NCBI RefSeq assembly: GCF_029952525.1
Contig: NZ_JASAOF010000022.1
Location: 1-64,000, forward strand
Length of the DNA stretch: 64,000 nt
Source: Saccharopolyspora ipomoeae
GTDB lineage: Bacteria; Actinomycetota; Actinomycetes; Mycobacteriales; Pseudonocardiaceae
Reading direction: 5' to 3'
Each line of letters begins with the position of its first letter. The first letter of the stretch is position 1. Position numbers and translations under genes: made by a program. This document shows positions 1 through 64,000 of this stretch, in pieces. The notes under the pieces are model-generated. The model ran no database searches. It was not told the origin of the DNA and saw nothing but the letters and a program-made list of their open reading frames with translations.

Positions 1-53
<53 letters not shown>

Positions 54-60
54 ACGCACG

Positions 61-97
61 ACGCGGGACCACCCGGAATCCCCGGATGGTCCCGCGT
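61..97 (-). terminator. Hairpin terminator after the small membrane protein gene
   Basis: Arms 61-76 and 82-97 pair over 16 positions with a 5-nt loop. The only imperfect pair (72/86) is C-A on the plus strand but G-U in a minus-strand transcript, which supports use by the leftward gene ending at 109. No U-tract can be judged because the C run follows directly. Confidence 0.7.
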
Positions 98-108
98 GAG
101 CAGGGGTT

Positions 109-447
109 CTACTCCGTCGTCGCCTTGGGCTTCTTCTCAGATCCCTCGTCCTCCGAGGATTCCGCCTCGTCCGCGGCCTTCTCCGCCTGCTCGGCGGCTT
201 CGGCCTCGGCTCGTTTGACGTGGGCCGGAGCCGCGGCGTTGGCCTTCTCCTCGTCGAAGACGGTGGGCAGCTTCTTGAGGTGCTTGGTCATCGAACGGAC
301 CAGGAGCACCACGGCGATGGCGAACACGATCAGCAGGACCAGGCCGAGCGGCGAGGACTTGCCGAAGTCCTCGCCCTGGCCGCCCGGGTCCTGCCCCGGC
401 CCCAGCCCCTGGGCCAGGACCAGTCCGACGGTCTCCTGAGCACTCAT
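109..447 (-). CDS. Small single-pass membrane protein with acidic tail
   Basis: 112 residues. The ATG at 447-445 overlaps the mca TGA in an ATGA tetramer, so the two genes are translationally coupled. Residues about 33-52 form one strong transmembrane helix ([17 protein letters not shown]), followed by a basic stretch ([11 protein letters not shown]) and a long Glu/Ala/Lys-rich C-terminal tail that looks disordered. The N-terminal third is Gly/Gln-rich. The topology suggests an inner-membrane anchor with a cytoplasmic tail, by the positive-inside rule. I do not recognise a family with a known role. The coupling to mca suggests a part in mycothiol-dependent detoxification or simply co-expression. 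A hairpin terminator closes the unit. Confidence 0.8.
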
Positions 448-1328
448 GCGCACACCTTCTCCTGGACGCCGTCGAACAGGTCGTCCTCCGGCAACGTGGT
501 GTCGACCAGCGAGCGCACCAGCTCGTAGTCCTCGGTCGGCCACAGCTCGCGCTGCACGTCGCACGAGACCGCGAACCAGCGGCTCGTCGGGTCGATCTGG
601 GTCGCGTGGGCGCGCAACGCGTCGTCCCGCTTCTCGAAGTATTCCCCGCACGGCACGCGCGTGGTCACCCGGTCGTCCGGGTCGGGGCGCTTCTGCTCGT
701 CCCAGCGCGCCAGCCAGTCGGTCCAGGGCGACTCCTTGCCCTCGGCCAGCAGCGACTCGTGGAACAGCTGCATGCGCCTGCGGGAGAAGCCGTGCGAGTA
801 GTAGAGCTTCAGCGGCTGCCACGGCTCGCCCGTGCCCTCGTAGAGGTCGGGGTCGCCCGCGGCGTCGAAGGCCGCCACCGAGATCTCGTGGCAGCGGATG
901 TGGTCGGGGTGCGGGTAGCCGCCGTTCTCGTCGTAGGTGATGACCACGTGCGGGCGGAACTCGCGCACGACCTTGACCAGCTCGCGGGTGGACTCCTCCA
1001 GCGGCACGGTCGCGAACACGCCGTCCGGAAGCGGCGGCAGCGGGTCGCCCTCCGGCAGCCCGGAGTCGACGAAGCCCAGCCAGCGGTGCTGCACGCCGAG
1101 GATCTCGGCCGCCCTGGCCATCTCCTCGCGGCGCACCTCGGTCAGGTTCGACACGACCTCCGGCCGGTCCATCGCCGGGTTCAGGATGCTGCCCGCTTCA
1201 CCTCCCGTGCAGGTGACCACCATCACTTCGTGGCCCTCGGCCGCGTAGCGCGCGGTGGTCGCGGCCCCCTTGCTGGACTCGTCGTCCGGGTGCGCGTGCA
1301 CCGTCATCAGTCGCAGCTTGTCCGCCAT
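444..1328 (-). CDS. mca: Mycothiol S-conjugate amidase Mca
   Basis: 294 residues, usual length for Mca. It hydrolyses mycothiol S-conjugates to a mercapturic acid and GlcN-Ins, the key step of mycothiol-based detoxification in actinomycetes, in the cytoplasm. The LmbE/PIG-L deacetylase signature is present: HAHPDDE at residues 11-17 (zinc ligands His13 and Asp16) and [12 protein letters not shown] at 132-143, with a further metal-binding His near 143. Length and sequence favour Mca over the paralogue MshB, which makes mycothiol. It is divergent from the DUF4307 gene with greA beyond, as at M. tuberculosis Rv1080c-Rv1082. It implies that the host makes mycothiol. Confidence 0.95.
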
Positions 1329-1546
1329 CGCCCGCTTGTTCCTCCCGCTAGTAGCAGCTTGCGCCCACGCGCCGTCCCCGCCGCGCGCGGCTCGTCCGCG
1401 TCCGCGGACCCGCCGTCGGTCAGCTGAACGGTCCAGGGATACTCAACGTGGACGTCGTGCTCCATTGTTCCCGTTGGAGCCGACGGACCGGCCGTCACCC
1501 CGTGTGGTCCCGGCCGCAGATCCACCACTCGCGTCGAAAGGCCGCC

Positions 1547-1987
1547 GTGACGCAGCAGCAGGTCCCCGCGGACCGGTACGGATCGCGCGCTCGCAGCGCG
1601 CGGAACCGCCCTGCGCTGCGCTGGGCCCTGGTCGCGGTGGTGCTGCTGGTCCTCGTGGGCGTCTCGGTGGTGGGTTACCGCAACCTCGGCTCTGCTCCGA
1701 TCGAGGGCAAGCAGGTCGCCTTCGAGATCATCGACGACCACTCCGTTCGGATCACCCTGGAAGTCCAGCGGGACGATCCGCGGCGGCCCGCCGATTGCGT
1801 GGTTCGCGGTCGCGCCAAGTCCGGCGAGGAGGTCGGCAGGCGCGAAGTCCTGATCCATCCGGCGAACGGCGTCACCCGGCAGGACACTGTGCTTCGTACA
1901 TCCGCCCCAGCGGGCGTCGGGGAGGTGTACGGCTGCACTTACAACGTTCCTGAATATTTGTCCACTCACACGCGGCCAACCGGGTGA
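1547..1987 (+). CDS. DUF4307 single-pass membrane protein
   Basis: 146 residues from a GTG at 1547, chosen because GAAAGG lies 5 nt upstream. A longer in-frame reading from 1448 has no ribosome site. A basic N-terminal cytoplasmic segment (about residues 1-24) is followed by one transmembrane helix (about 25-43) and a roughly 100-residue external domain with a conserved-looking Cys pair (DCVVRG and YGCTYN). This matches the DUF4307 family, which sits between greA and mca in mycobacteria (Rv1081c). The function is unknown. It is divergent from mca and followed by an intrinsic terminator at 2063-2090. Confidence 0.85.
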   Translation: MTQQQVPADRYGSRARSARNRPALRWALVAVVLLVLVGVSVVGYRNLGSAPIEGKQVAFEIIDDHSVRITLEVQRDDPRRPADCVVRGRAKSGEEVGRREVLIHPANGVTRQDTVLRTSAPAGVGEVYGCTYNVPEYLSTHTRPTG

Positions 1988-2062
1988 AGCGTCCCTGTGC
2001 ACGTCGGACGCCAGGAGAATCCCACCCCTTCGCGTGCTGATTCGTGCTATCGTCGAGCGCAG

Positions 2063-2090
2063 CACGGCCCCCGCTGAGGGCCGTGTTTTT
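2063..2090 (+). terminator. Intrinsic terminator after DUF4307 gene
   Basis: An 8-bp stem CACGGCCC (2063-2070)/GGGCCGTG (2078-2085) with a 7-nt loop is followed directly by TTTTT. It lies 76 nt after the stop at 1987 and about 90 nt before the greA start, so it insulates greA. Confidence 0.85.
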
Positions 2091-2178
2091 CCGTTACTTG
2101 GCATTGGCTGAGAAAAGGGCGGAATTGCAATTTGGCTCGCAGTGAGAGCGGGCCGGAAGTCGACGAGGAGTGGTGACC

Positions 2179-2667
2179 GTGAGCGAGACCCAGGTGACCT
2201 GGCTGACCCAGGATGCTTACGACCGGCTCAAGGGTGAGCTGGACGAGCTCGTGGCCAACCGCCCGGTGATCGCCGCGAAGATCAACGAGGCTCGCGAGGA
2301 GGGCGACCTCCGCGAGAACGGCGGCTACCACGCGGCCCGCGAGGAGCAGGGCCAGATCGAGTCTCGCATCCGCCAGCTGCAGGAGCTGCTGCGCACCGCC
2401 AAGGTCGGCGACGTGCCCACGGAGTCCGGCATCGCCAAGCCGGGTTCGGTGCTGACCGTCCGCTACGACGGCGAGGACGAGACCGAGCAGTTCCTGCTCG
2501 CCAACCGCGAGGAGGGCGCCCACGGCGACCTCGAGGTGTACTCCCCCAGCTCCCCGCTGGGCAAGGCTCTGCTGGACGCCAAGGAGGGCGAGAGCCGCGA
2601 GTACGAACTGCCCAACGGCGGCAACATGAAGGTCACGCTCGTCAAGGCCGAGCCCTTCAACGGCTGA
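2179..2667 (+). CDS. greA: Transcription elongation factor GreA
   Basis: 162 residues from the GTG at 2179. GAGGAG at 2165-2170 gives an 8-nt spacing to this start, whereas in-frame GTGs at 2170 and 2173 overlap or nearly touch it. GreA rescues backtracked RNA polymerase by stimulating transcript cleavage. The N-terminal coiled coil (about residues 10-75) carries the [14 protein letters not shown] tip, with the acidic residues (Asp43, Glu46) that coordinate magnesium in the polymerase secondary channel. The C-terminal FKBP-like domain (about 85-160) contains the usual [11 protein letters not shown] motif. It stands alone between a terminator upstream and convergent ilvA-side genes downstream. 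Confidence 0.96.
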
Positions 2668-2770
2668 TACCGCCGAATCCGGACTCCTTTCGCGTGCGGT
2701 CCCGCGCGCCTTTGTTGATCTGGCTTCACCTGGCATATGCGGGCGAAACAGCTGAGAGGTTTCACCGCAA

Positions 2771-3316
2771 TTAAGAATCGATTCCGGGCTTATGCGCTCG
2801 GGCCGCGGGCGTCCCGGTTTCCGGGGCGCCCGCTCCTTTTTCCCCGGAAAGGCGGCGCAGCAGCGGGCGCACCCTCGGCGGCACCGGAGTGGACAGCGCG
2901 ATCGACGTCGAGGTGCGGCGCACCCCGGGCACGCCTACCACCTCGTCGATGACCCGCTGCAGGTCGTCGTTGGACCGCGCGACCATCCGCACGAACAGGT
3001 CGCCCTGCCCGGTCGTGGCGTGCACCTCGCAGACCTCGTCGATGGCGGCGAGCTGGTCGGAGACGGCCGTGCGGTGCCCCTGGGCGATCTCCAGCCAGGC
3101 GAAGGCGGTCAGCCCGTAGCCCATCGCCGCCAGGTCCAGCTCCGGCGGGAACCCCTGGAGGACACCGCGCTGGACGAGCCGGTCGAGCCGGGCCTGCACG
3201 GTGCCCCGGGCGACTCCGAGGCGCCGGGAGCACTCCAGCACGCCCAGCCGCGGCTCGTCGGAGAGCAGCAGCAACAACCGGGCGTCGAGTTCGTCGGGAC
3301 CGTTGGTGGTGGCCAC
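2771..3316 (-). CDS. Lrp/AsnC family transcriptional regulator
   Basis: 181 residues. The GTG at 3316 is chosen because it lies just after the ilvA stop (8 nt) and opens at the usual Lrp N-terminus ahead of ELDARLLLLLSDEPRLG. Residues about 9-55 form the winged helix-turn-helix (LECSRRLGVARGTVQARLDRL), and about 70-150 form the RAM/ACT effector-binding domain. The C-terminal 25 residues are a Pro/Ala-rich extension. It is co-transcribed downstream of ilvA, so a role in sensing a branched-chain or other amino acid and controlling ilvA is likely, though the ligand cannot be read from the sequence. Confidence 0.9.
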   Translation of the reverse strand: MATTNGPDELDARLLLLLSDEPRLGVLECSRRLGVARGTVQARLDRLVQRGVLQGFPPELDLAAMGYGLTAFAWLEIAQGHRTAVSDQLAAIDEVCEVHATTGQGDLFVRMVARSNDDLQRVIDEVVGVPGVRRTSTSIALSTPVPPRVRPLLRRLSGEKGAGAPETGTPAARAHKPGIDS

Positions 3317-3324
3317 AGCGCTCC

Positions 3325-4536
3325 TCAGCGACGGGCGAGGATCGTGTACCCGGCCGCTTCGAGCTGGGTGACCACGTACTCGCAGTGTTCCTGACCTCGG
3401 GTTTCCAGCGACACCTCCACGTCGACCTCGCCGAGCGCGAGGGCACCGGAGATGCGGGAGTGCTCGATGTCGATGACGTTGGCGTTGACCTCGCCGAGCT
3501 TGCCCAGCAGCGCCGCCAGCGAACCGGGCCGGTCGGGCAGCCGGACGCGCAGCGACAGGTAGCGGCCCGCCGAGGTCATGCCGTGCTGGATGAGCTGGAG
3601 CAGCAGCAGCGGGTCGATGTTCCCGCCGGAGAGCACCGCTGCGGTCGGCGAGGTGACCTGCTCGGGGTGCTCCAGCAGCGCGGCGACGGCGGCCACGCCG
3701 GCGGGCTCGACGACGAGCTTGGCGCGCTCCAGGCACAGCAGCAGCGCTCGGGACAGCGACTCCTCGCTGACCGTGAGCACCCCGTCGGCCAGCTCGTTGA
3801 CGTGCGCGAACGGCACCGCTCCGGGCTCTCCCACGGCGATGCCGTCGGCCATCGTCTGGGTGTCCGTGACCGGCACCGGCTTGCCCGCGGCCAGCGAGCC
3901 CGGCCACGCGGCGGCCTGCTCGGCCTGCACCGCCAGCACCTTCACCTCGGGGCGCTTGGCCTTCACCGCGGCCGCGACGCCCGCGACCAGCCCGCCTCCG
4001 CCGGTGGGCACCAGGATCGTGCTCACCTCGGGCAGCTGCTCCAGGATCTCCAGGCCCACGGTGCCCTGACCGGCGATGATGTCCGAGTGGTCGAAGGGGT
4101 GGATGAACTCCGCTCCCGTGCGCTCGGCGTGCTCCTTGGCCGCCGCGAGGGTCTCGGCGAGGACCGCGCCGCGCAGCCTCACCTCGGCGCCGTAGGCCTT
4201 GGTGGCGGCCAGCTTCGGCAGCGGCACGCGCTCGGGCATGTAGACGGTGGCGGGGATGCCGAGCAGCTGGGCCGCCAGCGCGACGCCCTGGGCGTGGTTG
4301 CCCGCGCTGGCCGCGACGACCCCGGCCGCGCGCCGCTCGGCGGCGAGCCCGAGCAGCCGCACGTAGGCGCCCCTGAGCTTGAACGAGCCGGTGCGCTGCA
4401 GGTTCTCGCACTTGAGGTACACCTCGCCGCCGGTGTACTCACCGAGCACCCGGGAGTGCTCCATCGGGGTCCGCCGGGCCACCTTGGCGAGCAGGGCGTC
4501 CGCTTCGCGGATTCGGTCCAGGTCGACGAGCTGCAT
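3325..4536 (-). CDS. ilvA: Threonine ammonia-lyase (threonine deaminase) with ACT domain
   Basis: 403 residues. This PLP enzyme converts threonine (or serine) to 2-oxobutanoate and ammonia, the first committed step toward isoleucine. Visible are the PLP lysine in GSFKLRGA (Lys53), the SAGNHAQG loop (about 78-85), the phosphate-binding glycine loop PTGGGG (about 177-182) and a single C-terminal ACT domain (about 327-403). One ACT domain and this length fit the shorter threonine dehydratase group common in actinobacteria, not the E. coli biosynthetic enzyme with two regulatory ACT-like domains. The Lrp-type gene follows within 8 nt. The divergent promoter gap to the next gene carries paired TACCGGTAC sites. 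Confidence 0.92.
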   Translation of the reverse strand: MQLVDLDRIREADALLAKVARRTPMEHSRVLGEYTGGEVYLKCENLQRTGSFKLRGAYVRLLGLAAERRAAGVVAASAGNHAQGVALAAQLLGIPATVYMPERVPLPKLAATKAYGAEVRLRGAVLAETLAAAKEHAERTGAEFIHPFDHSDIIAGQGTVGLEILEQLPEVSTILVPTGGGGLVAGVAAAVKAKRPEVKVLAVQAEQAAAWPGSLAAGKPVPVTDTQTMADGIAVGEPGAVPFAHVNELADGVLTVSEESLSRALLLCLERAKLVVEPAGVAAVAALLEHPEQVTSPTAAVLSGGNIDPLLLLQLIQHGMTSAGRYLSLRVRLPDRPGSLAALLGKLGEVNANVIDIEHSRISGALALGEVDVEVSLETRGQEHCEYVVTQLEAAGYTILARR

Positions 4537-4561
4537 ACGGGCAATCGTGCCACCGTCGATC

Positions 4562-4590
4562 TACCGGTACTAGCGCTCCGGTACCGGTAC
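4562..4590. promoter_or_regulatory. Twin TACCGGTAC sites in divergent promoter gap
   Basis: TACCGGTAC occurs at 4562-4570 and again at 4582-4590, exactly 20 bp apart. Each contains the 8-bp palindrome TACCGGTA. They sit between the ilvA start (4536, leftward) and the small gene at 4637 (rightward). Two identical dyads two helical turns apart suggest an operator for a dimeric regulator, possibly the neighbouring Lrp protein. This is inference. Confidence 0.4.
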
Positions 4591-4636
4591 GCTCGGTGGG
4601 CGGGACGGTCACCGAGCGCAGTGCCGGGAGGGAATC

Positions 4637-4882
4637 ATGGCGCAACCGAGCACCGGCGCGTTGTCCCTGCTCACCGGCGCCGTCATGGCCGCCGCCCTGT
4701 CCGGAGCCGCCGTCCTGGCCGTCCTCGACTCGGGCTGCGACGACCCGGGCACCTACACCGAGCACGACGGGGTCGTCGAGCTCATCGGAGGCTGCCTCCA
4801 CCCCAGCGACCTCCCCATCACCCCGCACAACCCCGCGGACGCCCCCACCCCGGGCACAGCGGACCCCTCCCTGGCCAGGTGA
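4637..4882 (+). CDS. Small hydrophobic, possibly exported protein
   Basis: 81 residues, ATG at 4637 preceded by GGGAGGG with good spacing. Residues about 8-31 form a hydrophobic helix (LLTGAVMAAALSGAAVLAVL) that could be a signal peptide or membrane anchor. The remaining roughly 50 residues contain two cysteines (SGCDDP and GGCLHP) that could form a disulfide outside the cell, and end in a Pro/Thr-rich tail. I do not recognise a family. It is divergent from ilvA and is closed by the strong bidirectional hairpin at 4895-4939. Codon use resembles its neighbours, so it is probably real. Confidence 0.65.
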   Translation: MAQPSTGALSLLTGAVMAAALSGAAVLAVLDSGCDDPGTYTEHDGVVELIGGCLHPSDLPITPHNPADAPTPGTADPSLAR

Positions 4883-4894
4883 CCCCCTCCACGC

Positions 4895-4939
4895 GTCAAG
4901 AACCCCGGTTCTCGTCGCGCGAGAACCGGGGTTCTTGAC
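4895..4939. terminator. Bidirectional terminator, 20-bp perfect inverted repeat
   Basis: Arms 4895-4914 and 4920-4939 are perfectly complementary over 20 bp with a 5-nt loop. They lie between the convergent small gene (stop 4882) and metB (stop 4949). The arms contain AAGAACC/GGTTCTT ends giving U-containing 3' flanks in both directions. Confidence 0.85.
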
Positions 4940-4948
4940 AGCCGGTGG

Positions 4949-6088
4949 TCAGCCGAGGGCGGTGAGGAGGTCTTCGACGAGGTCGTCGGCCTCCTCGATG
5001 CCGACCGAGAGGCGCACCAGGTCCGCCGGGACCTGCAGCATCGAGCCCGCCGTGCTGGCGTGGGTCATCTTGCCCGGGTGCTCGATGAGCGACTCGACGC
5101 CGCCGAGGGACTCGGCGAGGGTGAACAGCCGCGTGCGGGCGCACACCTCCAGGGCCGCCTCCTCGCCGTCGGCGTGGAGGAACGAGACCATGCCGCCGAA
5201 GTGCTTCATCTGCTTCGCGGCGACCTCGTGGCCCGGGTGGTCCGGCAGGCCCGGGTAGAGGACCTTGGCGACCTTCGGGTGGCCGTTGAGGGCGCTGACG
5301 ACCCGCTCGGCGTTGGCGCTGTGGCGCTCCATCCGGACCGCGAGGGTCTTGAGACCGCGCATGGTCAGGAACGCGTCGAACGGGCCGGGAACCGCACCCG
5401 CGCCGTTCTGCAGGAACGCGAGCTGCTCGGCCAGCGCGTCGTCCGAGGTCACCACGGCACCGCCGACCACGTCGGAGTGGCCGCCGAGGTACTTCGTCGT
5501 CGAGTGCACGACGGCCGTCGCGCCCAGCTCCAGCGGCTGCTGCAGGAACGGCGAGGCGAAGGTGTTGTCGACGACGAGCTTCACGCCCGCGTCGGCGGAG
5601 ACCTGCGCCAGCGCCGCGATGTCGCCGATGTTGAGCAGCGGGTTCGTCGGCGTCTCCAGCCAGACCAGCTTGGTGTTGTCCTGGATCGCCGCGCGCACCG
5701 CGTCGACGTCGGAGACCGGCGCGGGCGTGTACGAGATGCCCCAGCCCGACAGCACCTTGTCGATCAGCCGGAACGTGCCGCCGTAGGCGTCGTCGGGGAT
5801 CACCAGGTGATCGCCCGGGCGCAGCAGCGACCGCAGCACCGCGTCGGTGGCGGCCATGCCGGACGCGTAGGCCCGCGCGTGCCTGCCGTTCTCCAGCTCG
5901 GCCAGGCAGCGCTCCAGCGCGGTCCGGGTCGGGTTGCCGGTGCGGGAGTACTCGTAGCCGGAGCGCATCCCGCCCACGCCGTCCTGCGCGTAGGTCGAGG
6001 TCGCGTGGATGGGCACGATCACCGAACCGGTCGTCGGGTCTGCCTCCTGGCCCGCGTGAATCGCGCGGGTGGCGAAGCCGTCACTCAT
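4949..6088 (-). CDS. metB: Cystathionine gamma-synthase
   Basis: 379 residues. This Cys/Met-metabolism PLP enzyme condenses an activated homoserine with cysteine to give cystathionine. The ATG at 6088 opens at MSDGFATRAIHAGQ, the standard family N-terminus. Visible are YSRTGNPT (48-55), the PLP-phosphate region ASGMAAT (75-81) and the Schiff-base lysine in STTKYLGGHSD (Lys199). The sequence cannot by itself exclude cystathionine gamma-lyase or homocysteine synthase activity. The gene order (metB, proline-rich protein, cbs) equals M. tuberculosis Rv1079-Rv1077, which supports this name. It is preceded by a terminator for the upstream membrane-protein gene, so it has its own promoter. Confidence 0.9.
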   Translation of the reverse strand: MSDGFATRAIHAGQEADPTTGSVIVPIHATSTYAQDGVGGMRSGYEYSRTGNPTRTALERCLAELENGRHARAYASGMAATDAVLRSLLRPGDHLVIPDDAYGGTFRLIDKVLSGWGISYTPAPVSDVDAVRAAIQDNTKLVWLETPTNPLLNIGDIAALAQVSADAGVKLVVDNTFASPFLQQPLELGATAVVHSTTKYLGGHSDVVGGAVVTSDDALAEQLAFLQNGAGAVPGPFDAFLTMRGLKTLAVRMERHSANAERVVSALNGHPKVAKVLYPGLPDHPGHEVAAKQMKHFGGMVSFLHADGEEAALEVCARTRLFTLAESLGGVESLIEHPGKMTHASTAGSMLQVPADLVRLSVGIEEADDLVEDLLTALG

Positions 6089-6139
6089 GCGGAGCAGCGT
6101 AATGCTCCGGCGCTGTTCCGCCGACTCGGCCCCGCGAAG

Positions 6140-6177
6140 CGAAGTGCCCCCGACCTGGGCAGGTCGGGGGCACTTCG
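6140..6177 (-). terminator. Hairpin terminator between the Gln/Pro-rich gene and metB
   Basis: Arms 6140-6156 and 6161-6177 are complementary over 17 bp with a 4-nt loop, 14 nt after the stop of the leftward gene at 6192. Confidence 0.8.
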
Positions 6178-6191
6178 ATGCTGCGCTCAGC

Positions 6192-7373
6192 TCACCACTG
6201 CGGCGGCTGCGGGGGCTGGCCCGGCTGCTGGCCGCCCTGCTGCGGGTAGCCGCCCTGCTGCGGGAAGCCACCGGACTGCGGGTAGCCGCCCTGCTGCGGG
6301 TAGCCCTGCGGGGGCTGCTGGCCGAAGCCCTGCTGCGGCTGCCCGAAGCCCTGCTGGGGCTGCTGACCGAACTGCTGCGGCGGTCCGGGCTGGCCGAACT
6401 GCTGCGGCGGCTGCTGCCCGAAGCCCTGCTGCGGCTGCGGCTGGCCGTAGCCGCCGAGCTGCGCGTTCGCGGCACCGGAACCGGCGTTGGCCCACTCCCG
6501 CACCGCGGGCAGGAACGCCAGCACGGCCAGGGCGATGCCGAAGATCATGCCGATGACGCCGCTGGCGCTCGGGTACATGATCATCATGACCAGGTTGGCG
6601 ATCACGCCGAGCGCCGCCGCGCCGCCGATCATCATCGCGCCCAGCGCGTTGCGCTTGAGCAGCAGGATGCCGCCGACGAGGTAGACCAACGAGACCAGGA
6701 CGCTGACGATCGTCAGGGTGTACATCAGGCCCATCGGCGGGACCTCGACGCCCATCGACTCCATCTGGGACGACATCGCGGACAAGCTCGCGAGGCCCAC
6801 GATCCCGATGATGCCGAAGATGACACCCAGACCACCGAAGACGATGCCCAGAATCGCGCACAGCTTGGCGAGCCCCGGGTTGCCCGCCTCGGCGCCCTGA
6901 CCCGGGAAGCCGCCCGCCTGCGGGGGCGGGAAGCCGGCCTGGGCCTGCGGGGCGGGGAAGCCGCTGCCGGGAGTGCCCGGCTGCTGCGGGGGCTGCGCCG
7001 GGAAGCCGCCGGGCTGGCTCTGCGTGCCCGGCTGCTGGTACATCGGCTGCGGGGGCTGCATCGACGGCGGCACCATGGCCGTCGCGTCCGCCCCCTGCTG
7101 ACCGCCCTGCTGCTGACCGGGCTGCTGGTACATCGGCTGCGGCGGCTGCATCGACGGCGGCACCACCTGGGTGGAGTCACCGCCCTGCTGCGGCTGACCC
7201 GTCGGCCGGACCACCTGGGTGGCCTCGGACGGCGGCTGCTGCCCCTGCGACTGGACGGGCCGGACGACCTGCGTCGAGTCACCGCCAGCCTGGTTCTCGT
7301 CCTGGGGGTCCATCCGGTTCGAAATCGGGTCCGAACCCTGCTGACCGCCGTCCGGCGGCTGCGGAGAGCTCAT
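6192..7373 (-). CDS. Gln/Pro-rich protein with four-helix membrane domain
   Basis: 393 residues. Residues 1-165 are Gln/Pro/Gly-rich and low in complexity, with an exact 16-residue block VPPSMQPPQPMYQQPG at 71-86 and again at 101-116 (30-residue spacing), and STQVVRP-type motifs three times. Residues about 171-305 hold four hydrophobic helices rich in Gly, Ile and Met. Residues about 310-393 are a second tail of GFGQQPQQ and GYPQQGG repeats. It occupies the place of the proline-rich antigen gene (pra, Rv1078) between cbs and metB in mycobacteria, but lacks an obvious RDD domain. It probably sits in the cell membrane with two disordered cytoplasmic or external tails. The function is unknown. 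Confidence 0.85.
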   Translation of the reverse strand: MSSPQPPDGGQQGSDPISNRMDPQDENQAGGDSTQVVRPVQSQGQQPPSEATQVVRPTGQPQQGGDSTQVVPPSMQPPQPMYQQPGQQQGGQQGADATAMVPPSMQPPQPMYQQPGTQSQPGGFPAQPPQQPGTPGSGFPAPQAQAGFPPPQAGGFPGQGAEAGNPGLAKLCAILGIVFGGLGVIFGIIGIVGLASLSAMSSQMESMGVEVPPMGLMYTLTIVSVLVSLVYLVGGILLLKRNALGAMMIGGAAALGVIANLVMMIMYPSASGVIGMIFGIALAVLAFLPAVREWANAGSGAANAQLGGYGQPQPQQGFGQQPPQQFGQPGPPQQFGQQPQQGFGQPQQGFGQQPPQGYPQQGGYPQSGGFPQQGGYPQQGGQQPGQPPQPPQW

Positions 7374-7473
7374 CGGGTACTACTCCCTTGCGGCGTCCAA
7401 AGTCCTGGGCATACTTCGGCCCCACGCTATCCGATGGGAGCGGAGCGCAGTGGCGCAAAGCGTCAAGTCGTCA

Positions 7474-8841
7474 TCATCGACCGGCGATGAATCCAAGCAC
7501 ATCCTGGCGGGTCACGACTCCGGCGGGTTTGCCGTCGATCAGCACCATCGCCCCGTCCGCACCGGTCAGCGCCGACATCGCCGAGCTGATCTCCTCACCT
7601 GCGCCGATGGTCGGCAGCGGCGGGGACATGTGCTGCTCCACGGTGTCGGCGAGGTGCGCGCGGCCCGCGAACAGCGCGTCCAGCAGGTCGCGCTCGTTGA
7701 CCGCGCCCGCGATCTCGGCCGCCATGATCGGCGGCTCGGCGCGCACGACCGGCATCTGGGAGACGCCGAACTCGCGCAGGATCGCCACCGCCTCGGCCAC
7801 CGTCTCGCTGGGGTGGGTGTGCACGAGCTCGGGGACGGTTCCGTCCTTGCGGCGCAGCACGTCGCCGACGGTGCCGCCCGCCTCGTCGGGCGAGAGGAAG
7901 CCGTAGGAGGCCATCCACGAGTCGTTGAAGATCTTGGTGAGGTAGCCGCGGCCGCCGTCGGGCAGCAGCACCACGATCACGTCGTCCGGGCTCGCGTTCT
8001 CGGCGACCTTGAGGGCGGCGGCCACGGCCATCCCGCAGGAACCGCCGACCAGCAGCGCCTCCTCCTTGGCGAGGCGCCGGGTCATCTCGAAGGACTCGGC
8101 GTCCGAGATCGGCACGATCTCGTCGCAGATGCCCCGGTCGTAGGTGGTCGGCCAGAAGTCCTCGCCGACGCCCTCCACCAGGTAGGGGCGCCCGTGCCCG
8201 CCGGAGTAGACCGAGCCCTCCGGGTCCGCGCCGACGATCTTGACCTTGCCGCCGGAGACCTTCTTCAGGTACTCGCCGGTGCCCGAGATGGTGCCGCCGG
8301 TGCCGATGCCGGCGACGAAGTGGGTCACCTTGCCCTCGGTCTGCTCCCAGATCTCCGGGCCCGTGGAGTGCACGTGGGACTCGGGGTTCTGCGGGTTGGC
8401 GTACTGGTTGGGCTTCCAGGCGCCGTCGATCTCCGCGACGAGGCGGTCCGAGACGGAGTAGTAGGACTCCGGGTGCTCGGGCTCCACGGCCGTCGGGCAC
8501 ACCACGACCTCGGCGCCGTAGGCCTTGAGGACGTTGCGCTTGTCCTCGCTGACCTTGTCCGGGCAGACGAACACGCAGCGGTAGCCCCTGCGCTGGGCGA
8601 CCATCGCCAGTCCGACACCGGTGTTGCCGGAGGTCGGCTCCACGATGGTGCCGCCGGGCTTGAGCTCACCGGAGGCCTCGGCGGCCTCGATCATGCGCAG
8701 CGCGATGCGGTCCTTCACGCTGCCGCCGGGGTTGAGGTACTCCACCTTCGCCAGCACCGGGGTCTTGCCGGTGGCGACCGCGTTCAGCCTGACCAGAGGG
8801 GTGTTGCCCACCAGGTCGGTGACGTGCTCGACGTAGTCCAC
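7474..8841 (-). CDS. cbs: Cystathionine beta-synthase
   Basis: 455 residues. This PLP enzyme joins serine and homocysteine to cystathionine, feeding reverse transsulfuration. The fold-type II core covers about residues 1-330, with the PLP lysine in GGSVKDR (Lys43) and TSGNTG (70-75). The C-terminal CBS domain pair (about 335-455) is the regulatory Bateman module, and together they distinguish it from plain cysteine synthase. No haem-binding N-terminal extension is present, as is usual in bacteria. It lies head-to-tail before the Gln/Pro-rich gene and metB, so opposite arms of transsulfuration are encoded together. It is divergent from the SGNH hydrolase gene. Confidence 0.93.
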   Translation of the reverse strand: MDYVEHVTDLVGNTPLVRLNAVATGKTPVLAKVEYLNPGGSVKDRIALRMIEAAEASGELKPGGTIVEPTSGNTGVGLAMVAQRRGYRCVFVCPDKVSEDKRNVLKAYGAEVVVCPTAVEPEHPESYYSVSDRLVAEIDGAWKPNQYANPQNPESHVHSTGPEIWEQTEGKVTHFVAGIGTGGTISGTGEYLKKVSGGKVKIVGADPEGSVYSGGHGRPYLVEGVGEDFWPTTYDRGICDEIVPISDAESFEMTRRLAKEEALLVGGSCGMAVAAALKVAENASPDDVIVVLLPDGGRGYLTKIFNDSWMASYGFLSPDEAGGTVGDVLRRKDGTVPELVHTHPSETVAEAVAILREFGVSQMPVVRAEPPIMAAEIAGAVNERDLLDALFAGRAHLADTVEQHMSPPLPTIGAGEEISSAMSALTGADGAMVLIDGKPAGVVTRQDVLGFIAGR

Positions 8842-9084
8842 GCCTCGTCCTCAATCGTCGGGATCGTCCCGCGCGGCGGCTCTCCGCGCGGATGTGATGC
8901 CGAGCGTAATCGGCTGGTCAGGCGTTAACCCACAGGACCTTCCCGACGACACACCGATCAGGGAAGTTTTTCCGGTCCGGCGGCGTCTTTCCACTGAGGG
9001 GATGAGGCGTTTCGCCGGGCGTGATCCTGGTCGGATGGGCGAGCATTCCCATTCCCCGGGGCGGGTTGCGAGGGAGGGGCCGAG

Positions 9085-10008
9085 ATGATCGTGACGAAGG
9101 CTTTGCGGCTCGCACTGCTGGCGGCCGGTACGGCGGGCGGGTTGTCCGGCGCGGCGTACGGCCTGCTCAACGGCCAGGCCGGACACGCGCGGCGGGTCAT
9201 CGGCCCCCCGATCGCAGAACCGCTGCGCGCTGACGGCGTGCACCTGCCCTCCGGCGTCGGCCCGGTGCCGCGCGGCGAGGTTCCCGAGGGAGTCCGGCCG
9301 CTGGAGCTCGCCGTGCTCGGCGACTCCTCGGCGGCGGGCCTGGGCGCGAGCTTCCCGAGCGAGCTGCCGGGCGTGGGGGTGGCGCGCGGCCTCGCCGAGG
9401 AGCTCGACGGGCCGGTCTCGCTGAGCACGCACGCGATCGTCGGCGCGACCACCCAGGAGCTGTCCGAGCAGGTGGACGCGGTGCTGCGGCGTCCTCCGGA
9501 CGTCGTGCTGATCATCATCGGCGCCAACGACGTGACCTCGAAGCTGCCGGTGTCCCGGTGCGCCGAACTGCTGGGCGAGCAGGTCCGCCGGATCGTCGAG
9601 GAGGGCGTCCCGGTCGTCGTGGGCACCTGCCCGGACCTGGGCGCGATCCGGCCGATCCCGCAGCCGCTGCGCTCGGTGGCCAGCCGCTGGAGCCTCGCGC
9701 TGGCCCGCGCCCAGCGGCGGTCCGTGGAGATCAACGGCGGCTACGCGGTCCCGCTGGCCGACCTGCTGTCCCCGGAGTTCCTGGCCCGGCCGGCGGAGTT
9801 CTTCTCCCCGGACCGCTTCCACCCCTCGGGCGCCGGGTACGAGGCCGCCGCGGAGATCCTCCTGCCCGTCGTCTGCATCGCGGTCGGCGCCTGGCAGGGC
9901 GGTCCGCTGCCCCCGGCCCCGACCCGCTCGGAGACGGCCGAGGCCCGTCGCCCCACCAGCCGGGTCGTCGCCCACCTCAACCGCCGACTCCACCTCCGCC
10001 GCCCCTGA
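9085..10008 (+). CDS. SGNH/GDSL-family hydrolase
   Basis: 307 residues, ATG at 9085 after GGGAGGGG. The N-terminal 30 residues are hydrophobic and small (LLAAGTAGGLSGAAYGLL), compatible with a signal anchor or export. Block I is GDSSAAG with nucleophile Ser81, block III is GAND at 146-149, and block V is DRFHPS with Asp243 and His246, so the catalytic set is complete. The substrate is unknown, and esterase activity on an acylated lipid or sugar is likely. The neighbours cbs and thiolase match M. tuberculosis Rv1077-Rv1074c, where Rv1075c is the equivalent GDSL esterase. The A1 palindrome array begins 10 nt after its stop. Confidence 0.88.
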   Translation: MIVTKALRLALLAAGTAGGLSGAAYGLLNGQAGHARRVIGPPIAEPLRADGVHLPSGVGPVPRGEVPEGVRPLELAVLGDSSAAGLGASFPSELPGVGVARGLAEELDGPVSLSTHAIVGATTQELSEQVDAVLRRPPDVVLIIIGANDVTSKLPVSRCAELLGEQVRRIVEEGVPVVVGTCPDLGAIRPIPQPLRSVASRWSLALARAQRRSVEINGGYAVPLADLLSPEFLARPAEFFSPDRFHPSGAGYEAAAEILLPVVCIAVGAWQGGPLPPAPTRSETAEARRPTSRVVAHLNRRLHLRRP

Positions 10009-10017
10009 CCGACCCGG

Positions 10018-10089
10018 GGTGACCCGATTTCCATGGAAGTCAGGGACCGGATTTCCATGGAAATCGGGGTTCCGACTTCCATGGAAATC
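10018..10089. repeat. Array A1: three palindromic 16-bp units at 24-bp period
   Basis: GGTGACCC (10018-10025) is followed by units at 10026-10041, 10050-10065 and 10074-10089, with 8-bp spacers. The middle unit GATTTCCATGGAAATC is a perfect palindrome and the outer two each differ at one position. Centres are exactly 24 bp apart. It lies between the SGNH gene stop and the thiolase gene, both rightward. Confidence 0.9.
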
Positions 10090-10113
10090 GGGTCCCCGGC
10101 CGGACCCCGGGGT

Positions 10114-10127
10114 ACCGACCGGTCGGT
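10114..10127. promoter_or_regulatory. Operator-like palindrome upstream of thiolase
   Basis: ACCGACCGGTCGGT is a perfect 14-bp palindrome about 100 bp before the thiolase ATG. It resembles operators of TetR-type regulators of lipid catabolism. No regulator gene is adjacent, so the partner is not known. Confidence 0.5.
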
Positions 10128-10229
10128 TTGGGGGTTGTTGGTGAGTGGCGTCACCGACAGGATGGGGGCAGCGGCTCTAAAGTGACTCGTCAGTAACCGC
10201 ACGCGCCCCGGCGAACGAAGGAGTTCCCC

Positions 10230-11450
10230 ATGCCCGAAGCAGTCATCGTCTCCGCTGCGCGCTCCCCCATCGGCCGCGCCGGGAAGGGATCGCTGAAGGA
10301 CATCCGCCCGGACGACCTCACCGCGCAGATCGTCAAGGCCGCGCTGGACAAGGTCCCCGAGCTCGACCCGAACGACATCGACGACCTGATGCTCGGCTGC
10401 GGTCTGCCCGGCGGTGAGCAGGGCTTCAACATGGCCCGCGTCGTCGCCGTGCTCCTCGGCCACGACCAGCTGCCCGGCACCACCATCACCCGCTACTGCT
10501 CGTCGAGCCTGCAGACGACCCGGATGGCGCTGCACGCCATCAAGGCCGGCGAGGGCGACGTGTTCATCAGCGCCGGTGTCGAGACGGTGTCCCGCTTCGC
10601 CAAGGGCTCCTCGGACTCGCTGCCCGACACCCACAACCCGATCTTCGCCGACGCCGAGGCCCGCACCCAGCAGACCGCCGAGCAGGGCGCGGAGAACTGG
10701 ACCGACCCGCGCGAGCTCGACGTCGTCCCGGACGTCTACATCCCGATGGGCCAGACCGCCGAGAACCTGGCGCGCCTGAAGGGCATCAGCCGCGACGAGA
10801 TGGACGACTTCGGCGTCCGCTCGCAGAACCTCGCCGAGAAGGCCATCGCCAACGGCTTCTGGTCGCGCGAGATCACCCCGGTCACCCTCCCCGACGGCAC
10901 CGTCGTCTCCGCCGACGACGGCCCGCGCGCGGGCGTGACCAAGGAGGGCGTGTCCGGCCTCAAGCCGGTGTTCCGCCCCGACGGCCGGATCACCGCCGCC
11001 AACTGCTGCCCGCTGAACGACGGCGCCGCCGCCCTGGTGATCATGAGCGACACCAAGGCCAAGGAGCTCGGCCTGACTCCGCTGGCCCGCGTGGTGTCGA
11101 CCGGCGTGTCCGGCCTGTCGCCGGAGATCATGGGCCTCGGCCCGGTGGAGGCCTCCAAGCAGGCCCTCAAGCGCGCCGGCATGAGCATCGACGACATCGA
11201 CCTGGTGGAGATCAACGAGGCGTTCGCCGCGCAGGTCATCCCGTCCTACCAGGACCTGGGCATCCCGCTGGAGAAGCTGAACGTCAACGGCGGCGCGATC
11301 GCCGTGGGCCACCCGTTCGGCATGACCGGCGCCCGCATCACCACCACGCTCATCAACTCCCTCCAGTTCCACGACAAGCAGTTCGGCCTGGAGACCATGT
11401 GCGTCGGCGGCGGCCAGGGCATGGCCATGGTCCTGGAGCGCCTCTCCTGA
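10230..11450 (+). CDS. Acetyl-CoA acyltransferase (thiolase)
   Basis: 406 residues, ATG at 10230 with AAGGAG 6 nt upstream. Thiolases cleave 3-ketoacyl-CoA with CoA, or condense two acyl-CoA, through a covalent acyl-cysteine. Visible are the nucleophilic cysteine in YCSSSLQ (Cys90), NEAFAAQ (about 332-338), the catalytic histidine in GHPFGMTG (His361) and the second cysteine in CVGGGQG (Cys391). The length and TAxxxRY-type N-terminus fit degradative FadA-type enzymes. The position next to the GDSL esterase matches fadA3 (Rv1074c). An operator-like palindrome upstream suggests control by a lipid-responsive repressor. Confidence 0.92.
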
Positions 11451-11459
11451 TCCCCGCGC

Positions 11460-11555
11460 GGTGACCCGATTACGGCAGTTTTCAGGGACCCGATTACGGC
11501 AGTTTTCAGGGACCCGATTACGGCAGTTTTCAGGGAACGGATTACGGCCGTAATC
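11460..11555. repeat. Array B1: four 16-bp units at exact 24-bp period
   Basis: GGTGACCC (11460-11467) precedes units starting at 11468, 11492, 11516 and 11540. The first three read GATTACGGCAGTTTTC and the last is the perfect palindrome GATTACGGCCGTAATC. Spacers are AGGGACCC twice and AGGGAACG. It lies between convergent genes, 10 nt after the thiolase stop. Confidence 0.92.
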
Positions 11556-11580
11556 CGTGTTGCGAGCGGAGCGAGCAGCG

Positions 11581-11617
11581 AAAAGGCCGCCATCCCCGGT
11601 GGGGGTGGCGGCCTTTT
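11581..11617. terminator. Bidirectional terminator between thiolase and BI-1 genes
   Basis: Arms 11581-11597 and 11601-11617 pair over 17 positions (one T-G) with a 3-nt loop. The AAAA/TTTT ends give U-tracts in both directions. It lies between convergent genes. Confidence 0.85.
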
Positions 11618-11638
11618 CGGGCCTTGCGGGGAGCTGCG

Positions 11639-12430
11639 TCAGTCGCTGCTGGTGAAGTAGGACAGCAGGCGCAGGATCTCCAGGTACAGCCAGACCAGCG
11701 TGGTCATCAGGCCGAACGCGATGTACCAGGCGAACTTGGCGTCGACACCGCTGCGGATCGCCTTGTCGGCGGCGTCGAAGTCCAGCAGGAAGCTGAACGC
11801 CGCGATGCCGATGCACAGCAGGCTGAAGCCGATGCCCAGCGGACCCGCCTCGCGCAGCCCCAGGCCACCGGCCATGAAGAAGCTGGCGACCAGGTTGACC
11901 AGCATCAGCACCGCCGCACCCGCGACCGCGCCGATGATCCACTTGGTCAGCTTCGGCGTCACCCGGATCGCGCCGGTCTTGTAGACGACCAGCATCGCGG
12001 CGAAGACGCCGAGGGTGCCGACGACCGCCTGCATGATGATCGCCGAGCCGAAGCTCGATCCGAACACGTAGCTGATGCCGCCGAGGAACACGCCCTCGAA
12101 CGCCGAGTAGGCGACGACCAGCGCCGGGCGCACCTTCTTGGTGAAGACGATGACCAGCGAGATGACCAGGGCGATCAGCGCCGCGGGCAGCGCCAGCACG
12201 ACCGCGGGCGGACCGACCAGGTAGGTCAGCGCCGCGGTGATCACCGCCAGGGTGAGGGTGATCGCGGTCTTGGTGACGACGTCGTCGATCGTCATCGGGC
12301 GCGCGGTCTGCGGCGGAGCAGCCGGCGCCTGGCCGTAGGGCGACTGCTGGCCCTGGCCGTAGTTGAAGTTCGCGTAGCCACCGGCCATTTCCGGCAGCTT
12401 GCGGAACGCGGGGTTGCTCGTTGTGCGCAA
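11639..12430 (-). CDS. Bax inhibitor-1/YccA family membrane protein
   Basis: 263 residues. The TTG at 12430 is preferred because GGAGG lies 5 nt upstream; the nearby ATG is in another frame. A soluble Gly/Gln/Pro-rich N-terminus of about 50 residues (NFNYGQGQQSPYGQ) precedes about seven transmembrane helices spanning residues 60-255, with the family-typical features of a long run of helices and acidic residues near the C-terminus (VWLYLEILRLL and final SSD). Family members are proposed pH-sensitive calcium leak channels, and the bacterial role is unclear. It has a single-gene unit with a bidirectional terminator downstream and a terminator-bounded yidC-like gene upstream. Confidence 0.9.
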   Translation of the reverse strand: MRTTSNPAFRKLPEMAGGYANFNYGQGQQSPYGQAPAAPPQTARPMTIDDVVTKTAITLTLAVITAALTYLVGPPAVVLALPAALIALVISLVIVFTKKVRPALVVAYSAFEGVFLGGISYVFGSSFGSAIIMQAVVGTLGVFAAMLVVYKTGAIRVTPKLTKWIIGAVAGAAVLMLVNLVASFFMAGGLGLREAGPLGIGFSLLCIGIAAFSFLLDFDAADKAIRSGVDAKFAWYIAFGLMTTLVWLYLEILRLLSYFTSSD

Positions 12431-12526
12431 CTCATCCTCCTGGGCGTTCTTGCGCCGTCACCAGATCCAACGACCGGCGGTCCCGATCGGTTCCCGTTTC
12501 GGTAAAACCGGACTTTACCCGACGCA

Positions 12527-12559
12527 AAAGGCCGGTGGACACAAGATCCACCGGCCTTT
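12527..12559 (-). terminator. Intrinsic terminator after the YidC-like gene
   Basis: Arms 12527-12539 and 12547-12559 pair over 13 bp with a 7-nt loop, and the minus-strand transcript ends in TTTT. It starts 14 nt after the stop at 12573. Confidence 0.88.
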
Positions 12560-12572
12560 ACCTGCGAGTTAT

Positions 12573-13607
12573 CTAACGCCGCTTCTTCGCCCTGGACGCC
12601 TGCTTGCCCGGGCGGTTCTTCGACTGGTTCTTCTTGCCACCCGGCTTGCCACCGGGTCGCTGCCCCGGCGCGGGCTTGGACGGCTTGGCCTCGGTCGCGG
12701 TGGCCGTGGCCGACTCGCCCTCCTCCTCCGAGGCGGGCTTGCCGCCGTCGCGCACCGGCTTCTGGCCCGGCTTCGGGCGAGGCGTGGCCTTCTTCGCCTC
12801 GATCTCCTTCTGCCGCTCGCGCTCCTGCTCGGCGTCGATCTTCTTGGTCAGGAAGTGCTGCTGACCCAGCGTCCAGACGTTGTTGGCCAGCCAGTACAGC
12901 AGCACCGCGATCGGCAGGAACCAACCCGAGATCAACGCACCGATCGGCGCGATGTACATCATGAACTTGGCCATCATGGCCGACTGCGGGTTGGCCATCG
13001 AGGCGTCGGTCTGCTTCTTCACCGACAGGCGCATGGTGAAGTAGGTCGCGATCGAGGCGATCACCATCAGCGGGATCGCGACGATCATCATCGACGTCCG
13101 GTCGGTGCCGAACAGCGCCAGCTCCTGCTCGGGCTGGGTGATCCAGTTCGAGAGCTTGGCGCCGAAGATGTTCGCCTGGATGAACGAGTCCACCCCGGCC
13201 TTGTCGAAGACGAAGTTGCTCTCCGCGCCCGGGTGGAAGTTCCGCAGGACGTGGAACAGGCTCAGGAAGACCGGGATCTGCAGCAGCGCGGGGAGGCAGC
13301 CGCCGAGCGGGTTGACCCCGTGCTCGGACTGGAGCTTCTGCATCTCCTGCGCCATGCGCTGGCGGTCGTTCTTGTACTTCTCGCGCAGCTTCTGGATGTG
13401 CGGCGCGAACTTCGCCATCTTGCGGCCGGCCCGCATCTGGCTCAGCGCGGGCTTGATCAGCACCGTGCGCAGGGTGAACACCAGGAAGAACACGGCCAGG
13501 GCCCAGGCGAACCCGTTGTCCGGCCCGAGCACGGCTCCGAAGATCTTGTGCCAGAACCACAAGATCGCCGAAACCGGGTAGAGGATGAAGGAGAAGAAAC
13601 TTTCCAC
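12573..13607 (-). CDS. YidC/Oxa1 family membrane insertase, probably a second copy
   Basis: 344 residues from a GTG at 13607 with AGGAG 8-9 nt upstream. It inserts proteins into the cell membrane alone or with Sec. The five-helix Oxa1 core covers about residues 15-265: ALSQMRAGRKMAKFAPHIQKLREKY-type cytoplasmic hairpin, GGCLPALLQIPVFLSLFHVL, then the C-terminal helices IGALISGWFLPIAVLLYWLANNVW. A long Lys/Arg/Pro/Gly-rich tail (about 275-344) probably contacts ribosomes. It is not in the rpmH-rnpA-yidC origin cluster, so it is likely a second YidC-type protein specialised in substrate or condition. It is flanked by a Pro-rich membrane protein gene in the same direction. Confidence 0.9.
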   Translation of the reverse strand: MESFFSFILYPVSAILWFWHKIFGAVLGPDNGFAWALAVFFLVFTLRTVLIKPALSQMRAGRKMAKFAPHIQKLREKYKNDRQRMAQEMQKLQSEHGVNPLGGCLPALLQIPVFLSLFHVLRNFHPGAESNFVFDKAGVDSFIQANIFGAKLSNWITQPEQELALFGTDRTSMMIVAIPLMVIASIATYFTMRLSVKKQTDASMANPQSAMMAKFMMYIAPIGALISGWFLPIAVLLYWLANNVWTLGQQHFLTKKIDAEQERERQKEIEAKKATPRPKPGQKPVRDGGKPASEEEGESATATATEAKPSKPAPGQRPGGKPGGKKNQSKNRPGKQASRAKKRR

Positions 13608-13875
13608 TCAGCTACTCCTGGTCATGGGCCGCTGGAGAGCAAGCGCCCGACGTCGTTTCCGTCCGGCGCAACCCGGGCCGTGCGTGCGCGGCTGAACCCG
13701 CCTGAAACGCAGGTCCGGCCAGTTCAAGGGTGCCATGCCCCGACGCGGGTCGGTGTCCGCCCCCTGACAGCCCGCGTCGCCGCACTGCGGTCACGGAACG
13801 TTTGCGCAGGTCACGCGGACAGGTGACATGCGCTATACCGGACCCGGCGAGTTCCGGGTCCGGGTCGACGCAGCG

Positions 13876-14700
13876 TCACCGACGTAGCGCTCGGGCGATG
13901 ATCCGACCGGCGAACAGGTAGATCAGCGCGGCGAGGCCGTAGTTGAGCACCAGACCGATCGTCGCGTCACCGGGCGTGAACACGTCGCCCAGGCCGAGCA
14001 CGAAGAACTTCGCGGTGCCGTAGGTGAAGGCCACGAAGTCGTTGTCCTGGTTCGCACCCGTCACCGAGAAGATGATGTGCAGCACGAACACCAGCGCGAT
14101 CAGCGCGCTGAGCACCTGCACGGTGCGCCCGATGGCGTCGGCGCTGGGCCCGCGGAACCCGTCCCGGTCACGCCGGTCGTAGTCCCGGTCGCGGTCGCGC
14201 TCCCGCTCGCGGCGGTCGTAGTCGTCGCGGTAGCGATCGCGCTCCGGCTCGCGGTAGCGGTCGTCGTACCTGTCGTCGTAGCGGTCGTACCGGTCGTCCC
14301 GGTAGCCGTACGGATCGGCGTACGGGTCGGCGTACGGGTCGTCCCGGTAGCCGCCGACACGGGTCTCCGGGTACGGGTTGTTGGCCGGCGGCTGGTAGCC
14401 GGGAACTCCGGCGGGCGGCTGCTGCACCGGAGGCTGCCCCTGCGGGTACTGCGGCGGCTGCCCACCCATCGGCGGCTGCGGCGGCATCTGCTGCGGCGGC
14501 GGTCCGCCCTGCGGCGGCCCCGGCGGCTGCCCTCCGGGTGGCGGGGGCGGCATCTGACCCGGCGGGACCTGCGGAGGCCTCGGCTGACCGCCCTGCGGCG
14601 GGCCGGGCGGCTGCGGACCGCCCTGCGGCGGTCCCGGCTGCTGCGGTCCTGGCTGTCCCGGCACCGGTCGTCCGGTCCGGGGGTCTCGCTCGTAGGCCAT
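13876..14700 (-). CDS. Pro-rich and Asp/Arg-rich membrane protein
   Basis: 274 residues. Residues 1-110 are Pro/Gly/Gln-rich (GPPQGGPQPPGPPQGG-like). Residues about 115-180 are a highly charged Asp/Arg/Tyr run with DRYDRYDDRYDDRY repeats. Residues about 190-274 hold two or three hydrophobic helices ending in AGRIIARALRR. It resembles actinobacterial YggT-like or hypothetical membrane proteins only loosely, and I give no family. The design suggests a disordered, possibly phase-separating cytoplasmic N-terminus attached to a small membrane domain. No clear ribosome site is visible before the ATG at 14700, so it may be leaderless. The function is unknown. Confidence 0.75.
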   Translation of the reverse strand: MAYERDPRTGRPVPGQPGPQQPGPPQGGPQPPGPPQGGQPRPPQVPPGQMPPPPPGGQPPGPPQGGPPPQQMPPQPPMGGQPPQYPQGQPPVQQPPAGVPGYQPPANNPYPETRVGGYRDDPYADPYADPYGYRDDRYDRYDDRYDDRYREPERDRYRDDYDRRERERDRDRDYDRRDRDGFRGPSADAIGRTVQVLSALIALVFVLHIIFSVTGANQDNDFVAFTYGTAKFFVLGLGDVFTPGDATIGLVLNYGLAALIYLFAGRIIARALRR

Positions 14701-15094
14701 GAGCGCGCATTGTCGCGGTTACCCCACCCACTGCGAAACCCCCACCCCGCAGCCGCACTCGATGAGGCGCACCACAGCGACCGCCTCGTCGGCGCTTCGC
14801 GACGTCCAGATCGCCACCGCGGGCCGCGCTTCGCACCGTCCGAACAGGACGGACCGACCGGGGTCCGCACCTCCGAGGATTCACCGAACGGATACCGGAA
14901 CGCGACCGGGGGCACATCGCCGGACCCGGTTCGCGGAGCGCGAGCCGGGAGGCGTCCCGCAGCTGCGCGACATCGGGGAAGCGGTTCGTCGAACGCGAAA
15001 AGCCCTCGGCAGCAACGGAAGTCACCCGGAAGAGATTGCTCGCTTGCGCTGATGGGGGAAGTACGGGACGAGTTGACCCGTTAGATTGGAAAAG
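14701..15094. other. 394-nt intergenic gap, nothing identified
   Basis: The region between the Pro-rich membrane protein start (14700, leftward) and the tRNA holds no ORF with convincing codon use or ribosome site. It should contain the promoter of the leftward gene. I see no repeat or strong hairpin. Confidence 0.6.
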
Positions 15095-15168
15095 TGCCCC
15101 CGGTCGGGTTCGAACCGACACTCTGACGATTTTAAGTCGTCTGCCTCTGCCAGTTGGGCTACGGGGGC
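15095..15168 (-). tRNA. Short-variable-arm tRNA with anticodon UAA (Leu by anticodon)
   Basis: The minus strand folds as a complete cloverleaf: acceptor GCCCCCG/CGGGGGC, D arm with GG, anticodon stem GACGA/TCGTC with loop CTTAAAA, a 5-nt variable region (AGAGT), T arm GTCGG-TTCGAAC-CCGAC and discriminator A (15095). No CCA is encoded. The anticodon at loop positions 34-36 is TAA, which reads UUA leucine codons. Leucine tRNAs are normally class II with a long variable arm, like bldA of Streptomyces, and this one is class I. The charging identity is therefore uncertain. The tRNA is intergenic, downstream of the ATP-grasp gene on the same strand. Confidence 0.85.
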
Positions 15169-15178
15169 CAGGCTTCGC

Positions 15179-15196
15179 ACCGGCACGGGTGCCGGT
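15179..15196 (-). terminator. Short hairpin between the ATP-grasp gene and the tRNA
   Basis: Arms 15179-15186 and 15189-15196 are complementary over 8 GC-rich bases with a 2-nt loop, 72 nt downstream of the stop at 15268. There is no U-tract. It is a weak terminator candidate. Confidence 0.35.
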
Positions 15197-15267
15197 ACGC
15201 CACTACGACGCGGCCGGGCCCCGTAAGGTTCCCGCGGTCGTGAAACTCCCACGCACTCGTGGTCTGA

Positions 15268-16401
15268 TCACCAGCTGCCCCATTCGCCCACCGTCGCCGA
15301 CTCCGCCAACTCGTCGTACCGCGACCGCACCCAGTCGTGCACCGCCGCGGAGACGTCCTTGCTGTCCGCGCGCTGCTCGAACCAGCGCCAGTCGCAGTTG
15401 ACGTTGACCTCGAGGAACACCCACTCGCCGGCCACCCGCAGCAGGTCGAAGCCCGCCACGTCCAGCCGCCAGCGCTCGCACAGCCGCAGCAGCGGTGCGA
15501 CCAGCTCCTCGGGAAGGTCGACCGGTTCGACCACGACCGACTCCGGGTCGACCCACAGCTGCGCCGGGTCCAGCTTGTTCACCCGGAACCCGATCGCGCG
15601 CCGTCCCACGACGAACACCCGCAGCTCCTCGTCGGCGTCGAGGAACTGCTGCACCAGCACGGGTGCCGGTTCGCGCGCCTCGCCGCCGGTTCGGCGGACG
15701 TCCAGCGGCTGCGGGAAGAGCCCGCGCAGCGCACCGGGTTCGGGTTCGAGCATGTGGTGACCGGCGGTCTTGACGATGCACTGCGCGCCACCGGGGCGGC
15801 TGCGCCCGGGCATCGTGGTCACGGCGGTGCGCGGCACGCGCAGGCCGACCGACGCCGCGCCCTGAAGCTGCGTCAGCCGGTCGAGCCCTTCCCTGGACCG
15901 CCGCGTGTTCACCTGTCCCCAATCGTCCCGGGTGGTCAGCCAGTCACCGACCGCCTGCCACTGCTCCCGAACATAGGACCCGTAGACGGTTGCGGGATCA
16001 ACGGGTACGGCGGTCATGTCGAAGTGTCGCCGCCAGACGAGTACCGGGCGCAAGAGCCAGCGCTGGAATTCGATCAGAGGAGTATCGGCGTAGACCGTCA
16101 GTGGCAGGTCCAGACACCGATCGGCGTCGATGCGCACCATGCGGATGTCGTGCTCGGCCAGCGCCACGGAGAGGTCGTTCATCTCCATGTCGGTCGCGCG
16201 CGAGAGCACGACGACGCAGGGAACCGGATCGCCCGGCTCCTCCTCGACGAGCCCCGCCTGGTACATCCGCTCCTGGAAGTCCAGCGGGGTGTCCGGTGCG
16301 CGGACGAAGTAGTCCTGCCCCTGCAGCAGCACCGGCGTCGGGCGGAGTTCGGGCTCGGCCCGTTCCCCCGGTTCAGCGGGCCGGTCCTCGGCCGCGCACA
16401 T
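15268..16401 (-). CDS. ATP-grasp enzyme of the MvdD/graspetide-synthetase type
   Basis: 377 residues. The layout matches peptide macrocyclases of the MvdD type: an N-terminal pre-ATP-grasp domain (about 45-170) with VLVWRRHF, then SREGLDRLTQLQGAASVGLRVPRT-like entry to the ATP-grasp domain, IVKTAG, ELRVFVVG and the metal/ATP motif FLEVNVN with Glu331 and Asn333. Such enzymes use ATP to form ester or amide links between Asp/Glu and Ser/Thr/Lys side chains of a precursor peptide. The ATG at 16401 starts 2 nt after the stop of a tiny upstream gene, so the two are coupled. No protease, transporter or methyltransferase lies beside it. A RimK-like ligase acting on another substrate remains possible. 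Confidence 0.8.
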   Translation of the reverse strand: MCAAEDRPAEPGERAEPELRPTPVLLQGQDYFVRAPDTPLDFQERMYQAGLVEEEPGDPVPCVVVLSRATDMEMNDLSVALAEHDIRMVRIDADRCLDLPLTVYADTPLIEFQRWLLRPVLVWRRHFDMTAVPVDPATVYGSYVREQWQAVGDWLTTRDDWGQVNTRRSREGLDRLTQLQGAASVGLRVPRTAVTTMPGRSRPGGAQCIVKTAGHHMLEPEPGALRGLFPQPLDVRRTGGEAREPAPVLVQQFLDADEELRVFVVGRRAIGFRVNKLDPAQLWVDPESVVVEPVDLPEELVAPLLRLCERWRLDVAGFDLLRVAGEWVFLEVNVNCDWRWFEQRADSKDVSAAVHDWVRSRYDELAESATVGEWGSW

Positions 16402-16403
16402 GG

Positions 16404-16532
16404 TCAGTCGTCCTTCTTCCGGAACACCTTCGACGCTTCGGCGTAATCCGCTTCGAAATCGGCGATGGGGCCGTCCTGCGCATCCCCACTGCGCAAGATC
16501 GCTGCCAGTTCTTTCAGCGTCAAGGGATTCAC
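16404..16532 (-). CDS. Candidate precursor peptide for the ATP-grasp enzyme
   Basis: 42 residues from the GTG at 16532 (GGGGA just upstream); an ATG at 16553 would give 49 residues but has no usable ribosome site. The N-terminal half (PLTLKELAAILRSG) could be an amphipathic leader helix. The C-terminal half is acid-rich with interspersed acceptor residues (DFEADYAEASKVFRKKDD), the composition expected of a core that is cross-linked through Asp/Glu to Ser or Lys. The stop is 2 nt before the ATP-grasp start. I do not recognise a described precursor family, and the peptide role is inferred from context. It could instead be a small accessory protein. Confidence 0.6.
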   Translation of the reverse strand: MNPLTLKELAAILRSGDAQDGPIADFEADYAEASKVFRKKDD

Positions 16533-16589
16533 CCCTTCCCCCGCGTGACGCATCCTTTCAGGTGAAGACTTCGGCTCAGTCTTCGTTTT

Positions 16590-16617
16590 CCCGCTACTGA
16601 TTGTCAAGGATAGCGGG
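16590..16617 (-). promoter_or_regulatory. TTGACA flanked by a 7-bp inverted repeat, promoter/operator candidate
   Basis: On the minus strand a perfect TTGACA (16607-16602) lies between the arms CCCGCTA (16590-16596) and TAGCGGG (16611-16617). It is upstream of the peptide/ATP-grasp pair and downstream of the ndh terminator. No good -10 box is seen at 17 nt, so the promoter call is tentative. Confidence 0.4.
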
Positions 16618-16657
16618 TCGGCTGTCCACCGCTCGGACGAGGATCTTGGAAACATGA

Positions 16658-16687
16658 AGGCCGCGCGTCATCGTCGACGCGCGGCCT
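16658..16687 (-). terminator. Hairpin terminator after ndh
   Basis: Arms 16658-16669 and 16676-16687 are perfectly complementary over 12 GC-rich bases with a 6-nt loop, 26 nt after the ndh stop. It separates ndh from the peptide/ATP-grasp unit. Confidence 0.75.
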
Positions 16688-16712
16688 GGGTGTCCATCGG
16701 CTCGGTGAGGCG

Positions 16713-18035
16713 TCAGCTCGCGGCGGCCCGCTCGAAGGCAGCGCGCGGGTTCTCGATCTGACCCATCGACACGGCTTCCCGCTTGAACAGGAAGGCCAGC
16801 GTCCAGTCGATGACGATCCGCATCTTCCGGTTGAACGTGGGCATCCGGCTCACGTGGTAGCTGCGGTGCATGAACCAGGCGACGAAGCCCTTGGCCTTGA
16901 ACCCGTAGACGTCCGCGACGCCCTTGTACAGGCCCAGTCCGGCGACCGAGCCGGCGTACGCGTGGCGGTACTCCTTGGTCGGCTTGTCACGCAGGGTGGC
17001 CAGCACGTTCTTGGCGAGCTGGTCGGCCTGGCGGACCGCGTGCTGCGCGGACGGGGCGCAGGTCGCGTTCGGGTCCTCGTCGGTCTTGGACAGGTCCGGC
17101 ACGGCGGCGACGTCACCGGCGGCCCAGACCCCGGGCAGGCCCTCGACCTGCATGTGGGCCGAAGCCTTGACGCGGCCCCGCTCGTCCAGCGGCAGGTCGC
17201 TGTTCTTGACCACCGGGTTGGCCTTCACGCCCGCGTTCCACACCAGGGTGTCGGTGTCGAACTCGGTGCCGTCGGACAGGACGGCGTGACCGCCCTCGAT
17301 CGACTTCAGGAAGGTGTTCAGGTAGACCTTGATGCCGCGCTCTTCGAGGGCCTTGACGACGTAGACGCCCATCTTCTCGCTCACCTCGGGCATCACCCGG
17401 CCGGCGGCTTCGACGAGCGCCCAGGACATGTCGTCGGGGCTCAGGTTCTGGTAGTCACGGCTCGCGTAGCGGGCCATGTCCTCGAGCTCGGCCAGCGCCT
17501 CGACACCGGCGAACCCGCCACCCACGAAGGTGAAGGTGAGCAGCCGCTTGCGCAGCTCCTCGTCGTTGGTGTTGGCGGCGGCGTCCATCTTGGCCAGAAC
17601 GTGGTTGCGGAGGTACGTCGCCTCGCCCACGGTCTTGAGCCCGATGCCTTCCTCGGCGAGGCCGGGGATCGGCAGCAGCCGGGATACCGAGCCCAGCGCC
17701 ACGACGAGCACGTCGTAGGCGAGCGTCTCGGTACCGCTCTGCGGGTTCTCGATCGTGACGAGCTTCTCGTCGTTCTTGATCTCGGTGACAGATGCGGTGA
17801 TCACATGGCACCGCTTCAACACTCGTCGCAGTGGCGCTACCACGTGGCGGGGTTCAACCGAACCCGCGGCCGCTTCCGGTAGGAAGGGCTGGTAGGTCAT
17901 GTGCGGCTGAGGATCGACGACCGTCACGGAGGCCTCACGGCGACCCAGCTTCTTCTGCAGCTGAAGTGCCGTGTACATGCCGACGTAACCGCCGCCGAGG
18001 ATGAGAATCCGCGTGGGATCGGATTTACCAGCCAT
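16713..18035 (-). CDS. ndh: Type II NADH:quinone oxidoreductase
   Basis: 440 residues from the ATG at 18035; an ATG 21 nt upstream adds seven residues with no better ribosome site. This is a peripheral membrane flavoprotein that passes electrons from NADH to menaquinone without pumping protons. The FAD dinucleotide loop is ILGGGYVGM (about 12-20), the NAD loop TFVGGGFAGVEALAEL (about 165-180), and WAAGDVA marks the second FAD-contact motif. The amphipathic C-terminus (IDWTLAFLFKREAVSMGQI) is the usual membrane-binding end. It is a single-gene unit with a terminator. The quinone substrate is inferred from the family. Confidence 0.9.
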   Translation of the reverse strand: MAGKSDPTRILILGGGYVGMYTALQLQKKLGRREASVTVVDPQPHMTYQPFLPEAAAGSVEPRHVVAPLRRVLKRCHVITASVTEIKNDEKLVTIENPQSGTETLAYDVLVVALGSVSRLLPIPGLAEEGIGLKTVGEATYLRNHVLAKMDAAANTNDEELRKRLLTFTFVGGGFAGVEALAELEDMARYASRDYQNLSPDDMSWALVEAAGRVMPEVSEKMGVYVVKALEERGIKVYLNTFLKSIEGGHAVLSDGTEFDTDTLVWNAGVKANPVVKNSDLPLDERGRVKASAHMQVEGLPGVWAAGDVAAVPDLSKTDEDPNATCAPSAQHAVRQADQLAKNVLATLRDKPTKEYRHAYAGSVAGLGLYKGVADVYGFKAKGFVAWFMHRSYHVSRMPTFNRKMRIVIDWTLAFLFKREAVSMGQIENPRAAFERAAAS

Positions 18036-18356
18036 GGCTTTATCGTCGCACCACATACCGTGACGGCGCTGCAGCTACCCCCCTTAATGTGACGCCAGTC
18101 GCGAGTGGCGTCGATCACGATCAACGCGCGGTAGGCGACCATACGCGCTGCGTACGCGCTCTGTAACGAACAAGCGCGGAAGGGTGAACCGGGCCGGGGC
18201 CGCACCGCTGTCCGAGGGCGAGCCGGCTGCGCCCACCCTACCGAATCTTCGGCGGGTGAGGCCGAGCGCGCACCGATTCTTGATCAAGTTGACCGTGTCC
18301 TGGTCCGACTTGTCAAAGAACGGCAACGCAGCGGAAATCCTCCGTGTTGATCAAGC
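18036..18356. other. 321-nt gap upstream of ndh
   Basis: No credible ORF. Two copies of TTGATCAAG lie at 18280-18288 and 18347-18355, and TACGCGCT is directly repeated near 18150. These may be regulatory sites for ndh, but I cannot assign a binding protein or a firm promoter. Confidence 0.4.
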
Positions 18357-18932
18357 CTACCGGTCGGCCTCGCGCGCGATCCGCTCCAGGCCCTCGCGGT
18401 ACTCCCGCCACTGCTCCTGGTCGTCGCCGGTCATGTTGTCGCCGGGTTCCCTGAGCCCGACGGACCCGTCGATCAGCTCGCGCACGACGTCGAGGTGACC
18501 GGCGTGCCGGGCGGTCTCACCGATCATGTGCACGAGGATCCGGTGCAGCGTGACCTCACCGCTGGGCCACCACGGCACCGACCCGACGGCGTCGAGGTCG
18601 AGCGCCTCGACGGTGGAGTCCGCGTGCGCGCACGCCCGGCGGTAGAGGTCGAGCACCCACTCGCTCGACTCGTCCGCCGCCGCCCACAGGTCGGCGTTGA
18701 ACTCGGCGTCCGGCTCCATCCACGGCGTCGGGATCCCGGAGGGCCGCCCGAAGACCTCCCCGAAGTACCCGAGCTCCATCGTCGCCAGGTGCTTGATCAC
18801 CCCGAGCACGTTCGTCCCGGTCCCCGTCATCGGCCGCCGGAGCCCGTACTCGGAAAGCCCCTCGGCCTTCCACACCACGGCCGTCCGCCCCTCGACCAAG
18901 TACCGCCGCAACTCCGCCTTCACATCACCCAT
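18357..18932 (-). CDS. DinB/DUF664 family protein
   Basis: 191 residues from the ATG at 18932, which lies 9 nt after GGGAGG; an upstream GTG at 18962 is less likely. The four-helix DinB fold is indicated by the spaced histidines of the metal site: IKHLATMELGYF near residue 50, and ILVHMIGETARHAGHLD near 135-150. Family members include mycothiol- or bacillithiol-dependent transferases and maleylpyruvate isomerases. Given mca nearby in the genome a thiol-transfer role is possible, but the substrate is unknown. It is tandem with the AraC-type gene. Confidence 0.85.
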   Translation of the reverse strand: MGDVKAELRRYLVEGRTAVVWKAEGLSEYGLRRPMTGTGTNVLGVIKHLATMELGYFGEVFGRPSGIPTPWMEPDAEFNADLWAAADESSEWVLDLYRRACAHADSTVEALDLDAVGSVPWWPSGEVTLHRILVHMIGETARHAGHLDVVRELIDGSVGLREPGDNMTGDDQEQWREYREGLERIAREADR

Positions 18933-19141
18933 GCAGGAGAACCTCCCAGCCCCCACCGACACTCAGCCGCGGCGGCGGGTCGCACCAAGGACGAGGCGAA
19001 TTCCGGGCGATCCTGGAGGCGTGCCTCTACGAGACAGAGGTCGGTCTGCCCCGGGTGCACCTGGCCTTGCGACTCGCCCGACGCCCACGACTCCGCGCTC
19101 CTGAGCCGAGCTCATCCCAGGAGCGCCCCGAGGTCGTCCGC

Positions 19142-19939
19142 TCAGCCGGTTGTGCCCGGGTCTCGGCGGTAGGTGGCCGGGGCTGTGCCGACGACCTGGG
19201 TGAAGACGCGGGTCAGATGGGCCTGGTCGCTGAAGCCGAGGTTCGCGGCGAGCTCGGCCCAGTCGACCGGTTCGCCGGAGTGCGCCGCTGCCGTGGCGTC
19301 GAGGAGACGGGATCGCTGGACGACCCACTTCGGCCCGACCCCGACGTACTCGGCGAAGAGGCGCTGCAGGCTGCGCAGGCTCACCCCGGCGTGCTCGGCG
19401 AGCTGCTCGGCGCGGACGATGTCCGATCTCCGCTGGGCTTGGTCGACCAGTGCGGTCACCTCGCGCCCCACGGGGTCCGGCTCGGGTTCGCAGGCCAGCA
19501 GGTAGGCATCGAAGACAGGGACGATCCGCGCGGTATCGCTGGTGGCCAGGATCTGCGCGGCGGCCGGGCGGTCGTCGTGGCCGAGGACGTCCTCGGCCGG
19601 TCGGACGGTGCCCGAGATCGTCCCGAGCCCGGTCTTCAGCAGCGCGCGGAACCCGCCGGGGTGGAACGCGGCGCCGAGCACGTGGCCGACGCCGCGCAGC
19701 GTGCGGAAGAACGGTTCGCGCGAGACGCCGTGCACGAGGAGCCTGCCGTCCTCGGCGGCGACGTGGATCCGCGGCTGCGGCACGACCTGCTGGCGGTGCT
19801 CGGTGACGTTCCAGCGGACCAGCCAGTAGTACTCGACGAACTCGGCCAGCGCGGGGTCCGGGTCGAGGCGTTCCACCTCGAACGCCCGCTCCCCCGCCTT
19901 CGGACGCACGATCGCCTCCGGCCGCCCGGTCTTCGACAT
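19142..19939 (-). CDS. AraC family transcriptional regulator
   Basis: 265 residues. The N-terminal domain (about 15-150) is of the DUF6597 type (PALAEFVEYYWLVRW and VLGAAFHPGGFRALL), a predicted ligand-binding barrel. The C-terminal AraC double helix-turn-helix covers about 165-260 (SLRSLQRLFAEYVGVGPKWVV and LGFSDQAHLTRVFTQVVGTAPATYRR). It is divergent from the DUF3224 and monooxygenase pair with only 66 nt between starts, so it probably controls them. The ligand is unknown. Confidence 0.9.
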   Translation of the reverse strand: MSKTGRPEAIVRPKAGERAFEVERLDPDPALAEFVEYYWLVRWNVTEHRQQVVPQPRIHVAAEDGRLLVHGVSREPFFRTLRGVGHVLGAAFHPGGFRALLKTGLGTISGTVRPAEDVLGHDDRPAAAQILATSDTARIVPVFDAYLLACEPEPDPVGREVTALVDQAQRRSDIVRAEQLAEHAGVSLRSLQRLFAEYVGVGPKWVVQRSRLLDATAAAHSGEPVDWAELAANLGFSDQAHLTRVFTQVVGTAPATYRRDPGTTG

Positions 19940-20005
19940 GCGCTCAGCCTAGGCCGTCGCGTTTGTTCAAGACCGGTGATTCATCGCCGACCTAGCTTCG
20001 GGGGC

Positions 20006-20455
20006 ATGATTTACCAGCACGAAGCAGCCGGCCGCTTCAGCGTCACCTCGTGGTCGGAACACCTGATCACCGACATCGACGGCGAAGGCACCACGGCGGG
20101 CGACGCCTACTACCCGAATCGCGGCCTCACCCGCGCCGACGTCCGGTACACCTACACCGGCGAGATCGAGGGCACCAGCACGCTGACCTACCTCATCGCC
20201 TACAAGGCCGACGCGGCACCGGTCCTCTGCTTCGAGCACTTCGAAGGCTCCATCGCAGGTCACGAAGGCACCTGCGTCTTCCAGCACTCGGGCAGCCAGG
20301 ACAAGGCCTCGGTGACGGCCCACCTCCAGGTCGTCCCCGGCATGGGCACGGGCGGCCTCGAAACCCTCCGAGGCGAAGCCGACATCACCATCGCGGGCCA
20401 CTCCGACGACGGCTACGACCTCACCCTGACCTACTCCCTGGCGGGAGCGCGATGA
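20006..20455 (+). CDS. DUF3224 domain protein
   Basis: 149 residues, ATG at 20006. The DUF3224 fold is a small lipocalin-like beta barrel. Visible are SYTGEIEGTS-like segments (YTYTGEIEGTSTLTYL) and FEHFEGSIAGHEGTCVFQHSG, which are characteristic of the family. The function is unknown, and barrels of this kind may bind hydrophobic ligands or act as cyclases. The stop overlaps the next start (ATGA), and the divergent AraC regulator is 66 nt away, indicating a small inducible unit. Confidence 0.88.
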   Translation: MIYQHEAAGRFSVTSWSEHLITDIDGEGTTAGDAYYPNRGLTRADVRYTYTGEIEGTSTLTYLIAYKADAAPVLCFEHFEGSIAGHEGTCVFQHSGSQDKASVTAHLQVVPGMGTGGLETLRGEADITIAGHSDDGYDLTLTYSLAGAR

Positions 20456-20811
20456 TGTTCGGTTACATCGCTTCGATGAAGGCGAAGCCCGGCAAGCGGG
20501 ACGAGGTCGTGGCGCTGCTGGTGGGCGGGGTGGAGAACCTGCGGCAGCACGGGTGCGAGTCGTACGTGGTGGCGACCTCGGCGACCGATGACGACACCAT
20601 CTGGGTCACCGAGGTGTGGCGGAGCCGGGAGCACCACGCGGCGTCGCTCGAACTGCCCGAGACGCGGAAGGCCATCGGCGAGGCGATGCCGCTGCTGGCC
20701 GGGGAGTTCACCGGGCAGGCGACCTCGATCGCCGGGGGTCTCGGCGTTCTCCGGGCCGACTGGTGTCCACTCGATGCGGAAGTCGACAGTTCTTCCTCGA
20801 ATCACCCATGA
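20452..20811 (+). CDS. Antibiotic-biosynthesis-monooxygenase-fold (ABM) protein
   Basis: 119 residues from the ATG at 20452, overlapping the DUF3224 stop by 4 nt. The core FGYIASMKAKPGKRDEVVALL and YVVATSATDDDTIWVTEVWRSREHHAASLE is the ferredoxin-like ABM fold of putative quinol monooxygenases, small cofactor-free dimers. The last residues (SSSSNHP) and the stop codon are encoded inside the 70-bp dyad element D1 (20784-20853), so the natural C-terminus appears to have been altered by that element. The enzyme activity is inferred only from the fold. Confidence 0.85.
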   Translation: MMFGYIASMKAKPGKRDEVVALLVGGVENLRQHGCESYVVATSATDDDTIWVTEVWRSREHHAASLELPETRKAIGEAMPLLAGEFTGQATSIAGGLGVLRADWCPLDAEVDSSSSNHP

Positions 20812-20853
20812 TCAATGTCCGAAATGTCCGGACAGTATTCATTAAAACTGTCC
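20784..20853. repeat. Dyad element D, copy 1 (70 bp)
   Basis: It aligns without gaps to 54394-54463. The 24-bp core at 20805-20828 is identical to 54415-54438. The ends GACAGTT and AACTGTC are inverted, and CCCCTgGTGAC follows on the right. The left arm has diverged and overlaps the end of the ABM gene. It lies between convergent genes. Confidence 0.8.
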
Positions 20854-20888
20854 CCTGGTGACGCACCGCGATCCCGGGGACGGATGCC

Positions 20889-21656
20889 TCACGGGACTCC
20901 CGCCAGGTGTTTTGCCTGGTTGAAGACCTCGCGGAGCATCTCCGGGGTGAGCTTTCCGGTGAAGGTGTTCTGCTGGCTGACGTGGTAGCAGCCGAGGAGG
21001 TGGAGGGGCGGGCCGTCGTCGGTGGCCGGGAGTTCGGCGTGGGTGAGGTGGCCGAACTTCGGGCGCGGGCACGGGACCTGCCAGGCCGCGTTGGCGAGGA
21101 CCGGGAGAAGGGCCTGCCAGCCGAAGGCGCCCAGGACGACCACGACGCGCAGCGTCGGGCGGAGGAGATCCAGTTCGCGGACCAGCCAGGGGCGGCAGGT
21201 GTCGCGTTCGGCCGGGGTGGGCTTGTTCGCCGGTGGGGCGCAGTGGACGGGGGCGGTGATCCGGACGTCGCGCAGGGTCAGGCCGTCGTGCGGCGAGACC
21301 GCGTGGGGCTGGGAGGCCAGGCCGACCTCGTGCAGCGCTCGGAACAGGACGTCGCCCGAGCGGTCTCCGGTGAACATCCGCCCGGTGCGGTTCGCGCCGT
21401 GGGCCGCCGGGGCCAGGCCGACGATCGCGATCCGCGCGTCGTGCGGCCCGAACCCCGGGATCGGCCGACCCCAGTACTCCTCGTCGCGGAAGGCGGCGCG
21501 CTTGACGCGGGCGACCTCCTCGCGCCACGCGACCAGCCGCGGGCAGGCCGTGCAGCGGGTGACGAGCTCGTCCAGTTCGGTCAGATCGGCGGCGCGCGGG
21601 GCCGCTTCAGCGGGCGATCCGGCCGGTGAGGAGATCAACTCCGAAGGCGTTTCCAC
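20889..21656 (-). CDS. udgB: Type 5 uracil-DNA glycosylase (UdgB)
   Basis: 255 residues from a GTG at 21656 (the start is uncertain; longer readings lack a ribosome site). It removes uracil and some other deaminated bases from DNA in base excision repair. The [4Fe-4S] cysteines are C35 and C38 (RCTACPR), C139 and C154. Motif A is GLAPAAHGANRTGRMFTGD (80-98), with Ala in place of the Asp/Asn of other UDG families, as in family 5. The late motif GCYHVSQQNTFTG carries His225. It is divergent from the S10 peptidase gene and convergent with the ABM gene. This enzyme is useful in a GC-rich genome, where cytosine deamination is frequent. Confidence 0.92.
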   Translation of the reverse strand: METPSELISSPAGSPAEAAPRAADLTELDELVTRCTACPRLVAWREEVARVKRAAFRDEEYWGRPIPGFGPHDARIAIVGLAPAAHGANRTGRMFTGDRSGDVLFRALHEVGLASQPHAVSPHDGLTLRDVRITAPVHCAPPANKPTPAERDTCRPWLVRELDLLRPTLRVVVVLGAFGWQALLPVLANAAWQVPCPRPKFGHLTHAELPATDDGPPLHLLGCYHVSQQNTFTGKLTPEMLREVFNQAKHLAGVP

Positions 21657-21705
21657 GGTCCAAAACTGACAGAAAACGACTCCGGTGGCACGTACTGTGG
21701 GCGGC

Positions 21706-23172
21706 ATGGCAGAGGAGAAGGCCGCCGAGGCGACGAAGCACGAAACCACCCCGGCCGAGCCGGTGGACGACCTGGTCAGCACCCATCACGCGATCACCGT
21801 GGACGGCACCGAGCTGTCCTACACCGCCACCACGGGACGTCTGGTGCTGCGCGACGAGGTCTACGCCGACGGCAGGTTCGACGGGCACAAGCCCAAGGCC
21901 GAGGTGTTCCTGACCTCCTACGTCCTCGACGCCGCACCGGATTCCAACCGCCCGGTGACCTTCGCGTTCAACGGCGGCCCCGGCTCGGCGAGCGTGTGGC
22001 TGCACCTCGGCGTGCTCGGCCCGCGCCGGGTGATCTCCGGCGACGCCGACGACCTCGCGCCCCCGCCGTACGGGCTGGCCGACAACCCCGAGACGCTTCT
22101 CAAGCACAGCGATCTGGTGTTCATCGACCCCGTCTCCACCGGCTACTCGCGGGCCGTCGAGGGCGGAAACCCCGGTGACTTCCACGGTTTCCAGGGCGAC
22201 ATCGAGTCGATCGCCGAGGTCATCCGGCTGTGGACCACCCGCAACAGCCGGTGGATGTCGCCGAAGTACCTCGCCGGCGAGTCCTACGGGACGCTGCGCG
22301 CCGCCGCCCTGGCCGACCACCTGCAGTCGCGGCACGGGCTGTACCCGAACGGGCTGCTGCTGATCTCATCCGTGCTGGACATGGGCACGATCCGGTTCAC
22401 CGAGGGCAACGACCTGCCGTACTCGCTGTACCTGCCGACCTACGCCGCCATCGCCCACCACCACGGCAAGCACGGCGACCGGCCGCTGCGCGAGGTCCTC
22501 GACGAGGCCGAGAAGTTCGCCGCCGAGGACTACCCGTGGGCGCTGGCCCGGGGCGCGCGGCTCACGCCCGAGGAGCGGGCCGACGTGGTGCGCAGGCTCG
22601 CCGAGCTGTCCGGGCTGTCCGAGGACTACGTGGACCGCGTCAACCTGCGCATCGAGCACATCCGGTTCTTCACCGAGCTGCTGCGCGACGAGCGCAGGAC
22701 CGTCGGCCGGATGGACGGCCGGTTCACCGGCTGGGAACCGGACGCGGCGGTGGAGCGCTTCACCGACGACCCGAGCATCTCCGGCATCCGCGGCGCCTAC
22801 TCGGCGGCGATCAACCACTACCTGCGCGAGGAGCTCGACTACCGCAGCGACCTGCCCTACGAGACCCTGACCGGCCGGGTCCAGCCCTGGTCGTACAAGG
22901 AGTTCGAGGGCGCGGCGGTGTCCGTCGTGGACAAGCTGGGCGCGGCCATGCAGGCCAACCCGCACCTGCGGGTGCACGTGGGCTGCGGCTACACCGACGG
23001 TGCCACGCCGTACTTCGCGGCCGAGCACGTCCTGGCCCGGCTGCCCGTCCCGGACGAGCTGCGGGACAACATCGACGTCCGCTACTACCCGGCGGGCCAC
23101 ATGATGTACGTCCACGAGCCGTCCCGGATCCAGCAGTCAGAGGACCTCGCGAACTTCGTCAGTGGGCGCTGA
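21706..23172 (+). CDS. S10 family serine carboxypeptidase-like protein
   Basis: 488 residues from the ATG at 21706. The alpha/beta-hydrolase fold of family S10 is shown by FNGGPGSAS (88-96, oxyanion hole), GESYG with nucleophile Ser193, TDGATPYFA with Asp431 and PAGHMMY with His465, so the triad is complete. No signal peptide is visible: the N-terminus is charged (MAEEKAAEATKHE), unlike secreted eukaryotic carboxypeptidases, so the enzyme is probably cytoplasmic and may trim peptides. It could work with the oligopeptide importer encoded nearby, which is inference. It is followed after 52 nt by a SepF-like gene. Confidence 0.9.
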   Translation: MAEEKAAEATKHETTPAEPVDDLVSTHHAITVDGTELSYTATTGRLVLRDEVYADGRFDGHKPKAEVFLTSYVLDAAPDSNRPVTFAFNGGPGSASVWLHLGVLGPRRVISGDADDLAPPPYGLADNPETLLKHSDLVFIDPVSTGYSRAVEGGNPGDFHGFQGDIESIAEVIRLWTTRNSRWMSPKYLAGESYGTLRAAALADHLQSRHGLYPNGLLLISSVLDMGTIRFTEGNDLPYSLYLPTYAAIAHHHGKHGDRPLREVLDEAEKFAAEDYPWALARGARLTPEERADVVRRLAELSGLSEDYVDRVNLRIEHIRFFTELLRDERRTVGRMDGRFTGWEPDAAVERFTDDPSISGIRGAYSAAINHYLREELDYRSDLPYETLTGRVQPWSYKEFEGAAVSVVDKLGAAMQANPHLRVHVGCGYTDGATPYFAAEHVLARLPVPDELRDNIDVRYYPAGHMMYVHEPSRIQQSEDLANFVSGR

Positions 23173-23224
23173 CGCGGAAAAATCGCGCGGCACGGCCGTC
23201 GCTTGCGATTGACAGGGCCGGTCG

Positions 23225-23470
23225 GTGGGTGACACTGATCGGGTGGTCAAGACGCTGCACCCGCAGAACTACCAGGACGTCTACTACGTGGGCGACTACT
23301 ACCGGCAGGGCAACGCCGTGCTGATGGACCTCACCGGCGTTCCGGGGTCCGAGGCGACGCAGCTCGTCGACTTCGCGGCGGGCCTGGTCGTCGCCCGCGG
23401 CGGCGAGATGCAACGGGTCGCGCCCAAGGTCTTCCTGCTCAGCCACCCCGAGAACCAGAACCAGAGCTGA
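23225..23470 (+). CDS. SepF-like small protein
   Basis: 81 residues from a GTG at 23225; a GTG at 23243 is an alternative. The sequence follows the SepF core: VKTLHPQNYQDVYYVGDYYRQG, then AVLMDLTGV and QLVDFAAGLVVARGGEMQRVAPKVFLLSHPE. SepF tethers FtsZ to the membrane, but this protein lacks the N-terminal amphipathic membrane helix and linker of division SepF, and it is not in the dcw cluster. It is therefore a core-only paralogue, perhaps an accessory division or FtsZ-binding protein. It follows the S10 peptidase gene, probably in one transcript, and is closed by a bidirectional hairpin. Confidence 0.8.
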   Translation: MGDTDRVVKTLHPQNYQDVYYVGDYYRQGNAVLMDLTGVPGSEATQLVDFAAGLVVARGGEMQRVAPKVFLLSHPENQNQS

Positions 23471-23476
23471 CACGAC

Positions 23477-23514
23477 GCGGGCGCCCCCTCCGGAGAACCG
23501 GTGGGGGCGCCCGC
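23477..23514. terminator. Bidirectional terminator between sepF-like and oppF genes
   Basis: Arms 23477-23488 and 23503-23514 are perfectly complementary over 12 GC-rich bases, with a 14-nt loop that can pair partly. It lies between convergent genes. Confidence 0.75.
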
Positions 23515-23525
23515 ATCTCGTCGCA

Positions 23526-24524
23526 TCACGCCACGACGTGGGGGTGCTCCTCCGCGAAGTGGCAGGCCGCCGGGTGGGTTCCCGTGCGGATCTCCAGCTC
23601 CGGTGCCTTCTCGGCGCAGATGTCCTGGGCCTTCCAGCAGCGGGTGCGGAATCGGCAGCCCGACGGCGGGTTGGCCGGGCTCGGGACGTCGCCGGTGAGG
23701 CGGATGACCTCGCGCTTGCCGCGCAGGGTCGGGTCCGGCACCGGGACCGCCGACAGCAGGGCCTGGGTGTACGGGTGCTGCGGGTGCTCGTAGATCTCGT
23801 CCTCGGTCCCGACCTCGGCGATCTTGCCGAGGTACATGACCGCGACCCGGTCCGACAGGTGCCGGACCACGCCCAGGTCGTGGGCGATGAACACGTACGA
23901 CAGCCCGAACTCGTCCTGCAGGTCGCCCAGCAGGTTCATCACCTGCGCCTGGATCGACACGTCCAGCGCCGACACCGGCTCGTCGCAGACGATCACCTTC
24001 GGCTTGAGCGCCAGCGCGCGGGCGATGCCGATGCGCTGCCGCTGACCGCCCGAGAACTGGTGCGGGTAGCGGTGGACGTGCTCGGGGTTGAGGCCCACGA
24101 CCTCCAGCAGCTCCTGCACCTTGCGCCGCCGCTCCCCCTTCGGCGCCACCTCGGGGTGGATCTCGAAGGGCTCGCCGACGATGTCGCCGACGGTGCGCCG
24201 CGGGTTCAGCGAGGTGTAGGGGTCCTGCAGCACGATCTGCATGTCCCGGCGCAGCTTGCGCAGCTCGGAGCCGCGCATCTTGAAGATGTCGCGCCCCTCG
24301 AACGTCGCGGTGCCGCTGGTCGGGTTCTCCAGCCGCATCAGCACCTGCGCCAGCGTGGACTTCCCGCAACCGGATTCGCCGACGACACCGAGGGTTTCGC
24401 CCTTGTTCAGGTCGAACGACACGCCGTCGACCGCCCGCACGTGCCCGACGGTGCGGCGCGGGATGCCCGCGCGCACCGGGAAGTGCTTGACCAGGTCGTT
24501 GACCTGGAGGATCGGCTCAGCCAC
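23526..24524 (-). CDS. Oligopeptide ABC transporter ATP-binding protein (OppF/DppF type)
   Basis: 332 residues. One of two ATPases driving peptide import. Walker A is GESGCGKST (49-57), the Q-loop lies in [13 protein letters not shown], the signature is FSGGQRQR, and Walker B is [12 protein letters not shown]. The C-terminal oligopeptide domain has the cysteine cluster (SGCRFRTRC, then two more Cys) that in relatives can bind an iron-sulfur centre. The start overlaps the preceding OppD-type gene by 8 nt, and it is the last gene of a five-gene operon running leftward from 29122. It ends at a bidirectional terminator. Confidence 0.93.
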
Positions 24525-25536
24525 GGCTCATCATCTCCTCCGCGAAGTGGCAGGCGCTGACCCGGCCCAGCCCGAGGTTGTGGTCGGTCGGCACCTCCGT
24601 GCGGCACTTGTCCTCCGCCCGCGCGCAGCGCGGGTGGAACGGGCATCCCGGCGGCACCGCCATCAGGTTCGGCGGCAGGCCCTTGATCGTCTCCAGTTCC
24701 TGGCCCTTGAGGTCCAGTCGCGGGATCGATCGCATCAGGCCGTCGGTGTAGGGGTGGCCCGGGGCCTTGTACAGCGAGTACGCGTCGGCGGACTCGACGA
24801 TCCGCCCCGCGTACATCACCACGATCCGGTCCGCGACCTCGGCGACGACGCCCAGGTCGTGGGTGATGAGGATCAGGCCCATGCCGCGCTCGCGGCGCAG
24901 CTCGTCGAGCAGGTCCATGATCTGGGCCTGCACGGTGACGTCGAGGGCCGTGGTCGGCTCATCGGCGATGAGCAGCGTCGGGTCCAGGGCCAGCGACATG
25001 GCGATCATCGCGCGCTGCCGCATGCCGCCGGAGAACTGGTGCGGGTACTCCTTCACGCGCTGCTTGGCGTTCGGGATCTTCACCTGGTCCAGCAGCTCGA
25101 CGGCCTTGTTCGTGGCGTCCTTGCGGGACATGCCGCGGCGGGTCCGCAGCTGCTCGGCGATCTGGAAACCGACCGTGTAGACCGGGTTCAGCGCCGACAG
25201 GGCGTCCTGGAAGATCATCGCCATCGAGTCGCCGCGCAGCTCGCGCCTGCGCTCCTCGGTGGCGGTGAGCAGGTCCTCGCCGCGGTAGCGGATCGAACCC
25301 CCGGTGATCGCGCCCGGCGGGATGTCCAGGATGCCCATCACCGTCTGCGCGGTGACGCTCTTGCCGGAACCGGATTCGCCCAGCACGGCGAGGGTTTCGC
25401 CGGCGTCGACGTGGTAGTTCACGCCGTTGAGGACCTTCGCGACGCCGTCCCGGGTGCGGAACTCGACGTGCAGGTCCTCGACCTCCAGCAGACGTTCCGC
25501 CGAGGTCTCGTGTTCGTGTGCGGACACAGCGGTCAC
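24517..25536 (-). CDS. Oligopeptide ABC transporter ATP-binding protein (OppD/DppD type)
   Basis: 339 residues. Partner ATPase of the OppF-type subunit. Walker A is GESGSGKS (53-60), the signature is FSGGMRQR, and Walker B is [12 protein letters not shown]. The C-terminal oligopeptide-binding extension with Cys residues ([14 protein letters not shown]) is present. It starts 2 nt after the stop of the permease gene upstream and overlaps the next gene by 8 nt, consistent with coupled translation. The substrate is probably di- or oligopeptides, as inferred from the family. Confidence 0.93.
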
Positions 25537-25538
25537 TC

Positions 25539-26498
25539 CTACTTCTGCTTCGGGTCGAGCGCGTCGCGGACGGCGTCACCGAGCATCACGAACGCCAGGA
25601 CCGTGAGCACCAGGAAACCGGCCGGGAAGAACAGCAGGTGCGGCGCCGACTGGATGTAGTTGCGCGAGTCGGCGATCATCACGCCCCACGACACGACCGG
25701 CTCGCGCAGGCCGATGCCCAGGAACGACAGCGTCGCCTCGGCACCGATGAACCCGCCGAGCGCGATGGTCGCGTAGACCATGACCGGCGCGAGGGTGTTG
25801 GGCAGCACGTGCCGGAAGATGATCCGGCCGGAGCTCGCCCCCAGCGCGCGGGCGGCCTTGACGTAGTCCTGCTGCTTGGCCGCGATCGTCGCCGACCGCA
25901 TGATGCGCATCGACACCGGCCACGACAGCACGCCGATGGTGAGCACCACCTGGGTGACGATCCGGGTTCCGCTGGGGACCTTCACCTCGGCGTTCATCGT
26001 GGTCAGGATGACGATCGCGCCGAGCACGAACGGCAGTCCCATGAAGATCTCGGAGAACCGCGAGATCAGCGTGTCCACGATGCCGCCGAAGTAGCCGGAG
26101 ATGATGCCGATGACGCCGCCGAGCAGCACCGTCAGCAACGTCGCTGCCAGGCCCACCAGGATCGACGCGCGGGCGCCGACGATGGCGCGGGCGTAGAGGT
26201 CCCGGCCGAGGTTGTCGTAGCCGAACCAGGCGTCCGCCGACGGGGTGTCGCGGGCCTTGGTCAGGTCCTGGAAGTTCGGGTCCACGCTCGTGAACAGCTG
26301 CGGGAACGCGGCGATGATCAGCAGCACCACGATCATCGCCGAGGCGATCAGGAACAGCGGCCGTCGGCGCAGATCGCGCCAGGCGTCGCTCCAGAGCCCC
26401 CGGGGCTTCTCGTTCTTCGCCTCCTCGGAGGCGCCCGCTTCGGTGTGCGCGGCCGCCGCGTCGGCGGCCGCGAGGGTGGTGGGGGTTCGGTCAGTCAT
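25539..26498 (-). CDS. Oligopeptide ABC transporter permease (OppC/DppC type)
   Basis: 319 residues. Residues 1-40 are a cytoplasmic Ala/Glu-rich lead, followed by a first helix (RPLFLIASAMIVVLLIIAAF) and five more helices in the binding-protein-dependent transport domain (about 110-310). The EAA loop is AARALGASSGRIIFRHVLPN, which docks on the ATPases. It overlaps the OppB-type stop by 8 nt and is followed after 2 nt by the OppD-type gene. It forms a heterodimeric channel with the OppB-type permease. Confidence 0.93.
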   Translation of the reverse strand: MTDRTPTTLAAADAAAAHTEAGASEEAKNEKPRGLWSDAWRDLRRRPLFLIASAMIVVLLIIAAFPQLFTSVDPNFQDLTKARDTPSADAWFGYDNLGRDLYARAIVGARASILVGLAATLLTVLLGGVIGIISGYFGGIVDTLISRFSEIFMGLPFVLGAIVILTTMNAEVKVPSGTRIVTQVVLTIGVLSWPVSMRIMRSATIAAKQQDYVKAARALGASSGRIIFRHVLPNTLAPVMVYATIALGGFIGAEATLSFLGIGLREPVVSWGVMIADSRNYIQSAPHLLFFPAGFLVLTVLAFVMLGDAVRDALDPKQK

Positions 26499-27417
26499 AT
26501 CGGATCCTCGGGTCGAGCACCGCGTAGAGAACGTCCACCAGCAGGTTCATCAGCAGGTAGACCAGCACCAGCACGGTGACGATCCCCGTCACGGTGGTGC
26601 CTTCCTGAGTGGTGATCCCCTTGAAGACGAGACCACCGATTCCTCGGATGTTGAACACGCCTTCGGTGACGATCGCACCGGCCATCAGCGCGCCCAGGTC
26701 GGTGCCCAGGAACGTGACCACCGGGATCATGGAGTTGCGCAGCATGTGCACCCCGACGACGCGGCGGGGCGCGAGGCCCTTGGCGACGGCGGTGCGCACG
26801 AAGTCGGCGCGCTTGTTCTCCATCATGCTGGTCCGCGTCAGCCTGGACACGTAGGCCATCGACAGGGATCCGAGGACGAACCCGGGAACGATGAGTTCGC
26901 CGATCGAAGGATCGGAGGAGACCGTGGTCCTGATGATGCCGAGCTCGGAACCGAGCACGATCTGCAGCACGAAACCGGTGACGAACACCGGCAGCGCGAT
27001 CAGGAACAGCGTGGACACCAGCACCAGGTTGTCCAGGAAGCCGCGCCCGCGCAGGCCGGTCAGAACACCGGCGGCCAGACCGATGACGCCCTCGATGATC
27101 AGGGCGACGATGGCGAGCCGCACGGTGATCGGATAGGCCTGTTCGAGCAGCGAGGAGATCGCGACTCCGGAGTAGGTCTCCCCGAAATCACCCGTCAGCA
27201 GCTTCCCCAGGTACTTGACGTACTGGATGATGAGCGGATCGTCCAGGTTGTACTTCTGGTTCATCTCCGCGATGTAGGCGGGAGGACAGCCGCGGTCGCC
27301 GCACTTGCCCGCGAACGGGTCTCCGGGAATCGCCCACACCAGCGCGTAGATGATAAAAGTCGTCCCGATGAAGACCGGGATCAGTTGCAGCAGGCGCCGC
27401 AACACGTAGCGACCCAT
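26491..27417 (-). CDS. Oligopeptide ABC transporter permease (OppB/DppB type)
   Basis: 308 residues from the ATG at 27417, chosen for GAGGAGG 5 nt upstream and the classic N-terminus MGRYVLRRLLQLIPVFIGTT. There are six membrane helices. A periplasm-facing segment includes two Cys close together (GKCGDRGCPP), as in many OppB proteins of actinobacteria. The EAA loop lies in RTAVAKGLAPRRVVGVHMLRNS. It is separated from the binding-protein gene upstream by a 73-nt gap with a hairpin, which may reduce downstream expression relative to the binding protein. Confidence 0.93.
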   Translation of the reverse strand: MGRYVLRRLLQLIPVFIGTTFIIYALVWAIPGDPFAGKCGDRGCPPAYIAEMNQKYNLDDPLIIQYVKYLGKLLTGDFGETYSGVAISSLLEQAYPITVRLAIVALIIEGVIGLAAGVLTGLRGRGFLDNLVLVSTLFLIALPVFVTGFVLQIVLGSELGIIRTTVSSDPSIGELIVPGFVLGSLSMAYVSRLTRTSMMENKRADFVRTAVAKGLAPRRVVGVHMLRNSMIPVVTFLGTDLGALMAGAIVTEGVFNIRGIGGLVFKGITTQEGTTVTGIVTVLVLVYLLMNLLVDVLYAVLDPRIRYD

Positions 27418-27448
27418 CCGGGCCTCCTCCATCAACAGCAGCGCGGGA

Positions 27449-27477
27449 CCCGGCCCACCGGGTTGCGGTGGGCCGGG
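27449..27477 (-). promoter_or_regulatory. Intra-operon hairpin between binding protein and permease genes
   Basis: Arms 27449-27459 and 27467-27477 pair over 11 GC-rich bases with a 7-nt loop. There is no U-tract. Placed after the solute-binding-protein gene in a transporter operon, it is likely a partial terminator or mRNA-stabilising hairpin that raises the ratio of binding protein to permease. Confidence 0.6.
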
Positions 27478-27490
27478 CGCGCACTCGGTT

Positions 27491-29122
27491 TTACGGGTTC
27501 AGGCGGACCGTGGTCAGATCGAGCTCACGGTATGCCTTGACCTCACCTGCGGCGACTCGCTCCGAGAAGCCGTACTGCACCGGCTGGGTCCACAGCGGGA
27601 TGACCGGCAGGTCCTCTCCCAGCAGCTTCTCCGCGTCGGCGTAAGCGGCGGTGGCGGCCTCCATCGTGGGAGCCGCGTTCGCCTTGTCCAGCGCGGCGTC
27701 GAACGCCGGGTTGGAGTACTTGTAGTCGTTCGAGGACGCGTCCGTGCGGTACAGCTGCGTCAGGAACGTCTCCAGGTTCGGGTAGTCGGCCTTCCACCCG
27801 GTCCGGAACAGGCCGTCGAACTGGAACGCGTTGGCCTTCTGGCGGAACTCGCCGAAGGTCGGCACCGGCACGAACTGGGTCGGGATGCCCAGGTTCTGCT
27901 GGATGCTCGCGGCCACTGCCTGCACCCACTCGTCGTGCCCGCCGTCGGCGTTGGTCTCCAGGGTCAGGGTGCCCTGGAAACCGCCGGCCTGGGCCAGGTA
28001 CTGCTTGGCCTTCTCCGGGTTGAACTCGCAGGCCTCACCGCACTGTCCGGGGCGATAGCCGTCCACGGCCGCGGTGGCGAAGCCGTCCGCCGGGTCACGA
28101 CCGCCGGAGAACACCTGCTGGGTGATCGTCTTGCGGTCGATCGACATCGAGATCGCCTTGCGGACCAGCGGGTTCTTGAACTTCTCGTCGTAGATCGGGA
28201 AGCCCAGGTTCTGGGTGAGCAGGCCCGGCTTCTGCTTCGCGCGCTCGCCGAGGTCCTGCTTCCACTTGTCACCGACCAGCGCCGAGACCGGAACGGCCCG
28301 CAGGAAGTCCAGGTTGCCCGAGGCCAGGTCCTGGTAGGCGGTGTCGAGGTTGTCGTAGACCTTGAACTTGGCGCCCTTGATCTGCGGCTTGTCAGCGCCG
28401 GCGTACTGGTCGTAGGCGGTCAGGTTCAGCTCGACGTTCGGCTGGCGGTCCTGGAACTTGAACGGACCGTTGCCGATCGGGTGCTGCTCGAAACCCTTGG
28501 GGTCGGCGAAGAACGCGTCGGGCAGCGGCATGTAGGCGGAGTAGCCCAGCACGACCGGGAAGATCGTGAACGGCGCCTTCAGCTTCACGGTGAACGTGGT
28601 GTCGTCGACGACCTTGAGACCGGACATCTCCTTGGCCGGCGGGGTCGGGGCCTGTGCCGGGCCCTCGTCGCCGTCCGGGTCCTCGGACTGCAGCTGGTCG
28701 TAGCCGTCGATCTGCTCGAAGAAGCTCGCGCCCTGGAAACCGTTGGGACCGTAGGCGGAGTAGTTCCAGGCGTCCACGAAGTTCTTCGCCTTGACCGGCG
28801 TCCCGTCGTGGAACGTCCAGCCCGGCTTGAGCTTGATCGTGAAGTTCTGGTTGTCGGTGGTCTCGATCTTGTCGGCGACCGCGTTCTCGACCTTGAGGTC
28901 GCTCGCGCGGTACTTCACCAGACCCGTGAACATGGAGCTCACGATGAAACCACCGTTTTCCTCGGTGGTGTTGGCCGGGACAAGAGGGTTCTCCGGCTCG
29001 CCCCAGTCCAGGGTGATGATGCCGTCCTCTCCCGAGCCGCTGCCGCCGCCACCGCAGCCGGTGGCGAGCAATGCCACCGCCAGCGGGGCCGCGACCATTG
29101 CGGCCAAACGTCCCTTTCGCAT
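27491..29122 (-). CDS. Peptide ABC transporter substrate-binding lipoprotein
   Basis: 543 residues from the ATG at 29122, with GGAGG 6-7 nt upstream. The signal is MRKGRLAAMVAAPLAVALLATGC, with lipobox Cys23, so it is a lipid-anchored extracytoplasmic receptor. The rest is the SBP_bac_5 (DppA/OppA) fold: VENAVADKIETTDNQ, FTIKLKPGWTFHDGTPVKAKNFVDAW and IPLWTQPVQYG are typical. It is the first gene of the operon, with OppB, OppC, OppD and OppF types following. A stem-loop-prone region with ACGGT-TCTTC-ACCGT lies upstream near 29180. The peptide preference is unknown. Confidence 0.93.
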   Translation of the reverse strand: MRKGRLAAMVAAPLAVALLATGCGGGGSGSGEDGIITLDWGEPENPLVPANTTEENGGFIVSSMFTGLVKYRASDLKVENAVADKIETTDNQNFTIKLKPGWTFHDGTPVKAKNFVDAWNYSAYGPNGFQGASFFEQIDGYDQLQSEDPDGDEGPAQAPTPPAKEMSGLKVVDDTTFTVKLKAPFTIFPVVLGYSAYMPLPDAFFADPKGFEQHPIGNGPFKFQDRQPNVELNLTAYDQYAGADKPQIKGAKFKVYDNLDTAYQDLASGNLDFLRAVPVSALVGDKWKQDLGERAKQKPGLLTQNLGFPIYDEKFKNPLVRKAISMSIDRKTITQQVFSGGRDPADGFATAAVDGYRPGQCGEACEFNPEKAKQYLAQAGGFQGTLTLETNADGGHDEWVQAVAASIQQNLGIPTQFVPVPTFGEFRQKANAFQFDGLFRTGWKADYPNLETFLTQLYRTDASSNDYKYSNPAFDAALDKANAAPTMEAATAAYADAEKLLGEDLPVIPLWTQPVQYGFSERVAAGEVKAYRELDLTTVRLNP

Positions 29123-29325
29123 GTAGGTCCTCCCGCTTCCACGCGCGCCCCAGGTTTGTTTTCCGGGGTCATCACGCACGACGGTTCTTCACCGTCGCGT
29201 CAGACGTGCGTAAACATAAGTGAGAACCGGGCGGCGGCAATGCAGTGTCACAAAGCCGTCACTTTCTGAATCGATACTGAGTTCCCATTCTTTGCAATTG
29301 AAACCAACCGTCCACGATCTGGGAA

Positions 29326-30279
29326 CTAGCTGATGGACAGGGCAATGCCGTCGAGGATGTCGTGCTCGCTGGCCGTCATCGACGAGATACCGCTGCGCTC
29401 GGAAAACTCCTCCGCCAGAACCTTGACCACCAGCGCACCGCCCCCGATGACGTCCACCCGACCCGGGTGCATCGAACCGATCTTCGAGCGCTCTTCGTGC
29501 GTGGAAGAAAGAAGGCGTTCGGCGATTTGTTCGACCCTATTCTGGGAAATATGGGAAAGGTGAATGGCCTGGGGGTCGTATTCCGGCAAATCCTGCGCGA
29601 TGGCCGACAGCGTGGTGACCGTTCCCGCGACCCCGACCCACGTCCTGGCCTCGCTGACGTCGACCCGCTCGAATGCCTCGTCGAGGATCTGACGTGCGAC
29701 TTTCTCCGCTTCGAGGACTTCTTCGTCGGTCGGCGGGTCGTCGTGCAGGCACCGCTCGGTCAGCCGGACGCAGCCGATGTCGGCGGAGTGGGCGGCGGTG
29801 ATGTCGGCGTTCGCGCCGTCCCAGGTGCCCACCACGACCTCGGTCGAGCCGCCCCCGACGTCGGTGACCACGAACGGGCCGTCCAGCGGGTCGAGGTCGC
29901 CGACGGCGCCCACGAACGACAGCCGCGCCTCCTCGTCACCGGTGATCACCTCGGCGTCGACGCCCAGCGTCTCGCGGACCATCGAGAAGAAGTCCTCGCG
30001 GTTCTCCGCGTCGCGGGTCGCCGAGGTCGCCACCATCCTGACCCGCTCGACGCCCTTGCGCGCGGCCATCGCCGCGTAGTCGACCAGCGCCTCCCGGGTG
30101 CGCTCGATGGCCTCCGGCGCCAGCCGCCCGGTCGCGTCCACGCCCTGGCCGAGCCGCACGATGCGCATCGTGCGGTAGATGTCGCGCAGGTCCTTGCGCC
30201 CGTCGTCGTGGACCGTGACGTCCGCGATCAGCAGACGAATCGAGTTCGTCCCGCAGTCGATCGCCGCAACCCGTGCCAT
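29326..30279 (-). CDS. ppx: Exopolyphosphatase / Ppx-GppA family
   Basis: 317 residues from the ATG at 30279, with GGAGGG upstream. It hydrolyses terminal phosphates of polyphosphate and/or pppGpp. The ASKHA fold motifs are VAAIDCGTNSIRLLIAD (4-20), DVGGGSTEV (about 143-151, phosphate loop) and the catalytic Glu in the SATRDAENRE region (about 86-95). It has the short actinobacterial form without the C-terminal HD-like domains, comparable to Rv1026. In mycobacteria it follows eno, Rv1024 and Rv1025; here lytic transglycosylase and AidB genes are interposed, so the block is rearranged. Confidence 0.92.
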   Translation of the reverse strand: MARVAAIDCGTNSIRLLIADVTVHDDGRKDLRDIYRTMRIVRLGQGVDATGRLAPEAIERTREALVDYAAMAARKGVERVRMVATSATRDAENREDFFSMVRETLGVDAEVITGDEEARLSFVGAVGDLDPLDGPFVVTDVGGGSTEVVVGTWDGANADITAAHSADIGCVRLTERCLHDDPPTDEEVLEAEKVARQILDEAFERVDVSEARTWVGVAGTVTTLSAIAQDLPEYDPQAIHLSHISQNRVEQIAERLLSSTHEERSKIGSMHPGRVDVIGGGALVVKVLAEEFSERSGISSMTASEHDILDGIALSIS

Positions 30280-30392
30280 CGCACCCTCCTCGACCAGCTG
30301 CGCACCGGCGTTTCCGGCCGCTCCCCCACGCTATCGGCACCGGGCCGCCCCGGAGGAAGCGCCGGGGTCCGGCTGGTCACTGGGTCGACGGG

Positions 30393-31853
30393 TCACTGGG
30401 TCGGCTGGTAGTCCTCCGGGACGGTGCAGGGCGTGACGACGCCGCCGGGGTCGGTGAACACCTTGCTGCCAGGCTGAGCCAGCAGCGGAGGCGTCTCGCC
30501 GGGCTCCAGGTCCTCGCCCGGCTGCGGTTCGAGCAGCGAGAACTCGCCGCGGTCGAGCACCGCCGGATCGCACTGCTCCGGGGTCTCGGAGCTGGAGGTC
30601 TCCCACGACAGCGAGAGACCGGGAACCGGCTCGGAACTGGGAGTTTCCGAGGAGGTCGGCGGCTGGGACGTGCTCGGCCGCGTCGACGGCTCCGGCGTCC
30701 CCGAGCTCGGCGGCATCGTCGGGGTGGGCGCGGGCTTGGTCTCCGGCTCGTCGCCCGGGAGCTGCGGCGGCGCGGGCTCGACGGGCGCCACCAGCGGCGG
30801 CTCGGACGGGCCCGACTCCGGGGCCGGTTGTTCCGGGAACGGCGGGCCCGGCTCCGGCGCGGGCGCGACCGGTGGGAGCGCGAGCGGCTGCGGGTCCTCC
30901 ACCGGCGGGACCGGTTCGATCTCGGGGACGATCAGCGGCTCGGGCGCGGGCATGGCCAGCGCGTCCTGCTCGGCGCGCACCCGCTCCCCCGCCAGCACGT
31001 CGCCGGTGGCCGGGGAGAGCTCGGCCGGGGTCGGGGTGACGCCGCGGCGGTAGGCGTCGGCCCAGACCATGACCGTGCGGACGTAGCTCTCGGAGTGGTT
31101 GTAGCGGAACACCGCGGCGGCCAGCTCGCGCGGATCGTTGAGGTCACCGCCACCGCTGCAGAGGTAGGTGCCGGCCGCGGCCGCCGCGTCGGGCAGGTTG
31201 TGCGGGCTCTCGACGCCGTCCTCGTTGCCGTCGGTCGCGAACTTGCGCCAGGTCGAGGGGATGAACTGCATCGGCCCCACGGCCCGGTCCCACAACGGGT
31301 CGCCGTCGAAGCGACCGGCGTCGGTGTCCGGGATCGCCGCGACGTTCGGGCCGCCCGACAACCTCGGGCCGAGGATCGCGTGCGTGGTCGTGCCGTTGAC
31401 GTCGATGGCGCCGTCGCGGGCGTGCCCGGACTCGATGCGGCCGATCGAGGCCAGCACCGACCAGTGCATCCCGCACGCGTGCGTCTGCTCCACTGAGCGG
31501 GCCGCCTGCATGTAGGCCGCGAGCACGGGTTCGGGGATGCCGAGTTCGCCGGCCGGCAGCTCCACCCGGGGCGCGGCCTGCGGCACGGCGGCCAGCTGCG
31601 CCGGGTCGGCGGCCTCGTCGAGCAGGCGGGGGCTCAGCGTCGGCGCCTGCGGCAGGTTCCCGCTCACGCCCAGCTGCTTGAGGTCCGGCGCGTGCTGATC
31701 CGTCCCGGTCGGCAGCGCGGAAGCGCTGACCAGGGCCGCGGGCAGCGCCAGGACCGGTGCCATCGCGGTCGCCGCCAGCCACCTCCGAGCCCGGTTGCCG
31801 ACTACCGCGCTCGTCTTCGCCTTCCGCCGGATCTTGTTCTTGCGGTTCGCCAC
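30393..31853 (-). CDS. Secreted lytic murein transglycosylase with Pro-rich tail
   Basis: 486 residues from a GTG at 31853 (a GTG at 31868 adds five). A basic N-region followed by LAATAMAPVLALPAALVSASA is a Sec signal peptide. The transglycosylase domain (about 110-275) contains the catalytic Glu in SVLASIGRIESGHARDG, then AILGPRLSGGPN, DRAVGPMQFIPSTWRKFATDGNEDG and AGTYLCSGGGDL, the MltB-like goose-lysozyme signature shared with the genes at 37130 and 38008. Residues about 310-486 are Pro/Glu/Ser-rich and probably span or contact the wall. It cuts peptidoglycan glycans to 1,6-anhydro ends. It is upstream of ppx in the same direction. Confidence 0.9.
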   Translation of the reverse strand: MANRKNKIRRKAKTSAVVGNRARRWLAATAMAPVLALPAALVSASALPTGTDQHAPDLKQLGVSGNLPQAPTLSPRLLDEAADPAQLAAVPQAAPRVELPAGELGIPEPVLAAYMQAARSVEQTHACGMHWSVLASIGRIESGHARDGAIDVNGTTTHAILGPRLSGGPNVAAIPDTDAGRFDGDPLWDRAVGPMQFIPSTWRKFATDGNEDGVESPHNLPDAAAAAGTYLCSGGGDLNDPRELAAAVFRYNHSESYVRTVMVWADAYRRGVTPTPAELSPATGDVLAGERVRAEQDALAMPAPEPLIVPEIEPVPPVEDPQPLALPPVAPAPEPGPPFPEQPAPESGPSEPPLVAPVEPAPPQLPGDEPETKPAPTPTMPPSSGTPEPSTRPSTSQPPTSSETPSSEPVPGLSLSWETSSSETPEQCDPAVLDRGEFSLLEPQPGEDLEPGETPPLLAQPGSKVFTDPGGVVTPCTVPEDYQPTQ

Positions 31854-32061
31854 CCGTGCAACCCCCACACCCGAGTCCGAGGCCAGTCCGCCAGAGCCGA
31901 ATCCCTGGATACACCACCCGCGGAACGTACGCCGAGCGGCGAACGACCCGGTTCACCCGACCGAGCCTCGCGGTCGGTGGGGCGTTTCGCGGAAACGTCC
32001 CCGCTCCCGGATCCGGCCGAGCGGTTCAACTCGACGTCGGTTCGCGCCTAGGCTCCGGGGC

Positions 32062-33675
32062 ATGACGCTCACCGACGAGCTGCGCGTGTTCAGCACTCAC
32101 CAGGTCGCCAACCAGTCCGCTCCGCTGTCCGGGTTCGACCCGCTCGCCTGCGACCCCGCGCTGGGTTCGGCGCTGACCCGCTACGCCGTCGGCGACCTCA
32201 CCCCGCTCGCGCTGGAAGCCGGTTCGGCCGAGATCCGCGAGCACGGCAGGCTCGCCGACGAGAACCCGCCGCAGCTGCGCACCCACGACCGCTACGGCAA
32301 CCGCATCGACGAGGTCGAGTACCACCCGTCGTGGCACCGGCTGATGGAACGGGCCACCGCGCACGGCCTGCACGCCGCGCCGTGGACGCACGGGCCGGGC
32401 GCGCACCTGCGCCGGGCCGCCGGGTTCTACCTGTGGTCGCAGGCCGAGGCCGGGCACGGCTGCCCGATCTCGATGACCTACTCCTCGGTGCCCGCGCTGC
32501 GCTGGTCTCCCGAGCTGGCCGCCGAGTACGAGCCGAAGCTGACCGCGCCCGGCTACGAGTTCGGGCTGCGCCCGCCGCAGGAGAAGTCGGCGCTGCTCGC
32601 GGGCATGTCGATGACCGAGAAGCAGGGCGGCTCCGACGTCCGCGCCAACACCACCACCGCCGAGCCGCTGGCCGACGGGACCTACCGGCTCGTCGGGCAC
32701 AAGTGGTTCACCTCGGCGCCGATGAACGACCTGTTCCTCACCCTGGCCCAGACGGCGAACGGGCTGAGCTGCTTCCTGGTGCCGCGCGTGCTGCCCGACG
32801 GCAGCCGCAACGAGATCCGGCTGCAGCGGCTCAAGGACAAGCTGGGCAACAAGTCAAACGCGTCGTCGGAGATCGAGTACACCGGGGCCATCGGGCACCT
32901 CGTCGGCGAGGAGGGGCGCGGGGTCCGCTGCATCATCGAGATGGTGTCGATGACCAGGCTCGACTGCGTGCTGGGCGCGGCGGCCAACGTCCGCATCGCG
33001 CTGTCCGAAGCCGCCCACCACGTGCAGCGGCGCAGCGCGTTCGGCGCGCGGCTGGCCGACCAACCGCTGATGCAGCAGGTCGTCGCCGATCTCGCGCTGG
33101 AGTCCGAGGCGGCGACCACGCTGGCGATGCGGCTGGCCGCCGCGGTGGAGCAGCAGGAGCAGGACCTGCTGCGGCTGGCGCTGCCCGCGACGAAGTTCTT
33201 CGTCTGCAAGCGCGCGCCGTACGTGGTGGCCGAGGCGCTGGAGTGCCTGGGCGGCAACGGCTACGTCGAGGAGTCCGGCATGCCGCGGCTCTACCGCGAG
33301 GCGCCGCTGATGTCGATCTGGGAGGGCTCGGGCAACGTCACGGCCCTCGACCTGCTGCGAGCCCTGGCCAAGCAGCCGAGCAGCCGAGACGCGATGCTCG
33401 CCGAGCTCGACGCGGCCGGCGGCGACAACGCGATCTACGACGGAGCCGTCCGCCGGGTCCGGGCGGAACTCGCCGACCCCCGGCCGGAACGCGCGAGGGC
33501 GCTGGCGGAGTCCCTGGCCCTGACCCTGCAGGCGGCACTGCTCCAGCGCTTCGCGCCCGCATCGGTGTCGGACGCGTTCATCGCCACCCGCCTCGGCGAC
33601 CCCGGCCGCACCTTCGGCGCGACCCCGGTCCCGAGCCCCAAGACCCTCGTCGACCGCATCGCGCCCGGTCGCTGA
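32062..33675 (+). CDS. AidB-like acyl-CoA dehydrogenase
   Basis: 537 residues from the ATG at 32062. The longer AidB branch of the acyl-CoA dehydrogenase family is indicated by an N-terminal domain of about 150 residues before the flavin domains, MSMTEKQGGSDVRANTT for the FAD-binding middle domain, HKWFTSAPMND, and LECLGGNGYVEESGMPRLYREAPLMSIWEGSGN in the helical domain. E. coli AidB is a DNA-associated flavoprotein in the alkylation (Ada) response with weak isovaleryl-CoA dehydrogenase activity. The role here is unknown and no ada-type gene is adjacent. It is divergent from the lytic transglycosylase gene. Cluster C1 lies directly downstream. Confidence 0.9.
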   Translation: MTLTDELRVFSTHQVANQSAPLSGFDPLACDPALGSALTRYAVGDLTPLALEAGSAEIREHGRLADENPPQLRTHDRYGNRIDEVEYHPSWHRLMERATAHGLHAAPWTHGPGAHLRRAAGFYLWSQAEAGHGCPISMTYSSVPALRWSPELAAEYEPKLTAPGYEFGLRPPQEKSALLAGMSMTEKQGGSDVRANTTTAEPLADGTYRLVGHKWFTSAPMNDLFLTLAQTANGLSCFLVPRVLPDGSRNEIRLQRLKDKLGNKSNASSEIEYTGAIGHLVGEEGRGVRCIIEMVSMTRLDCVLGAAANVRIALSEAAHHVQRRSAFGARLADQPLMQQVVADLALESEAATTLAMRLAAAVEQQEQDLLRLALPATKFFVCKRAPYVVAEALECLGGNGYVEESGMPRLYREAPLMSIWEGSGNVTALDLLRALAKQPSSRDAMLAELDAAGGDNAIYDGAVRRVRAELADPRPERARALAESLALTLQAALLQRFAPASVSDAFIATRLGDPGRTFGATPVPSPKTLVDRIAPGR

Positions 33676-33683
33676 GGGACGAA

Positions 33684-33918
33684 GTTCTCATGAAAACGTC
33701 CCCACCCCCACGACGAGACACCACTCCCCAGTGGTGGGGAAGTTTTCATGAAAACTTCCCCGTCCGCACACCAAGACACCACCGATGACCTCGGTCTTCG
33801 CAGTCGGGGACCGTTTCGTGGGTCGGGGAGGTTTTCATGAAAACCTCCCCGTCACCGACCACGGATCCGGTGGGGGCGGTGACCCTGAGTCGGCGAAGTT
33901 TTCATGAAAACTTCGCCG
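33684..33918. repeat. Cluster C1: four GTTTTCATGAAAAC palindromes
   Basis: Centres lie at about 33690.5 (one mismatch), 33748.5, 33837.5 and 33904.5. The perfect palindromes extend to 26 bp (33736-33761 and 33825-33850, flanked by GGGGA/TCCCC) and 28 bp (33891-33918, flanked by CGGCG/CGCCG). It fills the gap between convergent genes ending at 33675 and 33927. Confidence 0.92.
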
Positions 33919-33926
33919 ATGAGTTC

Positions 33927-34427
33927 TCAGCGGCCGAGGAGGTAGCGGTGCTCCGGCCAGCGCTCGGCGATGAGGTCGACGGCCTCGTCGCCGAACGGGT
34001 TCACCCCGGGCCCCTTGGCCAGGGCGTGCGCGATGTGCACGTGCAGGCACTTCACGCGGTCCGGCATGCCGCCCGCGCTGACGTCGGTGCCCAGCGACTC
34101 CAGGGCGTCGCGCTCCGCGAGGTAGGACTCGTGGGCGCGCCGGTACACCTCGGCCAGCTCCTCGTCGGCGGCCAGCCGGTCCTGCATCTCCTTCATCAGC
34201 CCCTCCGCCTCGAACGTCGAGGCGTGGGCGGTGAGGTCCGGGGCCGTCAAGTAGTACAGCGTCGGGAACGGGGTGCCGTCCTCCAGCCGCGGCCAGGTCT
34301 GCACCACCGTCGGCTCACCGGAGGCGTCGCGCGCCGCGATCGCGTGCAGCCCCCGGGGCGGCCGCCCGAGCTGACGCCGGACGCACTCCCGGTCGGCCTC
34401 GCTGACCAACGACGTGTCCACCTTCAC
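33927..34427 (-). CDS. DUF501 family protein
   Basis: 166 residues from the GTG at 34427, which overlaps the FtsB-like stop in a GTGA tetramer. Family signatures are LGRPPRG, YYLTAPDL, SAGGMPDRVKCLHVHIAHALAKGPGVNPFGDEAV, with a conserved Cys-His region that could bind a metal. The function is unknown. The eno / FtsB-like / DUF501 order is that of Rv1023-Rv1025 and is widely kept in actinobacteria, which suggests a linked role in growth or division. Confidence 0.9.
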   Translation of the reverse strand: MKVDTSLVSEADRECVRRQLGRPPRGLHAIAARDASGEPTVVQTWPRLEDGTPFPTLYYLTAPDLTAHASTFEAEGLMKEMQDRLAADEELAEVYRRAHESYLAERDALESLGTDVSAGGMPDRVKCLHVHIAHALAKGPGVNPFGDEAVDLIAERWPEHRYLLGR

Positions 34428-34972
34428 GATTCCTTCCCCAACACCGAGTTCCACATCTCCTCGTACCACGGCACACCGTCGTCACCGGGTGCCCGCGGAG
34501 GCGGCGGGGCCGGGGCCTGCGGGACCTCCACGATGTAGGGCGTCTCGCCCGGGCGGACGTAGCCGAGGCGCGCCCGCGCTTCGGCCTCGACCTGCTCCGG
34601 GTCGGAGAGCTCCTGCTTGCGCTGCTCCAGCTGGCGGACCTGGACCTCCAGCTCGGCGCGCTGCGTCTCCTGCGCGGCGAGCTCGTCGCGCTGGCTGAGG
34701 TAGGTGCGCAGCGGCACCGCCACGCTCAGCGCCATCACGCACACCAGCAGCGCCAGCACCGCCGCGCGACGCGTCGAGGAGAGCTGGAACGCGCCGCCAG
34801 TGCTGGACCTGGGCCTCGCCGGACGCCGCTTCGGGGCGCCCGGCTTGCCCGCGGGCTTGCGCTGGCCTTGCTTCACCTGGGCCGAATCCCGGCGGGCGCG
34901 CACCGGTCGGCGCGACGGCGGAACCTTCCGCTCGCCGCGCCCCTGCGAATCGGATGCGCGCCCGGCCGGCAC
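34424..34972 (-). CDS. FtsB/DivIC-like septum formation protein
   Basis: 182 residues from a GTG at 34972, 3 nt after the eno stop. The N-terminal 65 residues are basic and disordered (KQGQRKPAGKPGAPKRRPARPR). One transmembrane helix (about 70-90, AAVLALLVCVMALSVAVPL) is followed by an extracytoplasmic coiled coil (about 92-125, QRDELAAQETQRAELEVQVRQLEQRKQEL), then ARARLGYVRPGETPYIV, the typical FtsB end, and a Pro-rich tail. FtsB bridges FtsQ and FtsL in the divisome. Homologues beside eno are standard in actinobacteria. Direct divisome membership here is inferred. Confidence 0.88.
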   Translation of the reverse strand: MPAGRASDSQGRGERKVPPSRRPVRARRDSAQVKQGQRKPAGKPGAPKRRPARPRSSTGGAFQLSSTRRAAVLALLVCVMALSVAVPLRTYLSQRDELAAQETQRAELEVQVRQLEQRKQELSDPEQVEAEARARLGYVRPGETPYIVEVPQAPAPPPPRAPGDDGVPWYEEMWNSVLGKES

Positions 34973-34975
34973 GAC

Positions 34976-37129
<2,154 letters not shown>

Positions 37130-37948
37130 TCAGCGGCGCTGGTTGCCTGCTGCTGCGTAGGTCTCGGCCAGGCCGAAGACCTTCTGGGCGTATTCGACGG
37201 AGTTGTTGTAGGACATGACGCCCTGCCACCAGCCGGAGCCGGTGGACATGTCGCGGCCGCCGGCGCACAGGTAGCGCCCGGCGGAGACGGCCGCGTCGTC
37301 GAGGTTCTGCGGATCGCCGCGGCCGTCGCCGCTGCCGTCGGTGGCCCACTTGTTCCAGGTCGTGGGGATGAACTGCATCGGCCCGACGGCGCGGTCGTGC
37401 TCGACGTCGCCGTCGAGGGCGCCCCCGTCGCTGTCCGGGATGAGCCGGACGTTGGGGCCGCCGTCGAGCTTGATGCCGATGATCGGCGTCGACGGCCGGG
37501 CGTCCTCGCGCAGCTGCCGGTCGCCGAAGCGGCCGTGGTTGGACTCGATGCGGCCGATGCCGGCGAGCGTGGTCCAGGAGATCCGGCAGTTCGGCTGGTG
37601 CTGGCGCAGCGCCAGGTCGGCGTTGACGTAGGAGACGACGGCGCGGGCCGGGATGTCGACCACGGCGGAGACCTGGTTCGCCCACTCGCGCACCGGGTCG
37701 ACGCCGGGCTGCGGCTGGGGTTGCGGCTCCACCTGCGGGGCCTGCACCGGCGGCGCGATCGAGCCGGGCGCGACCTGCGCGGGCTTGGGGTCCTCGGGGC
37801 GCGGCGGCGCGGCGACCGGAGCCTTCTCCGGCGTGCCGAGGAGGTGGACCAGGGCGACGCCGACGACCATCGCGGCCAGCAGCGACACGACCAGCGCGAG
37901 GCGTCCGAGGGCCGCGAGCACCGTTGGCGAGATCCTGATCACCCGCAC
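37130..37948 (-). CDS. Membrane-anchored lytic transglycosylase
   Basis: 272 residues. An N-terminal helix (about 12-35, LGRLALVVSLLAAMVVGVALVHLL) acts as signal anchor, followed by a Pro/Gln-rich linker (40-85). The transglycosylase domain (about 90-265) has the catalytic Glu in TTLAGIGRIESNHGRFG, then DRAVGPMQFIPTTWNKWATDGSGDG and AGRYLCAGGRDM. It is a paralogue of the genes at 30393 and 38008. It cleaves peptidoglycan strands outside the membrane. It is tandem with the lipoprotein paralogue after 59 nt, in the lpqU position near eno and mazG. Array B2 lies beyond its stop. Confidence 0.9.
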   Translation of the reverse strand: MRVIRISPTVLAALGRLALVVSLLAAMVVGVALVHLLGTPEKAPVAAPPRPEDPKPAQVAPGSIAPPVQAPQVEPQPQPQPGVDPVREWANQVSAVVDIPARAVVSYVNADLALRQHQPNCRISWTTLAGIGRIESNHGRFGDRQLREDARPSTPIIGIKLDGGPNVRLIPDSDGGALDGDVEHDRAVGPMQFIPTTWNKWATDGSGDGRGDPQNLDDAAVSAGRYLCAGGRDMSTGSGWWQGVMSYNNSVEYAQKVFGLAETYAAAGNQRR

Positions 37949-38007
37949 AGGCTACTTGCAGGTAGCCGCGGGTTCCAGCACTTCAGGGCACCGACCACCC
38001 TCCGGAA

Positions 38008-38760
38008 TCAGCCCTCGGCCGGGAGTGACCGGCTGGTCCTGCCGTAGTGGTCGGCGTAGTCGAGGACCTCCTGGCCGTAGCTGCGGGACTGGTTGTAGTC
38101 CAGCAGCGCCGACCAGAACCGGTCGCCGTCGCGCATGTCGTGCCCGACCGCGCACAGGTAGCGCCCGGCGGTCAGCGCGGCGTCGTCGATGTCCTGCGGG
38201 TCGGCGACGCCGTCGCCGTCGGCGTCGCTCTCGTACTCGCGCCAGGTGGACGGGATGAACTGCAGCGGCCCGACCGCCCTGTCCCACACCGGGTCGCCGT
38301 CGAGGACACCGCCGTCGGTGTCGTGGATCTGCTTGACGCCCTCACCGCCGTCCAGCGGCAGTCCGATGATCCGGGGCGTGGGCCTGCCGGTCTCGTCGAG
38401 CCGGGAACCGCCGTGCCTGCCGTGGCTGGACTCCACCGCGCCGATGCCCGCCAGCACCGTCCAGCTCATCCCGCACTCGGCGGACTCGGCGCCCAGCGCC
38501 ACCTGCGCGTAGCCGTAGGCCTGCAGCGCGGCGCGCGGGATGTTGAGCTCGTCGGACATCCGCTCCGACCAGTCGGTCAGCTGCGCCTGGGGCCGGTCGG
38601 GGGTCCGGGCGCCGTCGGCGAGGAGCTGGACCGGCGGCGGGTCGATGCCCGGGTCCGGCGGCGCGGACGCCGACGGGAGCTCGAACGTCGTCGAGGGCGC
38701 GGGTGAGCAGGCGGCCAGCGCTAACAGCAGCGGGACCGCCACCAGCCGGCGGTCAGGCAT
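38008..38760 (-). CDS. Lipoprotein lytic transglycosylase (LpqU-like)
   Basis: 250 residues. The signal MPDRRLVAVPLLLALAAC has lipobox Cys18, so the enzyme is tethered to the outer face of the membrane. The domain (about 60-240) carries the catalytic Glu in TVLAGIGAVESSHGRHG, DRAVGPLQFIPSTWREYESDADGDG and AGRYLCAVGHDM. It is the positional equivalent of M. tuberculosis lpqU between mazG and eno. The start overlaps the mazG stop by 8 nt, so it is coupled to mazG. It is one of three paralogues in this window, differing in anchor type. Confidence 0.9.
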   Translation of the reverse strand: MPDRRLVAVPLLLALAACSPAPSTTFELPSASAPPDPGIDPPPVQLLADGARTPDRPQAQLTDWSERMSDELNIPRAALQAYGYAQVALGAESAECGMSWTVLAGIGAVESSHGRHGGSRLDETGRPTPRIIGLPLDGGEGVKQIHDTDGGVLDGDPVWDRAVGPLQFIPSTWREYESDADGDGVADPQDIDDAALTAGRYLCAVGHDMRDGDRFWSALLDYNQSRSYGQEVLDYADHYGRTSRSLPAEG

Positions 38761-39733
38761 CGGATCCGCTCAGCAGCTCGTTCCAGTCCGTCGCGGTGAG
38801 CTCGGCGCGACCGGTCTCGCGGGCGCGGCGCTCGGCGGCGCGGATGCGCGCGGCGAACTCCAGGGACACCGAGCGCAGCGCGTCCTCGGGGTCGGTCCCG
38901 TCGAGCTTGCCGCGCGCGGTCAGCGCGAACAGGGCGGACCCGGTGTCGCTGCCGGAAGGCATGGCCTCCAGCGGGATTCCGGCGCGGGCGGCGCGCTGGG
39001 TGATCTTGGCGGCCAGCGCCACCGCGGGCTGCCCCAGCGCGACACCGTCCACGATGGACTCGCGCTGCTTCTCCTGCTGCTTGAGCTCCTCCCAGCGCGC
39101 GTGCTGGGTCTCGGTGTCGAGCACGGTGGTGTCGTCGGCGAAGACGTGCGGGTGCCTGCTGACGAGCTTGCTCACCAGCCCCGCCGCGACGGCGTCGATG
39201 CCGAACGGGTCGTCGGGGTCCTCGGCGGCGACGCGCGCGTGGAACAGGACCTGCAGCAGCACGTCGCCGAGCTCCTCGCGCAGCGCTGCGCGGTCCTTCT
39301 CGGCGATGGCGTCGAGCAGCTCGTAGGCCTCCTCGACGAGGTACTGGCGCAGCGAGTCGTGGTCCTGCTCGGCGTCCCACGGGCAGCCGCCGGGCGAGCG
39401 CAGCCGGTCCATGACGGTGACCGCGTCCAGCAGCTCGACGCCGTCCGGCGCGGGCGCGCCGACCACGAGAGCACCGGCGGCGCGCAGGGTTTCGGCATCG
39501 GGGCCGATCTCGCCGGTGATGAGCACGACCGGCGTCCCAGCGGCGCGCGCGACGAGGTCCTCCGGCGCCTCGGGCACCCCCAGCGCGGCCTTGGCCGCAG
39601 CCGACAGACCCGCGTCGGCGAAGACCTCAGCGGCCTCGCGGAGCAGCGGCAACGCGGCTGCGGGCAGCGCTTCGTCGAGTCGGTCGTCGACGAGGACGAT
39701 CGCGGTACCTTCGGCCACCCGGAGCTCGCTCAT
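38753..39733 (-). CDS. mazG: Nucleoside triphosphate pyrophosphohydrolase MazG
   Basis: 326 residues from the ATG at 39733. It hydrolyses (d)NTPs, including damaged ones, to the monophosphate and pyrophosphate as a house-cleaning enzyme. The N-terminal about 100 residues are a degenerate extension seen in actinobacterial MazG. The all-alpha core (about 110-225) has RLRSPGGCPWDAEQDHDSL, EEAYELLDAI and EELGDVLLQVLFHARVA, with the Glu/Asp residues that bind magnesium. It is followed by the LpqU-like gene with an 8-nt overlap. Cluster C2 separates it from the SurA-like gene upstream. Confidence 0.92.
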   Translation of the reverse strand: MSELRVAEGTAIVLVDDRLDEALPAAALPLLREAAEVFADAGLSAAAKAALGVPEAPEDLVARAAGTPVVLITGEIGPDAETLRAAGALVVGAPAPDGVELLDAVTVMDRLRSPGGCPWDAEQDHDSLRQYLVEEAYELLDAIAEKDRAALREELGDVLLQVLFHARVAAEDPDDPFGIDAVAAGLVSKLVSRHPHVFADDTTVLDTETQHARWEELKQQEKQRESIVDGVALGQPAVALAAKITQRAARAGIPLEAMPSGSDTGSALFALTARGKLDGTDPEDALRSVSLEFAARIRAAERRARETGRAELTATDWNELLSGSDA

Positions 39734-39788
39734 ACCTCGATTGTCCCAACCGGGGACCACCGAGGTTCAGCGACGTGCACCACACGAA

Positions 39789-39960
39789 GTTCTCATGAAA
39801 ACCTCCCCACCCCACGGGTCCCGAGGGGACCGAAGTTTTCATGAAAACCTCCCCACCAACACACCCGGGAACCGACGTCCCCACGCACGGGGGGACGGAA
39901 GTTTTCATGAAAACCGTGTCGTCACGGGGGCCTGGTGAGGAGGGAAGTTTTCATGAAAAC
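39789..39960. repeat. Cluster C2: four GTTTTCATGAAAAC palindromes, mirrored spacing
   Basis: Centres lie at 39795.5 (one mismatch), 39841.5, 39907.5 and 39953.5, giving steps 46, 66 and 46. Perfect 14-bp cores lie at 39835-39848, 39901-39914 and 39947-39960. It lies between the mazG start and the stop of the SurA-like gene, both leftward. Confidence 0.92.
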
Positions 39961-39983
39961 GTCGCCGACCCAGGGTTCGGGGA

Positions 39984-40910
39984 TCAGGAGGACTTGTCCT
40001 CGGGGTCGATGCGGAAGCCCGTGGTCTCGTCCTCGTTAGGGGCGGCCTGGAGGCCGATCTGGTCCCAGACGCCGTAGCGGGGGCTGAGCTCGACGCCGAC
40101 GCGGTCGGCGGTGGCGCCCAGCAGGAAGCTGCCCACTCCCTGCAACGTCTGGTCGTCGACGGCGCTCGTCGGGTTCGGTGACGGCTTCGCCTCGCGCTCG
40201 CGGATGAGCGCGACCAGCCACTGGCCCGAGTTCGGTTCCGGTTCGAAGGCCAGCACCGTGCCCGGTTCGGCGCCGAACAGCGGCGTCGAGGCGGCGAGCT
40301 TCGGGCTGTCCACCGCCCGCAGCCGCTGCCCGGCCGCCGCGGGAACACCGGCGCCGGCGTCGGCGGCGATCAGGTCGCGCACCGCGGCGTCGCCCCGGGA
40401 CATCTGCTGAGCCTTGCGCTCGGCGTCGGCGCGGGTCGTGGCCTGGGTGAAGTCGAAGGTGACGGCCAGGCCGTCGAAGTAGCGGCGCCCCAGCTCGGTC
40501 ACCAGCGCCTCGCTGCGCGCCATGTCGTGCAGGTTCTCCGGCGTGAAGATCTTGCCCCGGGTCGCCTGCGGCCCGCCCCACTGGTTGATCATGTCGGTGA
40601 CCTGCTGCTCCGACACCGTCAACCCGTCCTGGCGCGCGGCCTGCGCGACGAGCTCCTTGCGCACCAGCTGCCCGGCCAGGGTCCGGCCGAGCTCGTCGTA
40701 CTGGCCCTGCCGGCGCAGCTGCGGCTTCAGCTCCGGTTCCTTGGCCAGCACCTCGGAGAACCAGGACTGCACCTCGGACACCGGGATCCGCTGGTCACCG
40801 ACGATCGCGGCCGCACCCGCCTGACCAGGCCCGGACCCGCAACCCGACAGCAGCACACCGGCAACGGCGAGAGACGCGAACAAGCGGCCACGGCGCAGCG
40901 AGATCGTCAC
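39984..40910 (-). CDS. SurA N-terminal-domain lipoprotein
   Basis: 308 residues from a GTG at 40910. The signal MTISLRRGRLFASLAVAGVLLSGC gives lipobox Cys24. Residues about 35-150 resemble the SurA N-terminal chaperone domain (AAIVGDQRIPVSEVQSWF, then GRTLAGQLVRKELVAQAARQDGLTVSEQQVTDMINQWGG). No parvulin prolyl-isomerase motif is clear in the C-terminal half, so it is probably a surface chaperone or an unknown lipoprotein, not an isomerase. It sits between mfd (upstream) and mazG, a common actinobacterial arrangement. A role in folding exported proteins is inferred. Confidence 0.85.
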   Translation of the reverse strand: MTISLRRGRLFASLAVAGVLLSGCGSGPGQAGAAAIVGDQRIPVSEVQSWFSEVLAKEPELKPQLRRQGQYDELGRTLAGQLVRKELVAQAARQDGLTVSEQQVTDMINQWGGPQATRGKIFTPENLHDMARSEALVTELGRRYFDGLAVTFDFTQATTRADAERKAQQMSRGDAAVRDLIAADAGAGVPAAAGQRLRAVDSPKLAASTPLFGAEPGTVLAFEPEPNSGQWLVALIREREAKPSPNPTSAVDDQTLQGVGSFLLGATADRVGVELSPRYGVWDQIGLQAAPNEDETTGFRIDPEDKSS

Positions 40911-41022
40911 GCGGGCACCCTCTCACGTCATCACCCAGAGATGAAGCCTCAACACAGTCCGAAGTCGACATCTCGCCACGACGACTGATTCCAGGCTCGG
41001 AAGGCTCGGTCGCTTTCCGGCG

Positions 41023-44607
<3,585 letters not shown>

Positions 44608-44757
44608 GGAGCTACCTCGCAGCGGAGTGAAGCGAATGCGGACACACCTCGGCCCGGGACTCCGGCGCGAGGCGGCGGCCGCTCGAGCGGGGCGGCCACT
44701 CGAGCGGTGGGAACCCCAGACTACGACTCCGGGGTGACACGAACAGCCCGCCCCAGG

Positions 44758-45429
44758 TCACCGGGTCATCGGCTTGGGCTTGTGCTCCAGCCCGGACAGC
44801 CCGTTCCAGGCGAGGTTGACCAGGTGAGCGGCCACCTCCTCCTTCTTGGGCTTGCGCGCCTCCAGCCACCACTGGCCGGTCAGCGCGACCATGCCCACCA
44901 GCGCCTGGCTGTAGAGCGGGGCGAGCTTGGCGTCGTAGCCGCGGGCGGAGAACTGCAGCCCCAAGATGTGCTCGACCTGGCTGGCGATGTCGTTGAGCAG
45001 GCTGGAGAAGGTGCCGCTGCTGCTGGCCACCGGCGAGTCGCGGACCAGCACGCGGAAGCCGTCGGTGTTCTCGTCGATGTAGTCGACCAGGGCGTGCGCG
45101 GCCTGCTCCAGCAGCACCCGGGGGTGCCCGGCGTCGAGCGCCGAGACGATCAGGTCCAGCAGGTCGCGCATCTCGCGGTCGACCACGACCGCGTAGACGC
45201 CCTCCTTGCCGCCGAAGTGCTCGTAGACCACTGGCTTGGAGACCCCGGCGCGGTGCGCGATCTCCTCGATGGAGGTCCCGTCGAACCCCTTCTCCGCGAA
45301 CAGCGCGCGCGCCACGTCCAGCAGCTGCTGGCGTCGTTCCTTACCGGTCATCCGCGCGCGCGGCCGCGCTGGAGCCCGCGTGGGCGCCGCCGTCTCGGGC
45401 GCGTTCCGCCCACGTCTCCGTCCTGCCAC
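44758..45429 (-). CDS. TetR family transcriptional regulator
   Basis: 223 residues from the GTG at 45429 (other starts are possible). A basic Ala/Pro/Arg-rich N-terminal stretch precedes the DNA-binding domain (about 32-80, RRQQLLDVARALFAEKGFDGTSIEEIAHRAGVSKPVVYEHFGGKEGVY). The ligand domain is all-helical. The position matches Rv1019 beside mfd. The fatty-acid desaturase gene just upstream on the same strand has an operator-like dyad at its promoter, and TetR proteins often control desaturases, so this is its likely target, though the target remains inferred. Confidence 0.88.
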   Translation of the reverse strand: MAGRRRGRNAPETAAPTRAPARPRARMTGKERRQQLLDVARALFAEKGFDGTSIEEIAHRAGVSKPVVYEHFGGKEGVYAVVVDREMRDLLDLIVSALDAGHPRVLLEQAAHALVDYIDENTDGFRVLVRDSPVASSSGTFSSLLNDIASQVEHILGLQFSARGYDAKLAPLYSQALVGMVALTGQWWLEARKPKKEEVAAHLVNLAWNGLSGLEHKPKPMTR

Positions 45430-45653
45430 AACGACCCACCCTAAGACCTGTGTCGTGGTTACTTTGCGTGGCGGTGCGGGTAGCGGAACCTGACACGCCG
45501 CCTGGACTCCGTGCGCCACTCCTGATGTATGCCAATACGCGGCGTCGCGGCGTACTCGCCAGACGACGTGTCAGAACCCGCGGCAGTGCCGGCTGAGTCC
45601 CACACCTGAAACAACGGCTCCGCCGCACTCGCGGTGCAGGCCCGAGACACAGA

Positions 45654-45685
45654 GGTGCCCGCGCGGCGATCACCGCGCGGGCACC
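45654..45685 (-). terminator. Hairpin terminator after the desaturase gene
   Basis: Arms 45654-45666 and 45673-45685 are perfectly complementary over 13 GC-rich bases with a 6-nt loop, 14 nt after the desaturase stop. Confidence 0.8.
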
Positions 45686-45699
45686 GTGGTTCGGCGCGG

Positions 45700-46668
45700 T
45701 CAGCCCTTGTAGTCGGTGACCGCGATGCGCGCGAGGCGCTGCTCGTTGGGCCAGCGGACCTTCCAGGCCCAGCCCAGCTTCTCGAAGATCCAGATGGTGC
45801 GCGCCGAGATGTCCAGCTGGCCGCGCAGCACGCCGTGCCGCGCGCAGGTCGGGTCGGCGTGGTGCGAGTTGTGCCAGGACTCGCCGAACGACAGGATCGC
45901 CAGCGGCCAGAAGTTGGACGCCTTGTCGCGGCTCTTGAACGGGCGCTCACCGATCATGTGGCAGATCGAGTTCACCGACCAGGTCACGTGGTGCAGCAGC
46001 GAGACGCGCACCAGACCGGCCCAGAAGAACGCGGTGACGCCGCCCCAGACGGACCAGGTGATCAGGCCGCCGAGGATGCCGGGAAGCACCAGGCTCAGCG
46101 CGGTCCACAGCGGGAACAGCTTGTCGACGCGCACCAGCTCGGCGTCCTTCTGCAGGTCCGGCGCGAAGCGGTCGTGGTTGGTCAGGTCGCGCTCGAACAG
46201 CCAACCCATGTGGGAGTACCAGAAGCCCTTGGCCAGGGCGGCCGGCGAGGAGCCGAAGCGCCACGGGGAGTGCGGGTCGCCGTCGCGGTCGGAGTAGGCG
46301 TGGTGCCTGCGGTGGTCGGCGACCCAGGTGATCACCGGACCCTGCACGGCCATCATCCCGGTGATGGCGAGGAACAACTTGACGCCGCGGTTCGCCTTGA
46401 ACGAGCCGTGCGTGAAGTAGCGGTGGAAACCGACGGTCACGCCCAGCCCGGAGAAGAAGTAGAAGACAGCGGCCAAGCCGACGTCGACCCAGCCCAGTCC
46501 CCAGCCCCAGGCGGCGGGCACCGCCAGCAGTAGCGCCGCGAACGGGACCAGGACGAACACGTACACCGACAGGTGCCCGATCATCGGGCGCCGGCCGGCG
46601 GTCAGCGGCTTGGGTCCGGACTCACGACTGGGTTGAGGTGGGGTCACCGACTCGGTTGCTGCGGTCAT
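45700..46668 (-). CDS. Membrane acyl-CoA (delta-9 type) fatty-acid desaturase
   Basis: 322 residues from the ATG at 46668, GAGG 8 nt upstream. It introduces a double bond into long-chain acyl-CoA using oxygen and a di-iron centre. The three histidine boxes are intact: HRYFTH (82-87), HRRHH (119-123) and HNSHH (266-270). Four hydrophobic stretches fit the family topology. There is no fused cytochrome b5 domain, so it needs a separate electron donor. It resembles mycobacterial DesA3. The TetR gene follows after a terminator. The promoter region carries a 20-bp dyad. Confidence 0.93.
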   Translation of the reverse strand: MTAATESVTPPQPSRESGPKPLTAGRRPMIGHLSVYVFVLVPFAALLLAVPAAWGWGLGWVDVGLAAVFYFFSGLGVTVGFHRYFTHGSFKANRGVKLFLAITGMMAVQGPVITWVADHRRHHAYSDRDGDPHSPWRFGSSPAALAKGFWYSHMGWLFERDLTNHDRFAPDLQKDAELVRVDKLFPLWTALSLVLPGILGGLITWSVWGGVTAFFWAGLVRVSLLHHVTWSVNSICHMIGERPFKSRDKASNFWPLAILSFGESWHNSHHADPTCARHGVLRGQLDISARTIWIFEKLGWAWKVRWPNEQRLARIAVTDYKG

Positions 46669-47197
46669 GCTCAATACCTCGAATGGCTTGAGGAGGTGGG
46701 AAAACTTCGGTTCCACGCCCGACGATCACGGCCTCCGCAACACCTCCACCCTACGGGACCGTAACCTACGCTAGCGTAAGTTGTTCGATGCGAAATCGTC
46801 ACCCCCCGAACGAAAAAAGCGGCGTGTCGCTGCGTTCCGGGCGTGTCTCGGGTTTCGTGTTCACCCGATCGTCCGCATCGCGCCGTGCAACCGGGCGCAG
46901 TCGATCTCCGTCCCCACGGTGTGCCTGCCCAGAACCAGCCGTGCGGGCTTCCGAGCCTCAGCCCCCGCCTGCCCCCGACTCCCCGACCGCAACGGCGGCA
47001 ACCCCTCGCTCCGCCCTGCCGCCCGGCACCCCGTCCCCGACCCGGGCGCAACCCCGGCCGCGACACCGAGCCGGACACCGATTCCGCCGACCACGTGACG
47101 ATCTCGACAGGCCGACACCGGTCGTTGTCACCGACCGGTAAGCTCACGCTGCGGCGCCGGTGCGCAACGCCCGGTTCCGGGGGCCCGACGCGCCCGA
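46669..47197. other. 529-nt gap: desaturase promoter side and tRNA upstream region
   Basis: Apart from the dyad at 46763-46782 I see no gene, hairpin or repeat. Reading frames across it have poor codon use and no ribosome sites. The right end must hold the tRNA-Gln promoter, not clearly recognisable. Confidence 0.55.
46763..46782. promoter_or_regulatory. 20-bp operator-like dyad at the desaturase promoter
   Basis: AACCTACGCTAGCGTAAGTT is a palindrome with a single mismatched pair; the central 12 bp TACGCTAGCGTA are perfect. It lies about 95 bp upstream of the desaturase ATG. TetR-family repressors commonly bind such sites, and a TetR gene is two terminators away. Confidence 0.6.
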
Positions 47198-47268
47198 TCC
47201 GCCGTGGTGTAAAGGCAGCACCTCGGATTTTGGTTCCGATGGTCCAGGTTCGAATCCTGGCGGCGGAG
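47198..47268 (+). tRNA. tRNA-Gln (anticodon UUG)
   Basis: Acceptor TCCGCCG (47198-47204) pairs with CGGCGGA (47261-47267), and the discriminator is G. Anticodon stem TCGGA/TCCGA encloses loop TTTTGGT, with anticodon TTG reading CAA. The T arm CCAGG-TTCGAAT-CCTGG is complete. No CCA is encoded. It lies 68 nt before the GGDEF gene start. Confidence 0.95.
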
Positions 47269-47336
47269 CGAGCAGCCCTCCCGGGCCCGACGCGGTGCGC
47301 GGCGACGCGCACCGCCCGGGCAGCCCGGGGGACAAG

Positions 47337-49109
47337 GTGAACAGGGGGTGTGCGCCGCTGCGCGACGACACTGCCGCATTGCGCGAAGATCCGGTGACCA
47401 CGCTGGGCGAGGTGTCCGACGCGTGGTTGGTCGGTCGCGCTCGCGAACTCAACGCGGTCGGCCAGCACGGCGACCCGGCCGGCCAGTCCAACACGCTCCG
47501 CGAAGCCGACAACCTGCTGCTCGAAGCCCAGCGCCGGGGCGAACCGCGCATCGTCGCCCAGCTGCTGCGGCACTGCGCCGCCATGCGCCTGACCACGGCC
47601 GAACTGGTCGACAGCGCCGACGAACTCCTCGACGAGCTGCTCAGCCACACCAAGCGGCACGGTCTCGAAGTGCTGCAGGCCGACGCCCACGCGCTGCGCG
47701 GCCGCCGAGCCCTGCTCGTCGGCGCCGAGGACACCGCGCTGACCGAGGTCGCGCACGGCCTGGCCATGCTCGACGAGGAGCTGGCCCCCGACCGCACCCT
47801 GGGCCGCCGCTCCTGGGAGCGGCTGCTGGCGACCTCGCTGATCGACATCGGCCTGGTGCTCACCCAGCTCGGCGTCTACGAGATGGCCGACGAGGTGATG
47901 GCGCGCGCCCACCAGCGCATCCGCGAGAGCGGCGGGCCGCACGAGATCGCCGTGCACATGATCAACCGCTGCCGGATGCAGCTGGGCTGGGGACTGCGGC
48001 TGGAGCGCGTCGGCCTGTCCGACGAGGCCGCCAGCCAGTTCTCCACCGCCTCCGCCCTGGCCGTCGCCGTCGAGGGCCCGTGGCGGGAGTCGCTGTTCCC
48101 GCGCGTGTCCAACCGGACCGCCGCCGAGCAGATGCCGGTGCTGGGCGCCGCGCACGCCCTGGCCTCCCCCTCGGCCGACCACATCACGCGGCTGGAGGAG
48201 ATGCGGCACCTCGACCGCTCGATGCACCCGCGGGAGCAGATCATCATGGCGATCGCGCTGTCCCGCTGCCTGGTGCGCGGCGATCACCGCGACGACGCCG
48301 TGCGCGTGCTGTCGGAGACGCTGACCAGCCTCAACCACGACTCCTCCGAACCGACCCTGCGGATCTCGCTGGCCCGGGAGTTCGCGCTGCTCACCGAGCT
48401 GGCGCCGGACCGGCCGCGGGACGCGCTGCGCGACTACGCGCTGGAGCTGGAGACCGAGCTGTGGGCGATGCGCGAGACGCGGGTGTCCACTTTGGCCACG
48501 CGCCTGGAGAACTCGCGGCTGAGCCACAAGCACGACGCGATCACCCGGCAGGCCCGCGAGGACCCGCTGACCGGCCTGTCCAACCGGCGCGCGCTCGACG
48601 ACCGGCTGGAAACCCTGCTCAGCACACCGGAAGTGCAGCCGCTGGCGGTCGCGCTGGTCGACCTGGACGGCTTCAAGGGCGTCAACGACCGCTGCTCGCA
48701 CGCCGAGGGCGACGACGTGCTGCGCACCGTCGCGCGCAACCTGCGCGACACGCTGCGCACCGACGACTTCGTCGCCCGCTACGGCGGTGACGAGTTCGTG
48801 GTCCTGCTGCCCGGCGCCACGCTCTCCGCGGCCGAGCAGGCCCTGCACCGCACCGTCGAGGCGGTCGACGGGTTGCCGCCGGAGCTCTCCCGCGGTGTGA
48901 CGCTGTCGATCGGCGTGGTCGCGATGCGCCCGCAGGAGTCGGCCGCGCAGGTGCTGGCGCGCGCGGACGCCGCGATGTACCAGTCGAAGCGCAACGGCGG
49001 GAACCGCGTCACAGCACTCTCCGGAGTCAACGACCCCGCCGAGCCTCCCCCGGTCGAGCCACCCTCCGAGATCGATCAAGCCGTCTGGATCCCGCCGGAC
49101 GCTCGCTGA
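47337..49109 (+). CDS. GGDEF-domain protein (probable diguanylate cyclase)
   Basis: 590 residues from a GTG at 47337. Residues about 20-400 are helical with TPR-like character and no membrane segment, so it is likely a cytoplasmic sensor or scaffold domain. A short coiled linker (ENSRLSHKHDAITRQA) leads to the GGDEF domain (about 405-570): REDPLTGLSNRRALDDRLE, LVDLDGFKGVNDRCSHAEGDDVL and the intact active-site motif YGGDEF (GGDEF at 483-487). It should make cyclic di-GMP from GTP. No EAL domain follows. It stands alone between tRNA-Gln and glmU. The input signal is unknown. Confidence 0.9.
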   Translation: MNRGCAPLRDDTAALREDPVTTLGEVSDAWLVGRARELNAVGQHGDPAGQSNTLREADNLLLEAQRRGEPRIVAQLLRHCAAMRLTTAELVDSADELLDELLSHTKRHGLEVLQADAHALRGRRALLVGAEDTALTEVAHGLAMLDEELAPDRTLGRRSWERLLATSLIDIGLVLTQLGVYEMADEVMARAHQRIRESGGPHEIAVHMINRCRMQLGWGLRLERVGLSDEAASQFSTASALAVAVEGPWRESLFPRVSNRTAAEQMPVLGAAHALASPSADHITRLEEMRHLDRSMHPREQIIMAIALSRCLVRGDHRDDAVRVLSETLTSLNHDSSEPTLRISLAREFALLTELAPDRPRDALRDYALELETELWAMRETRVSTLATRLENSRLSHKHDAITRQAREDPLTGLSNRRALDDRLETLLSTPEVQPLAVALVDLDGFKGVNDRCSHAEGDDVLRTVARNLRDTLRTDDFVARYGGDEFVVLLPGATLSAAEQALHRTVEAVDGLPPELSRGVTLSIGVVAMRPQESAAQVLARADAAMYQSKRNGGNRVTALSGVNDPAEPPPVEPPSEIDQAVWIPPDAR

Positions 49110-49347
49110 GGGGCTCTGTCAACACATCGGGGCAAGATCACATTCGCCCAGCTAGAGGCCCGTTTCGTCCGCATCCGCAGAGCCGAGCGGCGGTACCATC
49201 TCAGCTGCTGCCGGAAGGGCAGGGGCGCCCGAGGTGCGGGGCGACCGGTCCGGTTACCCTTCACCCGCTTGGACGCAACAGGCACGTCGGCCGGCACCGG
49301 GACTCCGGGCTCGGCAGGCCGCATCTAGAGATCAAGGGAGAGCGCTG

Positions 49348-50874
49348 ATGCTCCAGGGCGACACCGCCCAGCCCTCCTCTCAGCGCGCTGCTGCGCACCC
49401 GGAACCGGTCAGCACCGTGGTGCTGGCCGCCGGGGAGGGCACCAGGATGCGATCGGCGACACCGAAGGTGCTGCACCGGCTAGCCGGGCGCCCCCTCGTC
49501 GAGCACGCCGTTCGCGCCGCCGCAGGAATCGATCCGGATCAGCTGGTCGTCGTGCTCGGGCACGGCCGCGACGCCGTCGCCGAGCACCTGAGCTCGGTCG
49601 CCGACGCGCTGGGCCGCCCGGTCACCACCGCCGTCCAGGAGGAGCAGCTGGGCACCGGGCACGCCGTGTCCTGCGGCCTGTCCGAGCTCCCCGACGGGCT
49701 CACCGGAACGGTGCTGGTCAGCTACGGCGACGTGCCGCTGCTCGACGCCGAGACGCTGCGCGCGATGCTCGACGAGCACGCCACCACCGGCAACGCCGTC
49801 ACGGTGCTCACCGCGGTCGTCGACGACCCGACCGGCTACGGCCGGATCACCCGCGACGCCGACGGCCAGGTCACCGGCATCGTCGAGCAGAAGGACGCCA
49901 CGCCCGAGCAGGCGGCGATCACCGAGATCAACTCCGGGGTCTACGCCTTCGACGCGGAAGTCCTCACCGGCGCGCTCAAGCGGCTGTCCACCGACAACGC
50001 CCAGGGCGAGCTCTACCTCACCGACGTGCTGTCCATCGCGCGCGGCGACGGCCGCGACGTCGGCACGCTGATCTGCGCCGACCGGTGGCTGGTCGAGGGC
50101 GTCAACGACCGGGTGCAGCTGTCCCGGCTCGGCTCCGAGCTCAACCGCCGCCTGGTCACCGGCTGGATGCGCGAGGGCGTCACCGTCGTCGACCCGGCCA
50201 CGGTGTGGCTGGACTGCGACGTGACGCTGGCCCGCGACGTGACGCTGGAGCCGGGCGTGCAGCTGCGCGCCGGCACCACCGTCGGCGAGGGCGCGACCAT
50301 CGGCCCGGACACCACGCTGACGCGCTGCGCGATCCACCCCGGCTCCTCCGTGGTGCGCACGCACGGCGAGGGCGCGGAGATCGGCCCGAACGCCAGCGTC
50401 GGCCCGTTCGCCTACCTGCGGCCGGGCACCTCGCTGGGCGCCAAGGGCAAGATCGGCACGTTCGTGGAGACCAAGAACGCCGACATCGGCGACGGCACGA
50501 AGGTGCCGCACCTGACCTACGTGGGCGACGCGACGATCGGCGAGCAGACCAACATCGGCGCCGCCAGCGTCTTCGTCAACTACGACGGTGTGAACAAGCA
50601 TCACACCAAGATCGGATCCCACTCGCGCACCGGAGCCGACAACATGTTCGTCGCACCGGTCGAGATCGGCGACGGCGCCTACACCGCCGCCGGTTCGGTG
50701 ATCACCCAAGATGTCCCCCCGGGCGCGATGGCGGTCGCCCGCGGGAGGCAACGCAACATCGATGGCTGGGTGGCCAAGCGCCGCCCGGGCACCGCCGCCG
50801 ACCAGGCCGCCCAGCGGGCTATGGGCGATGAACCGACCGATGACGCAGAGACGTCGAACGGGGAGGGACGATGA
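49348..50874 (+). CDS. glmU: Bifunctional GlmU (GlcNAc-1-P uridyltransferase / GlcN-1-P acetyltransferase)
   Basis: 508 residues from the ATG at 49348, with GGGAG 7 nt upstream. It makes UDP-GlcNAc for peptidoglycan. The N-terminal Rossmann uridyltransferase (about 20-260) has VVLAAGEGTRMRS and SYGDVPLL. The C-terminal left-handed beta helix (about 270-475) shows hexapeptide repeats (GPDTTLTRC, GPNASVGPFAYLRPGTSLG) and acetyltransferase residues near NADIGDGTKVPHLTYVGDATIG and FVNYDGVNKHHTKIG. The stop overlaps the prs start (ATGA). The glmU-prs pair is as in Rv1018c-Rv1017c. Confidence 0.96.
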   Translation: MLQGDTAQPSSQRAAAHPEPVSTVVLAAGEGTRMRSATPKVLHRLAGRPLVEHAVRAAAGIDPDQLVVVLGHGRDAVAEHLSSVADALGRPVTTAVQEEQLGTGHAVSCGLSELPDGLTGTVLVSYGDVPLLDAETLRAMLDEHATTGNAVTVLTAVVDDPTGYGRITRDADGQVTGIVEQKDATPEQAAITEINSGVYAFDAEVLTGALKRLSTDNAQGELYLTDVLSIARGDGRDVGTLICADRWLVEGVNDRVQLSRLGSELNRRLVTGWMREGVTVVDPATVWLDCDVTLARDVTLEPGVQLRAGTTVGEGATIGPDTTLTRCAIHPGSSVVRTHGEGAEIGPNASVGPFAYLRPGTSLGAKGKIGTFVETKNADIGDGTKVPHLTYVGDATIGEQTNIGAASVFVNYDGVNKHHTKIGSHSRTGADNMFVAPVEIGDGAYTAAGSVITQDVPPGAMAVARGRQRNIDGWVAKRRPGTAADQAAQRAMGDEPTDDAETSNGEGR

Positions 50875-51857
50875 CCGTGAGTGCCATGTCTGCAACCCCG
50901 AAGAAGAGCCTCAAGCTCTTCTCGGGCCGCAGCCACCCGGAACTTGCCGAGGAGGTGGCCAAGCAGCTCGACGTGACGGTCACGCCCCAGGCCGCGTACC
51001 AGTTCGCCAACGGCGAGATCTTCGTGCGCTACGACGAGTCCGTTCGTGGCTGCGATGCCTTCGTGATCCAGTCGCACTGCACGCCGCTGAACGACGCGAT
51101 CATGGAACAGCTGATCATGGTGGACGCGCTCAAGCGCGCCAGCGCCAAGCGCATCACCGTGGTCATCCCGTTCTACGGCTACGCCCGTCAGGACAAGAAG
51201 CACAAGGGCCGCGAGCCGATCTCGGCGCGGCTGATGGCGGACCTGTTCAAGACCGCCGGCGCCGACCGGATCATGGTCGTGGACCTGCACACCGACCAGA
51301 TCCAGGGCTTCTTCGACGGTCCGGTGGACCACCTGATGGCGCAGAAGCTGCTCGCCAGCTACATCAGCGAGACCTACACCGACCAGAACATCACCGTGGT
51401 CTCCCCGGACTCCGGTCGTGTGCGCGTCGCCGAGAAGTGGGCCGACGACCTGGGTGGCACGCCGCTGGCGTTCATCCACAAGACCCGCGACCCCAGCAAG
51501 CCCAACCAGGTGGTCGCCAACCGCGTCGTCGGTGACGTCGAGGGCCGGCTGTGCGTGCTGGTCGACGACATGATCGACACCGGCGGCACCATCACCAAGG
51601 CCACCGAGCAGCTGCTCGAGGCCGGCGCCAGCGACGTCATCATCGCCTCCACCCACGCGGTCCTGTCGGGCCCGGCCGTGGAGCGGCTGTCGTCCTGCGG
51701 CGCCAAGGAGGTCGTGCTGACCAACACGCTCCCCATCCCGGAGGAGCGCCGGTTCGACAACCTCACCGTCCTGTCGATCGCCCCGCTCGTCGCCGAGGCG
51801 ATCCACCAGGTCTTCGAGGACGGCTCGGTCACCAGCCTCTTCGACGGCCGCGCCTGA
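50871..51857 (+). CDS. prs: Ribose-phosphate diphosphokinase (PRPP synthetase)
   Basis: 328 residues. It makes PRPP from ribose 5-phosphate and ATP for nucleotide, His and Trp synthesis, and in actinobacteria also for arabinan precursors. Visible are KLFSGRSHPELAEEVA (phosphate loop), YGYARQDKKHKGREPISARL (flexible loop), the magnesium site DLHTDQIQGFF and the PRPP-binding motif VLVDDMIDTGGTI. It is coupled to glmU by a 4-nt overlap and followed by an intrinsic terminator, then cluster C3. Confidence 0.97.
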   Translation: MTVSAMSATPKKSLKLFSGRSHPELAEEVAKQLDVTVTPQAAYQFANGEIFVRYDESVRGCDAFVIQSHCTPLNDAIMEQLIMVDALKRASAKRITVVIPFYGYARQDKKHKGREPISARLMADLFKTAGADRIMVVDLHTDQIQGFFDGPVDHLMAQKLLASYISETYTDQNITVVSPDSGRVRVAEKWADDLGGTPLAFIHKTRDPSKPNQVVANRVVGDVEGRLCVLVDDMIDTGGTITKATEQLLEAGASDVIIASTHAVLSGPAVERLSSCGAKEVVLTNTLPIPEERRFDNLTVLSIAPLVAEAIHQVFEDGSVTSLFDGRA

Positions 51858-51871
51858 CGGTCCCCGTCGAC

Positions 51872-51909
51872 GCGAAAGGCCCCGGTCCAGGCGGACCGGG
51901 GCCTTTCGC
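51872..51909 (+). terminator. Terminator after prs
   Basis: Arms 51872-51888 and 51893-51909 are perfectly complementary over 17 bp with a 4-nt loop, 15 nt after the prs stop. The downstream flank has little U, so termination may depend on the long stem. Confidence 0.82.
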
Positions 51910-51923
51910 CGTCCGGAGGTGGG

Positions 51924-52078
51924 GAAGTTTTCATGAGAACTTCGGTGACGAAGTGTCGGGACAGTTTTCATGAAAACTTCCCCACGATGAGGATCTCCAC
52001 GGACCTTCCGTCCCCACGGGGAGGGAAGTTTTCATGAAAACTTCGAGGGTCGTGGGTGGGGACGGTTTTCATGAAAAC
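51924..52078. repeat. Cluster C3: four GTTTTCATGAAAAC palindromes, mirrored spacing
   Basis: Centres lie at 51933.5, 51970.5, 52034.5 and 52071.5, giving steps 37, 64 and 37. Palindromic extents are 20 bp (51924-51943, one G-T), 16 bp (51963-51978), 20 bp (52025-52044) and 14 bp (52065-52078). It lies between convergent prs and nitroreductase genes. Confidence 0.92.
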
Positions 52079-52094
52079 TTCCCCCATCACAGGG

Positions 52095-52700
52095 TCAGAG
52101 GGTGGTGACGACCTCGTCGTAGTCGAGGCGCGGGAGGCGATCGAACCAGGGGTTCTCGCCCGGCTTGCCGATGTTGGCGACGACGAGGGTCTGCCGGTCG
52201 CCCTCGGGGAAGAACTCGGCGTTGATGCCCGCGGCGTCCAGGCCGGTCATCGGGCCGACGGCCAGACCCGCCGCGCGAACGCCGAGGAAGAAGTAACCCG
52301 CCTGCAGCGTGGCGTTGAGCTTGGCGTTCTGCTCCCGGAAACCGGGGTCGGCGAAGATGTCCTTGGCACCGGGGCTGTGCGGGAAGAGCCTCGGCAGGTT
52401 CTCGTGGAACTCGGTGTCCGCGGCCAGGATCGCCACCAGCGGGGCCTGCTCGGTCTTGGCCCGGTTGCCCTCCATCAGGTGCGGCAGCAGGCGCTGCTTG
52501 GCCTCGGCGGAGCGCAGCAGCACGATCCGCAGCGGCTGCTGGTTCATCGAGGTCGGAGCCCACTTGACCAGGTCGTAGATGGCCTGGACCTGCTCGTCGG
52601 TGACGGGCTCGTCGCTGAAGGTGTTGGCGGTGCGGGCCTCGCGGAACAGCAGGTCCTGAGCCTGGGGGTCGAGCGCGAGCTCGGACTGGGCGGTGGTCAT
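52095..52700 (-). CDS. Nitroreductase family protein (malonic semialdehyde reductase-like)
   Basis: 201 residues from the ATG at 52700, AGGAG 7 nt upstream. The FMN-dependent nitroreductase fold resembles the RutE/HadB branch: REARTANTFSDEPVTDEQVQAIYDLVKWAPTSMNQQPLRIV at the N-terminus, AGYFFLGVRAAGLAVGPMTGLD, and VVANIGKPGENPWFDRLPRLDYDEV at the C-terminus. RutE reduces malonic semialdehyde in uracil degradation, but no rut genes are adjacent, so the substrate here is open. It is a single gene, convergent with prs and divergent from rplY. Confidence 0.9.
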   Translation of the reverse strand: MTTAQSELALDPQAQDLLFREARTANTFSDEPVTDEQVQAIYDLVKWAPTSMNQQPLRIVLLRSAEAKQRLLPHLMEGNRAKTEQAPLVAILAADTEFHENLPRLFPHSPGAKDIFADPGFREQNAKLNATLQAGYFFLGVRAAGLAVGPMTGLDAAGINAEFFPEGDRQTLVVANIGKPGENPWFDRLPRLDYDEVVTTL

Positions 52701-53072
52701 CGGATCACTCCTGGGGCTGGGACGGGTCTCTCCACCCCACCGCAACATCCGTGAACGTTCAACGATTTCCGGACCCTCCCGCGTGTAATCCGGGTCACCG
52801 ATCGGGTGGGGGTCCACCCGTGCGAAAACGTCTATGCAAGCACCGTTTAGACTATTCGGGTTGCCTCGGCGAGGTCGGGACGTCCGCCCGGCGTGATCGG
52901 CGCGGTGGCACGGTGATGGTCGGTCGATTTCTCCTCCGGCGCACTGATGTCGCGCACTCCCCTGGTGCCGCTTTTCCACCGGCGCCCGTCGATCTCTCCA
53001 GAAGCGCGCCCCACCGCCGCAGGCCAGCGAACAACTCACGTTCCGCCCGACGTCATCAAGGAGTGCAGCACC
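52701..53072. other. 372-nt divergent promoter gap of nitroreductase and rplY
   Basis: No credible ORF. On the plus strand TAGACT near 52848 could be a -10 box, but no matching -35 is clear. The region near 52790-52860 is the least GC-rich. AAGGAG at 53058-53063 is the rplY ribosome site. No palindrome cluster is present. Confidence 0.5.
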
Positions 53073-53690
53073 GTGTCCGAGGTACGAATCGCAGTCGAGC
53101 AGCGCAACGAGTTCGGCAAGGGAGCGGCCCGCCGCACCCGCCGTGCCGGCAAGATCCCCGCGGTCCTCTACGGCCACGGCGCCGACCCGAAGCACCTGTC
53201 GCTGCCCAGCGTCGAGTTCGCCCGCGCCGTCCGTGAGAACGGGCACAACGCGGTTCTGACCCTCGAGGTCCAGGGCTCCGCCGACGAGCTCGCGCTGACC
53301 AAGACCATCACCGCCCACCCGATCAAGGGCTACATCGAGCACGTGGACCTGCTGCTGGTCAAGCGCGGCGAGAAGGTCACCGTCAACGTCCCGATCGTCA
53401 TCACCGGCGACGCCGCCTCCGGCGCCCTGGTCAGCCAGGAGCTCACCGAGGTCGAGATCGAGGCCGAGGCGCTGCACATCCCGGAGCAGGTCGAGCTGTC
53501 CATCGAGGGCCTGGAGATCGGCACCCAGCTGCACGTCTCCGACCTCAAGCTGCCGAAGGGCTCGACCCTGCAGGGCGACCCGGAGGCCATGGTCGTGAAC
53601 ATCTCCGAGGCCGCCGCCTCGATGGAGGAGGAGTCGGCCACCGAGGGCGAGGAGCCCGCCGCCGAGGAAGAGACCTCCGAAGAGGCCTGA
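53073..53690 (+). CDS. rplY: 50S ribosomal protein L25/Ctc (long form)
   Basis: 205 residues from the GTG at 53073, with AAGGAG 9 nt upstream. The N-terminal L25 domain (about 1-95) binds 5S rRNA ([27 protein letters not shown]), and the C-terminal TL5-type beta domain covers about 96-185. The last 20 residues are Glu-rich. The two-domain Ctc form is a general-stress protein in several Gram-positives. It is followed by pth after 85 nt, the conserved actinobacterial pair Rv1015c-Rv1014c. Confidence 0.95.
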
Positions 53691-53775
53691 GCCTGACGAC
53701 GTCGGGCGCACCCGCGCCGTCCCCTCGACCGGGGGCGGCGCGGGGCGTGCCTCCGCACGAGGGAGACTTACTTCC

Positions 53776-54351
53776 GTGACCACTGCGGACGCGGTTTCTG
53801 TGATCGTCGGGCTGGGCAACCCCGGTCCGCGCTACGAGGGCAACCGGCACAACATCGGTTTCCTCGTCGCCGACGAGCTCGCCGCGCGCATCGGCGGCAA
53901 GTTCAAGTCCCACAAGTCCGGTGCCGACGCCGTCGAAGGACGGCTGTCCGGCGCCCGGTCGGTGCTGGTCAAGCCGCGTTCGTTCATGAACCTCTCCGGC
54001 GGCCCGGTCGCCGGGGCGGTGAAGTTCTTCAAGACCCCACCCGAGTCGCTGATCGTCATCCACGACGAGCTGGACCTGCCCTTCGGCACGGTCCGGATCA
54101 AGAAGGGCGGCGGCGAGAACGGCCACAACGGCCTGCGCTCCATCTCGAAGTCCCTGGGCACCCGCGACTACCTGCGGGTCCGCTTCGGGGTCGGCCGCCC
54201 GCCCGGCCGGATGGATCCGGCCGACTACGTCCTCAAGGACTTCTCGACGGTCGAGCGCAAGGAGCTCGCCTACTTCGTCGACCTCTGCGCGGACGCGACG
54301 GAAGCCCTGGTCACCAAGGGCCTCGAAGCCGCCCAGAACGAGTTCCACTGA
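53776..54351 (+). CDS. pth: Peptidyl-tRNA hydrolase
   Basis: 191 residues from a GTG at 53776. It recycles peptidyl-tRNA released from stalled ribosomes. The catalytic residues are present: Asn15 and His25 in [18 protein letters not shown], Asn72 in SFMNLSGG and Asp97 in [24 protein letters not shown] binds the tRNA. It lies downstream of rplY, probably in the same transcript. It is followed by dyad element D2 between convergent genes. Confidence 0.96.
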
Positions 54352-54393
54352 CGTTCCGCCGCTGACGTCCCGTCGGGAGCCCTCCCGGGCACC

Positions 54394-54463
54394 GGACAGT
54401 TTTAGCCATAATTGCCCATGATCAATGTCCGAAATGTCGGGACAATTATGGCTAAAACTGTCC
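54394..54463. repeat. Dyad element D, copy 2 (70 bp)
   Basis: Perfect 21-bp inverted arms at 54394-54414 and 54443-54463 enclose a 28-nt loop whose first 24 nt (54415-54438) are identical to 20805-20828. The outer ends are GGACAGTT/AACTGTCC. The right end is followed by CCCTAGTGAC, which contains the stop codon of the leftward gene at 54465. It lies between convergent pth and acyl-AMP ligase genes. Confidence 0.88.
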
Positions 54464-54464
54464 C

Positions 54465-56120
54465 CTAGTGACCCGGCACCAGGTCCGCAGTGGCCGCGCG
54501 GCGGAGCTTCCCCGAAGGGGTCTTCGGCAGCGCTCCCGGCGGGAGGACGACGACCTCGGCCGGGCGCACGCCGACGGCGTCGACGACGCGGGAGACGACC
54601 TCCTTGCGCAGCGCCTTCTCCGCCTCCTCCGACCCGGCCTGCTTGGACTCCAGGACGACCGCGAAGCGCTCGCGCCTGCTGCCCGCCTCCAGCCGGACCG
54701 CCGCCGCGTTGCCGGGACGCACTCCGGAGACCTCGCAGGCGGCTCGCTCGATGTCGATCGGGTAGATGTTGCGGCCGCCCATGATGATCACGTCCTTGCG
54801 ACGCCCGCAGATCACCACCTGCCCGTCCGCCAGGTACCCCTCGTCGCCGGTGTCCAGCCACCCCTCGGCGTCCTGCACCTCCCGCGGGCCGTTCACCGTG
54901 AGGTAGCCGGGGGTCACCGCCTCGCCGCGGATCCGCAGCTGCCCGACCTGCCGGTCGCCGAGCACCCGCCCCTCGTCGTCGACGACGTCGACCTCCAGGC
55001 CCGGCAGCGGACGCCCCAGCAGCGCGAACCGACGAGCCTGCGGCGCGCCGGGGTCCACCGGCTCCGCCACGCGCCGCTTCTCCAGGGCCTCCGCGTCGAC
55101 CGAGTCGGTCTCGACGCCCCGCCGCAGCGGCGCGAACGACACCGCCAGCGTCGCCTCGGCCATGCCGAACGCGCACACCATGCAGTCCGGGGCGAGCCCG
55201 AAGCGCGCGCCCGCGTCGGTGAACGCCTGCGCGGCCGCCGGGTCGATCGGCTCCGCGCCGTTGAGCGTGAACCGCAGGCTGGACAGGTCGAACTCCTCGT
55301 CAGTGCGCGCCATCCGGCGCCCCACCACCGCGTAGGCGAAGTTCGGCGCCGCGGTGACCGTGCCGCGGTACTTGCTGATCAGCTTCGGCCACAGCAGCGG
55401 ACCGGCGAGGAAGTCCGACGGCGTGACCTTGACCGCGGACATCCCGATCGCCATCGGCACCGTCAGGCACCCGACCATCCCCATGTCGTGGAACAGCGGC
55501 AGCCAGGACACGGCCACGTCCCGCTCCGGGTCGAGCTCGGCGGCGGTGACCATCGCGCGCAGGTTCGCGTGCAGGTTGCGGTGGGTGATCCGCACGGCCT
55601 TCGGGTCCGCGGTCGAACCGCTGGTCAGCTGCAGCAGCGCGGTGGCGTCCTCGTCGACCTCGACCGGTCCGGGCAGCGGTTCGCCCTCGGAGGCGGCGAG
55701 CCCGGCGAGGTTGCGGTAGGCGATGCCGTTGTCGTCCAGGACCCCGCCGAGCTGCTCGAACGGCGGCCCGAGCAGCACCAGCCCGGCGCCGATCATCGAC
55801 AGCACCTTGAGCGTGTCCTCGGCCCAGTGGCCGAGGTCGGTGCGCGGGGTCGGCTGGTGCAGCATCGTCACGCTCCCGCCGCCGAGCCACACCGCCTGCA
55901 CGGCGGTCCCGATCAGACCGGGATCGGCCGCGAGGATCGCGACGGCCGCGCCGGGCCGCAGCTGATCGCCCAGCCCGCCGGCCATCCGCAGCGCGTCGTC
56001 GTGCACCTGCGCCCACGTCCGGAACCGGGGCTCCTCGGGTTCTCCGGTGGTGAGGCCGCGAGCGCCCTCCCCGGAGTTCCGCCGAGCCGACGCCACCAAG
56101 GTCTCCACGAACCGACTCAT
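54465..56120 (-). CDS. Fatty-acyl-AMP ligase-like adenylate-forming enzyme
   Basis: 551 residues from the ATG at 56120. The AMP-binding superfamily is shown by LTSGSTADPK (165-174), SWLPLFHDMGMVG, GMAEATLAV and GWLDTGDEGYLADGQVVICGRRKD, with the catalytic lysine in TPSGKLRRAA (Lys538). SWLPLFHDMGMVG and NGAEPI are typical of fatty-acyl-AMP ligases (FAAL/FadD32-like), which load acyl chains onto carriers, but the FAAL-specific insertion cannot be judged by eye. The position matches pks16 (Rv1013). It follows the ABC-F gene on the same strand after 47 nt. Confidence 0.88.
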   Translation of the reverse strand: MSRFVETLVASARRNSGEGARGLTTGEPEEPRFRTWAQVHDDALRMAGGLGDQLRPGAAVAILAADPGLIGTAVQAVWLGGGSVTMLHQPTPRTDLGHWAEDTLKVLSMIGAGLVLLGPPFEQLGGVLDDNGIAYRNLAGLAASEGEPLPGPVEVDEDATALLQLTSGSTADPKAVRITHRNLHANLRAMVTAAELDPERDVAVSWLPLFHDMGMVGCLTVPMAIGMSAVKVTPSDFLAGPLLWPKLISKYRGTVTAAPNFAYAVVGRRMARTDEEFDLSSLRFTLNGAEPIDPAAAQAFTDAGARFGLAPDCMVCAFGMAEATLAVSFAPLRRGVETDSVDAEALEKRRVAEPVDPGAPQARRFALLGRPLPGLEVDVVDDEGRVLGDRQVGQLRIRGEAVTPGYLTVNGPREVQDAEGWLDTGDEGYLADGQVVICGRRKDVIIMGGRNIYPIDIERAACEVSGVRPGNAAAVRLEAGSRRERFAVVLESKQAGSEEAEKALRKEVVSRVVDAVGVRPAEVVVLPPGALPKTPSGKLRRAATADLVPGH

Positions 56121-56167
56121 GTGACGCAGCTTACGATCCGGGACTCGCCGAGGCATTCCCCGACGCG

Positions 56168-57949
<1,782 letters not shown>

Positions 57950-57968
57950 CGAGTTTTCGACTACTCCG

Positions 57969-58934
57969 TCACGCGTGGACTTGGGGCGGGGTGGGGCGGT
58001 TGGCGGGTTCCTCGGTGAGGACCTTCGCCCCCGGCACGGGACCGTGCGCGACCCGGACGGTGCGGCACACGCCGGCACCGGAGAGCTCCGCGGCCACCCG
58101 GACCGCCTCCTCGCCGTCGGTGCACAGGAAGGCGCAGGTCGGGCCGGAGCCGGAGACGACCCCGGCCAGCGCGCCCGCCTGCACGCCCGCACGCAGCGTG
58201 CGGCGCAGGTTCGGGCGCAGCGAGACCGCCGCGGCCTGCAGGTCGTTGCCCAGCAGCAGCGCGAGCTGCCGGGGATCGCCGGAGGCCAGCGCCTCCAGCA
58301 GCGGTTCCACCTCGCCGATCCGGCCGTTGCCGTTCTCGGCGCGGAGCCGGTCGAGCTCGCCGTAGACGCCGGGCGTGCTCAGCCCTTCCTTGTCCAGGGC
58401 GATGACCCAGTGGAAGGTGTGGCGGGCCAGCACCGGCACGAGGCTCTCGCCGCGGCCGGTGCCCAGCGCGGTGCCGCCCTGCAGCGAGAACGGGACGTCG
58501 CTGCCGATCTGGGCGGCGATCTCGCTGAGCTCGTCGCGGCCGAGTTCCAGGCGCCACAGCTGGTTGACGGCCTGCAGCGTGGCGGCGGCGTCGGCGCTGC
58601 CACCGGCCATGCCGCCGGCGACCGGGATTCCCTTGTTGATCGAGATGCGCAGGCCCGGGTTCTCCGGGTCGCGGCCGCTGCGCTCGGCGAGCAGCCGCAC
58701 CGCCTTCCACGCGAGGTTCTCGGGACCGGTGGGGACGGAGTCCGCCCCCTCGCCCTGGACCTCGAGGGCGGGCTCGTCGGCCGCCAGCACGGTGACGTCG
58801 TCGGTCAGCGACAAGGCCTGGAAGACGGTGACCAGCTCGTGGTAGCCGTCCGGACGCGCGTCACCCACCGAAAGGTGGAGGTTCACCTTCGCCGGGACGC
58901 GGACGGTGATCGGTGTAGGAACCACGGAGAGCAC
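57969..58934 (-). CDS. ispE: 4-diphosphocytidyl-2-C-methyl-D-erythritol kinase
   Basis: 321 residues from a GTG at 58934; an internal GTG nine nt later is possible. It phosphorylates CDP-methylerythritol in the non-mevalonate isoprenoid pathway. GHMP-kinase motifs: [24 protein letters not shown] (substrate base), [17 protein letters not shown] (phosphate loop, about 102-118) and [12 protein letters not shown]. It starts the ispE / ABC-F run on the minus strand, with the ABC-F gene 19 nt downstream. The ksgA-ispE link of Rv1010-Rv1011 is broken here by the metNIQ block and array B3. Confidence 0.95.
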
Positions 58935-59033
58935 ACCAAGAGCCTACGTGCCCGGAGAACCTCACCGCCCACTTCCCTGCGCACACCGTTCCCGAAGTCC
59001 GGATCAGCCACGATCAACCCCGACAGACGCCCC

Positions 59034-59240
59034 GATTACCGCCGTATCCCGGCACCCGATTACCGCCGTGTTCCGGCACCCGATTACGGCGGTATTCCGG
59101 TACCCGATTACCGCCGTATTCCGGTACCCGATTACGGCGGTAATCCGGCGGCGGATTACGGCGGTAATCGGGTCTCCCCTGGGTGGGGAACGGAATACGG
59201 CCGTAATCGGGGGTCCGATTACGGCCGTATTCGGGTCACC
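59034..59240. repeat. Array B3: eight 16-bp units, 24-bp period
   Basis: Units start at 59034, 59058, 59082, 59106, 59130, 59154, 59193 and 59217 (steps 24 five times, 39, then 24). Half-sites read inward are GATTACGG, GATTACCG, GAATACGG, GAATACCG, GAACACGG and GGATACGG. Spacers are mostly CGGCACCC and CGGTACCC. The anchor GGTGACCC is on the minus strand at 59240-59233, next to the metQ end. Confidence 0.92.
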
Positions 59241-59247
59241 CCGCGGG

Positions 59248-59294
59248 TCAGGAGGCGGGCTGATCAGGAGGCGGGCTGATCAGGAGGCGGGGAC
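59248..59294 (-). repeat. 16-bp tandem duplication of the metQ stop region
   Basis: TCAGGAGGCGGGCTGA starts at 59248 and 59264, and a third partial copy starts at 59280, giving a 16-bp period. The third copy contains the actual metQ stop codon (59280-59282), so the end of the gene appears to have been duplicated twice into the downstream region, between the gene and array B3. Confidence 0.85.
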
Positions 59295-60086
59295 GACGGC
59301 GACGCCGCCCCACTTCTGGTTGATGAAGTCCTTGACCTGCTGGCTGCGGAGGAGCTCGGCGAGCTTGAGGATGCGCGGGTCCTTCGCCAGGGCCGGGGTG
59401 GTGACCAGGCCGTTGGCGTAGGGGTTGTTCTGCGCGTTCTCCACCAGGAGCGGGTCCGAGAGCTTCGCCTTGATCGCGTAGTTGCCGTTGACGACCGCCG
59501 CGGCGGCGTCGTCGACCGAGCGCGGCAGCTGGTCCGGGGACAGGTCCTTGAGCTGCAGGTTCTTCGGGTTCTCGGCGATCGCGGCGTCCAGCCGGGTGCC
59601 GACGGCGGCCTCCGGCTTGAGCTTGATCAGACCGCCCTGCTCCAGCAGCTTCAGGCCGCGGAACTGGTTGGCCGGGTCGTTGGAGAGCGTCACCGTGGCG
59701 CCCGCCGGCAGCTCGGCCAGCGACTTGACCTGCTTGGAGTACACCGCCAGCGGCTCCAGGTGCACCGGCGCGACCCAGGCGAAGTCGCCGCCGCGCTGCT
59801 TGCGGTACTCCTCCAGGTACGGCACGTGCTGGAAGTAGTTCGCGTCCAGCTCGCCGTGGGCGACGGCCTCGTTCGGCCGGTTGTAGTCGTCGAACTTCTC
59901 GATCTCGATGTCGATCCCGGCCTGCTCGGCGAGGTTGTCGTCGACGTACTGCAGGATCTCGCCGTGCGGCGTCGGGCTGACCCCGATCCGCAGCGGGGCG
60001 TTGGGGTCTTCGGCGGCGGAACCACCACCGCAGGCGGCCAGCAGCACTCCGGCCGAGGCGAGAAGCGCAGCGAAGCGCAAACGCAT
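59280..60086 (-). CDS. metQ: Methionine ABC transporter substrate-binding lipoprotein
   Basis: 268 residues. The signal MRLRFAALLASAGVLLAAC has lipobox Cys19. The NlpA/MetQ fold is shown by LRIGVSPTPHGEILQYV, the ligand-site block FDDYNRPNEAVAHGELDANYFQH, LSNDPANQFRGLKLLEQGGLIKL and NNPYANGLVTTPA. It binds D/L-methionine outside the membrane for the MetNI pump. It is the last gene of the metNIQ operon, 93 nt after metI. Its stop region has been tandemly duplicated downstream. Confidence 0.95.
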   Translation of the reverse strand: MRLRFAALLASAGVLLAACGGGSAAEDPNAPLRIGVSPTPHGEILQYVDDNLAEQAGIDIEIEKFDDYNRPNEAVAHGELDANYFQHVPYLEEYRKQRGGDFAWVAPVHLEPLAVYSKQVKSLAELPAGATVTLSNDPANQFRGLKLLEQGGLIKLKPEAAVGTRLDAAIAENPKNLQLKDLSPDQLPRSVDDAAAAVVNGNYAIKAKLSDPLLVENAQNNPYANGLVTTPALAKDPRILKLAELLRSQQVKDFINQKWGGVAVVPAS

Positions 60087-60179
60087 GTCGTGCGTCCTTT
60101 CGGGTACGAGCCTGTTTTTCAGGCAGGCAGGGGGAACGCACCGTCCTCGTGAGACGGGTGCGCTCGAACGGGGTTCGGG

Positions 60180-60863
60180 TCAGCCGGCGGCGGTGCGCCG
60201 GCGATCGACGAGCTTGGCGGTGCGGTCGGTGAGCAGCTGCATCCCGAAGGCCAGCACTCCCAGCACCACGACCGATCCCCACAGGATCCGGTCGTCGTAG
60301 CCCTGGTAGCCGTCCTGGATCGCGGTGGAGCCCAGGCCACCGCCGCCGATGGCACCGGCCATCGCGGCGTAGCCGATCAGCGCCACGGCGGTGACGCCGA
60401 CGGCGCCGACGAGCGCCGCCCGGGCTTCCCCGAGCAGCACCGTCCACACGATCCGCAGCCTGCTGGATCCGGTCGTGATCGCGGCTTCGACGACGGTGAA
60501 ACCGACCTCGCGCACGGCGTTCTGCGTCAGCCGCGCGAAGAACGGGATCGCTCCGATGGTCAGCGGCACGATCACCGCGCTGCTGCCGATCGAGGTTCCG
60601 ATCAGCAGCCGGGTGAACGACGCCAGGATCACCAGCAGCACCACGAAGGGCACCGAGCGCACCACGTCCACGATCACGCCGAGCACCTTGTTGAGCACCG
60701 GTTTGGGGTTCAGCCCGACCGGTGAGGTCAGGTGCAGCAGCACACCCAGCGGCAACCCGCCGACCACGGCCAGCACGGTCGCCACCAGCACCATGTAAAG
60801 CGTTTCGAGCGTTGCCTCGCCCAGTAGTTCGCCGACCTCCGACCAGGGGGTCACATCAGTCAC
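60180..60863 (-). CDS. metI: Methionine ABC transporter permease
   Basis: 227 residues, about five membrane helices: LYMVLVATVLAVVGGLPLGVLLHL, VDVVRSVPFVVLLVILASFTRLLIG, IVPLTIGAIPFFARL, then AALVGAVGVTAVALIGYAAMAG and the last near ILWGSVVVLGVLAFGMQLL. The EAA-type coupling loop is VEAAITTGSSRLRIVWTVLLGEA. The ATG at 60863 overlaps the metN stop by 4 nt. The channel subunit works as a dimer with MetN. Confidence 0.95.
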   Translation of the reverse strand: MTDVTPWSEVGELLGEATLETLYMVLVATVLAVVGGLPLGVLLHLTSPVGLNPKPVLNKVLGVIVDVVRSVPFVVLLVILASFTRLLIGTSIGSSAVIVPLTIGAIPFFARLTQNAVREVGFTVVEAAITTGSSRLRIVWTVLLGEARAALVGAVGVTAVALIGYAAMAGAIGGGGLGSTAIQDGYQGYDDRILWGSVVVLGVLAFGMQLLTDRTAKLVDRRRTAAG

Positions 60864-61882
60864 GCAGCAGCAACTCCGTCAACGCTTACCGGGGCGCGCC
60901 GAACGTGCGCGTCCCGCTCGATCATCCACTTCAGCGCCGCCTCGGAACGCTCGCCGGTGAGGCCGATCTTGAACTTGGCGACCGGGGTGTCGCCGAGGCG
61001 GGTCAGGCCACCACCGAGGATCGCCAGGTCGACGGCGAACCGGTTGGAGGCCTCGGGGAGCAGCGCTCCCACGGCGGCGAAGCCGACCAGGACGATCTCG
61101 GCGACCACGTCGTGGCGGCCGGAGGTCGGACGCAGCTGGTCGGCCTGGTCCGTTTCGGGCAGCAGGGTGCCGCTGATCCTGCTGGCGGGTTCGGCGACGA
61201 GGTCCAGGACCTTGCCCTGCTCGACGACCTGGCCGTCCTCCAGCACCGCGACGTCGTCGGCGAGCTTGCGCACCACGGCCATGTCGTGGGTGACGACCAG
61301 GACGGTGACGCCGAGCTCGGCCCGCGCGCGGTCCAGGACGGTCAGCACCGAGTCGGTGGTGGTCGGGTCCAGCGCGGAGGTCGGCTCGTCGGCCAGCAGC
61401 ACCGACGGCTTGGCGGCCAGCGCGCGGGCGACCGCGATGCGCTGGCGCTGCCCGCCGGAGAGCTGGTCGGGGTGGACCGACGCCTTGTCGGTGAGACCGA
61501 CGAGGTCGAGCAGCTCGCCGACGCGCTGGCGGCGCTGCGGTCCGCCGATGCCCGCGGCCTCCAGCGGCAGCGCCACGTTGCCCGCGGCGGTGCGCTGGCG
61601 CAGCAGCGAATCCCCTTGCGGCACAACGCCGATCTGCCTGCGCGCGGCGCGCAGGGCCTTGCCGTCCAGCGACACCAGGTCGGTGCCGTCGACGCGGATG
61701 GCACCGCTGTCGGGCTTCTCCAGCAGCGCGATGCACCGGGCCAGCGTCGACTTCCCCGCACCGCTCGGGCCGACCACGCCGACGACCGAACCCGGGTTGA
61801 CCTCCATCGACACGCCGTCGAGGGCGCGGACGGTGCTGCCGTTGTGCTGGAAGGACTTGGTCAGGTTCTCAACAGAGATCAC
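60860..61882 (-). CDS. metN: Methionine ABC transporter ATP-binding protein
   Basis: 340 residues from the GTG at 61882, chosen for GGAG 6 nt upstream. Walker A is GPSGAGKST (38-46), the signature LSGGQRQR, and Walker B VLLADEPTSALD. The C-terminal NIL regulatory domain (about 265-335, DLAILGGGLTRLGDTPVAKFKIGLTGE) binds methionine to stop uptake when the cell is replete. It heads the metNIQ operon behind a leader of about 240 nt downstream of a SAM-I riboswitch, so both transcription and activity are feedback-controlled. Confidence 0.95.
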   Translation of the reverse strand: MISVENLTKSFQHNGSTVRALDGVSMEVNPGSVVGVVGPSGAGKSTLARCIALLEKPDSGAIRVDGTDLVSLDGKALRAARRQIGVVPQGDSLLRQRTAAGNVALPLEAAGIGGPQRRQRVGELLDLVGLTDKASVHPDQLSGGQRQRIAVARALAAKPSVLLADEPTSALDPTTTDSVLTVLDRARAELGVTVLVVTHDMAVVRKLADDVAVLEDGQVVEQGKVLDLVAEPASRISGTLLPETDQADQLRPTSGRHDVVAEIVLVGFAAVGALLPEASNRFAVDLAILGGGLTRLGDTPVAKFKIGLTGERSEAALKWMIERDAHVRRAPVSVDGVAAA

Positions 61883-62388
61883 GATCTGCTCCACATCAGC
61901 TCGCGACGACCGCGCCCGCGTTCGGGCAGCGGCCAGGGGGAACTTCTCGGGAAAGAAAAAAGGGGGAAGGACCGGGTCACATCTCGCGACGACAGGCGCA
62001 GGTCGTGCGCCGTCCGTGGTCGATGACCCGCCGCTGCGTGAGCAGTTCCCGGATGTGGGGTACCTCGAACCGGACATCGCCGGAGGCAGGCAGGTTCGCT
62101 AACCGCGCGTTGGAATCCACAGCTACTCCATCGGTCCTGGCGTTAGCACCTGCCCGCGATGGGTGGTTGCTGCGGCGTCAACAAGCCAGGTCTCTCAGCC
62201 GCTCGGGATGGATTTCCCGAATAGTAGACCCCATCGACAGGGTCAGGCGCAAGCTGATAGCGGTCACTGACCGAAATCGTTTGCCAGATCACATACCGGT
62301 CGGAGCGGGAATTTTTCCGCCCAGGGTGGCGTTTCGGTCACTCTCGGTGATGTCGCAGCGCGTGTGCGCAAGCCGCCGGACGAGTGGT
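61883..62388 (-). promoter_or_regulatory. metNIQ leader and ksgA-side gap
   Basis: This 506-nt region between metN and ksgA holds the SAM-I riboswitch at 62126-62212. About 240 nt follow before metN, containing a GGCGCA-CGACC-TGCGCC hairpin near 62000 and a CCCCCTTTTTT tract near 61960 that could be the switch expression platform. I see no gene in it. Confidence 0.6.
62126..62212 (-). ncRNA. SAM-I (S-box) riboswitch for metNIQ
   Basis: Minus strand from 62212: P1 TCCATC, then GAGCGGCTGAGAGACC, GACGCCGCAGCAACC, AGGTGCTAACGCCAG and closing P1 GATGGA at 62131-62126. These segments match the conserved S-box core (GAGAGGG-type turn, CCCGGCAACC, AAGGTGCTAATTCC). The element is 87 nt, compact for the class. 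GGCTGAGAG also occurs in TPP riboswitches, but the other blocks and the methionine transporter downstream decide for SAM. Binding of S-adenosylmethionine is expected to shut off metNIQ. Confidence 0.87.
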
Positions 62389-63258
62389 TCAGCTCGGCGA
62401 GCCGGATGACGCGATCTCCGCGATCCGGGCGAAATCGGCGATGCGCAACTGCTCCCCGCGCGCCATCGGATCGATCCCGGCCGCGCGCAGCAACTCCTCC
62501 GCGCGGGCCGCCGAACCGGCCCAGCCGGACAGCGCGCCCCGCAACGCCTTGCGCCGCTGCGCGAACGCGGCGTCCACCACGCGGAAGACGTCCTCCCGCG
62601 GCGCGCTCGACGGCGGGTCGACGCGCTCGAAGGCCACCAGCCCGGAGTCGACGTTGGGCACCGGCCAGAACACCTTGCGCGGCACCGGACCCGCGCGGCG
62701 CACGTCGGCGTACCAGGCCGCCTTCGCGCTCGGCACGCCGTAGACGCGGCTGCCGGGCTCGGCGGCCATCCGCTCGGCGACCTCGGACTGCACCATGACC
62801 AGACCGTGCCGCAGGCTCGGCAGCTCGGCGAGCAGGTGCAGCACGACGGGCACGGCGACGTTGTAGGGCAGGTTGGCGACCAGCGCGGTCGGCGGCTTCG
62901 GGAAGTCCTCGGCGCGCACCCGCAGCGCGTCGGCGGGCAGCACGGTCAACCGGTCGGCCAGCTGCGGCGCGAACTCGCGCGCGGTGCGCGGCAGCCGCTC
63001 GGCCAGGACCGGGTCGATCTCCACGGCTACGACGGAACCGGCGGCGGGGAGCAGCGCGAGCGTCAGCGAGCCCAGACCCGGGCCGACCTCCAGCGCGACG
63101 TCGTCCGCGCCGACCTCGGCGGCCGAGACGATCCGGCGCACCGTGTTCGGGTCGTGCACGAAGTTCTGCCCGAGCTTCTTGGTCGGCTTGATGCCGAGCT
63201 CGTCGGCCAGCCGACGCACGTCGGCCGGTCCCAGCAAAGACGCCCCCTGCTCATCCAC
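62389..63258 (-). CDS. ksgA: 16S rRNA A1518/A1519 dimethyltransferase KsgA (RsmA)
   Basis: 289 residues from a GTG at 63258. It dimethylates two adenines near the 3' end of 16S rRNA late in 30S assembly. Visible are [18 protein letters not shown], the SAM-binding [12 protein letters not shown], the acidic EIDP, and the active-site motif [10 protein letters not shown], followed by the C-terminal helical domain ([18 protein letters not shown] and [12 protein letters not shown]). It could in principle be an Erm resistance methylase, but sequence and context beside rpfB (as Rv1010-Rv1009) point to the housekeeping enzyme. It lies downstream of rpfB on the same strand. Confidence 0.95.
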
Positions 63259-63311
63259 GCCGATGAACCTACCCGCGCCGATTTCGCGAGGTCAGCGGGG
63301 GTGATGCAAGA

Positions 63312-63339
63312 AGGCACCCGCCGAAGTCGGCGGGTGCCT
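63312..63339 (-). terminator. Hairpin terminator after rpfB
   Basis: Arms 63312-63324 and 63327-63339 pair over 13 bp (effective loop about 4 nt), 19 nt after the rpfB stop. The minus-strand 3' flank is TTCTTGC, with modest U content. Confidence 0.75.
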
Positions 63340-63358
63340 CCCGGAAAGCGATCTCAGC

Positions 63359-64000
63359 TCAGTCGAGACCGAGCTTGGACGAGCAGGACGGCCAGGCGCC
63401 GTAGCTGCCGCCGCGGGCGGCGCGGACCTTCTCGGCCACCGCGATCTGCTGCTCGCGGCTGGCCTGGTGCGGGTACGGGGCGTACTGGTCGCCGCCGTAG
63501 GCGTCCCACGTGGACTTGTCGAACTGCAGCCCGCCGTAGTAGCCGTTGCCGCTGTTCATGGCCCAGTTGCCGGTCGCCTCGCACTGGACGAGCTTGTCCC
63601 AGACACCGCTGTTGGGCGCGGGCTTGCCACCGACGCGGACGACCTTCTCGACCGGCTGCTTGGTGACCTTCTCGTCGACGACCTCGCGGCCGGACTCCTC
63701 GCCGTTGACCTTGGTGACCCGGGTGAACTGGATCTTCTCGCCGGCCTCGCCGGGGGACTCGACCCGCTCCTCGCCCTTGAACATCGAGTCGTCGACGATC
63801 TCGCGGACCGGCGGCTGGACCGGCACGGTCACGCTGATCACGGAGCTCTGCGTGCGGTCGATGCGCACCTCGGCGCCGGTGACCAGCTTCGCGTCGGCAC
63901 CCGGGGTGACCTTGTCGTCCGGGCCGAGGTTGAGCTTCTGCTCCTTGACCAGCTCGTCGATGTTGGCCGCGGTGGTGCTCAGCTGCTTCGGCGCACCGCT
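63359..64000 (-). CDS. rpfB: Resuscitation-promoting factor RpfB (C-terminal part, cut by window edge)
   Basis: 213 residues are visible; the 5' end lies beyond 64000. In order: a DUF348 repeat ([23 protein letters not shown] and following, ending about residue 75), a G5 domain (about 75-125, [21 protein letters not shown]), then the C-terminal RPF lysozyme-like domain (about 135-213) with the catalytic Glu in [31 protein letters not shown], and the disulfide-forming cysteines (CEATG and PSCSSK). RpfB is a secreted muralytic growth factor that wakes dormant cells. The ksgA gene follows on the same strand after a terminator. Confidence 0.95.

Follow-up and report, generated by a model that had tools for sequence, protein, structure and literature searches.

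Four arrays of short palindromes lie between genes in a 64,000-nucleotide stretch of the genome of Saccharopolyspora ipomoeae (contig NZ_JASAOF010000022.1, positions 1 to 64,000; the window), and they raise the question of what is repeated there and why it stands behind genes. The initial annotation described all four by one formula, with units of two inward-facing half-sites and an 8-bp spacer at a period of 24 bp, and proposed a protein-binding platform or an array grown by slippage. The best explanation found here, held tentatively and at somewhat less than even confidence, is that these are REP-like repeats whose family-A arrays act as operators of a putative lineage-specific protein at gene ends, binder and function both being inferred. 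Genomes are cited by handle where needed; G000 is the window's genome, G063 is S. flava DSM 44771 and G217 is S. endophytica KCTC 19397.

Repeat arrays in the window

All four arrays were found where the initial annotation had placed them, and the unit of 16 bp plus an 8-bp spacer was confirmed. The single formula did not survive. Arrays 2 to 4 belong to a family with the pattern GAWTAC-N4-GTAWTC (family A), and array 1, with units of the type GATTTCCA/TGGAAATC, does not fit the proposed half-site GAnnACnG and belongs to a different and wider family with the pattern GATTTC-N4-GAAATC (family C); one family for all four was therefore rejected. The window also holds three clusters of a family B and two elements of a family E, none of which the initial annotation had listed. 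The features are as follows.

10018..10089, plus strand: array 1, family C; GGTGACCC anchor at 10018-10025, units at 10026, 10050 and 10074; tandem gap with a GDSL-lipase-like gene (9085-10008) upstream and a thiolase gene (10230-11450) downstream
11460..11555, plus strand: array 2, family A; anchor at 11460-11467, units at 11468, 11492, 11516 and 11540; convergent gap between the thiolase gene and a Bax-inhibitor-1-like gene (11639-12388, minus strand)
11581..11617, no strand assigned: terminator-like GC-rich hairpin with A and T tracts at its flanks, adjoining array 2
20785..20852 (about), no strand assigned: diverged family-E copy, loop exact, stem decayed
33683..33912, no strand assigned: family-B cluster of four units (33683, 33741, 33830, 33897); convergent gap
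36920..37096, plus strand: array 3, family A; anchor at 36920-36927, seven units at 36928, 36952, 36980, 37004, 37033, 37057 and 37081; convergent gap, with a TPR gene (36524-36901) to its left and an SLT-domain gene (37130-37921, minus strand) to its right
39788..39961, no strand assigned: family-B cluster of four units (39788, 39834, 39900, 39946); downstream of a leftward gene (39984-40910)
51926..52079, no strand assigned: family-B cluster of four units (51926, 51963, 52027, 52064); convergent gap, past a terminator-like hairpin
54394..54463, no strand assigned: family-E element, a long hairpin with loop CATGATCAATGTCCGAAATGTC
59034..59240, minus strand: array 4, family A; eight units at 59034, 59058, 59082, 59106, 59130, 59154, 59193 and 59217, anchor at 59233-59240 on the minus strand; downstream of a leftward NlpA-lipoprotein (metQ-like) gene (59280-60047)

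The spacer GGTGACCC is the outer spacer in all four arrays. As reported, it begins 10, 10 and 19 nt past the stops at 10008, 11450 and 36901; in array 4 its first base, read on the minus strand, is 59240, and the metQ-like gene has its 3' end 40 nt away, at 59280. It is not a universal anchor, for GGTGACC or GGTCACC borders just 14 of 79 family-A arrays. The 24-bp period is dominant across those 79 arrays, where it accounts for 222 of 282 steps (28-30 bp in 29, 39-40 bp in eight, other lengths in 23), and is not strict in the window: the steps of array 3 are 24, 28, 24, 29, 24 and 24, and array 4 has one step of 39. The unit at 11516 in array 2 (GATTACGGCAGTTTTC) has non-complementary halves.

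Family E, detected in G000, G063 and G197, is a separate repeat with a stem of about 20 bp and a conserved loop, CATGATCAATGYCCGAAATGTC. In one gap compared in three species the loop is kept, and the G197 stem differs on both sides from the G000/G063 stem, as for a structure-dependent mobile element or RNA. The gap at 45352-45699 is 348 bp long in G000 and 176-182 bp in six relatives; the additional 170 bp or so carry GGTAGCGGAACCTGACACG close to the beginning and CGTGTCAGAACCCGCGG close to the end. They have the look of a further interspersed repeat, and pieces similar to them were seen by eye in other gaps of relatives. A search of the window against Rfam returned a SAM riboswitch (62125-62214) and tRNA genes (47198-47268 and 15095-15168) and no match at the arrays.

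Copy number and position relative to genes

The arrays exceed chance. With up to three mismatches, GATTACNGCNGTAATC matched the window at 20 places, 19 of which belong to arrays 2-4, as against 0.48 expected by chance, and GATTTCNATNGAAATC matched at three places only, all in array 1 (0.26 expected). Further arrays exist throughout the genome, as the initial annotation had anticipated: GATTACNGNNGTAATC, with up to two mismatches, occurs at 245 places on each strand of G000 (6.63 Mb), and the reversed control at 0 and 1. A scan that used no sequence pattern searched 2.1 Mb, including regions fetched for their arrays, for paired occurrences, at a given lag, of 16-bp palindromes with 7 or more of their 8 positions complementary. 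Across lags 16 to 49, intergenic DNA gave 44 such pairs at lag 24 and between 0 and 20 at each of the others (20 at 37, 14 at 48 and 13 at 46); coding DNA gave seven at lag 24.

Position was examined in 884 kb of long stretches (C11:1-420000, C33:1-400000 and the window), of which the final 20 kb of C11, like the window itself, were not array-blind. Genes were called by a home-made codon-usage finder, which assigned 87.5% of the DNA as coding. Only seven of 164 unit matches to families A, B, C and E fell inside called genes (five B, two C), and controls with reversed patterns, or a re-ordered string for C, gave 0 matches. The 125 divergent gaps of at least 40 bp held no unit, and none of 58 occupied family-gap pairs was divergent (P 1e-7 by share of gaps). 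These 58 pairs were divided equally between convergent and tandem gaps, 29 each, against a background of 88 convergent gaps in 516 (P 9e-9), and in tandem gaps 53 of 73 units lay closer to the upstream stop than to the next start (P 1e-4). The four families are thus repeated, almost entirely intergenic in the stretch examined, and avoid divergent gaps. Terminator-like hairpins were present in 6 of 28 convergent gaps with elements and in 9 of 59 without (P 0.55). The absence of depletion, together with the hairpin that adjoins array 2, gives no reason to think that the arrays replace terminators. Inspection by eye showed similar hairpins at the corresponding gap in relatives that lack array 2.

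Distribution among genomes

An exact scan for CCCGATTACSGCSGTAATC in genome contigs of 84,980 species, which may not have included the window's own genome, returned 32 stretches; 26 were in S. flava DSM 44771 and S. endophytica KCTC 19397, and the other six were single matches in unrelated metagenome bins. Among 297 genomes of the taxonomic family, taken from a larger group, family A (up to one mismatch) exceeded 100 matches per strand solely in G000, G063 and G217; G091 had 6 and 7, and the rest had 0 to 4. All the families were searched in 22 genomes of the genus, where G197 had 1 and 0 matches to family A. Family B was found 297 times per strand in G000, 340 in G063, 71 in G197 and once in G217, with 0 in the other 18 and in the controls. 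A further family, D, was found 99 and 80 times in G063, 0 and 2 times in G000, 1 and 0 times in G241 and in none of 19 others, and the family-E loop, with both strands summed, 64 times in G000, 50 in G063, 5 in G197 and in none of the remaining 19. Family C was the widest, with at least 85 matches per strand in 11 of the 22 genomes (maximum noted 584, in G161), 25-28 in three (G091, G063 and G275), 2 or 5 in two and 0 or 1 in six; controls gave 0. Outside the genus, GATTTCAATGGAAATC with up to one mismatch had one match in each of four of 115 genomes of the taxonomic family and none in 111. The repeat set is genome-wide and, within the searches made, found only in Saccharopolyspora, and its families are kept or lost as wholes by lineage.

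Evolution at orthologous gaps

A tree of 40 concatenated proteins from the syntenic region gave ((G000,G063),(G197,(G217,G091))), with G025 and G145 outside and supports of 0.99-1. Where G000 carries family-A arrays of at least three units, family A was present at the orthologous gap in 11 of 11 cases in G063 and in 5 of 7 in G217, rates that are biased upward because most compared regions were fetched for arrays known in one genome or another. The three A arrays of the window retain family A in G063 at 3 of 3 loci and in G217 at 1 of 3. Since family A occupies orthologous gaps in G000, G063 and G217, it is older than their split; given the tree, it was lost in G197, as family B was in G217 and G091. 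The sole family-B remnant of G217 sits in a gap where G000, G063 and G197 have B too. The B arrays of G000 have B in G063 at 4 of 5 gaps, the fifth carrying family E in G063 and G197, and family E of G000 is kept in G063 at 5 of 5. Of the family-C arrays of G000, four have a counterpart in G063, with family D in three and nothing detected in one, and two have a counterpart in G217, both with family C; at the family-C locus of the window the G217 units have a different centre. The detector for family C also picks up some A units, and such rows were counted as A. The gradual drift of one array type that the initial annotation had envisaged is not supported: the same gaps in relatives carry repeats of other families, with loss and replacement specific to lineages. 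In the G197 gap syntenic to 58935-59279, a perfect palindrome of about 40 bp, CGAGAACCGCGGTGATCGAGCTCGATCACCGCGGTTCTCG, stands where G000, G063 and G217 carry A arrays downstream of metQ.

Within vertically inherited arrays, conservation depends on position in the unit. In 11 array pairs (56 units) compared between G000 and G063, the half-site core (positions 1, 2, 5 and 6) was identical at 405 of 412 bases (98%), against 350 of 410 (85%) for spacer positions 3-6 (P 1e-12), 175 of 207 (85%) for the degenerate positions 3 and 7, and 860 of 944 for gap DNA outside the arrays. Because the selection of units in G000 allowed no more than one core mismatch, only the compared base is free of selection. 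Against G217 (7 arrays, 39 units) the core was identical at 182 of 242 bases (75%), the spacers at 125 of 253 (49%) and the gap DNA outside arrays at 717 of 963 (74%); there, with alignment uncertain and unit numbers differing, the core is kept better than the spacers and no better than the rest of the gap.

These histories bear on the strongest rival to operators, namely that the repeats are passengers, mobile but non-autonomous palindromes of a MITE- or REP-like kind that some enzyme copies, that gene 3' ends merely tolerate and whose tandem growth is due to slippage. Dispersal over many loci, differences between close species with one family replacing another at the same gaps, and the presence or absence of whole families across the genus all agree with it. 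The same is true of family C in G161, which forms a compact palindrome of up to 46 bp from two mirrored units, often paired around a hairpin. Ten regions of that genome were read, several of them picked for having two places some 100 bp from each other: six had two palindromes around a hairpin of the GTGTCGGG/CCCGACAC type, a seventh had a related form and three had a single palindrome. These pairs, downstream of genes, make a composite gene-end element of about 140 bp. The position-specific conservation of half-site cores against the sister species speaks against passengers, and no Y1 transposase domain (PF01797; RAYT) was found in G000, G063, G197 or G091. As a full account, passengers are somewhat unlikely; they are nearly as likely as operators, and both may hold.

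Symmetry, spacing and folding

The anatomy of family A was drawn from 318 units selected by GA..AC....GT..TC in and around arrays, with the half-site CSGAWTACBG. The two halves vary independently, the inner dinucleotides agreeing in 128 of 318 units against 136 expected and, with repeated units removed, in 102 of 252 against 104.5; hairpins of single units in family A were rejected on this ground. The nearest outside pair was complementary in 100 of 318 units against 144.6 in shuffled data (z -5.3), and the second outside pair in 294 against 290. The doubled table had 6 entries with C at position 7 of both halves, against about 76 expected from the counts of that position. Step-24 neighbours in the 79 arrays had the same centre in 63 cases, mirrored centres in 29 and neither in 116. 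An array-wide RNA hairpin found no support either: 69 arrays of the 24-bp type, mostly A, folded no better than versions with units and spacers shuffled and flipped (mean z +0.49, s.e. 0.16; 10 below z -1 and 23 above +1). Compared by locus, the outer flanks of the 79 A arrays show weak complementarity (4.65 vs 4.22, s.d. 0.15; top of 500 shuffles 4.71). A stronger signal of about 4.4 s.d. had come from a set of 81 arrays that included two non-A hairpins; in the 79 A arrays it fell to 2.9 s.d., a level reached by shuffles.

The other families look more hairpin-like, and one mechanism need not fit all. In 130 units of family B the two flank pairs nearest the unit covary (z 3.8 and 5.1), and, relative to shuffles, the family-E element folded best (z -9.3), followed by array 1 of family C (z -6.8) and, less markedly, array 2 of family A (z -2.8). 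In G161, 28 of 28 informative family-C pairs at steps of 23-24 bp were mirrored in one sense among the first 100 listed places (by eye).

The repeats might act as RNA, in 3'-end hairpins for terminating transcription or shielding the mRNA, and in convergent gaps would do so for transcripts arriving from either side. Their place just behind stop codons and between convergent genes is that of intrinsic terminators, and the stems of family B, family E and array 1, the mirrored pairs of G161 and the weak complementarity of A flanks speak for such a role. Covariation is nonetheless absent between family-A halves, the nearest outside pair avoids complementarity, and the arrays fold no better than shuffled ones; array 2 adjoins a separate GC-rich hairpin, and terminator-like hairpins are no rarer in gaps with elements. 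Action through RNA is improbable. Another possibility is that a general nucleoid or topology protein binds the repeats at points between convergent genes where supercoils meet, a role with a precedent in BIMEs as gyrase sites. It would suit the preference for convergent gaps and the spacing classes of 24, 28-30 and 39-40 bp, set apart by roughly half a helical turn and one and a half turns. It is highly improbable, sequence loss and replacement between close species being odd for sites of a conserved enzyme.

Comparison with known repeats

REP repeats are described as short, high-copy intergenic palindromes that lie downstream of genes or between convergent or unidirectional genes, are clustered and comprise several types per genome (PMC3733652). 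The present repeats share with REP, BIME and REPIN elements the high copy number, the palindromic build and the place behind genes, and are not without precedent in kind. They differ in the fixed 24-bp step with an 8-bp spacer, in family-A halves that are not kept complementary, and at the foot of family-A units, where the four bases from -4 to -1 are mostly A/C, C, C and S and no GTAG or CGTC tag was found (other families were checked for the tag by eye only). A RAYT/REPIN system was rejected for G000, G063, G197 and G091, in which the Y1 domain was not found; PF01797 was found in 9 of 22 genus genomes, including G217, and in 5 of 14 control genomes. MITEs are likewise dispersed, non-coding and palindromic, and resemble most closely G161 family C and family E; family A differs from them as a tandem array with a variable number of units.

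The initial annotation knew of no described element with this formula. That statement stands in so far as Rfam had no match and ten repeat sequence strings occurred in no paper among open-licence full texts; it is qualified by REP and BIME repeats as a precedent of the kind. By topic, no paper in the same texts was recognised as describing these repeats, and PMC3610266, a possible lead, was unrelated.

Proposed operator arrays at gene ends

Arrays of operators for dimeric proteins share with family A the regular palindromic sites, the conserved half-site core and the free positions, the core standing out against G063 and equalling the gap DNA outside arrays against G217; they differ in that the present arrays lie behind genes rather than at promoters, and the binder is putative. 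The independence of the two halves of a palindromic site and the conservation of its core fit a symmetric DNA-binding protein better than a hairpin. In addition, families that sit behind genes, keep out of divergent gaps and are lost as wholes in particular lineages suggest a factor that is dispensable, specific to its lineage and active where transcription ends. Each family-A unit would then be the operator of a putative dimeric protein that reads CSGAWTACBG half-sites, and the 24-bp step would align several dimers. Once bound, the array would most probably serve gene ends as a roadblock to transcription or as an insulator, alongside ordinary terminators, a role guessed from where the arrays lie. 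Loss of the factor in a lineage would leave its sites to decay genome-wide.

Several observations count against operators. Spread to many loci needs a copying process, which operators do not explain; the core is no better kept than gap DNA against G217; A flanks are weakly complementary; and families B, C and E look more like hairpins, array 1 folding very stably. Genes beside four divergent-looking arrays were checked by eye as a clue to the binder and gave no lead. The protein-binding platform of the initial annotation is partly supported, by further arrays across the genome, by the empty divergent gaps of the 884 kb and by cores kept sequence-specifically between sister species. Tandem growth fits orthologous arrays that vary in unit number, as well as the counts of same, mirrored and other centres among step-24 neighbours.

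A bolder extension, which is unlikely, is that operator arrays mark gene ends as a protein-based form of insulation and that the specificity of lineage-specific factors is rewritten over time, the site family changing genome-wide as the places are kept; its basis is the set of compared loci that show family C in this strain and family D in S. flava. Even if the repeats are passengers, they would be REP-like repeats without a known transposase, whose mode of spread is testable in these genomes. If the half-site reading is right, the genus marks many gene ends with protein-binding arrays in a code that differs between close species, which would offer a natural experiment in the co-evolution of sites and factors and compact 24-bp gene-insulating modules for actinomycetes.
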